NCBI GenBank assembly: GCA_907163375.1
Contig: CAJQUW010007109.1
Location: 124,001-188,000 of the forward strand
DNA from: Prostheceraeus crozeri
Lineage: Eukaryota; Platyhelminthes; Polycladida; Euryleptidae
Length of the DNA: 64,000 nt
Direction of reading: 5' to 3'
A model generated the notes under the pieces. The model ran no database searches. It was not told where the DNA came from and saw only the letters and a program-made list of their open reading frames with translations. The position numbers and the translations under genes are program-made. This document shows, in pieces, positions 1 to 64,000 of the stretch (its first letter is position 1; each line of letters starts with the position of its first letter).

Positions 1-142
1 CAACTCCAAATATCTTAAACCTTTATGACGTATGTTTTTCGCTTTCAATCCATTGTTGCCTGAAATATTCAGATGACACTAAATATTTGGGTATTATGAT
101 TTATATTTCCGTTGATGTAATGAGGATTTCATTATATTTCAG

Positions 143-1883
143 GTTTTCCTCCCACAATCTGAAGATAGTGTATATGAGACTGACACCCCGTCCGTCTTCG
201 ATGCGGAATCTCGACCAATCTCCGATGGATCAAGATCGCCTATGAAGGAAGCTCCTCGACGTCCTTTACTAATGCCACCCCCTATACCAAAGGATAAATG
301 GCAGCCAAAATATACATCTTCTCCAAAGATAATACGTTTGTCAGGTGCACAATTACTATCGACAGCATCACCAGTGTTTTCAGATGGAGACATATCCGAC
401 ATCCAACTTCCCACCACCTCTGACCAACGGGGCTACAATCAACCTCCCAATGATGATGTGTCACTTCAGGTGCTGAGAAGGAAACTTAAGAAGTCTTTTG
501 GACATTCCTTGGACAGTCCACAAGGTTCTGTTAACATGCAACTGCTAATTTATCGACAAAATGTCAAGATTTTGTCAGAGATGGCATACTTGAGACAAAA
601 ATGCTCAATCACAACTACTGCAGTCAATCTACATCCTGAGGACATCTTAACACGGGAGGAACTTGGTCTTCTCCTCAACTGCGTCGATTCTTTCAGGTAA
701 GAAAGATATCTTATATGATACTAGCCTATTTTTCTAGCAATATATATCTATGTATGCAGGTGCAAGTGATCTCATGCAGTGTGGCTTTGGATTTTGAGTT
801 GTAATTTTCTGTTATTTGTTTATCGAGGTTTTAATACGTCATGTACTTTGAATTGAAAGTCAATTCAGATCTGATGTATTTCTCTAGAACTAAACAATAC
901 ATACAGGCCAAACCCGAAAATTTACCGTTAATAAAGTAGGACTAACGGCTACAGAAAACACTGTATTTATACCATTGCATCTTTCGAAAATTATCTATCA
1001 GGGTGTATGCGGCCAGATAAAAGTCAGTAAATTTTGTGAGTCAAAAAGGTTAGATAAATCGGGCAAAAATTATGAATAGTCTTGATAGGACGATCAGATA
1101 ATGGTCAGATAAATTGCATAACGAAAAATCGCAAACACCGTGCGTATGATTCAAATATCTCAAATTTTAACTCTTCCATTCAATTAAGAACTTGAGTAAT
1201 ATTATGTTGTTATAGCTCCATACTTATAATTGTTGTAGGTAAGCCTATAACTAACTACATGTATATGTCTGCTGTAATCTTTATTGCCACAATATTTGAT
1301 CAAACTGAATCTGGAATGCAAACACTTACAATCAGTGCCGGTCCCTCCCCTGAATTGATGCGGTTAGCATTATAAATGTTGCTCCTGAATGCTTTCCTGC
1401 ATTATTATTAGTCGTTATATATGTGAACGATACTATGCATAAAAATACTTTGATGATACTTGAAATACGTTTAGATAAGTTTTGTTAATGCTGCAAAGTT
1501 ACATGTTTCTAATTTACTTTCCAGACATTTCTGCAAACGTGTGGCAGATCACTCGAATTTCAAAGATAAGTGCATCAAATGTTTTACGCGTTTGGATGGA
1601 AGAACAACAAAGGAAGCCGTCGGAAGATTTATAGACGAGCTGATGCCGGTTGAAATTCAACGGCAATTCAATAGACTAGGACTGAAAAACCGGCATCAAT
1701 TCAAGGACATTGAAGATATTCTGTTGAAGCCGGTTTTACTTGCATTTTCTGTCCACCAACCACAAAGACATTGAAAATTGCATAGCAACTCATTTAACCA
1801 ATTCACGTGACCGAGCAGGTGGGCGGAAGAAAAGGACTTTGGCAAACAATAACGTAGAACCGTTGAGTGATGATGACAAATAA
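143..1883 (+). CDS. Host gene, last two exons: DUF4806-like C-terminal domain
   Basis: Two exons of a spliced host gene. Exon 143-696 follows a TTTCAG acceptor and ends at a GTAAGA donor. Exon 2 starts at 1525 after TTTCCAG. The junction restores an Arg codon in frame. The first exon is polar and Pro-rich (PLLMPPPIP), probably disordered, and ends with LTREELGLL. The second resembles DUF4806, a domain of unknown function common in invertebrates (FxKLDGRTTKEAV, QFNRLG). The frame stops at 1772-1774. Another frame, open from 1728, continues IENCIATHL..GGRKKR to a TAA at 1881-1883 and looks like the normal end of this domain. A 1-nt indel near 1765-1772 is likely, as a sequence error, an allele or decay. 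The 5' part lies outside the window. Confidence 0.6.
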
Positions 1884-2999
1884 TATGAACTTAAGTGAGT
1901 AATTTTAGTGTTTTTTACCAATCATAGATTCTAGTAAACTATCTGAAACGAAAGCAGTAGATCTACCTGCTATTATAGTCCAAATTTCCCACAATCCTTC
2001 TTAATGTCACGTACTTTCACCTATTTAATCGGATGTAAGCTGATGTTATCTTACAAGTGTTCACGTGTACTTACAGGAAATATGCAGTGTATATCGTTGC
2101 GATAATGATAAGTATGACTTCTGTCACATTGTATCATTTGTTGAAATCAATTCACAGGTAAAATTGGCTCTATGTCGTATATAAAATAATGTAAGAGCAG
2201 CCAGGTTTATCAATTATCATTATCACATTCTTTGCTGCTTAAGAAAAATACGGTATATCATATCATCCTTCTCCTCATACAGCGCTTTCAGTGTCTCTGT
2301 AGAAAAAAAAAGATTTGCTCTTACAACCGTTTTATTGAGAAGATTTTCGGTGTTTATGAAAAGTTATATACAGCTTAAACCTCGAAATCTTATGTATATA
2401 CGAATTGTTGAAGCCGTCACACAAGCACTATATAATCGTCTTTCATGCAATGATTTACATGAATGGCCGTTGAATCATTAAAATTCTTAGGAAATTAATG
2501 CAATTTATGCTTGTGAAGTAGGCCTACTTCATTTACAGATCATTGCATAATTGATACTGCATACATAAATTTATATGATATTGTATAAATGTGTGGAGTG
2601 AGACTTTACTGTTTAAAATCTTCTACCACAATCCTTAGCTTAAATTCATTAGAATATTACATTTAAATGATCATAACATGCTCCATTTTTACTGCTTCCG
2701 TTTCGGCTAATTAAATATGCCAACTATAGTCGTACAAACACGATTAATTATAGTTTAGGTTCTTTGTCTGCACCTTTTAGCTATCAATTTTTACTGATGA
2801 TGTTTTTCAACGAATTTTTGCATATTTCTTGTATTATATTTCTCGTATTTGAATATATGAATACATGCATTGACAGTTCCTTGCTTTCTATTTCGTAGTT
2901 CCATTACGTGAACAGAAAAAATGCAAACATTCTACTTATTTGATTAGGCTGTCAGCAATACTTAATTTACTGTAACCATAAAAGAAAATGTGAAGTAAG
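1884..2999. other. AT-rich noncoding DNA
   Basis: No open frame of note and no repeat with recognisable termini. I see only AT-rich intergenic sequence. Confidence 0.5.
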
Positions 3000-3142
3000 T
3001 GGGGTACCGGTATCCCATATGGGCTGCAAGTGGGCTACCCATATGGGGAACATCTGGGAAGAAGGGGAACCAGTCCCAAATGATGCCCATATGGGCTCCC
3101 AGATTATGCCAATATGGGTCCCATATTGGCTTTACCAGTGGG
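3000..3142. repeat. CCCATATGGG-rich repeat, truncated
   Basis: Several copies of the palindrome CCCATATGGG and of CCAATATGGG/CCCATATTGG occur within 140 bp. The segment stops abruptly at 3142/3143, where homology to Polinton A begins, so it is the other side of a breakpoint. The short open frame over it (3019-3222) is not a gene. Confidence 0.55.
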
Positions 3143-3242
3143 CGTTTGAGAAAGACATGATCGCCCTTTATCTAACCCATCCATTGCATGAAAACAACTC
3201 TTCTCATAGTAACATTTATTGAATAATAGTAACAAGCATGCA

Positions 3243-3791
3243 TTATAAATCAATGGTTTGAAGCAGATAAAATAGATACAGCTGGTAACTATCATACAGC
3301 GAGCAATGATAACCATACAGGACTTTGGCAGTGTTGAGGTAAGGAGGAAAGAAGCATTGGTTATGAACGTAGCTACTACAACGAACAGACAAAATAGGAA
3401 CACACAAATCCTTAAAACGTTTCGTGACTTCATGATAATGTTGATTCACTCTACTATCCCAAGGCGGGAGCAAAATATCATCAATGATTAGATTGGGAAA
3501 TACTTTCCTCTCCTTACCAGGATTATTACAAAAGATGCGTATAACATTGAAAGCAGCTAACCATCATTTAAAGTCAATAAGAAGAGCAGTCTCACAAGAA
3601 AAGCCATAGTCTTGCAAATATTTCAGATTAAGTCCATGAATGTGTTTCCTCGCCCATTGATCAACATTGGGATTGCAGTTGGCATGTTGATGATAGACAT
3701 TGACAATCTGATATGTCCAATTGTTCATAGCAATAGCACTGAGCTCCTGTACAGGTTCACCCTCACAATCCATAAAAATGATGATAGAAGC
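3243..3791 (-). pseudogene. DEDDh exonuclease-like gene, A' copy
   Basis: Counterpart of the A gene at 12349-12897. The exon begins at 3791 after a TTTTAG acceptor. The frame is interrupted once, by TGA where A has CGA (Arg), in the DFK-W segment near 3565. The rest continues in the same frame to 3243. The DCEGE motif and the HCSLYD motif are both present, so only this nonsense change distinguishes it from the A copy at protein level. Confidence 0.6.
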
Positions 3792-3825
3792 CTAAAACGG
3801 AAATTTACACATCTAAGGAAACGTT

Positions 3826-4759
3826 CTATAACATATTACAAAATGAAGAATTACATCGATGCTTTTCACGACAAAATACACAAATGATATGATGGCAACG
3901 AAGAAGTAAAATGTATCTAATAAGACCACGTCTACGACACTCAAAGCACATAAGCGAATTGTCATAGGGTAGAGTTAGGAAAGGAGTAGTAATTCTCCTT
4001 CTTTGATTTGCGTTTTGAGGAAGCATTCTTCTCCGACTTGCGCTTCGTACCACTGCTGTTAAGGATTGATCAATTATGTCGTCCACGTTGGGTGGTTTTG
4101 AAATATATAGGATGGATTCCATATGCATGGAGAGAGAGGCTATTTTATTATCCTTGTACCGACCATAATATAGCCCATTCACTTTGAAAAGGATATCCCA
4201 AGTACCTTCTCCGAACTCATCACATCTGATGGATGTTGAATGATCTCCCTCCTTCTTATAGTAAGTGCACCAATGTGATACTGGTAGGCAAATGTGATTA
4301 CCATCCCAAATCTTTCTATAGGGAGTATCCTTGTCATCTCTCGCCTTCCACTCTTGAGCAAGAGGAGTAGGAATGTCCATGTTTAATGTCACGTACTCCT
4401 CAATAATATCAAGTTGGTGGCGAATGTACGGACTCACGAGGATCAGTATGTAGTCCCCATACTGATTGTGCATTATCTTGACATCCGTGGAAGGGAGCAT
4501 TCCCGTTTGGAGTACTACGCTATGATCGTCATAACACAAGACTTGTTTAAATTTACGCTGTAGCGGTGTAGGATTATGTACCTTGGTTGTTTCTTCCACT
4601 GGCCTCAGTTGTAGATGATCTGATCGTAGCGAACCTTGTAACGTTTGACCGCCATTTTGTCCTACTAGTGTAGCAGATGGAGTAGATGCCTGAAAATGAA
4701 AAAGATTGTATTAAGTTTACGTTCAAGGGAGGAGAGGGAGGGAAGTAGCGACTTACCAT
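3826..4759 (-). CDS. RING-type protein with leader mini-exon, A' copy
   Basis: A 288-residue protein from two exons: the ATG at 4757-4759 directly before a GTAAGT donor, and 3826-4689 after TTTTCAG. The body (EETTKVHNPTPLQ onward) matches no family I recognise. The C-terminus is a C3HC4 RING-like finger: CxxC, then CxH, IIC, FxC, then two more Cys. RING fingers usually bind zinc and recruit E2 enzymes. This copy is the intact version of the gene broken at 11378-12314 and helps define its frame. Activity is inferred from the cysteine pattern only. Confidence 0.6.
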
Positions 4760-4851
4760 TTTAGTTGGATAATAGAATAGAGAGAGAGGAAATGTGCGTC
4801 CGTCACTCGTGTGATTCAACGATGGAATGATTCTCACTGTGGAAGGCTCGC

Positions 4852-4861
4852 TATTTATATA
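4852..4861 (-). promoter_or_regulatory. TATA box of the A' RING-type gene
   Basis: On the minus strand this reads TATATAAATA, about 95 nt upstream of the ATG, with two CCAAT boxes upstream (CCAATGAG twice). The arrangement is identical to element A at 11238-11285. Confidence 0.6.
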
Positions 4862-4914
4862 GAAATGCTTGATTCTCATTGGATGATGATCCTCATTGGA
4901 CAATAGCATCAAGC

Positions 4915-5506
4915 TGATTCCAAATCTGGCCTCCGTTTACCAATCCGAGCCTTCATTCGCCCGCTGGCGCTGTTTCTTGGGAAATTCTAACTCTGTCGTT
5001 TTTCGTCAATCTCCCAAAACCTTAAATGGCGTCTCACATCTAAACGAAGACAGATATGAACAAGCCGATCCTTTCACTGAATTTGTCTTACTCTTAGCTT
5101 TCAAACGAGCTATTGCACGACAAAATCCGTCCACTGGAAGCCAAGATCGAAGCTAGCTCTCGCGAGGGGGGGGGTCAGTGAAATTTGATGAAACAAACTT
5201 TGGTGAGGGTCCCAGGTCGAAATGACACACTTTGGAAAATTTTCAAAATTTTGTCCATACAAAGTCACTCTGACACTTAGGATTTTTTCAGGTGAGCTCC
5301 GACAGTCCACCCTCCCAACCTGGCCGGCACACCACGCCAACCTGGAGAGCACATCACCTCGCGCTACGACGGCCGGCCAGAGGGGGGGACGTCAGACTCG
5401 AAGCAACACGGCGGCACACCACGACCGACTCGACGGACAGGAGGGGGGGGACGTCAGCGACGGCGGCCATCTTGCGCTATCCAGAAGTGGAGTTTTACTT
5501 ACTACT
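4915..5506. repeat. Terminal repeat region of A'
   Basis: It holds one copy of the A-family terminal unit (the TCTGTCGTTTTTCG and TTAAATGGCGTCTCACATC segments) and then a diverged outer part with three GACGTC-plus-G-tract motifs. It ends in TTACTACT at 5506. Short open frames here are repeat artefacts. Confidence 0.6.
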
Positions 5507-5859
5507 TACAAATTATGCTTCGCACTTTTCAATATCATCGTAGGCCTAGCTATTATGGTCACATGTTAGTTGTAGGCCCACCATGAATTACCTGCAGAGA
5601 TGCTGTCATATAAGCGGTAGACAAGATGACATTACGTGTGTATGTGTTTGCAGATTGTGATTTTAAACAAATTGTTTAAAATAAAATAAAATATCAAAAT
5701 AAAATTACATGTGCGGTATTAAATACTATAATAAAAATTCAAGCATTCGTGAATATCTTCATCGCATGAACGGTTGACCTGCAGTCGGTAATAGGCTACA
5801 TCTCGGTAAGGCTCTGTTTTAATTTGCAGATTGCATTTTTTGTAAAAACAGTTACCGGT
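5507..5859. other. Noncoding host DNA
   Basis: AT-rich with no gene. The stretch near 5688-5765 (ATATCAAAATAAAATTA and GAATATCTTCAT) is similar to 8145-8250 on the other side of the hAT element, which suggests an older local duplication. Confidence 0.4.
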
Positions 5860-5867
5860 ACTTGAAT

Positions 5868-8139
5868 CAGGGCTGTGGAGCCGGAGCCGGAGCCTTAAGG
5901 AGCCGATGGTTTTGGTCGGAGCCGGAGCCGATTTATCACAAAGGCTCCGGCTCCGGCTCCGATAGTTTGAGCTTTGATATAAATCTAGAATTTTGAAAGT
6001 TATTAATTGGCATCATAAAAAAATTAAATCATTTGAAATCTAAAGATATGTCTTTTAAGTATACCAATGATCTGTCCTCCACGATATCTTTCTTTGCAGT
6101 TGCCGCCTTCTTTTGTATTATATTTATTGTATATTTACACACATGTGTAATATTTTTTTATTGCATATGTTTCGTAAGACTAATTTCCATATTGACAACG
6201 TATTTTCCAAAATCCATTAATTTGAACACTTGTTATATGCATGCTAACTAGATGATTGTACATTCCTAGAGACAAGTCGCCAGTCATTTATGTACACATT
6301 TCCAGTTCAGTCAGCAAAGATAATATAGCTACATTTCTTGCGCAATGTCTTAAATCTAATACGGTTACTATGTAGGCTATCATCTATCGGTATGGCTACT
6401 GGCAAAAACTACTGGCATCCGTGACAATGCCAATTTCCTTAGATTGTATTGTAGGCTCTTGTTCAGTCCCCCCCCCCACCTACATTTTTCAAAACAATCG
6501 ATTATTCAATTTGATCAATTTTGATTGGAGGGATAACTCTTCACACTCACACGAATGACCGCATGGCTATAGCAATAAGCGACCCAGCCACTTCTAGTAG
6601 CGCCCTATTATTTTAAAGGTATCTCATTCACAATGAATTTTCTTTGACTTCAAAATTCAAAGGGTATATTTCAATGCGAAAAACCCGAAGGCAAATTACA
6701 ATGTTGACTTGCTGACGAAGTTTGCGACCATGACATCGCAATTACCCACGTAGATTTTTACAACAGCACGGAATGCTTCACTCAAACCGGTGATGCTGAA
6801 TGTGCTGGGTGGTCCAATGGTGCTGCATCTTTTGACCAGAGGAAAAATGGGGGGGAAGGACTGCACAAGAGCCGTATCGTGTAATAATATTTCCCCAAAT
6901 GTCATAGACCTGTGGATTTCAAGAATTTTCATTATTATTTTTTCCGTCTGTCAACACTTTATGCTGATATCATGCTGACTAATTATATGTAAACAATAAA
7001 AAAAGACTGAGACGCTCTCAATAAAGGCGCCTTTTGACCTCCCTTTTCTATTGTCTGTGACATTAAACCGCACGTGCATTCGAAAGCTAGCAAAGTAGAT
7101 GGGATTTCTGCTCGGTGCTCGCAGTCAAATTTTTATTATGCATAGCACCCTGCAACATACTGTGTGATACTCCCAGTTCAGTTTCATCAGCCTAACCATC
7201 ATCAGAGGAATAGTGGTAATGTGTTATACATAAATTGAATATAATAATATACATGAATCATTGATGAATTATTTAGTGCAACTTTACGCCATAATGAAAA
7301 ATACGAAATTAATATAATGTAAGTTAGGCCTTAACTTATTAAGTATGCTGCATAGAATTACAAAACTTGTCCTAAATTAGATATTTTTAATTTTTTCAAG
7401 TATAATTTTCAATTGTACATTTCTAGCCTACACTGCAATGAGGCTATCTAAATTACAATTTCTACAGATGATGAGTCGTGGGCTATCCACCGATCATATT
7501 ATTCATGGACCAACAGACTATTGAATAAAGGCAATAACAAATAACAATAACAACCTAAGCTAGCCTATATACACTTTAATATTCAATAAAGCAATTGATA
7601 TCTTTATTGATACGGTATATTTGGCTATATAGCTGATACCCTTTCCATGTTCGAGTAGATACAGGCCCTATAAGCTATTTAGAGGCATGCGCTATCCAGT
7701 TTCATATTCAAGCTTTGTTAAAAAGCTTATACTACTATTCGGCCCCTGTGACGGCTAATTAGGTATATCATCATCACTCATGTGGTCTTATTTAATGTAG
7801 CCTCGTAGTAGACTGGTTGCAAGCTAGGCCAATTTATATTTAGCCAGTGCGGGAGATCTTTATCTAATTTAACCAATCCTGGCTATAACTTTATTTTATC
7901 TTTCAGAGATAGTCAATTCATGCAAAAATATATGACAAGTATGTTATTTGTCATTATATTAGGCTATTATCATTTTTATTATTAACTTAAGTCGTTGCTT
8001 GTTAATGAAAACTAATTTGATGATTGTAGCAAGCCTCTAAAGGCCACACCGTTATCCAAAAAACCCGTTCAACGGATCCAGGATCATCAGTGTCGTGGAG
8101 CCGGAGCCGATGAGATAACGCATCGGCTCCACAGCCCTG
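5868..8139. mobile_element. Non-autonomous hAT element
   Basis: The ends are inverted repeats CAGGGCTGTGGAGCCGG... and ...GGCTCCACAGCCCTG. Flanks 5860-5867 and 8140-8147 are the same 8 bp, ACTTGAAT, and an 8-bp duplication with CAGGG-type ends is the hAT signature. The subterminal regions are full of GGAGCC and GGCTCC in both orientations. The 2,272-bp interior is AT-rich and has no transposase frame, so it depends on a partner. Confidence 0.85.
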
Positions 8140-8147
8140 ACTTGAAT

Positions 8148-8910
8148 ATCAAAATAAAATTATTGATAAGTACTACGAGTGTTGATTAAAAAAATAATTG
8201 ATAAATTGTTAATGATCACAATTCAACCACTCTTGAATATCTTCATTTGCTATCAAAATTCCTAAGAATATCGCTTCCCACATTGTCAGAGATGAAATAA
8301 TCCAAAAGCAGTTTTCTTAATAGTCTTTACTGTAACACCTAAAATTACTATAAATGATTTATCTTCTGAACTTTGAGTAGGCCTACCCATAGAATGTTAA
8401 TTAAGATCCGTTAAGTTTGATAATTCTGCTCTGCACATCAGCACAAGATTTGTCTTCTTTTTTACAGGTGTTGATTGCTGAGGCTGTGTATCTGTCCATC
8501 GATGACTCAATACCTGACCTACATTCGGCTGCTTTTCCGTCTTGTCTTGTGAGCTAATTAACCCCGAAAACTACTGGAATTATTCTTTATCCATAAATCT
8601 CTCATACTCGCAACGTCCCAGCCATCATCAGATTCGGAAAACCGTGTTGTGGTCCAACCGCGAAGATGTTTTTTTTCAGTGACCTTGTATCATCGCTTCA
8701 AACTTCATTTGGTAGTGACTGTTTCTCCGTTGAACTGTAAATTTTTCGTGATATCACCTCTATTCTTAAAAATGTAACTGATAACGGCGCGACGGTGTTT
8801 GACTCGAAATGACAGTGTTTCAGATGAAGTGAAATGCGTATTCGGGCTGTGGGCATGCTTTCCGGTTGGAAGGATTTTCAAATGAAGAATGATCAAATCC
8901 GGATAGAGAA
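8148..8910. other. Noncoding host DNA
   Basis: I see no gene here. The open frame at 8705-8896 on the minus strand has no recognisable features. Confidence 0.4.
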
Positions 8911-9378
8911 CACTAGACGAAATGACTTGCTAAGTCTTATTAAGTCTGATCAGATTCTTGCAAAGTCTGATCAGAACTTATTTTATTTAAGATCTTACAT
9001 TTCCTGACCAGAAAGTACCAGACTTACTAAGTCGTATATTTTGCAAAATAAGATCTTTTCAGATCTTACCAGCTGATAATTGAAATTAAAAAAAGTGAAC
9101 TGAAATTTCAAATTTGAAGTCCGATTTCAATGCGAAGATCAGACGATATCAATGGCTTTAGCTGTTAAATGATCGTACTGGAACATCAGTGCACTGAATA
9201 TATGTAGACAAAACGCAAAATATAAGACTTTTTTCTACTCAAAAGATTTCTAAAAATCACAAATAAGATCTTATCAGATCTGATCAGATTTCCTAATAAG
9301 ACTTAGGACGACTGGTACTTTCTGGTCAGAACTTGTAAGATTTCCTTAGTAAGATTAAGTAAGTCATTTCGTCTAGTG
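8911..9378. mobile_element. 468-bp MITE-like element
   Basis: The ends are imperfect inverted repeats, CACTAGACGAAATGACTT... and ...AAGTCATTTCGTCTAGTG. Inner matching segments follow (CCAGAAAGTACCAG against CTGGTACTTTCTGG, and GATCAGATC repeats). The whole can fold back. No coding frame. The target duplication is unclear, so the superfamily is left open. Confidence 0.65.
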
Positions 9379-9806
9379 AAATTTCCTTTATGTTGATAAA
9401 AGTGATATTCATAAAAATTATTTGTATCGGATCGTTCGATGTGTGCTACTATATAAAACTCTGTTCATTTTCCAAATACGTATGAAAAATTGTATTTTTG
9501 AAGGATATCCATTCCTTCTGCTGTTTACTTTGGGGAGCAGAGCTCAGTTTTTGTAATCTCTATGAATGTTATCGTACAAAGCATAATTTTAGCAAGATCA
9601 GTCATTTTATTATAGTCATGCAGTTTTATATGCCGTACGGATTTTGAACGACTTTGAGCATGAATAATTCGAGCAGAGCGTTTTACTAGCTATCTTTTTG
9701 CCGAACTATGTTTGTTTTGGTTTTCTATTTGATAAATATAAAACATTTCATACAAGAAGATATTTTTCATGAATTCAAATTTGCAAATGTTTCATAATCG
9801 CCTATG
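9379..9806. other. Noncoding host DNA up to Polinton A
   Basis: AT-rich with no gene seen. The last six bases before the element, 9807-9812, are the left copy of its target duplication. Confidence 0.5.
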
Positions 9807-9812
9807 AAGTAG

Positions 9813-11220
9813 AGTAGTAAGAAAACGGCGAACACTCGACCGGCGCCCCCCCCCTCTGGAACGACAGAGTGTCGTGGTGTGCCGGCCAAGTGGGTCCGAA
9901 AGGTTCGCTGACGTCCCCCCCTCTGAAACGACAGAGTGTCGTGGTGGACTTGGGCGACCGCCAGGATTTGTCTTGAGGCTATAGTGTGTAATGTTTTTCG
10001 TGCAATCTGCTGAATGTTGGTTTGTAAAATGGGCTGTTTCGAGTGGAAGGAGTGCTGGGATGTGAAAACGGAGGCCAGATTCGGATTCAGCGTGAAATTC
10101 TGCATCGGTATGGTGAATTTGAACGCAATCGGAGAGAAAAATTTTCGCTGACGTCCCCCCCCCTCGTCACTGACCTTCCAACTTTGCTTCCAGTGGACGG
10201 ATTTAGTCGTGCCATAGCTCGTTTGAAACCTAAGAGTGAGACAAGTTCACTGAAAGAATCGGCTTGTTCATATCTGTCTTCGTTTAGATGTGAGACGCCA
10301 TTTAAGATTTTGGGACATTGGCGAAAAACGACAGAGTTAGAATTTTGGACGTTTTGGGCTGTAGCTTCAAAACGAAGCATCGGATGGGAAAACGGATTTC
10401 AGATTTGGAATCAGCGTCAAATTCTCTATCAACATGGCGAGTTTCAAGTCAATCGGAGAGAAAAAATTTTCAACATTTTTCGAAAAACGACAGAGTTAGA
10501 ATTTTGATCGTTTTGGGATATAGCGCCAAAACGAACCATCGGATGGGAAAACGGAGGCCAGATTCGGATTCAGCGTGAAATTCTGCATCGGTATGGTGAA
10601 TTTGAACGCAATCGGAGAGAAAAAATTTTCGCTGACGTCCCCCCCCTTCGGCACCGACCTTCCAACTTTGCTTCCAGTGGACGGATTTTGTCGTGCCATA
10701 GCTCGTTTGAAAGCTAAGAGTGAGACAAGTTCACTGAAAGAAAATGCTTGTTCATATCTGTCTTCGTTTAGATGTGAGACGCTATTTAAGATTTTGGGAG
10801 ATTGGCGAAAAACGACAGAGTTAGAATTTTGGACGTTTTGGGCTGTAGCGCCAAAACGAAGCATCGGATGGGAAAACGGATTTCAGATTTGGAATCAGCA
10901 TGAAATTCTCTATCAACATGGCGAGTTTCAAGTCAATCGGAGAGAAAAAGTTTCGCTGACGTCCCCCCCCTCTGGAGAGCTAGCTTCGATCTTGGCTTCC
11001 AGTGGACGGATTTAGTCGTGCCATAGCTCGTTTGAAAGCCAAGAGTGAGACAAAGTCAGTGAAAGGATCGGCTTGTTCATATCTGTCTTCGTTTAGATGT
11101 GAGACGCTATTTAAGATTTTGGGAGATTGTCGAAAAACGACAGAGTTAGAATTTTGGACGTTTTGGGCTCTAGCGGGCGAATGAAGGCTCGGATTGGTAA
11201 ACGGAGGCTAGATTTGGAAT
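9813..11220. repeat. Left terminal inverted repeat of A, made of tandem units
   Basis: A compound tandem array. Units alternate between a TTCGGATTCAGCGTGAAATT type and a TTTGGAATCAGCGT type, each followed by CAATCGGAGAGAAAAA and then TGACGTC plus a C-tract (near 9917, 10146, 10631 and 10957; spacing about 230-485 bp). The inverted counterpart is 55707-57836. Frames run open on both strands because the units repeat; I do not regard them as genes. Confidence 0.75.
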
Positions 11221-11237
11221 CAGCTTGATGTTATTGT

Positions 11238-11285
11238 CCAATGAGGATCGTCATCCAATGAGAATCAAGCATTTCTATATAAATA
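11238..11285 (+). promoter_or_regulatory. Early promoter of A: two CCAAT boxes and a TATA box
   Basis: CCAATGAG occurs twice upstream of TATATAAATA (11276-11285), about 95 nt before the ATG at 11378. The same layout precedes the A' gene. Because A encodes a TATA-binding-protein homologue, this box is a candidate target for it. Confidence 0.6.
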
Positions 11286-11377
11286 GCGAGCCTTCCACAT
11301 TGAGAATCATTCCATCATTGAATCAGACGAGTGACGGACGCACATTTCCTCTCTCTCTATTCTATTATCCAACTAAA

Positions 11378-12314
11378 ATGGTAAGTCGCTACTTCCCTCC
11401 CTCTCCTCCCTTGAACGTAAACTTAATACAATCTTTTTCATTTTCAGGCATCTACTCCATCTGCTACACTAGTAGGACAAAATGGCGGTCAAACGTTACA
11501 AGGTTCGCTACGATCAGATCATCTACAACTGAGGCCAGTGGAAGAAACAACCAAGGTACATAATCCTACACCGCTACAGCGTAAATTTAAACAAGTCTTG
11601 CGTTATGACGATCATAGCGTAGTACTCCGAACGGGAATGCTCCCTTCCACGGATGTCAAGATAATGCGCAATCAGTATGGGGACTACATACTGATCCCCG
11701 TGAGTCCGTACATTCGCCACCAACTTGATATTATTGAGGAGTACGTGACATTAAATATGGACATTCCTACTCCTCTTGCTCAAGAGTGGAAGGCGAGAGA
11801 TGACAAGGATACTCCCTATAGAAAGATTTGGGGTGGTAATCACATTTGCCTACCGGTATCACATTGGTGTAGTTATTATAAAAAGGATGGAGATCAATCA
11901 ATACCCATCAGATGTGATGAGCTCGGAGAAGGTACTTGGGATATCCTTTTCAAAGTGAATGGGCTATGTTATGGTCGACACGAGGATAATAAAATAGTCT
12001 CTCTCTCTCCATGCATATGGAATCCATCCTATATATTCCAAAACCACCCAACGTGGATGACATAATTGATCAAATCCTTAACAGCAGTGGTACGAAGCGC
12101 AAGTCGTAGAAGAATGCTGCCTCAAAACGCAAATCAAAGAAGGAGAATTACTACTCCTTTCCTAACTCTACCCTATGACAATTCGCTTATGTGCTTTGAG
12201 TGTCGTAGACGTGGTCTTATTAGATACATTTTACTTCTTCGTTGCCATCATATCATTTGTGTATTTTGTCGTGAAAAGCATCGATGTAATTCTTCATTTT
12301 GTAATATGTTATAG
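11378..12314 (+). pseudogene. RING-type protein with ATG leader exon, A copy
   Basis: Exon 1 ends with the ATG at 11378-11380, followed by a GTAAGT donor. A 67-nt intron ends in TTTTCAG and exon 2 starts at 11448 with GCATCTACT (Ala-Ser-Thr). Compared with the intact A' copy, this one has two extra bases in a CT run near 12000 and one extra A near 12076. The frame shifts, meets TAA at 12063-12065, and then returns to the A' frame through the RING-like finger near 12189-12314. It is a broken copy of a single gene and not two genes. The function of the N-terminal 200 residues is unknown. Confidence 0.6.
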
Positions 12315-12348
12315 AACGTTTCCTTAGATGTGTAAATTTCCGTTTTAG

Positions 12349-12897
12349 GCTTCTATCATCATTTTTATGGATTGTGAGGGTGAACCTGTACAGGAGCTCA
12401 GTGCTATTGCTATGAACAATTGGACATATCAGATTGTCAATGTCTATCATCAACATGCCAACTGCAATCCCAATGTTGATCAATGGGCGAGGAAACACAT
12501 TCATGGACTTAATCTGAAATATTTGCAAGACTATGGCTTTTCTTGTGAGACTTCTCTTCTTATTGACTTTAAACGATGGTTAGCTGCTTTCAATGTCATA
12601 CGCATCTTTTGTAATAATCCTGGTAAGGAGAGGAAAGTATTTCCCAATCTAATCATTGATGATATTTTGCTCCCACCTTGGGATAGTAGAGTGAATCAAC
12701 ATTATCATGAAGTTACGAAACGTTTTAAGGATTTGTGTGTTCCTATTTTGTCTGTTCGTTGTAGTAGCTACGTTCATAACCAATGCTTCTTTCCTCCTTA
12801 CCTCAACACTGCCAAAGTCCTGTATGGTTATCATTGCTCGCTGTATGATAGTTACCAGCTGTATCTATTTTATCTGCTTCAAACCATTGATTTATAA
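12349..12897 (+). CDS. DEDDh exonuclease-like protein
   Basis: About 180 residues. DCEGE near the N-terminus fits the Asp-x-Glu of exonuclease motif I, following a hydrophobic strand (SIIIF) that precedes the first ATG at 12367. A HIHGL segment and an NNPGKE segment follow, and HCSLYD (His-x4-Asp) near the C-terminus fits motif III of the DnaQ/TREX-type DEDDh fold. Because the strand lies upstream of the ATG, the true start probably comes from splicing to the TTTTAG acceptor at 12347-12348. The exon begins GCTTCT (Ala-Ser), like the upstream gene. The frame is intact. The role is inferred, perhaps replication or nucleic-acid degradation. Confidence 0.55.
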   Translation, partial: ASIIIFMDCEGEPVQELSAIAMNNWTYQIVNVYHQHANCNPNVDQWARKHIHGLNLKYLQDYGFSCETSLLIDFKRWLAAFNVIRIFCNNPGKERKVFPNLIIDDILLPPWDSRVNQHYHEVTKRFKDLCVPILSVRCSSYVHNQCFFPPYLNTAKVLYGYHCSLYDSYQLYLFYLLQTIDL

Positions 12898-12981
12898 TGC
12901 ATGCTTGTTACCATTATTCAATAAATGTTACTATGAGAAGAGTTGTTTTCATGCAATGGATGGGTTAGATAAAGGGCGATC

Positions 12982-13392
12982 ATGTCTTTCTCAAACGACT
13001 GCGGAACATTACATTTTCATAGGCAAAGTTTAAAAGGAGCGGTTCAAGATTATGTGATAAATTTTCATAAAGATGAGACCGACATCGAAGCAGTGGTCGA
13101 TGATGCTAGCACTCTATTTCTAGAGTTAATGAATACATTCTCTGATAGCATTATCATGGCGCGATTAGTTGCGAAAATTAAGTTTAGTCATTTAGGAAAG
13201 GAAGAGGTGGAAAGACGCTCTTTCCATTTTGCTTCTTATTCAATGGAAGTGGTAGATCACCCCCAAGAATTTTTTAAAAGACATATGATAAAAATTGCTG
13301 AACGTCTTAACGCATTCAACCATCATGGTAGCAGTCTAGTGACTGAAGCGATTTCAGATATTCATATTCAACTTTCCATAAAGAAAAATTGA
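12982..13392 (+). CDS. Hypothetical 136-residue protein
   Basis: Intact frame from ATG to TGA. I do not recognise the family with confidence. It is soluble-looking and mixed in charge, with a pattern resembling N-terminal parts of other Polinton early proteins (HFHRQSLKG, then a mid-region VAKIKF). Its first 15 nt are the last bases shared with A', so A' was cut inside this gene. The next gene starts 2 nt after its stop. Confidence 0.5.
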   Translation: MSFSNDCGTLHFHRQSLKGAVQDYVINFHKDETDIEAVVDDASTLFLELMNTFSDSIIMARLVAKIKFSHLGKEEVERRSFHFASYSMEVVDHPQEFFKRHMIKIAERLNAFNHHGSSLVTEAISDIHIQLSIKKN

Positions 13393-13394
13393 AA

Positions 13395-13718
13395 ATGCAG
13401 TGGTACTTGATTGTAGCACAACTGGTTTTCGAGCTATGTCTGCTCACTCTCGAAGTATATTCCTTCTGTACATGTGTCTATTATTTAGAAAAGGCTAGAA
13501 AATTCATATCTTCAAAAAGACTTGCTATAGACATCAGTAACGGTGAAACTATGTGTTGTGATGTATGTAAGCGAAAGGATGGAAATGAAAAGCGCATCTT
13601 CAAGAGATGTAAGCATGCTTTTTGTCAACGCTGTTTCATACGTAATTGCATTCAACTTTGCAAATGTAGCCACTGTGATATTTCTCATTTCGAGTGCCAC
13701 TTATGTCACAATAGTTAG
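13395..13718 (+). CDS. Membrane-anchored RING-finger protein
   Basis: The ATG at 13395 is preferred over the earlier TTG. A hydrophobic segment at residues about 5-28 (LIVAQLVFELCLL) suggests a signal anchor. The second half is a RING-HC pattern: CDVC, then CKHAFCQRC, then CKCSHC and FECHLC. Such proteins are usually E3 ubiquitin ligases, here perhaps directed at a membrane or host factor, which is inference. Intact frame. It is the second RING-type protein of this element. Confidence 0.6.
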   Translation: MQWYLIVAQLVFELCLLTLEVYSFCTCVYYLEKARKFISSKRLAIDISNGETMCCDVCKRKDGNEKRIFKRCKHAFCQRCFIRNCIQLCKCSHCDISHFECHLCHNS

Positions 13719-13769
13719 TACCTATGCAAATGTGGTAAAGATAGGTTTTAGCAAAGACTAACACGGAAA

Positions 13770-14135
13770 ATGGCGAAACGTAAAATGACGAAACGTAAAA
13801 GTCAAAAGTCTTCAAAGTTTTCTTCAGCCATTCAAGCTCTCCGACGAATGAAAGCAAATCAGCGATACAATGCTATACGACATGCTAACGATAAATTCAT
13901 TCGTGAAATTATTTCTCATGTGAGGAAGTTGAGGACGAAGAAATTAGCACCAAAACAACGAAAGTTACTTAAGCGATATGCTACGAAATTGCGTTTCATC
14001 TCCAATCCTAAAGTCACCCTTCAAAGAAAGAGGAAAACTCTATCACAAAAGGGCGGTTTCCTTTCAGCAATACTTCTGATGCTAGCTCCTGTCGTGGGTA
14101 AGCTATTGGGTAATATCTTTGGCTCTAAGCGTTAA
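13770..14135 (+). CDS. Basic core/minor capsid protein with GG site
   Basis: 121 residues, strongly basic (MAKRKMTKRKSQKS, many Arg/Lys), ending in QKGG followed by a hydrophobic helix (FLSAILLMLAPVVG). This layout, a basic body, a GG-type protease site and an amphipathic tail, is a recurrent Polinton small virion protein comparable in design to adenovirus core or pVI-type precursors. The GG site would be cut by the element's own protease. Intact frame. Its stop overlaps the region just upstream of the ATPase. Confidence 0.6.
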   Translation: MAKRKMTKRKSQKSSKFSSAIQALRRMKANQRYNAIRHANDKFIREIISHVRKLRTKKLAPKQRKLLKRYATKLRFISNPKVTLQRKRKTLSQKGGFLSAILLMLAPVVGKLLGNIFGSKR

Positions 14136-14166
14136 TTATGCAAATGTTGAATCTCAAAGTATTAAA

Positions 14167-14784
14167 ATGGATTTCAGACTTCAATGCGATAAAGTTCTGA
14201 CTGTATCAGGCCCATCTCATGCAGGTAAAACTGTTTTCACGCTGAATTTATTGGATAAAAGAAGGGAGTTGTTTAAGGAACCTATCAATCGAGTGATTTG
14301 GTGTTATGGTATTTATCAACCGTCGCTGTTTCAGGAATTGCAAAGTCGCAACTTTATTCGACATGAAGGAATTATTGCAGTGGATAAACTTCAGTCTAAT
14401 GATGTTGTTGTATTGGATGATCTATTAAAAGAAAGTAAGAATTCAAAAGATGTTACAGATATGTTCACTCGCGCAGCACATCATAAAAGGTGCTTTATCA
14501 TCTATATCACACAAAATTTGTTTCCTGATGGAAAAGAAGCTCGTACACGAAACCTGAATACACACTATTATGCTATTTTCAAGAATCCGCGAGATAAAAG
14601 TCAATTTGAAATTTTAGCGCGACAAGTTGCACCCAGAGGATCAAAAGCCTTAATTGAAATTTTTCAAGCAGCTACTGAAAAACCATACGGTTACTTATTC
14701 ATTGACTTTACGCAAGAGTGTCCGGAAGAATTTAGATTTCGAAGTGATATTTTGAAAACTCCCATGATTATCTACAAACTATGA
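14167..14784 (+). CDS. A32/FtsK-like DNA-packaging ATPase
   Basis: About 205 residues. The ATG at 14167 is chosen because the frame upstream lacks ATG and the protein then starts MDFRLQ just before the P-loop. Walker A is GPSHAGKT, Walker B is VVVLDDLL, and a conserved Gln follows in YITQNLF. It belongs to the HerA/FtsK-type ATPases that pump DNA into Polinton, adenovirus-like and giant-virus capsids. Intact, at normal length. It overlaps the next gene by 4 nt (ATGA). Confidence 0.85.
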   Translation: MDFRLQCDKVLTVSGPSHAGKTVFTLNLLDKRRELFKEPINRVIWCYGIYQPSLFQELQSRNFIRHEGIIAVDKLQSNDVVVLDDLLKESKNSKDVTDMFTRAAHHKRCFIIYITQNLFPDGKEARTRNLNTHYYAIFKNPRDKSQFEILARQVAPRGSKALIEIFQAATEKPYGYLFIDFTQECPEEFRFRSDILKTPMIIYKL

Positions 14785-15473
14785 GTTCTTATTCTCGCAT
14801 GATTGTTATTCCTCAGGATGAATATGTACAATTGACTGCCATGCAGCAAATAAAGCAACCTCTTGCAAATCAAATGTATAGGAAAGAAATAGATTATCAG
14901 CAAAATGTTCACATCAAAGATCCACATCGTGCTGTATTATTACAATCGGAAACTGTTGAGCAATTGAAAAACTTGAAGAATAAGATGCGTGACTCTGTAT
15001 CGACTGCTACACCTTTAGCATCTCGCGCACATGCCATATCTCTTTTCAACAGTATCGAACCCCATCTCAATGTAAATGATAGAGGAGAAATCATTACAGA
15101 TGAAAATAAAGTGATTGATGCTTCACGTTATGAAGACTTGATTCAGTATGCGACACGTAGAAAGCGCCGTCAGGGCTATGTTCCACCTGGTTGGTCATAC
15201 TTTCTTAAACTATTGAAAAAGCATAATGTATCAAAATTTGCTTTGAATAATGAGACATTGAAAGAACTTGATTCAACAGTGGCTACTGCTCCAATGCTTG
15301 AGACGATAAAAATGCCAACAAATTGGTTTAAGACGTCACCTGCTACATCCCCTCCCACACTCACTAAGCAAACAAGAGGAAGAACTCCACGTAGATCTAC
15401 ATCACCACTAAAACTAGTAAAAGGAAAACGTAAAACAGCTCCTCCCAAGAAATACATGTTCTCAGACTATTAA
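14781..15473 (+). CDS. Conserved Polinton hypothetical protein, 230 residues
   Basis: Intact. It starts MSSYSRMIVIP and has a charged helical middle, a central segment around RYEDLIQYATRRKRR and GWSYFLKLL, and a basic Pro/Ser/Thr-rich tail (RGRTPRRSTSP). Its place directly after the ATPase with a 4-nt overlap is the usual place of a conserved but uncharacterised Polinton gene. It may correspond to the gene at 41247-42054 in B, which has a similar YxxLI-Y-arginine segment, but I cannot align them securely. Confidence 0.55.
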   Translation: MSSYSRMIVIPQDEYVQLTAMQQIKQPLANQMYRKEIDYQQNVHIKDPHRAVLLQSETVEQLKNLKNKMRDSVSTATPLASRAHAISLFNSIEPHLNVNDRGEIITDENKVIDASRYEDLIQYATRRKRRQGYVPPGWSYFLKLLKKHNVSKFALNNETLKELDSTVATAPMLETIKMPTNWFKTSPATSPPTLTKQTRGRTPRRSTSPLKLVKGKRKTAPPKKYMFSDY

Positions 15474-15474
15474 T

Positions 15475-15690
15475 ATGAAGCAGATGTGTTGCTTACCATG
15501 TAATGAACCGCCGGAGGTGAATGTCGTTGTCACTTGCACTTGCTGCGCCAGCTCTCACAATGAAACCCCTAAGCAATGTGAACACGATCGCAAAACCGCT
15601 AAAGCTAAATGCTGCAGTTGTTGTAAATGTAGAAAGGCAAGAAAGCAAAAAGATAAGAAGGAAGAAAAAGAGTCAGTAGTCATCGGCTGA
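15475..15690 (+). CDS. Small cysteine-rich protein
   Basis: 71 residues with clustered cysteines (CCLPC, CTCCAS, CCSCCKC) followed by a Lys/Glu-rich tail. The first half could bind metal. It lies between the 230-residue gene and the integrase, starts 1 nt after the previous stop, and ends 4 nt before the first usable integrase codon. Either it is a separate small protein or it is the 5' part of a spliced or frameshifted integrase product. Confidence 0.45.
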   Translation: MKQMCCLPCNEPPEVNVVVTCTCCASSHNETPKQCEHDRKTAKAKCCSCCKCRKARKQKDKKEEKESVVIG

Positions 15691-15694
15691 ACGT

Positions 15695-16741
15695 TTGAAG
15701 TCAATCTATTATGATGTAAAACATCCGGCAGGATTTGCATCTATCAAGAAATTATCAAAAGCGAGTGGTCTTCCGCAATCACAAGTGAAACGATGGTTAA
15801 AGGGTCAGGCTACCTATACACTCCACAAACAAGCGAAAAAGAAGTACCGCACCCGCCATTATATTGTTCATGACATCGATGAACAGCGGCAAGCAGATTT
15901 GTGTGATGTCGCCTCCATTTCAAAACATAACTCGGGCAATAATTTTATTTTAACCGTCATTGATATTTTCTCGCGTTATGCGTGGGCTCAACCTTTAAAA
16001 ACTAAAGAAGGGAAAGGAGTAGCAAAAGCATTCCAAACAATTTTTCGAGAAGGTCGCATTCCAAAAAGAATTCAGAGTGATCAAGGAAAAGAGTTTGAAA
16101 ATCAGTATGTGAGAAGATTATTTGAGAGGCATGACATTGAGTTGTTTAGTGTAAAGAGTGCTTATAAAGCTGCACTCGTTGAACGTTTTAATCGCACATT
16201 AAAAAATCGCTTGTGGCGACATTTTACTGCCAACTTGACACAAAATTGGACAAAGGTTCTACAAGATACACTCCATGCCTACAATCACTCTATCCATCGT
16301 TCTATTGGACTCAGGCCAGTAGATGTAAATGCTGACAATGTAGATAAAGTGCGCGAATCATTCCAACGTAAACGCACTCATGTGAAAAGTGATGTGAAAA
16401 TTGGTGATAAAGTTCGTATCTCAAAAGTGAAGAGTGTTTTTGCTAAAGGGTACCTTCCGAATGGGACAGAGGAGGTATTTACAGTATCAAGGATTAATCA
16501 AAAAGACTCTCCGACCACCTACAGGTTGAAAGATTACGATAATGAAGAAATTGAGGGTAGCTTTTACCGCGATGAGATTGAGGTAGTCACTGAAAGTGAA
16601 ACATATTTGGTAGAGAAAATCATTCGATGTAAAAAACGGCAAGGTGAAGAATGGTGTCTTGTTAAATGGACTGGTTATCCTTCAAGTATGAACTCTTGGA
16701 TGCGTCGTGCCGACATCTTTCATGTAAGTGATCGACAGTGA
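15695..16741 (+). CDS. Retroviral-type integrase with chromodomain
   Basis: 348 residues. The rve core has the catalytic triad D (in ADLCDV), D (in IQSDQGKEF) and E (in LVERFNRTLKN). An SH3-like domain follows (KIGDKVRI..VFAKGYLPNGTEEVF), and then a chromodomain with LVKWTGYPSSMNSW, the aromatic-cage region that binds histone tails. The protein would insert Polinton DNA and create the 6-bp duplication, and the chromodomain could guide it to marked chromatin. There is no in-frame ATG: the frame opens after a TAG at 15677-15679 and the first candidate start is TTG at 15695. A splice or frameshift from the cysteine-rich ORF is possible. Otherwise intact. Confidence 0.85.
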   Translation: MKSIYYDVKHPAGFASIKKLSKASGLPQSQVKRWLKGQATYTLHKQAKKKYRTRHYIVHDIDEQRQADLCDVASISKHNSGNNFILTVIDIFSRYAWAQPLKTKEGKGVAKAFQTIFREGRIPKRIQSDQGKEFENQYVRRLFERHDIELFSVKSAYKAALVERFNRTLKNRLWRHFTANLTQNWTKVLQDTLHAYNHSIHRSIGLRPVDVNADNVDKVRESFQRKRTHVKSDVKIGDKVRISKVKSVFAKGYLPNGTEEVFTVSRINQKDSPTTYRLKDYDNEEIEGSFYRDEIEVVTESETYLVEKIIRCKKRQGEEWCLVKWTGYPSSMNSWMRRADIFHVSDRQ

Positions 16742-16782
16742 TTCATGCAAAGTTGTAACTAACAATGTTTAGGGTTTGAGCT

Positions 16783-17238
16783 ATGAATCCAACTGCCTCA
16801 TTTTATTCACGACCCTCCTACGTAAGTGGAGGAGGACAAATTTACATCGGTGCTCGCCACCAACGTGGAGGTAGCATACTTGGTGCACTGAAATCTGTTG
16901 TAGCACCTCTCATATCCAATGTCGGTAGATCTTTAAAACGAAATGTTTTAAGTAATGCCGTTGGCTTTGCTGGTGATGTTGCTAGTGATCTTTCCAGAGG
17001 TAGAAGTTTTAAGAGCAGTTTGTTGAATCGTGGGAAGGAACGCGGTTTAAAAACATTGAAGCAGACCTTTGCTGGTGTTACTCAAGGAAAGAAATCACCT
17101 AAACGAATGAATAAAGGAAGGAGGAAGCATCGCGGAGCTGGTAAGGTGCGATCTTCAGTCAAAAGGCATTCACGCAAACGTCGCAGAGGCTCTAATCATT
17201 CATCAGGCGCTAAACGACGACGCTGCTATAACTTCTAA
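16783..17238 (+). CDS. Minor capsid protein (pVI/pX-like)
   Basis: 151 residues. Near the N-terminus are YIGARHQRGGSILGALK and a hydrophobic/amphipathic stretch (VVAPLISNVG), then a very basic C-terminus with KRRRGS-type runs and a final KRRRCYNF. The RGG|S position resembles an adenain cleavage site. The layout is that of Polinton minor capsid proteins, proposed to act like adenovirus pVI/pX in membrane disruption and DNA condensation. The major capsid gene begins 2 nt after its stop, so the two are probably expressed together. Intact. Confidence 0.65.
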   Translation: MNPTASFYSRPSYVSGGGQIYIGARHQRGGSILGALKSVVAPLISNVGRSLKRNVLSNAVGFAGDVASDLSRGRSFKSSLLNRGKERGLKTLKQTFAGVTQGKKSPKRMNKGRRKHRGAGKVRSSVKRHSRKRRRGSNHSSGAKRRRCYNF

Positions 17239-17240
17239 TC

Positions 17241-18519
17241 ATGGAGTGTAAAACTTCCGGTATTTGTTTGTTTGATCAACAAGCCATACAGACAGATATT
17301 CTTAGTTCAAGTATTGTAGATTATCATCCTCGAACAGCTGAGAATGCTGGCCCCATTGAATTTGTTATTCCTGGTGGTAGTGATAACTACATAGATTTGA
17401 GTTATGCGATGGTTGATTTGAGGTTTAGAATTCAGCAAGCAGATGGAACTGCTATTGACGATACACTTAAAGTTGGACTCAACAATTTACCATTGACTAC
17501 ATTACTTCGCGATGTTTCTCTAACGATTGGAGAGCAGCAGGTGGAAGGTGGTCAAAGCGATTATCCCTATAAATCATATTTCAATCATGTATCACAGTTT
17601 CATCCAGCAGCACAAAAAAGTCATATGGAAGCCATGGGATGGTATAGAGATGAAGCAGGAAAATTTGATGTTGAAAGAAACAGTGGCTTTGTAAAGCGAT
17701 CTGCTATGATTAAAGATAGTAAAGTATGTCAGCTATATGGTCCGCTGAATTCAGATTTTCTTTAGACAGTCAAAGTTTTTACTCTGTAATACCAGCATGC
17801 GACTCAAGCTGACATTGAATAAGCCTGAATTTGCGCTGAATGCATTTGCTAAAGTTGACAATTTTAGAATTCATGTGGAAGATATTGCACTTTACATTCG
17901 TCGAGTAGTACCGAATCCAAGTGTCATTAGAGGGCATGCTGAAGGTCTTAGCCGCTAAAATGCCATTTACCCCGTTCAGCATACAAAGCTTCTCACCTTT
18001 ACAATTCCGAAAGATCAAAAGAGTTTCATGAAAGATGGCCTCTTTCCATCGGAAGCACCGAAGCTCCTCATGGTGGCAATGGTTGAAAATGATGCATTTA
18101 ATGGTAATATAAAGAAGAATCCTTTCAATTTTAAACACAATCAGTTAAGTGAAATTGCTTTACGTGTAAACGGTGTGAGTCATCCTGGTCCACCCTACAA
18201 ACCAGATTTTGCTGCGGATAAATTTATGCGCAGTTATGTTGATTTTATGGATGTCTTTGGCTTTTACAATACGGATGACACCAACGGACTTACTATGAAA
18301 GAGTTTAAGAGTGGATATACTATTTATGCATTTGATTTGACTGCTGACAGCGATATTAGTGCCCCCTATCGTCAAGCGAACGTGCCTCATAATATTCGTT
18401 TGGATTTGACGTTCAAAAGAACACTACCTGAGACGATCAATGTATTAATTTATGCAGTCTTTGATTCAAATATTGAAATTACAAAGTATCGTGACGTGAT
18501 TCTTCAGTATAATCGTTAA
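17241..18519 (+). pseudogene. Major capsid protein, double jelly-roll
   Basis: About 426 codons. The N-terminal part has the Polinton capsid pattern: a strand pair around IEFVIPGGSDNYIDLS, then LNNLPLTTLLRDVSLTI and YPYKSYFNHVSQF. The C-terminal jelly roll is in another frame (18028-18519, YTIYAFDLTAD then DLTFKRTLPETINVLIYA). Two lesions separate them: a 1-nt indel near 17755 and TAA at 17956-17958. The protease start codon overlaps its stop (TAATG). This copy cannot make a full capsid subunit. Confidence 0.8.
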
Positions 18520-18891
18520 TGAGTTGGTTGACTGCTGACGATATTAAGACTAAAGTGCAGCGTAATGCAGACGAAGCGACGTTGAAAGCTTTCGATAATG
18601 TCTATTCACTCGATACCTTACCACCTGCAGTAAATCACTGTCCCATCTTTATTGTGCTAAACACTCATTCGCAGAATTTAGGCGGTGAGCATTGGAAGCG
18701 ATCTTTTTTGGAAAAGACCGACGTGGTGAACTATTTGACTCTCTTGCTCAACCTCCAAATATACCAACACAGCAGTGGTTGAGAAAACATACGCGTCAAT
18801 ATCAGCGAAATGAACGCATAATACAACATCCACTTTCATCAACGTGTGGTGCTTTTGTACTGTACTTCATCTTAAAACGTTTACATGTATC
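18519..18891 (+). pseudogene. Adenain-like cysteine protease, 5' part, cut by element B
   Basis: Starts MSWLTADDI. The catalytic His is in GGEHW, a downstream GELFDSL supplies the Asp region, and STCGAFVLYF holds the catalytic Cys. These match the Ulp1/adenovirus-protease fold that matures capsids at GG sites. A 1-nt frameshift just after GGEHW near 18690 breaks it, and Polinton B is inserted a few codons after the Cys helix. The remaining codons lie at 43346-43433. Confidence 0.8.
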
Positions 18892-19270
18892 AGTAATGGG
18901 CAAAAGACCGTTCCAGGACACCATAAAATTCAAAAAAATAGTATCTTTAAAAACGACATAAATTCATGAATTTAGACCCTTTTTCAGGTTTTTAAGACCT
19001 AAATTCATGAATTTAGTCGTTTTTAAAGATGCCGATTTTTCAAAAAATGGTACTTTTTTAAATGGTCTAAATTCATGAATTTTTGTCATTTTTTAGGTTA
19101 TGAAGACCTAAATTCATAAATTTAGGCGTTTTTAAAAATACCCAATTTTCAAATTTTTCAAAATCTCAAATTTGTGAATTACAATTTTTACCTTGAAAAT
19201 CATGACCGTTCCAGGACACCGAAAATCATAAAAGTTGAGAATTTCAAATTCATGAATTACAATTTTTTCT
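18892..19270. repeat. Left terminal inverted repeat of B
   Basis: Contains GACCGTTCCAGGACACC twice and repeated copies of the palindrome AAATTCATGAATTT. It is the inverse of 42870-43345. Confidence 0.85.
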
Positions 19271-19280
19271 CTCTCTTAAA

Positions 19281-19451
19281 TCATGTCCTATAATTGATGT
19301 GCGAGTCTCCGATGTATTCAAAAATTCTTCTCATATCCAAGTGTAAGAATATTTTACTTTGTGCTTGCAGATGTGTGATTTCCCTTGTTAACTTCTGAAT
19401 TCTTCTCCGCTTTGTCTCCAATCGAACAGATCTTTCAGTAGATCCAACCAT
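19281..19451 (-). CDS. Possible small basic coiled-coil protein
   Basis: About 56 residues starting MVGSTERSVRLETKRRR, with a heptad-like helix (IQKLTREITHLQAQ). A TATTTAAA box lies about 60 nt upstream on the same strand. I recognise no family. It could be a short real gene near the terminus or chance. Confidence 0.3.
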   Translation of the reverse strand: MVGSTERSVRLETKRRRIQKLTREITHLQAQSKIFLHLDMRRIFEYIGDSHINYRT

Positions 19452-19499
19452 TGTGATGATAAGATTTAAACTAAGATTGTAATATGTCACGTTTTATGA

Positions 19500-20007
19500 A
19501 TTGTGCGTGTTTAAATAGCAAGTGAAAATTATGAATGGTGATCTAAGCAATGCGGCATTGTAGGTGTATGAAGTTTGCTTGACAACATACGGGTATGACA
19601 TGACGCGTATGATTAGATGTACTTGAATGACAATGGGGACATTGCACCGCATTGTAAATCATTTCATCGGCCATAACGCGAGCCAGATCCTAAACCAAAA
19701 CCAGGAAAGTTCTGGCTTTGGTTCGACAGTCGGTCTCGACTATCGATACTGCGATATTGTATTGAATGATTGCTATAACAACAGAATATTCCCTCAAAGC
19801 AGAGAATCAATTAATAGATTGCTTTTATGCTATTAACGCCATGTTATGAATGCACAACCCGTATGATCCCCTAAAACAATCATGCGGTTTGAGAAATGTG
19901 GTAACAGATGTTGCCATTGTCTTAATACAGATAAAACAAACAATATCCTCTTAATGAGAGTTCATAAAAATAAAATGGAACATTGTTAAACAAGTCATTT
20001 TATTTCA
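19500..20007. other. Noncoding DNA inside B
   Basis: I see nothing beyond AT-rich sequence. The frame at 19627-19836 has no supporting features. Confidence 0.4.
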
Positions 20008-20140
20008 TTTAAAATGAGTTACATTTGAGACTTTCTAAAATATACGGCAAACAAACCACGTCAAATTTCGATTTAAATGAGATTGCTAATCAATTGGGAA
20101 TAAAGAATTTTCACATATTGATGAGGGTTGAAGTACTACT
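20008..20140 (+). pseudogene. Degenerate duplicate of the protease 5' end
   Basis: Similar to the first ~130 nt of the protease at 20452 (shared segments include AATCAATTGGGAATAAAGAA), with stops. The upstream A-rich leader and ATG are also shared. It is a decayed partial duplication about 440 bp upstream of the working copy. Confidence 0.6.
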
Positions 20141-20237
20141 GATAAAAGATGTGCGAAACACTAACTCCGCTAATAAACCGATCTTTTACAAATGTACCTT
20201 TTAAATTTAGATTAAATTAAATCATTTCAAAATCGAA

Positions 20238-20410
20238 TAAGTAGTAAGGACAGTCACCATTAGAGAACAGTTTTAAATCAATACCCCCTTCTGACTAAGT
20301 AGTAAGGAAAGACATCATTATGAAACAGTTTTAAATCAATACCCCCTTCTGACTAAGTAGTAAGGAAAGTCATCATTAGAGAAGAGTTTGAAATCAATAC
20401 CCCCTCCCTT
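20238..20410. repeat. About three ~60-bp tandem repeats
   Basis: Each copy reads AAGTAGTAAGGA-AGTCA-CATTA, then CAGTTTTAAATCAATACCCCC, then TTCTGACT. They lie between the decayed and the intact protease 5' ends. Confidence 0.75.
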
Positions 20411-20451
20411 CTGACTTCTAGGGGTCCCTTAAGAAATTTTTTTATTTTAAA

Positions 20452-20910
20452 ATGAGCAACATAAATGAGTTTTTGAAATTATATGGAACACAAACAACAA
20501 CGAATTTCGATTTAAAGAAAATCGCAAATCAATTGGGAATAAAGAATTTTCATGTTCTAATGAGAGGAGAATTACAATTCCTAAAAAATAAGCCAACAAT
20601 AACTATAAATTTCATAACAAATCTTCATACGTCAGACCAAAAAGGAATACATTGGTCTGCAGATATCTTTAATAAAAATCGAGATAATTACTATTTCGAC
20701 CGCCCAGAGGCTGAGAACTATTGGTTCGACTCTTATGGACTTCCACCTACAAACGAAGTCAAAAAATTACTTGGCAATGGAATTTATAATACATTTCAAA
20801 TTCAAAAACCGGGAACTACTTATTGTGGTCAATTATGTCTTTATGTTTTATTGAAATTACAGGAAGGAGTGCCATTTCTTGATATTATGTTAGAATTGAA
20901 CGAACCGTAG
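20452..20910 (+). CDS. Adenain-like cysteine protease of B
   Basis: 152 residues, intact. The catalytic His is in GIHWSADIF, the Asp in YWFDSYGLPP, and the Cys in TTYCGQLCLYVLLKL, in the order and spacing of adenovirus protease and Polinton homologues. It would process GG-type sites in the minor capsid proteins. The gene is plus strand while the capsid genes to its right are on the minus strand. Its stop codon lies inside a double hairpin (20902-20926), so the last residues (NEP) may have been set by that insertion. Confidence 0.85.
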   Translation: MSNINEFLKLYGTQTTTNFDLKKIANQLGIKNFHVLMRGELQFLKNKPTITINFITNLHTSDQKGIHWSADIFNKNRDNYYFDRPEAENYWFDSYGLPPTNEVKKLLGNGIYNTFQIQKPGTTYCGQLCLYVLLKLQEGVPFLDIMLELNEP

Positions 20911-20926
20911 GTTCTATGGCTGCGCC
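20902..20926 (+). repeat. Double hairpin 1 (at protease stop)
   Basis: GAACC-GTA-GGTTC, spacer TAT, GGC-TGC-GCC. It is GC-rich in an AT-rich context and supplies the TAG stop of the protease. Confidence 0.7.
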
Positions 20927-20987
20927 TAAGAAGGAAATTTCATTCCCGAAACGTTAGTTCCAATAATAATAATAATAATAATGATAA

Positions 20988-22234
20988 TTAAAAATCAGTT
21001 CGTTGTAATTCATTTTGATAAAAATGGCCTCTGATATCTTCATTATCTAAATCTTTGATTTCGTAAGTAATCGGATAAGTTTGGTTTATTTTACAAACTT
21101 CAAATATCTCTTTCGTCCAGTATCCGACGAAGCCTTTTTCAAATTTATTCTTATATTTAAATATTTTAACTCTATCTCCAATTTTAAATTTCGGCTTAAG
21201 TTTCTGCAAATTCGGATTACTCTCATTCGAATAATTATTCTCGAATATTTTTTTCTTATCAAATCAGGGTCGTCAGAAGCATTCTTTGGAGTTTCTTCAA
21301 TACCAGAATGAACTTTATTATTGTACTCTTCTACAACTCCTGGTAACTCCTTCAACCATTTCTGATTTCTTTGCTCAGTAAATTTCTTGAATAATTTATT
21401 TTTTAACGTCCGATTGAATCTTTCTATCACTACGGCCTTCCCTGCATTTTCAGTTGAATAAACAGTTTCAAATAGTGGCTGAACATTTCGGTTATAAAAT
21501 TCCTACCCTTTATCAACAAACAATTTCCTTGGCTTTCTATTACTTTCTTTAAAGATTTCTTCAAACGCATATTTAACTGATAGACCACTTTTGTTTTTTA
21601 AAGGCTTTACCCAAGCGTATCGTGTATATAAATCTATAACGGTCAATGCGTACTTAAACCCTCCTTCATTCGGCATATGAATAAGATCAGCACTCCAAAT
21701 ATCATCTTTATTAAATACTTTTACTTTCAATAAATATTTAGGCCTTCTATATTCCTTGTGAATTTCAGACGCGTAGGTTCGAGCGTTGCTCTCAGACAGC
21801 TTTGCTGTCGTTTCATTTGCTGACGGATCAATACCCTGACCGAATAATATTTTAGCTTGTAAAGCTTTCTTAACAAACATTCTTTCAATTCTTTCTCTAA
21901 AGGAAGGATTTTGAATACTATCTAATTCCTGAATCATTTTCTTATCAGCTGCATGTCGAGAACTTAGATCATGATTTCGATAAGCTAAATCATGCCTGTA
22001 AGCTGCGGCATCTACTCTATTTATTGGTTCTTCACCTGGTTTCGGATTATTGTTCTCATCTAGTCTTATATCTAATCGAGTTCCTGGACCGGTATATGAA
22101 TGACCAGGAAGATGTTTTTCTTTCGAATATTTACTCCAAATAAATCCAGGAAAGTTTTCTAATGTTTTTTGTATGTCGTTACCTTCATAAATTTTACAAT
22201 TTGAGTTTTTATTTTTGTTTAATAGATAATTCAA
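20988..22234 (-). pseudogene. Phospholipase A2-like domain joined to integrase
   Basis: One reading frame joins two domains. Residues about 30-95 hold a PLA2-like region: HSYTGPGTRLD fits the Gly-rich calcium loop and YRHDLAYRNHD fits the His-Asp catalytic motif, as in parvovirus VP1. After a linker, the integrase core has D (IWSADLIHM), D (LFVDKG) and E (VIERFNRTLKN), then an SH3-like tail. No chromodomain. Lesions are an in-frame TAG at 21503-21505 and a frameshift in the A/T run at 21248-21254. No in-frame ATG is present; the start used (22234) is TTG, and an ATG lies just upstream in another frame. Confidence 0.75.
21781..21809. repeat. Double hairpin 2 (in PLA2-integrase linker)
   Basis: GAGC-GTT-GCTC, spacer TCA, GACAGC-TTT-GCTGTC. 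It lies inside the coding frame between the PLA2-like and integrase domains. Confidence 0.7.
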
Positions 22235-22342
22235 TAAATCTAAATTAGCAATTTTTAATTTATTAAATTTTCGGAATTTGTAGAATTCATTTTAAAAGAT
22301 AAAATAAATGTTTTACCTTATGGATTAAAGGTCCTGAGGTTA

Positions 22343-22824
22343 TTACCGAATCTTACTAGGACTTAGATATATTCCAGAACCATCTTTAGTTTCTTTAATT
22401 TCAATTAAATCATCAACATTGCGGAGAATATTTTAAGAACTCGTTTTCCTTCATCAACCAAATTTAATTTACTAATGAAATTATCTACTATTGCTTCACC
22501 CCTCGCAACTTTTTCTAACTCTCTATTATGACGTTTTTGTTCTTCTAATGCTGCCTTCTCTGATTTATTTTTATTTACTGCTTGGACAATACCAGCTGTC
22601 CCACCTGCAACACTTCCTGCAGCTGCTATGCCACCTATTATTAGAGGAATTAATGGGAGAATCCCGCCATTCTTTTCTTCTTGTAATTGAATATTCTCTA
22701 TCATTGGTTTACTTATGTAATACTTTTTTTTGTTAATCGTAATAGTTTTAGGGGTATTTTTGTCAACAATATTACGTAATTTTAATTCAACAGTTTTATT
22801 ATTATTACTTTTCGCTTGCGACAT
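22343..22824 (-). pseudogene. Minor capsid protein with membrane segment (pVI/pX-like)
   Basis: Starts MSQAKSNNN. A NGG|ILPLIPL site is followed by a Gly/Ala-rich hydrophobic segment (GGIAAAGSVAGGTAGI) and a charged helix. After a 1-nt indel near 22430 the other frame continues to TAA at 22343-22345 and contains GSGIYLSPSK, another motif frequent in Polinton minor proteins. The role is probably that of a membrane-active minor capsid protein released by the protease. It lies on the same strand as the capsid genes. Confidence 0.6.
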
Positions 22825-22857
22825 TTTTAATAAAAAAATTTTAAGTTAGGAATTTTA

Positions 22858-23005
22858 AATCTATTCTAGTTACGAAAAATTTTAATCTATTCTAGTTATG
22901 AAAAATTCTTAAGTTACCAATAATTTTAAATTAGGAATTTTTAATCTATTCTAGTTATGAATCAATTTTAAATTAGGAATTTTTAATCTATTCTAGTTAC
23001 AAAAA
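22858..23005. repeat. AT-rich tandem repeat
   Basis: The segment TCTATTCTAGTTA recurs four times between A/T runs, upstream of the minor capsid gene and downstream of the major capsid gene. Confidence 0.7.
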
Positions 23006-23054
23006 AAATTTATTACTAATTACTAAAAAAAATTTAAGTTAACAAAAATTTTAA

Positions 23055-24299
23055 TTAACTTATCCTAGCCATCTTTCCATTAAGAATTTCAATAGAATAT
23101 TTTACATCTTCTAGCAATAAACCATAAGCCATCAATGAACTTGTGGAATCTTTTTTTTCAATATTAATTGTTACATCACAACCAGTCTTGATAATATCTT
23201 CAGATTGTGCACTTAAATCGAAACAGAAAACAGGATATAAATGTCTCCAATCTCCAGGAGTTAATTGTGGTTCAACTCCAAATTCTATACAAAGATTTCT
23301 ATAAGCATCATATCCTTCCATAAATTGATTATTGGTATCATCGAATCTTAATGGATCAATTGGATATCGGGTTTGATTTAATGAAACTTGTAAACTTCGA
23401 ATTGTATTAGTATGAAAAAGATTGTGGTTCTTATCAAAACTTGGAGAATTATTTCTTTGAAATGTTAGTAATAAATATCTTGGAGTATTCGAAGTTCTAG
23501 TAAAATACCTGTTAAATCTTTGTTCGGAAAAAGTGACAGAACTCGCAGTACGCTTTAGAAAATTTACTGGAATTGGTTTGTTAGTATTTAATCTTTTTGC
23601 AATAGCTGTTTCAACCTCTAAACTAGGAGTAATATGCTTAATCCACCATTCAAGTCTATCAATTTTTAAATATGCTTTTTTTCCAGTCTTACCAAAAAAG
23701 ATTAATTCATTATTTGCTGTACGATGAATTATTAATTTAAATTTTAATTGATATGATATTTTGTCATAATCTAAATATCCGAATAATGGAGACAATGACC
23801 AATTTACTGTCTGTTTACTTTTCTTGTTAAATTCACGTCTTTCTTTATATGCACTATTGTTTGTTTTATTTAAATGATTTGCAATATTTTCTACATCTTT
23901 CGCAATTCCTGCTGCATCTGTTCCAGCGTGAGTTAAATCATCTATAATTATACCATCATTAGTATCAGGAAACCAACCTTCGATTTCATACTTTTTATTA
24001 TTTTCACCAATTGTTACAAATCTAAGCATTGTATCAATTACACCTGGAGAATCACTTATTGTTTCTATATTTTGAGTTGCAACATCTAAACGCATTTGTG
24101 TAAATAATGTTGGAAAAAAATTATTCTCCAGTGCAATATTATCGGTTTCTGGTAATGGTGTTGTAAAATTAGCATCACTATATAAAGAATATTCACAGTG
24201 CAAAAAGGAATCGGGTAGATATAAATAACTTTGTTGATTATCAACTTCAAAAATTAAATCACCTCCAGTATTTACTCTACTGGAAGATCCGGGATTCAT
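23055..24299 (-). CDS. Major capsid protein of B, double jelly-roll
   Basis: 414 residues, intact. The N-terminal segment DLIFEVDNQQSYLYLPDSF and the following NFFPTLFTQMRLDV match the first jelly-roll strands of Polinton/adintovirus major capsid proteins. A later FKLIIHRTANNELIFFG and RLEWWIKHI belong to the same barrel, and the second barrel holds WRHLYPVFCFDLSAQ. It would form trimeric hexon-like capsomers. Length is normal for the family. It differs strongly from the A capsid gene, showing that A and B are distinct lineages. Confidence 0.8.
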   Translation of the reverse strand: MNPGSSSRVNTGGDLIFEVDNQQSYLYLPDSFLHCEYSLYSDANFTTPLPETDNIALENNFFPTLFTQMRLDVATQNIETISDSPGVIDTMLRFVTIGENNKKYEIEGWFPDTNDGIIIDDLTHAGTDAAGIAKDVENIANHLNKTNNSAYKERREFNKKSKQTVNWSLSPLFGYLDYDKISYQLKFKLIIHRTANNELIFFGKTGKKAYLKIDRLEWWIKHITPSLEVETAIAKRLNTNKPIPVNFLKRTASSVTFSEQRFNRYFTRTSNTPRYLLLTFQRNNSPSFDKNHNLFHTNTIRSLQVSLNQTRYPIDPLRFDDTNNQFMEGYDAYRNLCIEFGVEPQLTPGDWRHLYPVFCFDLSAQSEDIIKTGCDVTINIEKKDSTSSLMAYGLLLEDVKYSIEILNGKMARIS

Positions 24300-24495
24300 A
24301 GCAATTCTTATATAGTCATTCTTTTTTTGATTTTAACTGACGAACGGAGGATCGTCTAATCTAAATTTATTTTCGATAAGCGAAGACTTTTTGAAAAAAA
24401 TAATTTGACTTTTTTGTTTTTCACATACACAGAAAAATTTTACTAAAAAAATTACTAAAAAATTTTACTAAAAAAAATTTTACTAAAATATAATT

Positions 24496-24978
24496 TTAGA
24501 ATTTTGCTAGACCATTACCTCTTATTTCTTCAATTGAACGTTTTATGGCTACGCCTGATTTCTTCTTATGTTTACTATCAGACGGAGCTCCGCTCCTCAA
24601 GGTTTCCCCCACAGCTATGTTAGCAATTTTGTTTTTTGTTTCCTCTGAAAGTTTTTTTAAATTTTTTAGTTCTTCAGAATCATTCCTAAGTTTACGAATA
24701 GTTTCTAACTGTTTTAATTCGTTTTGAGACTTAACAGCATTTGATATTGCACTAGCTGTACTACCTATAGCAGCTGCTCCTTTTGCAGCAGATGTAATCA
24801 AATCTTTATTATTTTTAATTCAGTTAACGATACTTCCAATACCAGAAAAGATACCAGCCCCTTCTTTTTGAATTGTTTCTACACTGTCATAATGGTAAAC
24901 AGATTTCATAGATGGTTCATGAGCATTTTTTTTATTTGAAGCAAAATGTTTAAGATTGTGTTTATAAAATATAGGCAT
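24496..24978 (-). pseudogene. Small minor capsid protein with GG site, nonsense-broken
   Basis: A 161-codon frame starting MPIFYKHNLK, with one TGA at 24820-24822. Before the stop is EGAGIFSGIG, which fits a protease site. After it come an Ala-rich helix (SAAKGAAAIGSTASAIS), a charged coiled segment and a basic tail ending near GNGLAKF. The pattern is that of a precursor virion protein. GC-rich bases at 24584-24596 encode GAPSD and are a hairpin insertion. Confidence 0.55.
24584..24608. repeat. Double hairpin 3 (second arm weak)
   Basis: GGAGC-TCC-GCTCC, spacer TCA, then a weak AGG-TTT-CCC. A lone GGC-TAC-GCC hairpin lies nearby at 24547-24555. Both are inside the minor capsid frame. Confidence 0.45.
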
Positions 24979-25031
24979 TTTTTAGGATTAAATTTGACTT
25001 TTGGGAAAAAATATTTACGTTAATATTTGCG

Positions 25032-25920
25032 CTAAGATTTACGTTTGTGAATGGACAACAACTTCGAATTAACTTTATTAATTGCCTGTTGCACTTTATC
25101 TATTGCGTCAAGCAGCGCGTGATGTACTTTAATTTCTTTTCTATTAACTTGCATTTTCTGCTGATTAATCTTCAATGCCGTTTTAAGAGCATTTAACTTA
25201 ATTTCAAGAACATCTAATTGTCTTTTAACAGCATCTAACTGTTCTTTATTTTCTTTAGAGTTTTCTTGTAAATTTTTCTTTAATTCATTTTCTAAATTGA
25301 TTTTAAGATTTTTCATTTTATCAACTTTTTGATTAAGTGAGTTTACTTCATTTATTATTCTATTCATCTTTTTCATTTGTTGAGTAATTTTGGAACTTAA
25401 TTCATCAACACTTTTTTGGAATGTAGTTTGTAACTGCTTTAAATTTTTTTAAATTCTTTCAGGAAGTTTTTCTATTTCATCTTCTAATTGTTCTTTTAAC
25501 ATTTTTATCTGATGTTTATTTTTAATGACTGCAGATTTTAACTTTATAGAAAGTAATATTAAAATTTTTGATTGTTCTGAAATCTTTTTAAAAAGTTTTG
25601 CTATATCTGCTTCTAAGCTCTCTATCCTTTTTATCAAGTTTTAATAATTTTTCGTTTAATGATTTGTCATTAAGTTTTAGCAACTTTAATTCATTCATCA
25701 GTGGAACCAAAACATCGTTTATATATTTTTCTTTTAAGTCATTGATTTGTGTATCAACATATTGTTTATTTGTTAACTCTGTATTTTGTTGCGGAAGAAT
25801 AGAAAGATGCAATGGACCAGATAAAACGTCTCCAGTTTTCATGATATAATTTTCTATTTCTATTTCTAATTCACGATTATTCGGGATATATGCACCTCCA
25901 CCAACATTTGGTAACATCAT
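25032..25920 (-). pseudogene. Fibre-like protein with phage-type shaft motif and coiled coils
   Basis: The first part contains MKTGDVLSGPLHLS and NKQYVDTQIND, the motif of trimeric phage tail-fibre shafts (GxLxGPLxL..DxxAxxKxYVD). About 200 residues of heptad-rich coiled coil follow. The reading frame is broken twice: a frameshift near 25620, and TAA at 25449-25451, beyond which the same frame runs to 25032. Gene order next to the capsid genes supports a receptor-binding spike or fibre role, which is inference. No head domain is visible. Confidence 0.5.
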
Positions 25921-25994
25921 TTTTTAACAATAAAAAAATAAAATTTTTTCTAATAAAAATAAAAAATAAAGTTTTTTCTAATAAAAATAAAAAA

Positions 25995-27422
25995 ATGGAT
26001 AAAGCAAATTTAAAAAAATTATATTCGCCCGTTTCATCCTGTTCTTCTTATTCGACGAGATCAACGGGATTTGAAAATAAATGTTTTGATAATAATAATA
26101 ATAATCCTTGTATAGATGTAAATCTTTTATTCGAATTACAAGCAGAAATATTTGGAGAACAGACTAAAGGTTTACCTTCTATAGAAACTAACTATTGTTT
26201 ATTTCCAGGTGATCCATTTATAAAATTTATGGAGATTGTAAGTAAATATAATGATGTTGCGTATGTAGAATTGAATAAAGATAATATGGTAATCATTGGT
26301 CATAATAATGTTTATGGATTCATTAGAGCAGTTTTACCGATTAGTAATACTGAGTGGATAGAAAATAAAATTATCAATTATATCAATATTAAAGAATTAG
26401 TTAAAAAATTAAAATCGTTTTCCAAGGAAAAAATTAGATTATTTGTTGATGAACAAAACCAATATAATATTCATATAGAAAGTAAAAAACATAATGAAGA
26501 ATGATTATGTCAAGTTTATTACAGAGATACAATTTATAAACAAGAAACATTAGAAATGCCCCAAAGATATGATGATGATACTTATATAAGGTTATATTCA
26601 AATTTAAATATTAATTTGTTAAAATCTTATATAAATGGTTTAGCTCAACAAGAAAAACTTTATATGTGGACAACACCTTATACTATTAACAATGACCATA
26701 ATCATAATCATAAAAATATTAAAGAATCTTATAATAATAATTTTAAAGAATCTTATAATAATAATGATGATAATATAGATGATGATTCTGAAACATCTGA
26801 AAAAGGTGTGAATGGTAATAAAGATTATAAAAATATTAGTAATTATAAAAATTGAAGTGAAGAAAAATTTATATCACAACATGATATTAATACTACATAT
26901 AATCAAAATTTATCTAAATTTCATTTTCTTACAATTGAAAATAATAATGATGGAATGGTTGAAGATACTGTTAGACAACTATGTGTCGGGTCTACAAAAT
27001 TTAAATTAGGATTTACATCTAATCAATTTAAAATTTTATCATCTTTAATAAAAACTAAAAGTGATTCAGATTATGGTGGTGTTATTAAATTTTCCAAAAG
27101 AGATCAAAGACCAATATTTTTCACTATTATATTATTATCAAATAATAAATATAATTTGGAATTAGATATTCCTATCAGGGAATGGCATCCTATACCAAAA
27201 AGTGTAATTTATGATGTTGAAGAATCAATTTATGATGATGATGAAGAATCAATTGATGATGATGATGAAGAATCAATAGTTAGTGAAAATAAATTTAAAT
27301 TATCTTTTGATAAAACGTTATATGATAAAACTTAATATGATAAAACTTAATATTATAAAACATTATATGATAAAGAAAATAAAATAACTAAAGAACGTGA
27401 AATATATAATGATATATATTAA
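25995..27422 (+). pseudogene. Possible sliding-clamp-like protein beside the polymerase
   Basis: One frame of 475 codons holds four stops: TGA at 26502-26504 and 26853-26855, and TAA twice near 27333-27350 inside a small tandem repeat. The start MDKANLKK at 25995 follows an A-rich leader like those of other B genes. Residues about 75-165 have a PCNA-like alternation: FIKFMEIVSKYNDVAYVEL, then IIGHNNVYGFIRAVLPI, then INIKELVKKLKSF and IRLFVDEQN. A low-complexity Asn/His/Asp linker and a second beta-rich part follow. The position directly before the polymerase suits a clamp. The assignment is tentative; I cannot test it without a profile search. Confidence 0.35.
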
Positions 27423-27850
27423 CTCTCAAGTCCTTGATATTAGAATGTTTATATCTAAAATAAAAACACAATTTTTTTCTTTAAAAAATAAAAAAATGGA
27501 AAATACCAAGTTTTATTGTGTCTTATGTAAAAAAAAGTTGCAAACAAAAAGAAGTTATCAATCTCATTTAAATAGTAAATTGCATTTACAAAATGTAGAT
27601 CGAGTTGATGAAGGAAATATATTAAAATTAAATAATTATATAAACTATCTAGAAACATTGCCTACTGATATAAAAGTTAAAAAAATGTTTGATGATTATT
27701 CACATTCGGAATATAAAAAAGTTTTTAATAGTGAAGATGAACATGTACCAGATGGAAGATATTTATTTAGCGATACTGATGAATTTGATGAAATAGATGA
27801 ATTTGATGAAGCGGTAACAGATATAAAATATTTATTTAATGAATCTGTGC

Positions 27851-27876
27851 GAACCGAAGGTTCTAGGGCTTCGCCC
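27851..27876 (+). repeat. Double hairpin 4 (in polymerase)
   Basis: GAACC-GAA-GGTTC, spacer TA(G), GGGC-TTC-GCCC. It is translated in frame as TEGSRASP within an acidic linker. Confidence 0.75.
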
Positions 27877-29393
27877 GTTGAACATAATGAAACCGATGAA
27901 ACTTTTTCTGATATTCTATCCAAATTTTTCAAAATATTTAAGAAATCTTTTAAATGTTATATGAATGTAGAAGTACTTTATACAAAAAATGGACCTGACG
28001 GAATTCCTGAAGAAATAATACAAGGACATTTTACAAATTCACAAGAAATTCATAATGTAAATGATATACAACCCATATTTGAACAAATGATACTTAAATT
28101 AGAAAATTGTATAATTGAAGCCCAGTTACGTGAATCTGGTTGGAGATTTGTTAAAATACTATCTAAGAAAATAGTAATTGATAAATATAAAAATAATACT
28201 GGTGGTAGTTATGTTCCTTTACCTTTCAGTTCACCACAAATAATTAACATAAAAAATGAAGATGATTATTGTTTTCTGTGGAGTATTATAGCACATTTAC
28301 ATCCTGCAGAATATCACAAAGAAAGACTAAGTCATTATAATAAAGAAGAATACATAAAGGAATTTGATCTTTCGGATGGTTTACATGAATTTCCATATGA
28401 TTATAATAGGTTAAAAAAGTTTCATAAAAAGAATAAAAATTTAATAGAAGTAAATGTTTTTGAATTAAATGTGAATTATGCTTCTATTGGTAAAATTACT
28501 CCACTTTACTCAGATTCAAAAAAATTTTATTTGAATAATAAAAATTTATGTCAATCAGAAATAGTATATAATGATAGGGGAAATTACATGCATCATAATA
28601 TTTTTTACCAAGGAAATATAATATGTACTGAAAAATTTGAAATTGTTAAAACATTATCACCAATAATGATTAATCATAATAATTATAAAGGACGTAATGA
28701 TGATTATAATTACAAATATTCATCTTTATCTTTAGAATATCAACAAAAATTACAAAATTTAAATGAAAGTTTACAAAAATGTAAAACAGATTATCAACAA
28801 CAAACAAAAATATTAGTACAAGAATATGGTCATAAATATCAAAATAAGATAGAAACGATTCAAGAATTAAATAAAGACAATAAAGAATTAAATAATGAAG
28901 AAAATAAAGAATTAAATGAATGTTTAAAAAAATGTCAACAACAATATAAAGAACAATATAATAAAGAATATGAACAACAGCTACAAATATTAAATCAAAA
29001 TTTTCATCGAAATACATTTAATCTTACAAAAGAAATTGATGAAACACATGAAATATATAAAGATAAATTTGAAAAATTAAAACAAACAAAGCAACCAGCA
29101 CAAGCGAATATATTATATTATCAGGGTCATTTTATATTGTGTAAAGATGTTTCTATATTTACAAAAACTTCAGATAATGCTAATTTTCCCTGTGTCCAAT
29201 GTATGGCGAGCTTTAGAACTAAAGAAGAAATGAATAGACATTTGGAGAATTGTCAACAAAATGAAGCAGTTGAAAATACATTTCCTAAAGATGATTATTT
29301 AATATATAATAGACATTATTTGAAAAATAAAGTACCCTTTACTATTTATTGTGATTTCGAAGCATATAATGTTAATATGACACAAAAGCACGG

Positions 29394-29424
29394 GACATCG
29401 GAGATGTCTTCCAGGGCTTCGCCC
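29394..29424 (+). repeat. Double hairpin 5 (in polymerase)
   Basis: GACATC-GGA-GATGTC, spacer TTCCA, GGGC-TTC-GCCC. It is translated in frame as TSEMSSRASP, just after exonuclease motif I. Confidence 0.75.
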
Positions 29425-31321
29425 GATTCTGAAAATGATAATTCTGAACAAAGTAAAGAAAAGTATTTATTTGAACAAAAACCATTATGTTGGGGAATGT
29501 ACATTCATTCAAATTATCCTGAATTATTTAAATCAGAATATTATCAATACTATGGTGAAGATAGTTCAGAAATGTTTACAAAGAAAGTAGAAGAATTACA
29601 ATGTCGTTTTTCACAATTGCTTGAAACAAATATACCAATGCTTCCATTAACAGAAAAAGAAAAATTAAATTTTATTAATGAAACAAAATGTTATTACTGT
29701 GGAAAAGAATTTACAAAAAATTATAAAAATGGCAGAGGTAGATATCTTGACAAAGTAAAAGATCATGATCATCTAAATGGATTATATAGAGGTGCAGCAC
29801 ATAATTCTTGTAATCTTAATGCTAATAAATTTAAATATAACTTTGTTCCTCTATATTTCTACAATGGTTCTAAATATGATTTCCATCTAGTAATGAAAGA
29901 TTTATTTTCATCTGAAAAATTACAACAACAACAAATAAATGTACTATGTAAAACAGAAGAAGAATATTTTTCAATGCAATTAGGTTGTATTAGAATTTTA
30001 GATGCATTTAGATTTTTTACTCCTTATTCATTAGATGTTATGGGAAAAACTTTGAAATCTGAACAATGTAAAATATTAAATAAATATAATTTAAAACCTT
30101 TGAAAGGAATATTTCCGTATGAGTACATAACTGGAGATTTTAATTCTGTGAATAAAATTATGGAAGAACAGAAACTTCCTCCAATAAATAAATTTAAATC
30201 AACATTAAAACAATCACAATTATCTGACGAAGACTATGCAGAAGCTGAAAAAAATTGGAGAGAGTTAAATTGTAAAACAATGTATGATTATACAATGAAA
30301 TATCTACAGATAGATGTATTAATACTAGCTGATCTTTTCGAAAACTTTCGTGATATGTGTTTAGAATATTACGGAATAGATCCATGTTATTGTTATTCTA
30401 CACCAGGTTTAACATGGTTAGCAGGATTAAAACATACAAATGTTAAACTTAAACATTATAAAGAAAATACATATGATAAATTATTATTTTTTGAATCTGG
30501 AATTAGAGGTGGAGTTTCATCAGTTTTAGGTAATCGTTATGTACAGTGTTACAATAAAAAAGTAAATCCTGATGATTATGGAATAATGAAACCTTTATCT
30601 CCAGAAGAAAGTGATCAGTTTATAAAATTGTTTAATCAAAATATAGAAGGACTTATATCAAATGAAGATAGTCAAGCAGCAGTTGATGAAATCATGAGAG
30701 AAAACTATTTGTTATATTATGATTTTAATAGCTTATATTCTTCTTGCATGATACAAGAATTACCAACAGGTGAGATGGATTGGTGTAATATTCTAGATTA
30801 TCAAAAAACATATGATGGAAATTATAATCATGGTTATATATATGAAGTTGATTTAGTATACCCTGATGAAATAAAAGATAAAACAAAATATTTTCCTTTC
30901 TGTCCCGAAAACAAAATTCCCAATATAGAAGATTTTTCAGATTATCAAAAATCTATAATTCCTAAGAAATACAGACCAACAAAAAAACTTATGTTAACAC
31001 AAAGTAAAAAAGGAAAGTATGTTGTTGAAGGAAGAATGCTAGATTGGTATTTAGATCATGGAATGATTCTCACAAAAATTCACCGGAAACTAGTGTATAG
31101 AAAATCTATGTGGTTAAAAAATTATATAGAGTTCAATATTGAAAAACGTAAAATAGCTAAAAGAAATAAAGATGATTTTGGAAACGTGTTCTTCAAATTA
31201 ATGAATAATGCATTTTATGGGAAGACTTTAGAAAATGTGCGTAATAGAGAAAATATTGAAATAGTTTATGATAAAGATAGGTTTCAAAATTTAACAAGGA
31301 AACCTACATATAAAAGAACTA

Positions 31322-31728
31322 TGACGGCATACGTCCAATTTGCGCTATTAAGTTGAAAACACCTCAACTGATGCACTAGAATTGTATTTCTTAGATGCAA
31401 CGTGAAAACTGCAATAAAAAATACAAGACTCATCATTTCACGCTCATAAGTAAATTAGCTACATTTTATCATCAATAAAATTTCTCATCATAGGGAGTTA
31501 CAAATATGCCTAAAACTCACCGTTTCCAGCTTTAAATAGCACAATATGTACAATGTCTATTTACATGAAATTCTAGGATCCTGATAGACCCAACAAATCA
31601 AAACCTTTTCGTTGTCTGGTAACTAAGAGACATACAAACATTTGAACAGGGATAAAAAATTTGATTTAGAAAAACAAGCATTAAGAAATTCAGCGTCCAG
31701 CTGAAGGCAATGTCTTAAGTCCGTTACA
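31322..31728 (-). repeat. BEL 3' LTR
   Basis: On the minus strand it begins TGTAACGG and ends GCCGTCA. It differs from the other LTR by a single base that I could find (AATAAAAAATAC here, AATAAATAATAC in the other). Confidence 0.88.
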
Positions 31729-31740
31729 CTCCCCCCAACA
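31729..31740 (-). promoter_or_regulatory. Polypurine tract of the BEL element
   Basis: The minus strand reads GTTGGGGGGAG directly before the 3' LTR start TGTAAC, the position where plus-strand DNA synthesis is primed. Confidence 0.7.
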
Positions 31741-32057
31741 ATTCAAACGTCAGTTGGAAGAGAATTGTTCAGAGTAGGTCCTAATACAAGGTTAAAAAAA
31801 ATGCTTCTTCTTAAATTCTACGTTCATATGTACATACATGAATTGCACTCGTCTCAAATATTATATACAAGATAAGTCCTTACAAAAACACTATAACTAA
31901 TCGAAAAGAACGAGGCCTTCCAAAAAAATCTCAAGATTTTATCTACTGGCCCTACACTATAAAAGAACAACAGATGCGTGAAATTCCGAAACAACAAAGT
32001 AGACTGACTTCAATCAGGAAATAGCTGATGGCTGAAGAAATACGAATAAAAATACAG
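31740..32057. other. BEL 3' untranslated spacer
   Basis: No gene; AT-rich sequence between the end of pol and the polypurine tract. Confidence 0.6.
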
Positions 32058-35000
32058 TCACTTTGATTCGACAAGGAGAACTAACTTATTGATAGGTCTT
32101 TCCAAAATCTTAGGGCTACCCTTTCGCACAACAAGTACTTTGACCCTTCGAACTAAGCCATCAGAACTTGGGACGACTTCGGCAACCTTCCCTAATGGCC
32201 ATTCATTTCTTTTGACGTCGGGCTCATCTAATAAAACGACATCTCCAACTTTGACATTTCTTCGTTCACTCTTCCAAATCTTTCGTAAATTTTGACTGAG
32301 GATATATTCCTTTCTCCATCTACTCCAAAATTGTTCTGATAAATATTGAACGCGTCGCCATCGTTTCCTAAGATACATATCCTTTTGTGTGAATTCTCCT
32401 GGTGGAGGAGGAATTGAGCTCTTCATAGTCAAAATGTGATTTGGTGTTAGAGGTTCAATATCAATGCTATTATGAAAATCAGTGGTCAAAGGTCGATTGT
32501 TAACTATGGCCATGGCTTCGTAGAATAAAGTTCGGAGCGAGGAATCATCTAATCTCTTAGACTGCAAGTCTACGACATTACTTAAAATGGATCTGATGGT
32601 TCTTATTTGTCTCTCCCATATACCTCCCATATGACTAGCATGAGGAACATTGAACACGAATTCACAGTTCTGATCTCTTAAGTAAGCTGTCAAACCCTTG
32701 GCATCAAATTGTTCTTCAAACGCACGTTTGAGTTCAGACTGTGCTCCAACGAAATTGCTACCTCTATCACATCTTATTTGTTTCACCTTTCCTCGTATTG
32801 CTATGAAACAACGCAAGGCATTTATGAAAGCGTCAGTTGTCAAGTCATCAAGTGCTTCAATGTGAATTGCTCTTGAGCAACAACAAGTAAATAAAACACC
32901 GTATCTTTTATTTTCTTTTCTTCCAACTTTGGTCACGAAAGGCCCGAAACAATCCATACCACAGAATGTAAACGGAGGAGAGGGTTCTACTCTATCATAT
33001 GGTAATTCTGCCATCATCTGACATTCAACTGGACGACGTAGCTTTCTGCAAGCGACACAAGAACGTATGACAGAAGATACCAAGTGACTTGCGCTAATAA
33101 TCCAAAATCCGTTTGATCGCAATTCATTTAGTGTCATACCACGACCTTGATGCATCACCTTCTCATGGAAATGACGAACTAATAAAAGTGATACGTGACT
33201 ATTCTTATTTAAAATAATCGGAAACTTGATTCCATATGACAATGAAGAGGACTGAAGTCGACCACCAACACGAATAATACCATCATTGTCAGTAAAAGGG
33301 TTTAGGGACAAGAATGAATCTGATTTCTCTAATTCTTCTTGAGAAGTTCTGACAAGAAAGTGAGTTGCATTTTCAATTTCAGATACGGAAGCTGGTAAGC
33401 AACTTTTCAACCCTTTTACTCTCCGCTGCAGTCTAGCGAAAGCTCTCAATAGAGGCATCCATTCCGAAAATCTCTTTATGCAAGAAAGAATTGGTGTAGA
33501 AGGCGAAGTCGTGGCGGACGTGCTGAATACTACGGGGCGCTTGATTTCAGGATCCTTTGCTGACAACGGATAATTTTCTGCCTGTGTATAGTCAATCTTT
33601 GGATTCCATAGAAAATCTGGTCCACTATACCAATTCGACCGTTGCAGTTCATAAGCAGTTAACCCGCGAGAAGCATGATCAGCAGGGTTTGACCTGCTCT
33701 CGACGTAACGCCATTGGTGAGGTTTTGAAAAATTCCTGATGATCTGAACTCTGTTTGCCACATACATCTGAAACCTTCGAACATCATTTGAAATATAACC
33801 AAGCACGACTTTTGAATCAGTCCAGAATACTTCCTTGTTGGGTGAAAGATTGAGTTCTTCTTTCAGCATGTTGCTGACTTTCGCTGAAAGTACTGCGGCA
33901 GCAAGCTCCAAACGAGGAATAGTCGTAACTTTGGATGGGGCGACTCTGGACTTTCCCATCAATAATGTGCAATGAATTCTATCAGTCTGATCGATTAATT
34001 TGACGTAAGAGCACTGTCCATATCCAACCGTACTAGCATCAGAAAAATGATGCAACTCAATCACCTTCACATCTGAGAAAAGTGGAGGCGTAATGCATCG
34101 AGGAATTCGAACATCTGAAATTAAAGAGAAGTCAGACAACCAGCGCTTCCATTTTGGCATGAGATCTTGAGGTAATTCATCGTCCCAAGAAATTCCATTT
34201 TTACACATTATCTGCAAAATACCTTTTCCACAAAGTATGAAAGGTGCTAAGAAGCCTAGAGGGTCATAAATGGAGGCAACCATCGATAAAACATGCCTTC
34301 GGTTCGTTATACCATCATCTCTCTTTGTCATTTTGAACAGAAAGCAATCGTCATTCGTATCCCATTGTATCCCTAGGGTTGATGAAAGTGGTAATAAGTC
34401 AACATGCAAATCGGCTTCCTTTAAATCACTTGACAGCTCATCGCGTGGAAGAACAGACAAGACATCCTTCCTATTTGAACAAAATTTATGCAGACGCAAA
34501 CCGCCTTCTTGACAAATAGTACGAGCTTCGCCTGCAACTCTTATTGCTTCTTCAATTGAATGAGTACTGCATATTCCATCATCAACATAAAAGTTGTGGA
34601 GAATGAAATCAGCTCCGAGTTTCATGTCATCCTTGTGAAGAGACGCCAAGTGCTTTAAACCAAAATTTGCACATCCCGGGGACGAACTTGCTCCGAAAAG
34701 ATGAACTCGCATTCTATATTCAATGGGGCTTAGATCAAAATTTCCTCCCGGCCACCATAAGAACTTCAAATATCCCCTATCTTCAGGTTTTACAAGAAAC
34801 TGATGGAACATCCTTTCAATGTCACAAGTTCGAGCAATTCTATTCTTGCGGAATCTACATAGAACACCAAGCATGCTATTCGTGAGATCAGGTCCTGAAA
34901 GAAGATGATCATTCAGCGAGGTTCCTGCAAATTTGCTAGAGCAGTCAAAAACGACACGAATTTTATTTGGTTTCTTTGGGTGATAAACACCATGATGAGG

Positions 35001-35774
35001 GATAAACCACGACTCTCCATCTTTATTTTCAGTGGAAAGTTCTGCATCATTCTTAGCAATCACATCTTCCATAAAGGTAGTGTAATCACTGTGAAACTTT
35101 TCATCTCTTGACATTTTTTTCTTTAAATGTTCAAGTCGTTTTTCGGCCAGCAATCTATTATTTGGTAAGCTAGGACGAGATTTGAATGGAAGGGGTAACT
35201 GTATATGGCCATTTTCGAGTTGCTTCATTTCGTCGTTCATCATATCAATGAATCGAACATCTTCTTGAGAAAATTTCATATCTGTCTCAAATTTAAAATC
35301 GCTCTCTAGAACTGACAGGACATCAAGACTATTGATTGGTACTTCCTTAATACTTGTTCTATGACAAAAGACAGAGCTCGAGCATTTGCCACCAACAATG
35401 GACCAACCTAGATCGGTCCTCACAGCAAATGGTTCATCTTTTATCCCGCTTATTACTTCTCTAGGAGTCAGAGCTTGAGGGCAATTGTAACCGATCAGAA
35501 GACCTATTTCACAATTTTGACGAGGAGGTATATCATTTTTTATTTTCTGTAGATGCTGCCACTTACTAGCAGTGTCCGAGGTCGGAATGGCACTTTTATC
35601 TGCAGGAATTTCGTCTTTCGTGTATAACTTTGGGACGACCATAGTAATATCACTGTCTATGCCTCTGACCTTTAAACAACGAATTGCTTGACAATCGACA
35701 ATGGCACAGCTGGATAACATCGTGGAAAGCTTCAAACGAACATCGTGTGCATGCAGATTTAATGCATCCTTCAA
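32058..35774 (-). CDS. BEL/Pao pol polyprotein, N-terminally truncated
   Basis: 1,238 residues without an ATG start; the frame begins after a TAA upstream. Order: the C-terminal part of an A17-type protease region (EIGLLIGYNCPQAL..DLGWSIVGG), reverse transcriptase with FYVDDGICS, RNase H (HHFSDAS), an H2C2 zinc site (HFHEKVMHQG, CVAC), integrase D-D-E (GMDCFGPF, CDRGSNF, GGIWERQ) and the C-terminal domain common in BEL integrases. The protease active-site aspartate lies upstream and is missing. It would encode reverse transcription and integration if joined to a complete 5' part. Confidence 0.85.
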   Translation of the reverse strand: MKDALNLHAHDVRLKLSTMLSSCAIVDCQAIRCLKVRGIDSDITMVVPKLYTKDEIPADKSAIPTSDTASKWQHLQKIKNDIPPRQNCEIGLLIGYNCPQALTPREVISGIKDEPFAVRTDLGWSIVGGKCSSSVFCHRTSIKEVPINSLDVLSVLESDFKFETDMKFSQEDVRFIDMMNDEMKQLENGHIQLPLPFKSRPSLPNNRLLAEKRLEHLKKKMSRDEKFHSDYTTFMEDVIAKNDAELSTENKDGESWFIPHHGVYHPKKPNKIRVVFDCSSKFAGTSLNDHLLSGPDLTNSMLGVLCRFRKNRIARTCDIERMFHQFLVKPEDRGYLKFLWWPGGNFDLSPIEYRMRVHLFGASSSPGCANFGLKHLASLHKDDMKLGADFILHNFYVDDGICSTHSIEEAIRVAGEARTICQEGGLRLHKFCSNRKDVLSVLPRDELSSDLKEADLHVDLLPLSSTLGIQWDTNDDCFLFKMTKRDDGITNRRHVLSMVASIYDPLGFLAPFILCGKGILQIMCKNGISWDDELPQDLMPKWKRWLSDFSLISDVRIPRCITPPLFSDVKVIELHHFSDASTVGYGQCSYVKLIDQTDRIHCTLLMGKSRVAPSKVTTIPRLELAAAVLSAKVSNMLKEELNLSPNKEVFWTDSKVVLGYISNDVRRFQMYVANRVQIIRNFSKPHQWRYVESRSNPADHASRGLTAYELQRSNWYSGPDFLWNPKIDYTQAENYPLSAKDPEIKRPVVFSTSATTSPSTPILSCIKRFSEWMPLLRAFARLQRRVKGLKSCLPASVSEIENATHFLVRTSQEELEKSDSFLSLNPFTDNDGIIRVGGRLQSSSLSYGIKFPIILNKNSHVSLLLVRHFHEKVMHQGRGMTLNELRSNGFWIISASHLVSSVIRSCVACRKLRRPVECQMMAELPYDRVEPSPPFTFCGMDCFGPFVTKVGRKENKRYGVLFTCCCSRAIHIEALDDLTTDAFINALRCFIAIRGKVKQIRCDRGSNFVGAQSELKRAFEEQFDAKGLTAYLRDQNCEFVFNVPHASHMGGIWERQIRTIRSILSNVVDLQSKRLDDSSLRTLFYEAMAIVNNRPLTTDFHNSIDIEPLTPNHILTMKSSIPPPPGEFTQKDMYLRKRWRRVQYLSEQFWSRWRKEYILSQNLRKIWKSERRNVKVGDVVLLDEPDVKRNEWPLGKVAEVVPSSDGLVRRVKVLVVRKGSPKILERPINKLVLLVESK

Positions 35775-35797
35775 TCTTTCAGCATGTTGCTGACTTT

Positions 35798-35892
35798 ATT
35801 TATTGTTCAATTAAATTGAATTAATTATTAATTAATTAATTAATATTAATTAAATTAATTAATTATTAATTAATTAATTAATTCAATTAAAA
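35798..35892. repeat. AT-only palindromic spacer at an inversion junction
   Basis: Consists of AATTAATTA-type repeats. It separates the pol frame from the inverted segment and may have arisen with the rearrangement or be a weak point of assembly. Confidence 0.6.
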
Positions 35893-36994
35893 ATTGAAGA
35901 ACAATTTGATGCCAAGGGTTTGACAGCTTACTTAAGAGATCAGAACTGTGAATTCGTGTTCAATGTTCCTCATGCTAGTCATATGGGAGGCATATGGGAG
36001 AGACAAATAAGAACCATCAGATCCATTTTAAGTAATGTCGTAGACTTGCAGTCTAAGAGATTAGATGATTCCTCGCTCCGAACTTTATTCTACGAAGCCA
36101 TGGCCATAGTTAACAATCGACCTTTGACCACTGATTTTCATAATAGCATTGATATTGAACCTCTAACACCAAATCACATTTTGACTATGAAGAGCTCAAT
36201 TCCTCCTCCACCAGGAGAATTCACACAAAAGGATATGTATCTTAGGAAACGATGGCGACGCGTTCAATATTTATCAGAACAATTTTGGAGTAGATGGAGA
36301 AAGGAATATATCCTCAGTCAAAATTGTGAAATAGGTCTTCTGATCGGTTACAATTGCCCTCAAGCTCTGACTCCTAGAGAAGTAATAAGCGGGATAAAAG
36401 ATGAACCATTTGCTGTGAGGACCGATCTAGGTTGGTCCATTGTTGGTGGCAAATGCTCGAGCTCTGTCTTTTGTCATAGAACAAGTATTAAGGAAGTACC
36501 AATCAATAGTCTTGATGTCCTGTCAGTTCTAGAGAGCGATTTTAAATTTGAGACAGATATGAAATTTTCTCAAGAAGATGTTCGATTCATTGATATGATG
36601 AACGACGAAATGAAGCAACTCGAAAATGGCCATATACAGTTACCCCTTCCATTCAAATCTCGTCCTAGCTTACCAAATAATAGATTGCTGGCCGAAAAAC
36701 GACTTGAACATTTAAAGAAAAAAATGTCAAGAGATGAAAAGTTTCACAGTGATTACACTACCTTTATGGAAGATGTGATTGCTAAGAATGATGCAGAACT
36801 TTCCACTGAAAATAAAGATGGAGAGTCGTGGTTTATCCCTCATCATGGTGTTTATCACCCAAAGAAACCAAATAAAATTCGTGTCGTTTTTGACTGCTCT
36901 AGCAAATTTGCAGGAACCTCGCTGAATGATCATCTTCTTTCAGGACCTGATCTCACGAATAGCATGCTTGGTGTTCTATGTAGATTCCGCAAGA
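35893..36994 (+). pseudogene. Inverted, internally deleted pol segment
   Basis: In the opposite orientation to pol. It holds an integrase piece (TAYLRDQN to EYILSQN) joined directly to a protease-reverse transcriptase piece (CEIGLLIG to CRFRK), both also present in pol at almost identical sequence. The joint near 36320 has the short shared string TCAAAATT, so a template switch is likely. The open frame continues to 37062 into antisense gag sequence and is not a natural protein. Confidence 0.75.
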
Positions 36995-37908
36995 AAAGAA
37001 TTTCTCCATTCAGAGAACTGAAGAGGATCACCAGAGAAAATCTGTGGTTCTGGAACGGGTAATCTATTGAGCGACATCGTTTCTTTCAAAACTTCAACAA
37101 AATCGGAAGTAAGGTTGTTCGAAATATGTTTCAAGTTGTCATTTGGAACATGTTTGATATCCTGTGAAACATCGATTCTGCTGTCATTACTGGTTTCTGC
37201 CTCTAGTACTCTGAGTCGAGCTTCAGCTATCTTCACCCTTTCTAATGCTTTCACGAACTCTAGTTTTTCTTCTTCTTCCTTAAGCTTACGTTGCTGGATA
37301 TGAATAGTTTGTAGGGCTTCCAACTGAGCTTTCCTCTCAGCCAAATCAGCCATCGCTTCACTGCGCTGAGACTGTGATGCAGCACTCACTGATCTTAACT
37401 TATCAGAACAATATGATCTGCAACAACGGGAATCAAGCATCTCAGTGTCGCTATCGCAAAAAATGGAGGGATTTAGCTCTTTGTTCAAGGTAGTTCGAAC
37501 ATTCACTCTTGACAACTCTTTGTTGTACACCTCAGTCATGTTCTTGGAGGCAACCTCTCGGACATCGTTTGTAATTTGTGTTACACTATCTACTAACTGC
37601 ACTTCTTCCCTGGTAGGTGTCCTAGCTGATTTTATATCCTCATAACACTGTAGGAAAGCATCGTGGGCTGAGTCCAGTGACTTAAGTAAATGATCCTGTT
37701 CATAAATTGAGAGCTCAAATTTCAATCTGGTTCGAGATTCCTTAACACATTGTTTCCATTTTGCATATAAATCATCAAACCTCCTTACATGTTTGTCAAT
37801 CTGCGACTGAAGGTACTCTGCGCCTTTCGCAGTCAATTTCCTAGTTCTCTCACTACGTCTAGCAATATCATCAACTTCAATGTCAGAGTTCTCAGCTTTA
37901 AGTGACAT
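36995..37908 (-). pseudogene. BEL gag, 3'-truncated
   Basis: The ATG at 37906-37908 gives MSLKAENS. It contains coiled-coil helices with Lys/Glu runs (RKLKEEEEKLEF) and, near the break, PEPQIFSGDPLQFSEW, a motif of the BEL-type gag domain DUF1759. The frame is cut at about 36995 where the inverted segment begins, so the C-terminal gag including any zinc knuckle is absent. Confidence 0.75.
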
Positions 37909-38309
37909 AACTAAAGCATGAAAGTGAAGACAGAAGAAATGATAAACTGTATACAACACCCATTGATTAAATGAGTCAAAATAGGAAGAATGTTTATCTA
38001 ACTGCTTACGTAGTAAAATACTTTTCAATATATGATCAATTAGTGCTACAGAAAATTATATTGTTATTACAAATAGAACGTAGTTATGAAGGGTTAACTT
38101 ATATCAAAATACACCTAATTCCATTATGTCACTAATTTACACAATACAATGCGCAGGAAATTTTCCATTCATATATGTTAGCAGCATTCGACACGAGTCA
38201 CAAACCAATGATACACAAATATTTGGGAAATTTCCACCATTTGTCGAAGGCTATTGATCTACTGAAATTAGTGTTTTCACCAATACGCTCCACTGGTACG
38301 TTTTCACTA
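37909..38309. other. BEL 5' untranslated region
   Basis: No gene. It lies between the 5' LTR and the gag ATG on the minus strand. Confidence 0.55.
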
Positions 38310-38716
38310 TGACGGCATACGTCCAATTTGCGCTATTAAGTTGAAAACACCTCAACTGATGCACTAGAATTGTATTTCTTAGATGCAACGTGAAAACTGC
38401 AATAAATAATACAAGACTCATCATTTCACGCTCATAAGTAAATTAGCTACATTTTATCATCAATAAAATTTCTCATCATAGGGAGTTACAAATATGCCTA
38501 AAACTCACCGTTTCCAGCTTTAAATAGCACAATATGTACAATGTCTATTTACATGAAATTCTAGGATCCTGATAGACCCAACAAATCAAAACCTTTTCGT
38601 TGTCTGGTAACTAAGAGACATACAAACATTTGAACAGGGATAAAAAATTTGATTTAGAAAAACAAGCATTAAGAAATTCAGCGTCCAGCTGAAGGCAATG
38701 TCTTAAGTCCGTTACA
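38310..38716 (-). repeat. BEL 5' LTR
   Basis: Same length and ends as the 3' LTR. The bases just inside it on the minus strand (TAGTGAAAACGTACC) do not reveal a primer-binding site that I can name. Confidence 0.88.
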
Positions 38717-39325
38717 AGAACTACTAGATTTAGTGATGAACTATGTGCTGTACATTTACGTCGAATTAGCGTAAAACATGATAAGTTTAATTTTATTGGT
38801 TTCACTATATTAGAATTAGCTAAACTATTTATGTATAGATTTATATATGATTATTTAGCACCTGCTTATGGCAAAAACTATAAATTACACTTTACAGATA
38901 CGGATTCCGTTTTCTTAGAATTAACAATACCGTATAATTCTACACTTGTTAAAGAAATAGATAAAATAAAAGATATCATTCATCCTTCTGATTTATGTAA
39001 AGTAAAAGATGAATTAGAAGGAAATGAAGATTTCATAACAGAAGCTATATTTTTAAAATCTAAATGTTACTGTTATGATACAGCTAATAATATTAAAACA
39101 CATAAAACATTAAATGGAATTTCAAAGGCATCAGTGGCTAATCAAATAACATTTCAAGATTATAAAAATGCATTATTTAATAATGAAATAAAAACAGCAT
39201 GTAATTATAGACTTAATTCAAAGAAACATAAAATGTATTTAAATGAAGAACATAAATTAGCAGTAGATCCATTTGATGATAAAAGAAAAATTTTACCTGA
39301 TGGAATAACTACTTCACCTTTTTAA
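38717..39325 (+). pseudogene. Family B DNA polymerase of B, 3' part
   Basis: Resumes in frame after the BEL 3' flank and repeats AGAACTA from the left side. Motif C is HFTDTDSVFLEL. It ends ITTSPF at 39323-39325. The sequence is nearly identical to the same part in C. Confidence 0.88.
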
Positions 39326-39443
39326 TTTTCTAATTTCTAATTTCTAAGATAGACAAATTTGATATATATATAAAAAAAAAAAGTAAAATATTATATCACT
39401 ATATATGTATATATGTATATATATGTATATATGTATATTTTTA

Positions 39444-40211
39444 TCACTCGGCAAACAAATGTTCTATAACTCTATCATGAATTTTTTTATCAATATTAAT
39501 TGCAATGAAGCCATAATCTTTTGACCAAGCATTGTTACACGATTGTTTAAATTCATCTTTATTTCTTACGCATAAATCTCTTAACAAATCACTTAAGTAT
39601 CTTGCATTTATTTCAAATAGTATAAATATATTTGCATTCTTTCTAATAACACTTCCGTCTAATGAATACATACTTTGTGTTAAATAAAATACACTACAGT
39701 TATTATGTCTACCTCTTGTGAAATAATTTCTCTGAACTGACTGATTTCTGTCATTAACACAATCATCAAAAATTACACAATGTTTCATTGTTTTATCTAG
39801 TTTACTAGGATCTTGCATATTACCACTATCATCTATTAATTGTATCTTTATATGCTTATTTTTATTGGATTCAACTAACTGATTATTTTTTGCTGCTTCT
39901 TCACACCACGAACTTATTTCTTCTTCATCTTCAGATTTTTCATATTCTTTGAATAATGAAGCAATTGCTGTTTTTTTAAGATTATTTTCAAATCCATATT
40001 TTAAAAATTGATAGACGGGTTGTTCTGCTGTTGTTGTATAAATTATAAGATTGTTACAATCCAAAAAATTTGGAGTCGTTAAAATTTTAAACAATAGATA
40101 CGTTTTACCACAACCTGATCTTCCGCAAATAACTGACAAAACTTTATTAGATAAATTTGGATGATAATTAAATTTAAGTTTTATTTTATTTAATGGTAGT
40201 ACTTCACTCAA
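39444..40211 (-). CDS. Packaging ATPase of B, start codon altered
   Basis: 255 codons. Walker A is CGRSGCGKT, Walker B is HCVIFDDCV, and TRGRHNNCSVFYLTQS holds the sensor region. It is the same A32/FtsK-like family as in A but with an inserted acidic stretch (KSEDEEEISS). C has an ATG at this position whereas B reads TTG (plus-strand CAA at 40209-40211), and no other ATG lies near the P-loop. So B has probably lost its start, although the rest of the frame is intact. Confidence 0.85.
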   Translation of the reverse strand: MSEVLPLNKIKLKFNYHPNLSNKVLSVICGRSGCGKTYLLFKILTTPNFLDCNNLIIYTTTAEQPVYQFLKYGFENNLKKTAIASLFKEYEKSEDEEEISSWCEEAAKNNQLVESNKNKHIKIQLIDDSGNMQDPSKLDKTMKHCVIFDDCVNDRNQSVQRNYFTRGRHNNCSVFYLTQSMYSLDGSVIRKNANIFILFEINARYLSDLLRDLCVRNKDEFKQSCNNAWSKDYGFIAINIDKKIHDRVIEHLFAE

Positions 40212-40278
40212 TTTTTAACAAAAAAAATTATTTTTATTTTAAAAGAAGAAGAAGAAAATTAAACTTCTCTAGCTTTGC

Positions 40279-40385
40279 GTGGGAGTTTATACCTCCCGAA
40301 CGGGAGTTTATACCTCTCGAACGGGAGTTTATACCTCTCGAACGGGAGTTTATATCTCTCGAACGGGAGTTTATACCTCCCGAAC
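40279..40385. repeat. Five-copy 21-bp repeat of an imperfect palindrome
   Basis: CGGGAGTTTATACCTCTCGAA and variants in tandem, starting where the penton-like gene ends. C has one copy of this sequence at the same place (61527-61545), so B expanded it. Each unit can form a hairpin (GGGAG...CTCCC). Confidence 0.8.
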
Positions 40386-41159
40386 CAAAATATCTATCAT
40401 AATCTCTTCACCTCCAAAATTTATTTCCTGTCCTTTCTCATCAGTGATTCTCATGTTAATGTTGTTAATAGTTTTTCTTGTAATAGGGAAATATATTAAT
40501 GTTTGTGGAATTACATTTAATCTATAACCAATGGGTACAGTAAAAGCTGGAAAACTGAATATTAAATTTGACAATTTACCATTTATATATCCTCCTTCAA
40601 TAATGTCACAATGTACAACAATTGAATTTATTTCAGTTATTTTTGGAATCTTCTCACCTAAATGATAACCTTGACTATAGGTTTGTTTATTAAATCCTAA
40701 TAGCTTTGACAATGATCTATCATGATTAAAATCAACTTGATGATTTTCGTCTAAAGTAAGAGAAAATTTATTGACTGCCGGTTCAACTGCAAAATGTAAT
40801 TGTTTCTTATCTTTAAATGGTATACCTAAATGTCTCTTAATTTCATTTGATATTGATTCAACTTCGTAAGAACCAGGAAGAAAAGTTAGTATTTTCCATG
40901 TTTTGCCTTTATCAGTAGAATATCTAAATTGGTCATTCACATCTTTGATAACGTTTTGAATAGTGTTAAATGTAGAGAAACTAGTCAATGCAATTTGATA
41001 ATTTTTATTTTGTTCTAAATGAAGAATGGGTTCTAAATTACAAGTGTGTGATGAAGTAGTTGTTATAATTTTTAACGTCGTACTAAATTTTGATGAACCC
41101 AAAATCTCTGTCAAATTTTCTAAATGATTATTAATTTTGTCTAAATCTGCTGAACACAT
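40371..41159 (-). CDS. Penton-like minor capsid protein of B
   Basis: 262 residues, intact. An N-terminal helix, then LEQNKNYQIALTSFSTFNTI, a HFAVEPAVNKFSLTLD strand pair, and the terminal FITRK-type signature region with NINMRITDEKGQEINFGGEEI, the characteristic last strands of the Polinton single-jelly-roll (penton) protein. It would occupy capsid vertices. Its stop codon lies in the first unit of the palindromic repeat. Confidence 0.75.
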   Translation of the reverse strand: MCSADLDKINNHLENLTEILGSSKFSTTLKIITTTSSHTCNLEPILHLEQNKNYQIALTSFSTFNTIQNVIKDVNDQFRYSTDKGKTWKILTFLPGSYEVESISNEIKRHLGIPFKDKKQLHFAVEPAVNKFSLTLDENHQVDFNHDRSLSKLLGFNKQTYSQGYHLGEKIPKITEINSIVVHCDIIEGGYINGKLSNLIFSFPAFTVPIGYRLNVIPQTLIYFPITRKTINNINMRITDEKGQEINFGGEEIMIDILVREV

Positions 41160-41226
41160 TTTTTAGTTAAAATTTTGAATAAATATCTTTTATAAAAAAT
41201 TAAAAACAACAACATATTTCAGCTAC

Positions 41227-41257
41227 GGGCGAAGCCCTTAAAGACATCAGAGATGTC
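41227..41257. repeat. Double hairpin 6 (at end of conserved hypothetical)
   Basis: GGGC-GAA-GCCC, spacer TTAAA, GACATC-AGA-GATGTC. C has a different first arm at the corresponding site (60610-60635). Confidence 0.75.
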
Positions 41258-42054
41258 CGGTTATACTTTTATAATCCTCTTCATTTAGAATCTTCTTTTC
41301 TAACAGTCTTTTCAATATAGATTGAATTTCATTGAAACCAGAATTATGTCCTTCTTTTATTGCAGATATTAAAATATTTAATCTATTTAGTAATTCTTGA
41401 GGATCATCTGGTAAAAATACAGTTGTTTCAGGTTTAAAACCTTTTCCTACTTTAACTCCTGTTGATATTAAATTTTCTAATTGTTTATAACGTCTAAGAG
41501 ATTTTACTGCACCAACTCTATCTAACATAGCTTTATATTTTATGAGATCTTCTACAGCATAATTATTTAAATCTGCTCCTCTTAAAAGATCAACAAAATT
41601 TCTATCTAAATTAAAAGGAGATTTATCTGGGGAAAAAATTAAACCTCGAAAAGGTTGTGGAAATATTTTTTTTGTCCGAGATAAAATCTAGGTATTGTTT
41701 TCCATCTATAAATGAGATAGAATGTTCAAATTGCATAGATTTTGGTAATTTCTTATTAATGTTTGATTCTAGTAATCCATAGTCATCTAATATAGTTTTG
41801 TGCTCTGGATCTGTTATATCAATTTGTTTATCATTATTTGTAAGTTCTTTTTCAAGAGTCTTAAATGGTTTCATAGCTTTTTCAAAATCAGTTTTTACTT
41901 GCTCGGTTTGCTGCATTTTTTCAAACATATCAGATTGAATACCAGCTTTTATCATTCTATGTTGAAGATGATTTTCTTTCATAATATTTCTTTGTTTTAT
42001 TAACTCTTCTAATTGTTTAATTCTATTTTGATTATCAGCTCTAATTTTATCCAT
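41247..42054 (-). pseudogene. Conserved B/C hypothetical protein, frameshifted
   Basis: Starts MDKIRADNQ at 42054. The N-terminal half is a charged helix (QLEELIKQRN). The frame is lost by indels in A- and T-runs near 41640-41670, and the other frame continues through NLDRNFVDLLRGADL and RYKQLENL to 41247. The C copy also has a frameshift here but at other bases, so both decayed separately. The function is not known. It lies beside the penton-like and ATPase genes, as does the 230-residue gene of A. Confidence 0.6.
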
Positions 42055-42056
42055 TT

Positions 42057-42836
42057 TTAAAATATAATATTTGAATTTTGTGGTAACATTGGAATACAAC
42101 AAAAACATTTTACTGAACAAATTATTTTTTTATTGCTTTGTTGTCTGACATCTTTTCGTTTAAAGGTTTCTCGTTTTAAGTTTTGTTTAATAAAGTTTTG
42201 CTTAAGTTTTCGCTTAAAGTTTTTAGCTCTTCTAAAATTTTTGTCATTTTCTTCATTAGAAATTTTACCATCATTCGAAATTTTGCCATCCTGTTTATTC
42301 TTATCATCAACTTTTTCTGTCTGTAATTGAAATGATATTTGATTTACTTCATTAGCTATTTGATCAAATTTTTCAATCTCATCTAACGTAATAACATTAT
42401 CATCACATACTCTTTGAAAGTAGTAATGTAGTTTATCATAGACTTCTTTAATATGTAAATGCTTAGTTTTTAATGATTTTCGTTTCTTAGTTATTAAAGA
42501 TTTATCTAACATTGCGACAAGTGAAGTTGCAAAAACACCCGTACCTGTTAAAGCTGTAGCAACTACTGGAATTACTAAAACACCTGAAGATATAACAATA
42601 GTGAGAGCGCCTAAACTTATTGTTAAGAATATGCCAATTCCTTGTGTTACATTCTTAACTTTAGTCCATCTCTTTCTTAATTTTTTATAATGCTCTAATC
42701 TTAATAATAATTGAGATTCCTTATCTTTCATATAACGTACTCTATCTTTGTGTTTTTCTCTATTCAATTCACTGATTTTTAACTGAAATAACGAAGGATA
42801 TATTCTTGCGGTTTCTTCCACTTTTGTTTCTTCCAT
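42057..42836 (-). CDS. Conserved two-helix membrane protein
   Basis: About 259 residues from ATG 42834-42836. A charged N-terminal helix, then two adjacent hydrophobic segments (IGIFLTISLGALTIVIS and VLVIPVVATALTGTGVFATSL), then a basic turn and a helical C-terminal half with NVITLDEIEKF. This hairpin-membrane design recurs in Polintons with unknown role. The end is uncertain: an indel in a T-run makes the C-terminal frames of B and C differ. Its stop is 2 nt before the next ATG. Confidence 0.6.
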   Translation of the reverse strand: MEETKVEETARIYPSLFQLKISELNREKHKDRVRYMKDKESQLLLRLEHYKKLRKRWTKVKNVTQGIGIFLTISLGALTIVISSGVLVIPVVATALTGTGVFATSLVAMLDKSLITKKRKSLKTKHLHIKEVYDKLHYYFQRVCDDNVITLDEIEKFDQIANEVNQISFQLQTEKVDDKNKQDGKISNDGKISNEENDKNFRRAKNFKRKLKQNFIKQNLKRETFKRKDVRQQSNKKIICSVKCFCCIPMLPQNSNIIF

Positions 42837-42869
42837 TTTTAAAGAAATATTTTTAGTCACATGATATAT

Positions 42870-43345
42870 TTCAAAAACCTGAAAGATGGATAAAATTCAT
42901 GAATTTGAAATTCTCAACTTTTATGATTTTACAGTGTCCTGGAACGGTCATGATTTTCAAGGTAAAAATTGTAATTCTCAAATTTGAGATTCTTAACTTT
43001 TATGATTTTTTCGGTGTCCTGGAACGGTCATGATTTTAAAGGTGGATAAAATGTCATAATCTCAAATTTGAGATTTTGAAAAATTTGAAAATTGGGTATT
43101 TTTAAAAACGCCTAAATTTATGAATTTAGGTCTTCATAACCTGAAAAAGGGTCTAAATTCATGAATTTATGTCGTTTTTAAAAATACTATTTTTTTGAAA
43201 AATCGATATCTTTAAAAACGACTAAATTCATGAATTTAGGTCTTAAAAACCTGAAAAAGGGTCTAAATTCATGAATTTATGTCGTTTTTAAAGATACTAA
43301 TTTTTGAATTTTATGGTGTCCTGAAACGGTCTTTTGCCCATTACT
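42870..43345. repeat. Right terminal inverted repeat of B
   Basis: Inverse of 18892-19270 with one extra internal block. It contains GGTGTCCTGGAACGGTC twice or more and several AAATTCATGAATTT palindromes. Confidence 0.85.
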
Positions 43346-43433
43346 TGTATCTCGATTTGTATCTGTTATTCAAAACTTTTCATGTAATCCATCCTCTAAT
43401 GAAAAAATGATTTGTAAGTTCTATCATGATTGA
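43346..43433 (+). pseudogene. Protease, 3' part, beyond element B
   Basis: After the right copy of the target duplication (43346-43351) the same reading frame stays open for 28 codons to TGA at 43431-43433, and AATAAA follows at once. The tail contains a short Phe/Tyr-containing end typical of Polinton proteases. This confirms that B interrupted one continuous gene. Confidence 0.75.
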
Positions 43434-43464
43434 AATAAAAACATCATGTTGGAAAAATTGTTTT

Positions 43465-44010
43465 TTATTTTACAATCCGCTGGGTACGTACATACTCGAT
43501 GAGATAGTCTAGGATCACATTTGCTTGTACATGAGATTTTAGTCCAGTAATGATCACTTTACTATTATGAAAGATTGCCACATGCACAGGTAACCAACAA
43601 CTAATGAGAGCTGCAGGAGAAAGTTCGGGTTCATAACACAAATTGTAACTGCTGGTACGAATCTTCAAAAATGATACACTTTCACTCAATTGAGTAGAGA
43701 TCACCATATTGTCCACAGTCAGATTCGACATCACACACCTCTCCCTCTTCCATATCCGACGTAGTAGTCTCTGTAGCTCTAAGCGCATTGACTGCGCCGA
43801 TGAATGAGAAAGGGCGCCGAGAATCTGTACAGTCCCATTTGGGAAGAGTTGAAGATTCCGTGAATTGTTCATCTTCACCACTAACATTTGAGGACGGCCC
43901 GGGTAATACTTGCTGTTTGGAAGGTGTTGGTGTAATGTTGTGAGATCGATTTTGGTGTAGAGTCTGAAGCGACGGAGAATGTTGACGATGGTGTAGCGAT
44001 GGCGCTTCAT
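43465..44010 (-). CDS. TATA-binding-protein homologue encoded by Polinton A
   Basis: 181 residues, starting MKRHRYTIVNIL at 44010; the earlier part of the frame lacks family similarity. Both halves of the TBP saddle are recognisable. Repeat 1 runs from IVNILRRF through NSKYYPGR to LFPNGTVQILGA. Repeat 2 has VDNMVIST, YEPELSPAAL and VAIFHNSKVIITGLK. Of the four phenylalanines that kink DNA in TBP, two are kept (LFPNG, IFHNS) and two are changed (YYPGRPQ has Pro, YEPELSP has Ser). The length equals the TBP core. It lies beside PC4-like genes on the same strand. Intact, which in a decayed element is notable. It may direct transcription from the element's TATA boxes (inference). Confidence 0.8.
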   Translation of the reverse strand: MKRHRYTIVNILRRFRLYTKIDLTTLHQHLPNSKYYPGRPQMLVVKMNNSRNLQLFPNGTVQILGALSHSSAQSMRLELQRLLRRIWKRERCVMSNLTVDNMVISTQLSESVSFLKIRTSSYNLCYEPELSPAALISCWLPVHVAIFHNSKVIITGLKSHVQANVILDYLIEYVRTQRIVK

Positions 44011-44332
44011 GATGAAAAAATGGGTAAATTGAGCGATGTACCTTCCTTTTATACTTTTCCCAACTACCTTGATGAAATGTGAAGTTAGTATGAAGTTGGG
44101 AATGATAGAGTTGAATTCGCCGATTGTTGGCCCGCAGCCAGATGCGATTTCCAATACGTGAATGTCTTTTCATATAGAAGTATTTCAGATCCTTCATGAT
44201 ATGATGTAGAGATTGAAAATGACGATAAGATAAAGCAAACTCTCTTCTCACATTTCCAGTTGAATCTTTGAAATAGACGTTTCGATCATGATCCGTTTCA
44301 ATACGTTGTAGGGAATCTACTTTCCAACTCAT
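43682..44332 (-). CDS. PC4-like protein 1, overlapping the TBP gene
   Basis: 216 codons, intact, starting MSWKVDSLQ. Residues 1-110 are a paralogue of the next gene. Two similar halves (GNVYFKDS..FALSYRHFQSLHHIM and IQLYHSQ..WEKYKRKVHRSI) resemble PC4/p15 single-strand-binding repeats. The last ~110 residues overlap the TBP frame by about 330 nt and include an acidic tail (DMEEGEVCDVESD). Either both frames are used or the tail is a fortuitous extension after loss of an earlier stop. PC4 proteins are transcription coactivators, which fits the neighbour. Confidence 0.5.
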   Translation of the reverse strand: MSWKVDSLQRIETDHDRNVYFKDSTGNVRREFALSYRHFQSLHHIMKDLKYFYMKRHSRIGNRIWLRANNRRIQLYHSQLHTNFTFHQGSWEKYKRKVHRSIYPFFHHEAPSLHHRQHSPSLQTLHQNRSHNITPTPSKQQVLPGPSSNVSGEDEQFTESSTLPKWDCTDSRRPFSFIGAVNALRATETTTSDMEEGEVCDVESDCGQYGDLYSIE

Positions 44333-44354
44333 GGTGCGTGGTAGTCATGTCTGA

Positions 44355-44723
44355 TTAAGATTTGCATAGTAGGGCGATGAACTCACGACGAATAAATGTC
44401 ATGATGGAGCGATGTATGTATCTTCTATACTTCTCCCAATTGTATTTGCGAAATGAGAAACAGTTTGCGGAATGAGAATGGCAGATTTGAATTTCATTTC
44501 TGTAATGTTGAAGCCAAACTTGATCACCCAAGGAGATGAATCTTAATGTTTCAAAATATTCCAAATCCCTCATGATATCATTGAGGTTGACAAATTGTCG
44601 CCATGTTAGTGTAATACCTCTTGATGTATGACCATGAGAATTTTTGAAATGTACGTTTCCATCACGATCAACTCTGATATATTGTAGAGAGTCCAAAATC
44701 CAAGTCTTCATGATGTTATGCAA
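44355..44723 (-). CDS. PC4-like protein 2
   Basis: 122 residues, or 118 from the second Met, MKTWILDS. It matches PC4-like protein 1 along its length: same order of DRDGNVHFKNS, GITLTWRQFVNLNDIM and NWEKYRRYIHRSI. It is an obvious tandem duplication. The start lies only 23 bp from the start of the divergent penton-like gene, so a shared promoter region is likely. The PC4 assignment rests on pattern, not on a search. Confidence 0.5.
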   Translation of the reverse strand: MHNIMKTWILDSLQYIRVDRDGNVHFKNSHGHTSRGITLTWRQFVNLNDIMRDLEYFETLRFISLGDQVWLQHYRNEIQICHSHSANCFSFRKYNWEKYRRYIHRSIMTFIRREFIALLCKS

Positions 44724-44746
44724 AGTCGCAGATCAGCAATAGAAAA

Positions 44747-46143
44747 ATGTCGTTTTATCATATTTTGCTTAGCAATGCGGCCGCAAATAGATTTGCTAGT
44801 AATCGAGCCGCACTCTTTTCTACTCCCATTGATCATGCACAACAGCTAAATGGAAATTGGGAAGTGGGTGTCACTCAACTTGTTTATAGCAACTGTGTCT
44901 ATACTTTTGATCATGAGGTGATGACTATTAATATGAGACGCACAGCTGCTTACCAATGTGAAAAGGGCTGCCGAGTATACATTCCACAGTGGCCAAAGAA
45001 AGATCTCTTATCATGTAAAAAGTTTATATATGATTTCTTGAATAAAGCGTGTAAACATATTGTCCAATTTACTCCGCACAATGATGATCATAATTATGTA
45101 CATCATGTAGTTGAGAAAGATTGGATTGTTGTTTTAAGTCCAAGTTTAAGAAATGATTTAGGTTACCTCGCTAGCGCCTTAACAAGCTATGATAATTTTA
45201 ATGTTAATTACCACATAAGTGGTCATAAACAGTTAATATATCGAGAGGAAGCTTATTATGTAGATCTTATTCCAAGAAATGAGAAGACGTTGGTGAAGAA
45301 GATTGTGATTAAGCCAAGAAAGACAAACATGACTCCTGAAACATTATTGAAGAAATTTAATTATCTCCTTCGAGTTGATGGTAAACAAGTGGCAACATTG
45401 ACTTATATCAAATCATCTAATCATATTGCAATAAGTAAATTAAATGATGATGATCTAGTATTAGTTTGTTCAAAAGATTTTCATCAGTTCTTACGACATC
45501 ATTCTGCAGCTGTTCATGGAAAATTTGATATGCAACATTTACCATGTGAAAGGTCAAATCAATTTGATACAGAATGGACCGTATCTTTATACAGAAAGTG
45601 TGTAGAGCCTTTCGGTGGTATCTTATATGAAACAAGAGTGTTGATGCCTCGCATTATTACTTCGGTTAAATTGGTTGTAGATTATTTAAATGAAGTGATT
45701 AATGAGCAACATATTTCATTTTCTGAAAAAGAAGGTGTTTTGTCTCTCACTATAAGTGGAAAAGGTATTGAACTAATTATGGATAAAACTCTAATGGACA
45801 TTTTGGGTTTTGATCAAAATATCTTTAAAAGTGGTACTGTAACCAAAGCTAGCGCAGACATGTCGCTATCGCGTCGTATTAACTATTTTCAGATATATTC
45901 CAATATTGGTGAAGATGTACGTGTGGGAGATGTTGAAGCTCCATTGCTAGCAATGATACCATACCAGCCAAAAACTGCAGTATTTTATCTGAGCATACTT
46001 TCAAGAAAGTGCATTATACAAAGCTGAAATCAAACTACATCCCACAAATTGATATTGCCATTTATGACGATGCTGGTGCGTTGATTCCTTTTCATAAAGA
46101 TGCTGTGACAAGTATCACACTCCATTTCCGAATGAAGAGTTAA
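44747..46143 (+). pseudogene. Penton-like protein 1 of A
   Basis: Starts MSFYHILLSNAAANRF. LNGNWEVGVTQLVYSNC fits the first strands of this Polinton family. The frame breaks by 1 nt near 45988, and the last domain continues in another frame (IPQIDIAIYDDAGALIPF, then ITLHFR) to TAA at 46141-46143, which is the typical end of Polinton penton proteins. The length, about 465 codons, is greater than in B. Confidence 0.65.
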
Positions 46144-46152
46144 TGCAAAAGT

Positions 46153-47703
46153 ATGCTAATATATTTTTCCAATGTGAATAATATGGACAGTGAAAATAAG
46201 GACTCGTTTCTAATCTACTTGCCCAGTAATGCTTCTATGAATAAATTTCCCAAAAATAAACCATCAGACTATCGAGTAGAATTAAATCGCCCACTACATT
46301 TAGAAGGTGAATGGGAGGTTGGCGTTTCTAGTATTTGCTATGATAGCAATATTCAGAATGTGAATGATTTGGAAGAAATGATATTGACTCCTCGCACCCA
46401 TGATGGAATAACGATGAATAATGCATTCCAGTTCCCATACAATTAAACATCAGATGGAAAGTGGAACTATGAATGGATTCAGATAAAATCAGATTATTAT
46501 GAACCATTTGGGAATGAGAAAATTATTAAGGCATTCAATAGTGGTAATACTTCCATCATGAAGAATAAAAATCAGTAAGCTTATGAGTTTACTATCCATC
46601 ATTGGAGTGGGAGACAGTTCCTTCGCTTTCATTCTTTTATTAAAGGTCTTACACTGAGGTTGGATAATGAATTCTATCCACATCTCGGTTTTGGTCATGG
46701 ACTACATCTAACGTCAATTGCTACTGCAAATGTTAAAAAAGTTTATTCAAATCGAATCAACAAATTTCATTATAGATTTAAAATATTTGATGAAGATGTT
46801 GTAGAATGCGAAGAACGCATCATTTTGAAAAAGCGTGGTGTTCAACCTTTATCACTTATTGAGTTAGTAAAACGATGGGATGAGACTGTGGGTAAGAAGT
46901 ATGGAGAGAAAATTATGGCGGACAAAAATAAGTTGGTTATTCAGAAATATAATGACAAACTTACAGTTGATTTCTCTCCAACCTTGCGCCATTTTGTAAG
47001 ACATCCAACCCCTATTATTGGAAGCGGTGTGGTGTATGCTTCTCATGAATATCACACTAAAGCTGATTCAGTTAATGATGAATGGTGGGTGGACATCTAT
47101 GGTGATCGCATCAAGAAAATTTACCAGTCTTATGAAGAATCTAAAGTTGCTATCAATATAATGCCGCGTCTATATCATACAGTTGAAAGCTTCATTCATG
47201 TAGTAAATCCTTATATACAACAGAAGTTGAAGCATGTGATGAAAAGTAAATATGATGTAAAGACACACCACATTTCGTTTTCAATTGAAAATCAACGCGT
47301 TGTTCTGAAACTGGGTGATGACATTCAATGTCAATTGAGTAAAAATTTGAAAAAACTCTTTGGTTTTTCAATGCTACAAACTGTGTTTGCTGCTGCGCAT
47401 ACGATTGGTATAGAAACGCCAATGACACTTGATAAACATGAACAGCACCTTTACATTCAAAGTGATTTGATTCTACCTATTTCTGTTGGTGAGAAAAAAG
47501 AATACATTTTACGTGATTTCATTCATGATAAAGACGCTTCATATGGAATAGTCGAGAAGATGTTTGAATCTATTTTCTATCATCCCGTCGTCAAACAAAC
47601 TATACCCTCTATTACTATCAAAATTACCAATGGTTTACAAGAGTGCATCCATGTGAAAGATACTAAATCCTTCGTAACTTTAGTGTTTCGGAAAACAAAG
47701 TGA
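46153..47703 (+). pseudogene. Penton-like protein 2 of A
   Basis: A second copy of the family in tandem. LPSNASMNKFP and LEGEWEVGVSSICY at the start mirror protein 1 and the ITIKITNGLQECIHV end matches its last domain. Two in-frame TAA codons, 46444-46446 and 46576-46578, split it; the frame is otherwise continuous. An AATAAA follows shortly after the stop. A has two related genes where B has one. Confidence 0.65.
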
Positions 47704-47882
47704 AGTCATTGTGATATGTTTATTGAAATAAAAATATGTATATGAAAAAGTCTTTTCACAGATAAAGGGGGAATGGGCTGACTGTAGGCATATATTCACA
47801 AGGAAGAAACGATGTCATGCGATACATAAAACAGCAATGTTTATCTACAGAAGTCAACATAAAAATACTAAGTTAAGGATGA

Positions 47883-50800
47883 TTATGCTAAGACATCTCC
47901 TGAATGTGGTAGTGTGAGTTTAATTCTTTTGGGTGGTGGTATGTTTGTGTCAGGATGTCCATGTGGAAGAGATGTGTTATGTCCTATCCAACACCTCTTA
48001 TCCTCCCATGCTGAAAGCGCCCGTTTCCTAAAAGTATGAATTTTGATCTCATGCGACTTAGATTTTAAGATTGTCATATTGACAAACGTTATATTTTTAT
48101 TTCTATAGGCTTTCCTGAAATTTTTATGTTTCATGTTAGAGACCAATGATCTTGATATGCCTTTAGCACGCTTAATACTATCGTCGCTATCCCTTAATTT
48201 CATACTGTACATTTTTGGTCGGAGGAGAATCATTTCATTTATTTCCTTCCCTGCTGTCTCATCCTTAAAGCAGCCAAGTTTTGCCTTATTTTTGATGGAG
48301 TAGAGTGGGTGATCAGTAGGATAATTTGATGTATCAAAATATCTTTCTAAAGATTTTCCTACTTCATTGAAATTTAAATCTTTTTGAGTGGTAATACCTA
48401 AGAAGAAACTATCTGTATCACCACCCAACAAACGAACCTCTTTTACGAGAGGACATGGTTTTAGTATTTTATAAAAGAGTAGGTACATTTCAAGCTTAGA
48501 GTAATCTAGTACAGCTTGGCCAATATAGATGGGCTTGCACAACTCAACTTCAGATTTTATCATTTTAACACCTATAAGGTCCTCATCGATAATGTCTCTA
48601 TCGATGAATAGAGGTGATGAGACCAATTTCTTAAATTTTGTAACATCATTGACTAGTTTAAAGTTTACACGTTTTCTAACATCCTCCATCGTCTTACCAA
48701 ATAGACTATTATTCTTATACTTATAAAAATCTTTTTCAAAATTATTTCGGGCTAGTGCACGTTTCTGGCTGTTGCTATCAATATATGGTTTGAGGAAGGC
48801 TTTCTGTCTAAATTTAATAATGCGGTGAACTCTTTTTAAAATCATGCCCACTTCTTAATAAAATTTTAAGATGCTAAAGTGAACTAGATAGTTTTCCTTA
48901 TCATACTGGGTGAGTAAAAGTTTGCGGCAAGGCTTATAGTCGGGTTGACCGCATGATTCTAAATCTTTATTAAATTGTTTCATAAAGTCGGAAAACATAT
49001 CTTTGGTCACTTCACCTGATTCGGGTGCGAGTTGAAAATCTACGGTTTTATGTTTAATATTATTTGGATAGATTAGATCTATCTCAAAATAATATCCCCA
49101 ATCACCTTCATCTGGAATTGCTAGTATGTTAGAAGGGTTGGAGAGATGCTGAATTTCACTATCATCTAACCAGCTAAACTCAGAGTGAGGGAGTGGTTTG
49201 GATAGTGAACTACCATATAAATTATTTTGGTCATAATACTTAAGATGAGTCTGATCATCGCCTACTAATTTTGATTTTAACCTATGTTTATTTACAAATG
49301 TGAGACCACCGCGAATTCCTCGCTCAAATAAATTATACATCTCTGGATCTTGTAAGAGATGAATGGTCTCACCAGTCATTTTAAAAGCAGACTTAAATGA
49401 CATGGCTGGCAGACTGACAAAGTGGACGGGATCTAACTTATCTTCTTCTAATGCCACTCGTCGAAACTCCTGAAATACATCAGCCAGCAAAAATACATCT
49501 AACTTAAGGTAGGCAATCATATATTCGCCAAATGTATGGCAGTCAAATTTTATCCATGCATCTTGTGCATGATCATAATCTTCGGTCTTAGATTCTGCGC
49601 CGCTCAAATCATTTTTAAATTTATCTATGGGCGGAAGAGAAGTCTCGCCGAGTTTACTAATCGCATCAAAATATGCATATGGAAAGACTCCTTTCCGTGT
49701 GATGACTTCATCGGTTAGATTTGGATATTGTTTCTTAAGATTTTGTGTTAGTGGAAGAGACTTTAGGTTTTGTACGAGAGAGGCCAGTGATGCAGTCATA
49801 AATTGGTAGGAATCTAAAAATTTTATATCAAAATAGACCGTCTTATTTTCTTTAGTTTTATCGACAGGCACTTTTGCTGTCATGGCCATAAACTTCTCTC
49901 TCGTTTGTGCTATTACATCAAGCTTCCACTCTTTCATTTGACCTAAACCTCCTTTTATTATCATATGGCTGTCGTAGCCCTTGAAATTATGGAAAATGAC
50001 GGGTAATGTACGCCGTTTCATCCTAAGTGAAAAATTGCATTTTGAACATAGTGCGTTTCTACATTTACCAGTGATGTGATCATGGTCGCGCACTTTCTTA
50101 ATCTTATCATCATCAAATGTTTTCCTGCATTTGAGGCAAACGTTGCAACTATCAAATTTTACTTGATCATCTGCTGTCATATGCAATGATCTGCGATAGA
50201 GTTCACCATCATACTTTTGTTGAAATTTTACAGCCTGTTCGAGGAATTGTACTAATTGGTAAATACAATCCTCACCTTGCCAGACGTGCATTTTATTTTT
50301 TCTATTTTGGAAATGGTCATGCCATACTTTATAGCAGGAAATGGCTGCTGCTCGATGGGTGTTATCATCGATATAACATTCGATGTCAGCATAGATGACA
50401 CGAAGAGGACTTAGTTCATCGCCATTCTCTCTATATGAAAACTCCTTATCTTTGGGCATGCGCTCCATTTATAGTTTACCTCGCTTACACCATTCGTAAT
50501 GAGTTTCAAATTTTTTTTTACTCCTAAAGTTCCGAATGCATCTGTCAGAGTAATAAATCTCTGATGAGCTAGAATTTCTTAGGTGGTGGTATAAGCGAGA
50601 AATTTTGGGAATACCGCAGTAGTGCCATTCCTCACTATCATCCTGTCTTACTAATAAAAGGTTGACAACGTGGTCATAACAACTCGAACGCGAGTTGAAG
50701 CGGACACCCTTCAATTCCTTTTCCCAAACATGGAGAACTATTTTGATGTTGTTCAATTTTTCAAATTTTTCTATATCTTTAATTTTCATATCTTCACTAT

Positions 50801-51885
50801 TGCAGTCATCAAACTTTAATTCATTCTCCCACTGTTGATACTTACTCTTACGGTATCGGCTATTCTGTACATCATTATAGTGGAGAATGGAGAGGACAGC
50901 ATACTTAAAACATTGCGATTCGCAATCTACAGAAATGACTGCTGCTTTATTTTTTAAACTTTTCGGAAGTTTAAAGGAGCCTCGTCCAGAGAAGTTCTCT
51001 AATAAAGTGATTTTAATCATGGCGGTCTCAATACCATCAAAAACGAGTCCACTATCACGCTCGTTAAATTTATCTATGTTTAATTTTAACCCTTGGATAT
51101 GAAAATTTATCCAAGACTCATAGTCTACAACTTCGGTTGCAGGAGAGGAGGGTATGTGAAACTCCAACCTCTCTACTATTTGGCCAGTATGGTGGTCGAT
51201 TTTTACATATTTTATTTTGAGATAGATGAGCGCCTTCATTCTAAAATTGACTAAATTGTTGAAGAGCGCACCAATCAAAGATGAATTTTGATGAAACCAT
51301 TCTTCAAAGTCAGTAATGGTTTCTGAGGATTCCATCTGGTAGTTCCTCACTAAATTATTTATCGACACGTCAGAGAGTCGGATAGAGGAGGTGTTGTTAG
51401 TATAACTATCGTCACTGTGTGTATGTCGAAGTCTATGTGAAGATAGTTCAAAATGTGACTCAAAAGACTGAATGCATAAATCGCAAGAAAAGGAGACATC
51501 GTTAACAGAATCATCCCCACCTTCGGAGATTGATGCTGACTTAGGTCTACAAACACCTCGCTTGATGTGTCGGACGAGATCACGCTTCCTCGTGAAGATG
51601 TGACCACAGTCAGCACATTCCCGATCGTTGCATTCCCGCGACAATGTTGACATGGAGTCGCTGTTGTTATCCGACTCGCTCGAGATGGGACTGGTATCAC
51701 CTGAAAGAGAAATCATTCTATCATCTCTGTTCAAGTCTCAGTGTATTGTTACAACCTACCTTGACTCAACAACTCTAAACTTTCCTCGAGAAGGGAGGGC
51801 GTTGGTGATGAAGTTGATGCCTGAAATTGAGGAAGATGCTATTAGCCACACGTTTAAGGGAGATGACTGATGAATTCCTTATCAT
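47883..51885 (-). pseudogene. Protein-primed family B DNA polymerase of A, spliced
   Basis: Main exon 51700-47883. Earlier pieces: exon 51820-51760 (acceptor TTTCAG, donor GTAGGT) joined in phase to the main exon, and perhaps an ATG at 51883-51885. That ATG is followed by ATAAGG where a GTAAGG donor would be expected. Domains: N-terminal C2H2 fingers, exo I (YADIECY), endonuclease VII-like CxxC..HDHITGKCR, exo II (NFKGYDSH), exo III (YLKLDVFLLAD), motif A (YYDQNNLYGSS), motif B (KNNSLFGKT), motif C (GGDTDSFFLG). Two nonsense TAA codons lie at 50469-50471 and 48852-48854; the second replaces a Leu codon in a conserved run. The end has the usual WEDKRCW and LPHGH. Confidence 0.85.
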
Positions 51886-52052
51886 TTCAACGAAATCAAG
51901 TTTAAGGTTGATATTTCAACAAGATAGAGACTTCACTCAAATTTGGAATTCACGAGAGAGCAGTTCACTTGTACGCCTCAAATATAGAAAACGCTAGAGA
52001 ACACTTCACTTATATGTCACAAAGACAGAGTGAAATGACACGAATGTCACTT

Positions 52053-52066
52053 TATATATATATATA
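52053..52066 (-). promoter_or_regulatory. TATA-type box of the A polymerase gene
   Basis: A TATATATATATATA run about 170 nt upstream of the presumed polymerase leader ATG on the minus strand. A divergent small gene starts at 52164. Confidence 0.45.
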
Positions 52067-52163
52067 CTTTCATATTCATCATTCATTGGCTGTTGATTTT
52101 GATTGGTTGCTTGTTTATACTTAAGACTTAGAAAACATTTCAAAGTTATTATACACAGTCAAC

Positions 52164-52613
52164 ATGACAAGCCCTCCAAAAACACCAAACACAAAATTCT
52201 CTTCTCCATGCTCATCACCAAGGGCGCTGGTTGCACCAAACGCTCCAACGAAGGGGAAGGTAGAGAAGGTGTACCGACTGGACAATATCGGAAAGTTGTC
52301 ATTAGCAGCGGATGACGAAGAGGAGAGTGTATGTGAGAAGGAGTATCCCGACTTAACAGGCGTGAGGTGGAAGTATCTACAGTACGACACTGATGATGTG
52401 ATGGAGATCACCAGCACCAAATTCCTCCACCAATTATGGGAATGGTACACCCCTAACTCCCAGCCATGAACTATGGCTGAATGGGAGTACATCCACAAAG
52501 TGAGGCTCGCGGTAGAAGAACGATTGAAGCAAGTGAACTGTTTTTGTTATCTATGTGAAGTCAGACTCTGGGACGATATTGACGATGAAGACCTTTTGAA
52601 ATACATGCCATAA
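52164..52613 (+). pseudogene. Small acidic hypothetical protein of A, nonsense-broken
   Basis: 150-codon frame starting MTSPPKTPN, with a Ser/Pro-rich start and an acidic middle (ADDEEESVCEKE). TGA at 52467-52469 interrupts it. The same frame continues through CFCYLCEVRLWDD to TAA at 52611-52613, with AATAAA overlapping the stop. Both parts look like one protein. I recognise no family. It is divergent from the polymerase. Confidence 0.5.
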
Positions 52614-53326
52614 TAAATTTTTATTTCGTATTATCTTTGCTTTCATACTGACTTACTTGAATGGGGCTTCAGTGGATGATTTAAGCATGTATACTTTTCA
52701 TTTGGAAATAGTAGCACACTTAGTTTAACTTGCAATTCTTATAACATTTCAGATGGATGATAATGGTAGATGAAATAGTGTTAAATAAAATTAAGATAGC
52801 TTACATGATTCTGGGATAGCAATCGACTGCGATCCATGTGTAAAGAGCTTGTTAGACTACGGAAGAGAGAAGTGTGTTATGTTGCGTGTGGCGCGTGAGT
52901 GTCCTCCCATTGCATTCCATTCATCAATTCATCTCATTGATAGAGGTAGGTAGAACTCATGGTTCTCATAACGTATGCAATGGATAGTTTATAAGGCAAC
53001 CTTCGACAGTTGGCTAAATGTCGCCCTGGCGCGAATGCATACTACGTTGAGACAGAGGCAATCACTTGCAAACATGACGCAGAGAGGTTTAACAAGATTG
53101 ACCATTGCCGAATGTCCCTTGCGGTATACATAGCTACGGGTTTCACCGCCGCCCTTTACAGGAACGCCCGTCGAAAGGAAGTATTACACCGAACTTCATT
53201 TGCAACGTTCAAGTTGACTGATAGCAGATTCAACTTAATGATAGTATTCGCCAGTCCGAAGACTGCCCAGGGCAAACCGCGTGGAGGTTCTATCATGTCT
53301 TCGTTCTCGGGGTGTGTGGTAGGGAC
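52614..53326. other. Noncoding DNA in A
   Basis: I see no gene. The plus-strand frame at 53010-53429 is antisense to the spliced gene and has no family features. Confidence 0.4.
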
Positions 53327-54501
53327 TCAGGCTTGCTGTTTCGACTGCGGCTCCGGCAACGGGGCGGGTGGTCGCTTCTCTTGGATGTCTGTAAAGAAAG
53401 AAGTAGTGAGTTATCATCTTACATTTTAATTTAGTAATTTTTACTTACAGATCTTCTCGGACGCTTCCTCATAAAGGAAATTCGAGATCGAATCACGATG
53501 ATCGAAGGTGAAGTGTAGACACTCCACCCCTTTCTTCACCCGAGAGTAGCATTTCTCCCCACTTCCACGCTCGTACAAGAGAGGAGTTTCTGCTACTCTC
53601 CCCTTTCTAATAGGGATGTGCAGACGGCTGGAACGCACCCTTCGATCGCGATCCACCAGCTGCGCCGAACGGTGCAGCTCGTGGTTCGTCTCGACCACTT
53701 TAGCCATCTGCACACGGAGTCTCTCCACTTCCTCCTTCAACCTTGGTATCTCCTTCTCCCTACTTTCCCTCTCTGCTAGCAAAGCCTCTTCTCTGGCTTT
53801 CCCCTCGAGAGTCTTGAGCCTCTCCTGCTCCAACTCGCCATCCCACTCGCTTAATCTCTCCTTCACCTTCTTCATCTCTCCGGCCACGTTCTTTAGGTCC
53901 TCATACTTTGCCTTGTATGAGAAGGCCTCCTCCTTCAACTTCTCCACCTTTTTCTTTAGTCTATCCCGTTCGGCGATCACCGGCGGGCGCTTGACAAAAT
54001 TGCGACATTGTGTTGCAATTCCGCTCACATCACGGCTGTAGGGGTCTCGCGATCGAGGTCGACGTCCTCGATAGGTTGCGACTGTAGCTCTCCCTCCTCC
54101 TCCTCCTCACTATCGCTGCTGGCCAGCGAGCTCTCGCTACTAAGCGAGGATACAGCGGCAATCGCTTCAATGGCGGATTGTAGCTCAGTGGCCTCAGTGG
54201 TGAAGAGTGAACTCCGTTCTTGGTCGTTGGCGGATTGTAGCTCCAAAGAACGGAGCTCAGTGGCAAAGAGTGAACTCCGTTCTTCTTCGCCTACTTCGCC
54301 TGCTTGACACTCGCTGTGTTGTGAGTGCCAATCCTTCAACCGCTCACTTAAGCGACTGATTTTGTGGGCTCCGCAATAGTAGCGACCGACCCCTATCTGT
54401 TTCTTGTTAGTGCAAGCGTGTTTCTTGAAGGCGTCAGCTCGGAATACCCTGCGGCATTGACACAGTTTGAAACTGGTCTTCACATTATTGTATTTCGGCA
54501 T
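53327..54501 (-). pseudogene. Spliced zinc-finger and coiled-coil protein of A
   Basis: Exon 1 is 54501-53449, then a 60-nt intron (GTAAGT donor, TTTACAG acceptor), then exon 2 53388-53327 ending TGA in phase. The N-terminus has a Cys/His cluster (CQCRRVFRADAFKKHAC) and CGAHK. A Ser/Glu-rich segment contains an internal repeat (ERSSLFATEL and ERSSLFTTEA). A frameshift at about 54025 separates this from a long coiled coil rich in Glu/Lys/Leu. Unknown function; it is an accessory gene not seen in B. Confidence 0.5.
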
Positions 54502-55706
54502 TTCTGAAGCGAAAAACGGAAAACAATGATTTTTACACTTAGTGAGGAATGATAGATTTGAGTGTAGTGAGTGGCACTCGATCCCGTCGACAGCCCGAAG
54601 GCCTTGTACTGATCACTAGGGAAGTGAGAGATCTTCCCCGATACCCGCTATTTACAGCTTAAGACATCATTGTCACTGCCCCGAAGTGGTAACAGCAACG
54701 CCGAGTCGAAGGTAGTGAACAGTAGCTGGGATCTAACCCCTCAAAGCTGCCTCAGACTTAGTTAAATTTGAAATCTGATAGCAGATTTGAACTCAGCATA
54801 CTTGAAAACCTTGAGGAAGCATCCCAAGTTATTGCTTTGATCAGCTTGATAGCAAGCCGTAGAGAGCTTGATTCACCAGCGTTTTGCAATGGAGATGTTT
54901 AGAGGCCACCCATGACAAGATAGCTAAGATTCAACCGATTGGCGTTCAAAGTGCTACGTTGAGAACTGTGTCAAATGCCCAACATGAGACATGAGTTGTC
55001 CCAGCGGTTACGGTCTAAACTATGACACACTCCCTTGCCACACTTATCACTACGGCATTGTCCGCCGTCCCGAAGGAACACCCTGCCAGTGGAATATTAC
55101 AGCAAAACTCTCCGTGTCTTGCTCGCTTTCAGTGAAAAGCCGCTTATACCATGAGACGACTGGCTCAGACATCATTAAAAATGCTTTCATTGACTTCAGC
55201 AGGGTCGAAAACCCCAGAAAACCTCCAAAACTAGTGAATTTAAATTTTTCAACTTTTTAGCACTACTTATGAAATTTTATAAGTAGTCTATCACTTAGGG
55301 AAGGTCAATAGCGACCGAACCTTTTTTGAATCAAGTCAAACGGACTTGTAGAAGCAAAGTTACAAGCCTTTAAAGTTTTGGAGTCCTTTATGGCCTGGAG
55401 ACAAAGGCCATCTCCTGGCGAACCTCTAAGTCTGACGCCTTAGCTGACTTCAGCAATGAAATTTTCTAAGTTGGTTTCTTACAGAAACCCGGAATTTGGA
55501 ATGTCCGAAGCTATCATCGGAGCTCAGAGAGACGACCTACCTTTGGCAATCTCTTGTCTGAATGACAAGTCTCTGTCGGTTCCCAGCTTATACAGTTTGT
55601 GGCGATCAGCTGATGACGTAATACCCATCATCCAAAAACTTAAAACGCTTCTATCATCGATTCTGGAGGTCCGATTGAGCTGGAAATTTATCAGTTTAAT
55701 GTAGAA
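54502..55706. other. Noncoding region with many short perfect hairpins
   Basis: No convincing gene. Perfect stem-loops recur: AAATCTG-ATAG-CAGATTT, GCTTG-ATAG-CAAGC, ACTTAT..ATAAGT, AAGTC-AAACG-GACTT, CTTGTC-TGAAT-GACAAG. It could hold structured RNA or old palindromic repeats. Confidence 0.35.
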
Positions 55707-57836
55707 TTTGACGATGAATCCAAATCTGGCCTCCGTTTTCCCATCAGATGCTTCGTTTTGGCTCTACAGCAGGCAGCCATCGCAAAAATTCTAACTCGTT
55801 TTTTCGAAAAAATTTTGTTATGAAAAATTTTTTCTCTCCGATTGACTTGAAACTCACCATACAGATAGAGAATTTGACGCTGATTCCAAATCTGAAATCC
55901 GTTTTGCTCTCCGATGCTTCGTTTTGGCGCTACAGCCCAAAACGTCCAAAATTCTAACTCTGTCGTTTTTTCGACAATCTCCCAAAATCTTAAATGGCGT
56001 CTCACATCTAAACGAAGACAGATATGAACAAGCCGATCCTTTCAGTGAATTTGTCTCACTCTTAGCTTTCAAACGAACTATTGCACGACAAAATCCATCC
56101 ACTAGAAGCAAAGTTGGAAGTTCGGTGCCGGTGGGGGACGTCAGCGACAATTGTTTCTCCGATTGCTTTCAAATTCACCATAGAGATGCAGAATTTCACG
56201 CTGAATCCGAATCTGGCCTCCGTTTTCCCATCCGATGCCTCGTTTTGGCGCTACAGCCCAAAACGTCCAAAATTCTAACTCTGTCGTTTTTTCGAAAAAT
56301 GTTGAAAATTTTTTCTCTCCGAATGACTTGAAACTCACCATACAGATAGAGAATTTCACGCTGATTCCAAATCTGAAATCCGTTTTGCTCTCCGATGCTT
56401 CGTTTTGGCGCTACAGCCCAAAATGTCCAAAATTCTAACTCTGTCGTTTTTTCGACAATCTCCCAAAATCTTAAATGGCGTCTCACATCTAAACGAAGAC
56501 AGATATGAACAAGCCGATCCTTTCAGTGAATTTGTCTCACTCTTAGCTTTCAAACGAACTATGGCACGACTAAATCCGTCCACTGGAAGCCAAGATCGAA
56601 GCTAGCTCTCCCGAGGGGGGGACGTCAGCGAAACTTTTTCTCTCCGATTGACTTGAAACTCGCCATGTTGATAGAGAATTTCATGGTGATTCCAAATCTG
56701 AAATCCGTTTTCCCATCCAATGCTTCGTTTTGACGATAGAGACCAAAACGTCCAAAATTCTAACTCTGTCGTTTTTCGCCAATCTCCCAAAATCTTAAAT
56801 AGCGTCTCACATCTAAACGAAGACAGATATGAACAAGCATTTTCTTTCAGTGAATTTGTCTCACTCTTAGCTTTATAACGAGCTATGACACGACAGAATC
56901 CGTCCACTGGAAGCAAAGTTGGAAGGTCGGTGCCGAGGGGGGGGACGTCAGCGAAAATTTTTCTCTCCGATTGCTTTCAAATTCACCATACCGATGCAGA
57001 ATTTCACGCTGAATCCGAATCTGGTCTCCGTTTTCCCATCCGATGGTTCGTTTTGGCGCTACAGCCCAAAACGTCCCAAATTCTAACTCTGTCGTTTTTT
57101 CGAAAAATGTTGAAAATTTTTTCTCGCCGATTGACTTGAAACTCACCATACAGATAGAAAATTTGACGCTGATTCCAAATCTGAAATCCGTTTTCCCATC
57201 CGATGCTTCGTTTTGACGCTACAGCCCAAAATGTCCAAAATTCTAACTCTGTCGTTTTTCGCCAATGTCCCAAAATCTTAAATGGCGTCTTACATCTAAA
57301 CGAAGACAGATATGAACAAGCCGATTCTTTCAGTGAATTTGTCTCACTCTTAGCTTTCAAACGAACTATGGCACGACAAAATCCGTCCACTGGAAGCAAA
57401 GTTGGAAGGTCGGTGCCGAAGGGGGGGGGACGTCAGCGAAAATTTTTTCTCTCCGATTGCGTTCAAATTCACCATACCGATGCAGAATTTCACGCTGAAT
57501 CCGAATCTGGCCTCCGTTTTCACATCCGGGCACTCCATTCCACTCGAAACAGCCCATTTTACAAACCAACATTCAGCAGATTGCGCGAAAAACATTACAC
57601 ACTATAGCCTCAAGACAAATCCTGGCGGTCGCCCAAGTCCACCACGACACTCTGTCGTTTCAGAGGGGGGGGACGTCAGCGAACCTTTCGGACCCACTTG
57701 GCCGGCACACCACGACACTCTGTCGTTCCAGAGGGGGGAGGGAGTCAAACTCGAAGCACCACGGCGGCCGACCACGACACTCTGTCGTTCCAGAGGGGGG
57801 GCGCGCCGGTCGAGTGTTCGCCGTTTTCTTACTACT
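55707..57836. repeat. Right terminal inverted repeat of A, tandem units
   Basis: Inverse of 9813-11220 and longer, with GACGTC plus G-tract motifs near 56132, 56618, 56935, 57424 and 57666. The outer end is CGCCGTTTTCTTACTACT. Open frames on both strands are repeat artefacts. Confidence 0.75.
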
Positions 57837-57842
57837 AAGTAG

Positions 57843-58480
57843 GATAAAATTTGCTTATTATTGGCTAAACAATAAAATAAAAATATATTATAAAAATTAT
57901 AAAATATAAAATTATAAAATTATATTATATAAAAAATTATAATAAAAGCTAGAAATAATTTGCTAAATGTTTTGTAAAAATTTTGAAAATTTACAAAATA
58001 TTTACTAAACATTTCGTAAAAGTTCAGAGAATTTGCCAAATGTTTTGTTAAAGTTTGGCAAGTTTGCTAATTAGTTAAAGCTTAGGAAATGTACTGGGTT
58101 TGATAAATATTTCTTAAATATTTCTTAAATGTTTAGGACTTTAATGCTAAGTACTTGGTAAGTATTTGTTAAACTGACAACGGTAATTTTAGTCGGGTAT
58201 ATGCAATACATTACATTTTGGTCACTTCGCTTTACGCATGCAAGCATTCATCCTATGTTTCCAGCTTCATCAGCAACCCAAATGCAGAAGCCGAAGAGTT
58301 TCCTATTCGACATCTATCTGACCGAGATCAATTTGTTCTCTGACCGCGATGTAGAAAAAATGGCTTTTTAAAAGTGCTAGATTTCTATGGAAAGTTTTTA
58401 TTTGGTGTGGTCGCCGCTAAGATTTTCGTGTTCAGCGTAAAAAAATGAGTATATGTGCAAATTTTCATGGAAATCTGAGA
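57843..58480. other. Host spacer between A and C
   Basis: AT-rich, with degenerate repeats of a AATTTGCTAAATGTTTTGT type from about 57955 to 58170. No gene. The last six bases, CTGAGA (58475-58480), would be the left target duplication of C; the other copy lies beyond the window. Confidence 0.5.
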
Positions 58481-58950
58481 AGTAATGGGCAAAAGACCGT
58501 TCCTGGACACCATAAAATTCAAAAAATAGTATCTTTAAAAACGACATAAATTCATGAATTTGAACCCTTTTTCAGGTTATTAAGACCTAAATACATGAAT
58601 TTAGTCCATTCAAAAAGTACCATTTTTTCAAAAAATGGCATTTTTAAAAACGACATAAATTCATGAATTTGAACCCTTTTTCAGGTTATGAAGACCTAAA
58701 TTCATAAATTTGGGCGTTTTTAAAAATACCCAATTTTCAAATTTTTCAAAATCTCAAATTTGAGAATTACAATTTTCACCCTTAAAATCATGACCGTTCC
58801 AGGACACCGAAAATCAGAAAAGTTAAGAATCTCAAAATTTGTGAATTACAATTTTCTCGCTTAAATCATGACCGTTCCAGGACACCGAAAATCATAAAAG
58901 TTGAGAATTTCAAATTCATGAATTTTATCCATCTTTCAGGTTTTTAAAAT
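58481..58950. repeat. Left terminal inverted repeat of C
   Basis: Same architecture as the B right terminal repeat, including GACCGTTCCAGGACACC repeats and AAATTCATGAATTT palindromes. Confidence 0.85.
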
Positions 58951-58981
58951 ATATCATGTGACTAAAAATATTTCTTTAAAA

Positions 58982-59680
58982 ATGGAAGAAACAAAAGTGG
59001 AAGAAACCGCAAGAATATATCCTTCGTTATCATATGAACGTAGTTCTACTTTAATGGACATTGAAAAAATGAATAAAGAAAAACACAAAGATAGAGTACG
59101 TTATATGAAAGATAAGGAATCTCAATTATTATTAAGATTAGAGCATTATAAAAAATTAAGAAAGAGATGGAGTAAAGTTAAGAATGTAACACAAGGAATT
59201 GGCATATTCTTAACAATAAGTTTAGGCGCTCTCACTATTGTTATATCTTCTGGTGTTTTAGTAATTCCAGTAGTTGCTACAGCTTTAACAGGTACGGGTG
59301 TTTTTGCAACTTCACTTGTTACAATGTTAGATAAATCTTTAATAACTAAGAAACGAAAATCATTAAAAACTAAGCATTTAAATATTAAAGAAGTCTATGA
59401 CAAATTGCATTACTACTTTCAAAGAGTATGTGATGATAATGTTATTACGTTAGATGAGATTGAAAAATTTGATCAAATAGCTAATGAAGTAAATCAAATA
59501 TCATTTCAATTACAGTCAGAAAAAGTTGATGATAAGAATAAACAGGATGGCAAAATTTCGAGTGATGGTAAAACTTTTACTGATGGTAAAATTTCTAATG
59601 AAGAAAATGATAAATTTTTTTTAGAAGAGCTAAGAACTTTAAGCGAAAATTTAAGCAAAACTTTATTAAACAAAACTTAA
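58982..59680 (+). CDS. Conserved two-helix membrane protein of C
   Basis: ATG at 58982. Same protein as 42057-42836 through the two membrane segments and the NVITLDEIEKF helix, with a short extra segment near residue 20 (YERSSTLMDIEKM) and another near the acidic end. It ends in another frame from B after a T-run near 59618, giving an amphipathic tail (FFLEELRTLSENLSK). Which tail is ancestral is unclear. Confidence 0.6.
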   Translation: MEETKVEETARIYPSLSYERSSTLMDIEKMNKEKHKDRVRYMKDKESQLLLRLEHYKKLRKRWSKVKNVTQGIGIFLTISLGALTIVISSGVLVIPVVATALTGTGVFATSLVTMLDKSLITKKRKSLKTKHLNIKEVYDKLHYYFQRVCDDNVITLDEIEKFDQIANEVNQISFQLQSEKVDDKNKQDGKISSDGKTFTDGKISNEENDKFFLEELRTLSENLSKTLLNKT

Positions 59681-59801
59681 AACGAGAAACCTTTAAACGA
59701 AAAGATGTCAGACAACAAAGCAATAAAAAAATAATTTGTTCAGTAAAATGTTTTTGTTGTATTCCAATGTTACCACAAAATTCAAATATTATATTTTAAA
59801 A

Positions 59802-60625
59802 ATGGATACAATTAGAGCTGATAATCAAAAAAGAATTAAACAATTAGAAGAGTTAATAAAACAAAGAAATATTATGAAAGAAAATCATCTTCAACATAGA
59901 ATGATAAAAGCTGGTATTCAATCTGATATGTTTGAAAAAATGCAGCAAACCGAGCAAGTAAAAACTGATTTTGAAAAAACTATGAAACCATTTAAAACTC
60001 TTGAAAAAGAACTTACAAATAATGATAAACAAATTGATATAACAGATCCAGAGCACAAAACTATATTAGATGACTATGGATTACTAGAATCAAACATTAA
60101 TAAGAAATTACCAAAATCTATGCAATTTGAACATTCTATCTCATTTATAGATGGAAAAACAATACCTAGATTTTATCTCGGACAAAAAGAAATATTTCCA
60201 CAACCTTTTCGAGGTTTAATTTTTCACCAGATAAATCTCCTTTTAATTTAGATAGAAATTTTGTTGATCTTTTAAGAGGAGCAGATTTAAATAATTATGC
60301 TATAGAAGATGTCATAAAATATAAAGCTATGTTAGATAGAGTTGGTGCAGTAAAATCTCTTAGACGTTATAAACAATTAGAAAATTTATTATCAACGGGA
60401 GTTAAAGTAGGAAAAGGTTTATCTGAAAAACAGAAAACAGAAAAAACTGTATTCTTACCAGATGAACCACAAGAATTACTAAACAGATTAAATATTTTAA
60501 TATCGGCAGTAAAAGAAGGACATAATTCTAGTTTCAATGAAATTCATGCTATATTGAAAAGACTGTTAGAAAATAAGATTCTAAATGAAGAGGATTATAA
60601 AAGTATAACGAACCGAATGTTCTAG
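59802..60625 (+). pseudogene. Conserved hypothetical protein of C, frameshifted
   Basis: Starts MDTIRADNQ at 59802. Same gene as 41247-42054. The frame changes near 60225, in the sequence AATTTTTCACCAG. The second part runs to 60625, where a double hairpin supplies the stop. A KQKTEK insertion relative to B lies in the second part. Confidence 0.6.
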
Positions 60626-60635
60626 GGCTTCGCCC
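60610..60635 (+). repeat. Double hairpin 7 (at end of conserved hypothetical of C)
   Basis: GAAC-CGAAT-GTTC, spacer TA(G), GGGC-TTC-GCCC. The same site in B has another first arm, GACATC..GATGTC. Confidence 0.75.
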
Positions 60636-60750
60636 GTAGCTGAAATATCTTGTTTCTAATTTTTATTTATGATTTTTATCTATGATTTTTATCTACGATC
60701 TTTATCAACGATTTTTATCTATAATATTTATTCAAAATTTTAACTAAAAA

Positions 60751-61539
60751 ATGTGTTCAGCAGATTTAGACAAAATTAATAATCATTTAGAAAATTTGAC
60801 AGAGATTTTGGGTTCATCAAAATTTAGTACGACGTTAAAAATTATAACAACTACTTCATCACACACTTGTAATTTAGAACCCATTCTACATTTGGAACAA
60901 AATAAAAATTATCAAATTGCATTGACTAGTTTATCTACATTTAACACTATTCAAAATGTTATAAAAGATGTGAATGATCAATTTAGATATTCTACTGATA
61001 AAGGCAAAACATGGAAAATATTAACTTTTCTTCCTGGTTCTCACGAAGTTGAATCAATATCAAATGAAATTAAGAGACATTTAGGTATACCATTTAAAGA
61101 TAAGAAACAATTACATTTTGCAGTTGAACCGGCAGTCAATAAATTTTCTCTTACTTTAGACGAAAATCATCAAGTTGATTTTAATCATGATAGATCATTG
61201 TCAAAGCTATTAGGATTTAATGAACAAACCTATAGTCAAGGTTATCATTTAGGTGAGAAGATTCCAAAAATAACTGAAATAAATTCAATTGTTGTACATT
61301 GTGACATTATTGAAGGAGGATATATAAATGGTAAATTGTCAAATTTAATATTCAGTTTTCCAGCTTTTACTGTACCCATTGGTTATAGATTAAATGAAAT
61401 TCCACAAACATTAATATATTTCCCTATTACAAGAAAAACTATTAACAACATTAACATGAGAATCACTGATGAAAAAGGAAAAGAAATAAATTTTGGAGGT
61501 GAAGAGATTATGATAGATCTTTTGGTTCGGGAGGTATAA
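60751..61539 (+). CDS. Penton-like minor capsid protein of C
   Basis: 262 residues, intact, almost the same as 40371-41159, differing at a handful of residues (for example ALTSLSTF against ALTSFSTF). It ends LLVREV. Its stop lies in a single copy of the palindrome GGGAGGTATAAACTCCC, the unit that is repeated five times in B. Confidence 0.75.
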   Translation: MCSADLDKINNHLENLTEILGSSKFSTTLKIITTTSSHTCNLEPILHLEQNKNYQIALTSLSTFNTIQNVIKDVNDQFRYSTDKGKTWKILTFLPGSHEVESISNEIKRHLGIPFKDKKQLHFAVEPAVNKFSLTLDENHQVDFNHDRSLSKLLGFNEQTYSQGYHLGEKIPKITEINSIVVHCDIIEGGYINGKLSNLIFSFPAFTVPIGYRLNEIPQTLIYFPITRKTINNINMRITDEKGKEINFGGEEIMIDLLVREV

Positions 61540-61625
61540 ACTCCCACGCAAAGCTAGAGAAGTTTAATTTTCTTCTTCTTCTTTAAAAATAAAAATAAAA
61601 TAAAAATAAATCTTTTTATTAAAAA

Positions 61626-62393
61626 ATGAGTGAACTACCTCCATTTAATAAAACAAAACTTAAATTTAATCATCATCCAAATTTATCTAATAAAGTTTTG
61701 TCAGTTATTTGTGGAAGATCAGGATGCGGAAAAACATATCTATTATTTAAAATTTTAACGACTCCAAATTTTTTGGATTACAACAATCATATAATTTATA
61801 CAACAACAGCAGAACAACCCGTCTATCAATTTTTAAAATATGGATTTGAAAATAATCTTAAAAAAACAGCAATTGCTTCATTATTCAAAGAATATGAAAA
61901 ATCTGAAGATGAAGAAGAAATAAGTTCGTGGTGTGAAGAAGCAGCAAAAAATAATCAGTTAGTTGAATCCAATAAAAATAAGCATATAAAGATACAATTA
62001 ATAGATGATAGTGGTAATATGCAAGATCCTAGTAAACTAGATAAAACAATGAAACATTGTGTAATTTTTGATGATTGTGTTAATGACAGAAATCAGTCAG
62101 TTCAGAGAAATTATTTCACAAGAGGTAGACATAATAACTGTAGTGTATTTTATTTAACACAAAGTATGTATTCATTAGACGGAAGTGTTATTAGAAAGAA
62201 TGCAAATATATTTATACTATTTGAAATAAATGCAAGAAACTTAAGTGATTTGTTAAGAGATTTATGTGTAAGAAATAAAGATGAATTTAAACAATCGCGT
62301 AACAATGCTTGGTCAAAAGATTATGGCTTCATTACAACTAATATTGATAAAAAAATTCATGATAGAGTTATAGAACATTTGTTTACCGAGTGA
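61626..62393 (+). CDS. Packaging ATPase of C
   Basis: 255 residues with an ATG start, intact. Walker A CGRSGCGKT and Walker B HCVIFDDCV as in B. The start codon that is TTG in B is ATG here. It converges with the polymerase gene. Confidence 0.87.
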   Translation: MSELPPFNKTKLKFNHHPNLSNKVLSVICGRSGCGKTYLLFKILTTPNFLDYNNHIIYTTTAEQPVYQFLKYGFENNLKKTAIASLFKEYEKSEDEEEISSWCEEAAKNNQLVESNKNKHIKIQLIDDSGNMQDPSKLDKTMKHCVIFDDCVNDRNQSVQRNYFTRGRHNNCSVFYLTQSMYSLDGSVIRKNANIFILFEINARNLSDLLRDLCVRNKDEFKQSRNNAWSKDYGFITTNIDKKIHDRVIEHLFTE

Positions 62394-62477
62394 TAAAAAA
62401 TATACAAATATAGTGTTATAATATTTTTTATTTTTTTTATGTATATATCAAATTTGACTATCTTAGAAATTAGAAAA

Positions 62478-64000
62478 TTAAAAAGGTGAAGTAGTTATTC
62501 CATCAGGTAAAATTTTTCTTTTATCATCAAATGGATCTAATGCTAATTTATGTTCTTCTTTTAAATACATTTTATGTTTTTTTGAATTAAGTCTATAATT
62601 ACATGCTGTTTTTATTTCATTATTAAATAATACATTTTTATAATCTTGAAATGTTATTTGATTAGCCACTGATGCCTTTGAAATTCCTTTTAATGTTTTA
62701 TGTGTTTTAATATTATTAGTTGTGTTATAACAATAACATTTAGATTTTAAAAATATAGCTTCTGTTATGAAATCTTCATTTCCTTCTAATTCATCTTTTA
62801 CTTTACATAAATCAGAAGGATGAATGATATCTTTTATTTTATCTATTTCTTTAACAAGTGTAGAATTATACGGTATTGTTAATTCTAAGAAAACAGAATC
62901 GGTATCTGTAAAGTGTAATTTATAGTTTTTGCCATAAGCAGGTGCTAAATAATCATATATAAATCTATACATAAATAGTTTAGCTAATTCTAATATAGTG
63001 AATCCTATAAAATTAAACTTATCATGTTTTACGCTGATTCGACGTAAATGTACAGCACATAGTTCATCACTAAATCTAGTAGTTCTTTTATATGTAGGTT
63101 TCCTTGTTAAATTTTGAAACCTTTCTTTATCATAAACTATTTCAATATTTTGTCTATTACGCACATTTTCTAAAGTCTTACCATAAAATGCATTATTCAT
63201 TAATTTGAAGAACACGTTTCCAAAATCATCTTTATTTCTTTTAGCTATTTTACGTTTTTCAATATTGAACTCTATATAATCTTTTAACCACCTAGATTTT
63301 CTATACACTAGTTTCCGGTGAATTTTTGTGAGAATCATTCCATGATCTAAATACCAATCTAGCATTCTTCCTTCAACAACATACTTTCCTTTTTTACTTT
63401 GTGTTAACATAAGTTTTTTTGTTGGTCTGTATTTCTTAGGAATTATAGATTTTTGATAATCTAAAAAATCTTCTATATTGGGAATTTTGTTTTCGGGACA
63501 GAAAGGAAAATATTTTGTTTTATCTTTTATTTCATCAGGATATACTAAATCAACTTCATATATATAACCATGATTATAATTTCCATCATATGTTTTTTGA
63601 TGATCTAGAATATTACACCATGACATTTCACCTGTTGGTAATTCTTGTATCATACAAGAAGAATATAAGCTATTAAAATCATAATATAACAAATAGTTTT
63701 CTCTCATGAATTCATCAATTGCATTTTCACGTTCTACTCCTTCTCGTTTCGTTCGAAAAATTTCTAATATTTTTTCTTTTTCTTCTGGAGATAAAGGTTT
63801 CATTATTCCATATTCTTGTGGATTTACTTTCTTATTATAACATTTAACATATCTATTACCTAAAACTGATGAAACACCACCTTTAATCCCAGATTCAAAA
63901 AATAATAATTTATCATATGTATTTTCTTTATAATGTTTAAGTTTAACGGACTTTGTCCTAGAGCCATCGGCTTGAACACCAGTATGTTTTAATCCTGCTA
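62478..64000 (-). CDS. Family B DNA polymerase of C, 3' part (5' part beyond window)
   Basis: The frame is open from the window edge to the stop at 62478. Motif A YYDFNSLYSS, motif B KLMNNAFYGKT and motif C HFTDTDSVFLEL are all present in one frame. The BEL target (AGAACTACTAG on the minus strand) is uninterrupted near 63083. Relative to B a 30-nt in-frame insertion carries double hairpin 8, and a segment after PLSPEE is divergent. Confidence 0.88.
   Translation of the reverse strand, partial: AGLKHTGVQADGSRTKSVKLKHYKENTYDKLLFFESGIKGGVSSVLGNRYVKCYNKKVNPQEYGIMKPLSPEEKEKILEIFRTKREGVERENAIDEFMRENYLLYYDFNSLYSSCMIQELPTGEMSWCNILDHQKTYDGNYNHGYIYEVDLVYPDEIKDKTKYFPFCPENKIPNIEDFLDYQKSIIPKKYRPTKKLMLTQSKKGKYVVEGRMLDWYLDHGMILTKIHRKLVYRKSRWLKDYIEFNIEKRKIAKRNKDDFGNVFFKLMNNAFYGKTLENVRNRQNIEIVYDKERFQNLTRKPTYKRTTRFSDELCAVHLRRISVKHDKFNFIGFTILELAKLFMYRFIYDYLAPAYGKNYKLHFTDTDSVFLELTIPYNSTLVKEIDKIKDIIHPSDLCKVKDELEGNEDFITEAIFLKSKCYCYNTTNNIKTHKTLKGISKASVANQITFQDYKNVLFNNEIKTACNYRLNSKKHKMYLKEEHKLALDPFDDKRKILPDGITTSPF
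63948..63972. repeat. Double hairpin 8 (in polymerase of C, absent in B)
   Basis: GGAC-TTT-GTCC, spacer TA(G), AGCC-ATC-GGCT. B has no such sequence at the matching codon (near 30441). Confidence 0.8.

Follow-up and report, generated by a model that had tools for sequence, protein, structure and literature searches.

Double-hairpin elements, probably mobile, inserted in a Polinton family of the flatworm Prostheceraeus crozeri

Short mobile palindromes are already known from organelles and bacteria. As outlined in PMC4478555, the GC clusters of yeast mitochondria (GC42 and others) are short GC-rich palindromes in AT-rich DNA, present in some genomes and absent from others. A short direct repeat, AG or ACT, lies on either side of them, and they undergo merger and shuffling, so that one site carries stand-alone or merged forms. 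The double-hairpin elements and repetitive hairpin-forming elements (RHE) of fungal and sponge mitochondria make up, in the portrayal of PMC2800124, sequence-diverse families with lineage-specific invasion. According to the summary in PMC10969869, Rickettsia palindromic elements are selfish DNA of about 150 bp lying in frame in protein genes, with a conserved peptide. In PMC2670323 the term selfish is applied to the short palindromes of Volvox carteri organelles, whose loops measure 3-5 nt and some copies of which are nuclear; its authors regard those nuclear copies as inert and of organelle origin, and their account places the mitochondrial repeats only in intergenic or intronic DNA, apart from one rRNA module.

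The window analysed here is a 64,000-nt stretch of nuclear P. crozeri DNA. It contains Polinton B (18892..43346, no strand assigned), with TIRs at 18892-19285 and 42964-43345 and interrupted by a BEL/Pao element, and Polinton C (58480..64000, no strand assigned), of the same family in opposite orientation and cut by the window end. B and C are 93-96% identical over two aligned segments. Eight sites in these Polintons had been predicted to share a design of two adjacent hairpins, and all eight were located as claimed. With a perfect double hairpin defined by stems of at least 4 bp, loops of 3-5, a spacer of 0-6 and a stem GC of at least 0.6, six qualify (21781, 27851, 29394, 41227, 60610 and 63948), while 20902 has a right stem of just 3 bp and 24584 pairs one strong arm with a weak one. 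The 22.6 kb of B and C hold six double-hairpin sites versus about 0.05 expected from 60 dinucleotide shuffles, a density absent from the shuffled sequence, and chance palindromes are thereby ruled out. The other 41 kb of the window are at chance level (three sites versus about 1.8 in shuffles), and the region of Polinton A is without such elements, as anticipated. The right arm GGGCTTCGCCC, said to be reused at four sites, indeed occurs four times in the window versus a shuffle mean of 0.10 with one mismatch allowed. B and C have 11 single GC-rich hairpins, two of which (22655 and 38900) lie outside the element family. An RNA family was rejected, as no part of the window reached the gathering threshold of any Rfam family.

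The elements are defined by structure, i.e. two adjacent short hairpins, and not by one fixed sequence. In this they resemble the mitochondrial double-hairpin elements and RHE, which PMC2800124 describes as small hairpins, some in adjacent pairs. Loops are usually of 3 nt (3+3 in 151 of 174 distinct double hairpins, recounted by genome position), C and G are often terminal, and no terminal inverted repeat beyond this C...G was seen in the elements. Empty/filled pairs give a length of 28 bp for types I and III and 37 bp for type II; type IV has the arms GACAGC/GCTGTC and GAGC/GCTC, and type I is nearly identical across many sites. Arm sequences vary among elements yet covary in a compensatory way on pairing and covariation score, with two further covariation measures not above shuffles. 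Left arms are 94.3% paired versus 26-34% when slid, and none of 500 shuffles reaches the pairing or covariation score; right arms are 95% paired versus 0-47% when slid (15 of 500 shuffles). The two further measures are further pair types (418/500 shuffles for left arms, 500/500 for right arms) and pairs changed on both sides (23/500 and 54/500). Taken by themselves, the DNA folding energies are modest, with z from -0.9 to -3.4.

Comparison of Polinton copies shows that the elements have been inserted at these sites into the DNA of a single Polinton family, duplicating 2 bp of the target, in most cases one of the A/T dinucleotides AT, TA or TT. An empty partner was found for 132 of 188 elements, a count in which some copies from overlapping loci appear twice (12 pairs of fetched loci overlap, and the recount by genome position is used where both counts exist). 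The sites are not fixed across copies, and many are polymorphic between copies just a few percent apart. Presence/absence between copies is thus shared with the mitochondrial double-hairpin elements and RHE, and the short flanking direct repeat with the yeast GC clusters. As far as PMC4478555 describes the latter, both are GC-rich palindromes in AT-rich DNA with presence/absence, a flanking repeat and merger; the elements here differ in their A/T-rich targets, two hairpins and 3-nt loops. At some sites the duplication is imperfect (27851) or no clean pair is available (29394).

One case is the type III element at 63947..63974 (minus strand), in frame in the PolB of copy C with the peptide VQADGSRTKS. 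It is a 30-bp insertion relative to copy B, whose empty target TT lies at 30443..30444 (plus strand), and it is missing from all 11 of the proteins P0001-P0012 that reach the place (P0003 stops short). In copy B, a type I element at 27850..27877 (plus) lies in frame in PolB as the peptide RTEGSRASP. At this site 10 of 25 copies are empty and others carry type I or type II alleles, after 10 of 35 rows with gaps of 50-116 were dropped in the recount, the left flank also matching an upstream repeat; the window's own element has the imperfect duplication TG/TT. DNA-level evidence of insertion also exists at 24584 and 21781. The former (24583..24610, minus), with one strong and one weak hairpin, lies in a small ORF, at a guess minor capsid-like, and is a 30-bp insertion relative to the empty locus L064 (two of four rows empty in the recount). 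The latter (21780..21810, minus) is a type IV element within the PLA2-integrase ORF; three loci (L006, L057 and L058) are 30 bp shorter there, with a flank that has diverged, and an element of this same kind recurs in L095 and L099.

For two further sites, insertion is seen at the protein level. The type I variant at 20901..20928 (plus) lies at the 3' end of the protease ORF and introduces a stop codon: copy B has the element after LELN and then KEISFPKR in another frame, where the relative P0126 reads on as LELNKGISFPKR. The type II element at 41226..41260 (minus), at the 3' end of an ORF in copy B, occupies the site equivalent to that of the type I variant at 60609..60636 (plus) in copy C, which has a 4-bp left stem and one mismatch against type I. 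This site is empty in protein P0159, and no empty DNA copy was found among 11 rows. The type II element at 29391..29425 (plus) lies in frame in a variable PolB loop with the peptide GTSEMSSRASP. It is absent from proteins P0001-P0003, no clean empty DNA copy was found, and L044 and L063 hold a type I or type I-like element at this position. Two more targets are empty in the window and filled elsewhere, namely TA at 27746..27747 (plus) in copy B, with type I, type II or both in other genomic copies, and AT at 58772..58773 (plus) in the TIR of copy C, with type I in many genomic copies. In the TIR recount, 15 of 72 rows with other gaps were dropped, the TIR being internally repeated.

The elements thus occupy coding sites, gene ends and TIRs of Polinton DNA. 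Inside genes they mostly preserve the frame and avoid stops: the length gained is mostly 30, 33 or 39 bp, and over five coding sites the frame is kept in 49 of 51 filled copies, 48 of them also stop-free over the stretch read. As in the account of Rickettsia palindromic elements in PMC10969869, protein genes here receive the insert in frame and the additional peptide is tolerated; those elements are bacterial and about 150 bp long, while the present ones measure 28-37 bp and lie in a eukaryotic transposon. Since type I adds 30 bp in non-coding TIRs too, its frame-keeping length belongs to the element itself and does not prove that selection has acted at each site. In the relatives P0123 and P0124, a peptide was predicted to be element-derived, and matching DNA later turned up in L043 and others. 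It is this DNA that makes the origin firm, because reverse translation is weak evidence for any one peptide: among 400 random 12-mers, 35 reach a total stem of at least 10 bp and 5 one of at least 11 bp. Five-residue element words in 161 fetched proteins number 14 versus a shuffled-protein mean of 10.6, which is not above it overall; P0121, a close relative, contains two of these words, which overlap.

Elements also sit directly beside others of their kind, as in L013, L033, L092, L098 and L108. A single site can lack an element or carry type I, type II, or both types next to each other; I, II and I+II all occur at 27747 and at 41227/60610, where L013 carries the tandem. This merger and shuffling of units at one site parallels the yeast GC clusters. 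Because one site may hold I, II or both, the differing left arms at 41227 and 60610 are accounted for, and arm reuse at one site is due in part to adjacent insertion, probably with deletion afterwards.

In the 2.05 Gb source genome, the right arm occurs 13,298 times versus 36 for a reversed control, and for the 26-base core of type I the corresponding counts are 3,341 and 0. Copies at one site are mostly, in all probability, shared by descent with the Polinton, so the sites number about two dozen, not 13,000. When 218 matches of at least 300 bp from loci L004-L073 are compared with the window copies, their identity has a median of 86.5%. In a sample comprising most of the first 100 listed places (contigs C2-C80) and not drawn at random, 91 of 93 occurrences lie within DNA of one Polinton family and the other two are not such double hairpins; rare single copies elsewhere in the genome may have escaped it. 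Sharing with viruses or bacteria was rejected: element patterns gave 0 matches in viral contigs, among which no relatives were confirmed either, a phage search with the ATPase gave no match, and prokaryote genomes gave 0 matches to the 26-base pattern and three to the 18-base pattern, below the roughly seven estimated by chance.

Taken together, presence/absence polymorphism, 2-bp duplications, some 13,300 right-arm copies, covarying arms and, in the sample, near-restriction to one family support the mobile double-hairpin elements of the original prediction; frame-preserving insertion in genes and arm reuse through adjacent insertion had not been part of it. We consider it likely that these are structure-defined, non-autonomous mobile micro-elements of about 28-37 bp that parasitise one Polinton family. 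The main alternative, unlikely in our judgement, is that a limited number of old insertions, perhaps in another host or virus stage, were spread by Polinton amplification, recombination and gene conversion, and that the elements are now immobile. Copies at a site do share flanks, the median identity of 86.5% to the window copies fits, and deletion within adjacent I+II copies would explain the swaps; the polymorphism between copies just a few percent apart and the near identity of type I across sites speak against it, neither of them decisively. This alternative overlaps with the preferred explanation and denies only present movement. A host enzyme, or that of another transposon, might instead insert elements anywhere AT-rich, with the Polinton displaying them since amplified. 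The AT-rich targets and the 2-bp duplication suit this, and insertions in unamplified DNA would be scarce in a sample; it is nevertheless rather improbable, given the near-complete confinement to one family in the sample and the chance level in the remaining 41 kb.

Far less credible is an origin by local mutation, the palindromes arising in place by template switching or slippage without movement between sites. Template switching is known to produce short stems of 4-6 bp, and free loops are compatible with it. However, identical sequences of 26-28 bases recur at many sites with 2-bp duplications and empty alleles, which contradicts this origin because in-place palindrome formation copies no sequence between sites. 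We likewise give hardly any credence to a role of the elements as RNA or DNA signals that serve the Polinton (terminators, processing sites or packaging signals): two sites, 20902 and 41227/60610, are indeed found at gene ends, but many elements are in ORFs, missing from other copies, present in both orientations and diverse in sequence. Transcription end signals in particular were rejected, as many copies lie inside ORFs and are dispensable.

As for the mechanism of the micro-elements preferred here, they may move during Polinton replication. Protein-primed synthesis would displace strands, hairpins on which could be released or copied as nuclease-resistant pieces, and these pieces, in a capture step that we infer, would enter 2-nt staggered breaks. 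The breaks might be made by a structure-specific nuclease, e.g. the endonuclease VII-like domain of the Polinton polymerase, a stretch that scores 22.7 bits, just below the Pfam cut-off of 23.6. Neighbouring copies would collapse through deletion between shared right arms. Tentatively, and with some doubt, the elements can be proposed as a class of eukaryotic transposable element of 28-37 bp, a Polinton hyperparasite defined by its double hairpin, that moves only during Polinton replication through the replication and junction-cutting machinery of the Polinton and has evolved frame-keeping lengths suited to a host rich in genes.

On the best reading, the elements would operate in the manner of the yeast mitochondrial GC clusters and the Rickettsia palindromic elements, with nuclear, virus-like DNA as their setting. 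The element-bearing DNA consists of Polintons with TIRs beside BEL/Pao in a 2.05 Gb genome, so that the mitochondrial residence of the double-hairpin elements and RHE is not found here; in what PMC2800124 says of those, no Polinton or nuclear activity is described. The yeast clusters, in the outline cited above, are mitochondrial and mostly intergenic, whereas many elements here are coding and frame-preserving. With the Volvox carteri repeats, as PMC2670323 presents them, they share short, small-loop palindromes in nuclear DNA. The many Polinton copies in one nuclear genome provide empty as well as filled alleles, intermediates with elements side by side, and several types of sequence; because these coexist, they give a direct view of target choice, duplication size and the order in which events occurred. 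The findings suggest that a virus-like transposon can itself be parasitised, by elements small enough for its polymerase gene to tolerate them as a peptide of some ten residues.

The hairpin elements, two adjacent short GC-rich hairpins of 28 bp (types I and III) or 37 bp (type II) plus a 2-bp duplication, are insertions, and those in the window lie in a single AT-rich Polinton family, represented there by two copies. Copy B (18892-43346) has matching terminal repeats at 18892-19285 and 42964-43345. It encodes a type B polymerase (PolB), a double jelly-roll protein, a protein with PLA2 and integrase domains, a packaging ATPase named from a Pfam match just below the cut-off, and what is presumably the protease expected among Polinton genes. 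The protease start has a second partial copy (20032-20157 and 20471-20596, 75% identical), separated from it by three tandem 58-bp repeats (20235-20408). A BEL/Pao retrotransposon (31318-38716; LTRs 99.76% identical) interrupts copy B within PolB and carries internal inverted repeats of more than 99% identity (32288-32719 with 35894-36325; 34832-35533 with 36306-37006). Copy C starts at 58480 in the opposite orientation and is 96.2% and 93.4% identical to B over two aligned segments. Near an ORF end in B, a 21-base hairpin unit is repeated in tandem (40281-40385), with an 84-bp difference from C. The source genome comprises 2.05 Gb in 14,165 contigs.

All eight sites of the original prediction (20902, 21781, 24584, 27851, 29394, 41227, 60610 and 63948) were found. 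The design said to be common to them holds for six sites in B and C when stems are required to be perfect and 4 bp or longer, with loops of 3-5, a spacer of 0-6 and a stem GC of at least 0.6, whereas 20902 and 24584 fold more weakly. The comparison with shuffled sequence proposed at that stage was run, giving 6 sites in the 22.6 kb of B and C versus about 0.05 in shuffles, and 3 versus about 1.8 in the other 41 kb. Single GC-rich hairpins with 3-nt loops number 11 in B and C against about 1.1 expected, and 13 against about 13 elsewhere in the window.

The 63948 element is a 30-bp insertion in PolB of copy C, the matching site in B being empty, and its residues (VQADGSRTKS) are absent from all 11 proteins among P0001-P0012 that extend over this place. 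At 41227/60610, the left hairpins differ between B and C while the right hairpin is identical. Protein P0159, 98% identical over the aligned 64% of the query, ends in KSIAEICCCF, which the B flanks would encode once the element and one TA are removed; none of the 11 DNA rows at this site is empty. In each copy, the ORF ending here is broken into two frames (41623-41687 in B; 60170-60251 in C), apparently through small changes that differ between the two. At 20902, the relative P0126 ends in LELNKGISFPKR, and B has LELN, the element, and then KEISFPKR in another frame.

In the TIR (the window TIR and 12 aligned rows), the empty site is AT in 11 rows and CA in one, and filled copies read AT, 28 bp, AT; a recount over 72 rows gave 33 of empty length, 24 longer by exactly 30 bp and 15 of other lengths. 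The 24 copies of the PolB site 27747 comprise 8 empty (dinucleotide TA, one AA), 10 type I, 3 type II, 1 with both adjacent and 2 of shifted length (loci L097 and L104). Site 27850 is empty (TT) in 10 of 25 copies and holds type I in 11 and type II in 4, after exclusion of 10 further rows with a repeated left flank. Type III occupies 4 of 10 copies at 30444 (6 empty), and 30792 has 5 empty, 3 type II and 1 type I among 9. The protease site 20597 is empty in the window and carries a 33-bp type V insertion in 12 loci. Of 188 elements, a figure with some double counting, 132 have an empty partner, and insertion lengths are mostly 30, 33 or 39 bp. Exceptions in length are found at non-coding sites (31 and 32 bp near 58963; L006 with 31, L071 with 32), in alleles with adjacent copies (37), in L104, in L091 (36), and where alignments shift in the repeated TIR.

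Insertion is accompanied by the 2-bp duplication, and elements adjoin one another. Type I directly precedes type II in locus L033 at 27747 and precedes it in L013 at the 41227/60610 site, and in these two loci type I is flanked by repeats of TA and AA; L108 has the same arrangement as L013, and L092 and L098 each hold two type II copies. A resident element may thus attract a following insertion, and single-type copies could arise through deletion between two identical right arms. The different left arms of B and C at 41227/60610 would then result from adjacent insertion and such a deletion.

The right arm GGGCTTCGCCC occurs 6,782 + 6,516 times in the genome, versus 17 + 19 for the reversed pattern, and the 26-base type I core 1,736 + 1,605 times versus 0 for its control. 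As some of the 130 short loci inspected (30 + 100) overlap, counting was by genome position. Among 174 distinct perfect double hairpins, Polinton-family sequence lies on both flanks in 162, on one in 10 and on neither in 2 (L016, L129). For 93 distinct GGGCTTCGCCC occurrences, from loci in a contig-ordered genome list and not a random sample, the numbers are 88, 3 and 2 (L016, L022). The last two were rejected as family elements, being tips of another hairpin kind: at 1500 in each locus, GGGCTTCGCCC tips a much longer hairpin, which lies outside Polintons in DNA with 40% GC and may belong to a separate hairpin family. Within this sample, from which insertions in unamplified host DNA could escape at the percent level, the elements are confined to the Polinton family. 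They fall in 29 position clusters; after by-eye merging of B/C duplicates, there are about two dozen sites, not thousands.

Of the 174 double hairpins, 151 have loops of 3+3 nt. Pairing holds in 94.3% of cells across seven distinct left arms (slid controls 26-34%), and four of five pairs have changed on both sides, a number reached by 23 of 500 shuffles. Neither the observed pairing nor the covariation score is equalled in any of the 500; pair types are no more numerous than in shuffles (418/500). Five distinct right arms are 95% paired (slid controls 0-47%), with a score reached by 15/500 shuffles, two of four pairs changed on both sides (54/500) and a pair-type number reached by all 500. Conservation of structure rather than sequence thus has good support, short of proof, from few sequences. 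These Polintons also hold further families that differ in sequence but follow the same design, e.g., in L006, L082, L107 and L112. Some type II copies (L006 at about 1470-1500, L058, L093, L095, L099) have an extra 15-base piece in the left hairpin (TTCATGGGTCAACGG or similar), which may reflect a nested event. Locus L021 (1763-1990) holds a tandem array, period 61 bases, of an element of the AGGCTTCGCCT...GGGGCTTCGCCCC kind.

Mobility of the elements, past or present, is highly probable. Regarding the mechanism, they might be mobilised while the Polinton replicates, a tentative proposal that falls somewhat short of even chances. Protein-primed polymerases displace single strands, on which the hairpins would fold. 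On branched DNA, T4 endonuclease VII makes its cuts two nucleotides away from the junction; PolB of copy B contains an endonuclease VII-like stretch (22.7 bits vs a cut-off of 23.6), and another window protein has such a match above the cut-off. The Polinton integrase is a poor candidate, since Polintons make a 6-bp duplication.

Yeast mitochondrial GC clusters resemble these elements in being flanked by a short repeat, in their presence/absence, and in occurring merged or alone at one site (PMC4478555). Hairpin and double-hairpin elements are present in sponge and fungal mitochondria (PMC2800124), Rickettsia palindromic elements lie in frame within genes (PMC10969869), in-frame palindromic elements are stated for other prokaryotes too (PMC2996958), and Volvox palindromes found in nuclear DNA were judged inert there (PMC2670323); the passages on mycorrhizal mitochondria hold nothing on hairpins (PMC3630166). 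Among the matches listed (titles, abstract openings and passages, subscription journals mostly outside), none described such elements in Polintons, in line with the earlier statement that no report was known, or active elements lying in frame in the nuclear DNA of eukaryotes.

Elements located at the ends of genes (20902, 41227/60610) add a stop and change the last residues. At the PolB sites, a single reading frame is used for the element, which yields RTEGSRASP, GTSEMSSRASP or similar, or the VQADGSRTKS peptide. The peptide TGTFSSRNKVPS in the related protein P0124, with a similar one in P0123, is compatible with a double hairpin on reverse translation, and, as predicted, double-hairpin DNA for this type of peptide was subsequently found in L043 and others. 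Over the 51 filled copies at five coding sites (27747, 27850, 30444, 30792 and 20597), the frame is kept in 49 (lost in L097 and L104), and 48 are in frame and stop-free over the short stretch read, L008 having a stop via a point change. In the TIRs, too, type I forms a unit of 30 bp, and the length therefore belongs to the element; such lengths were probably favoured by selection for insertions that are tolerated.
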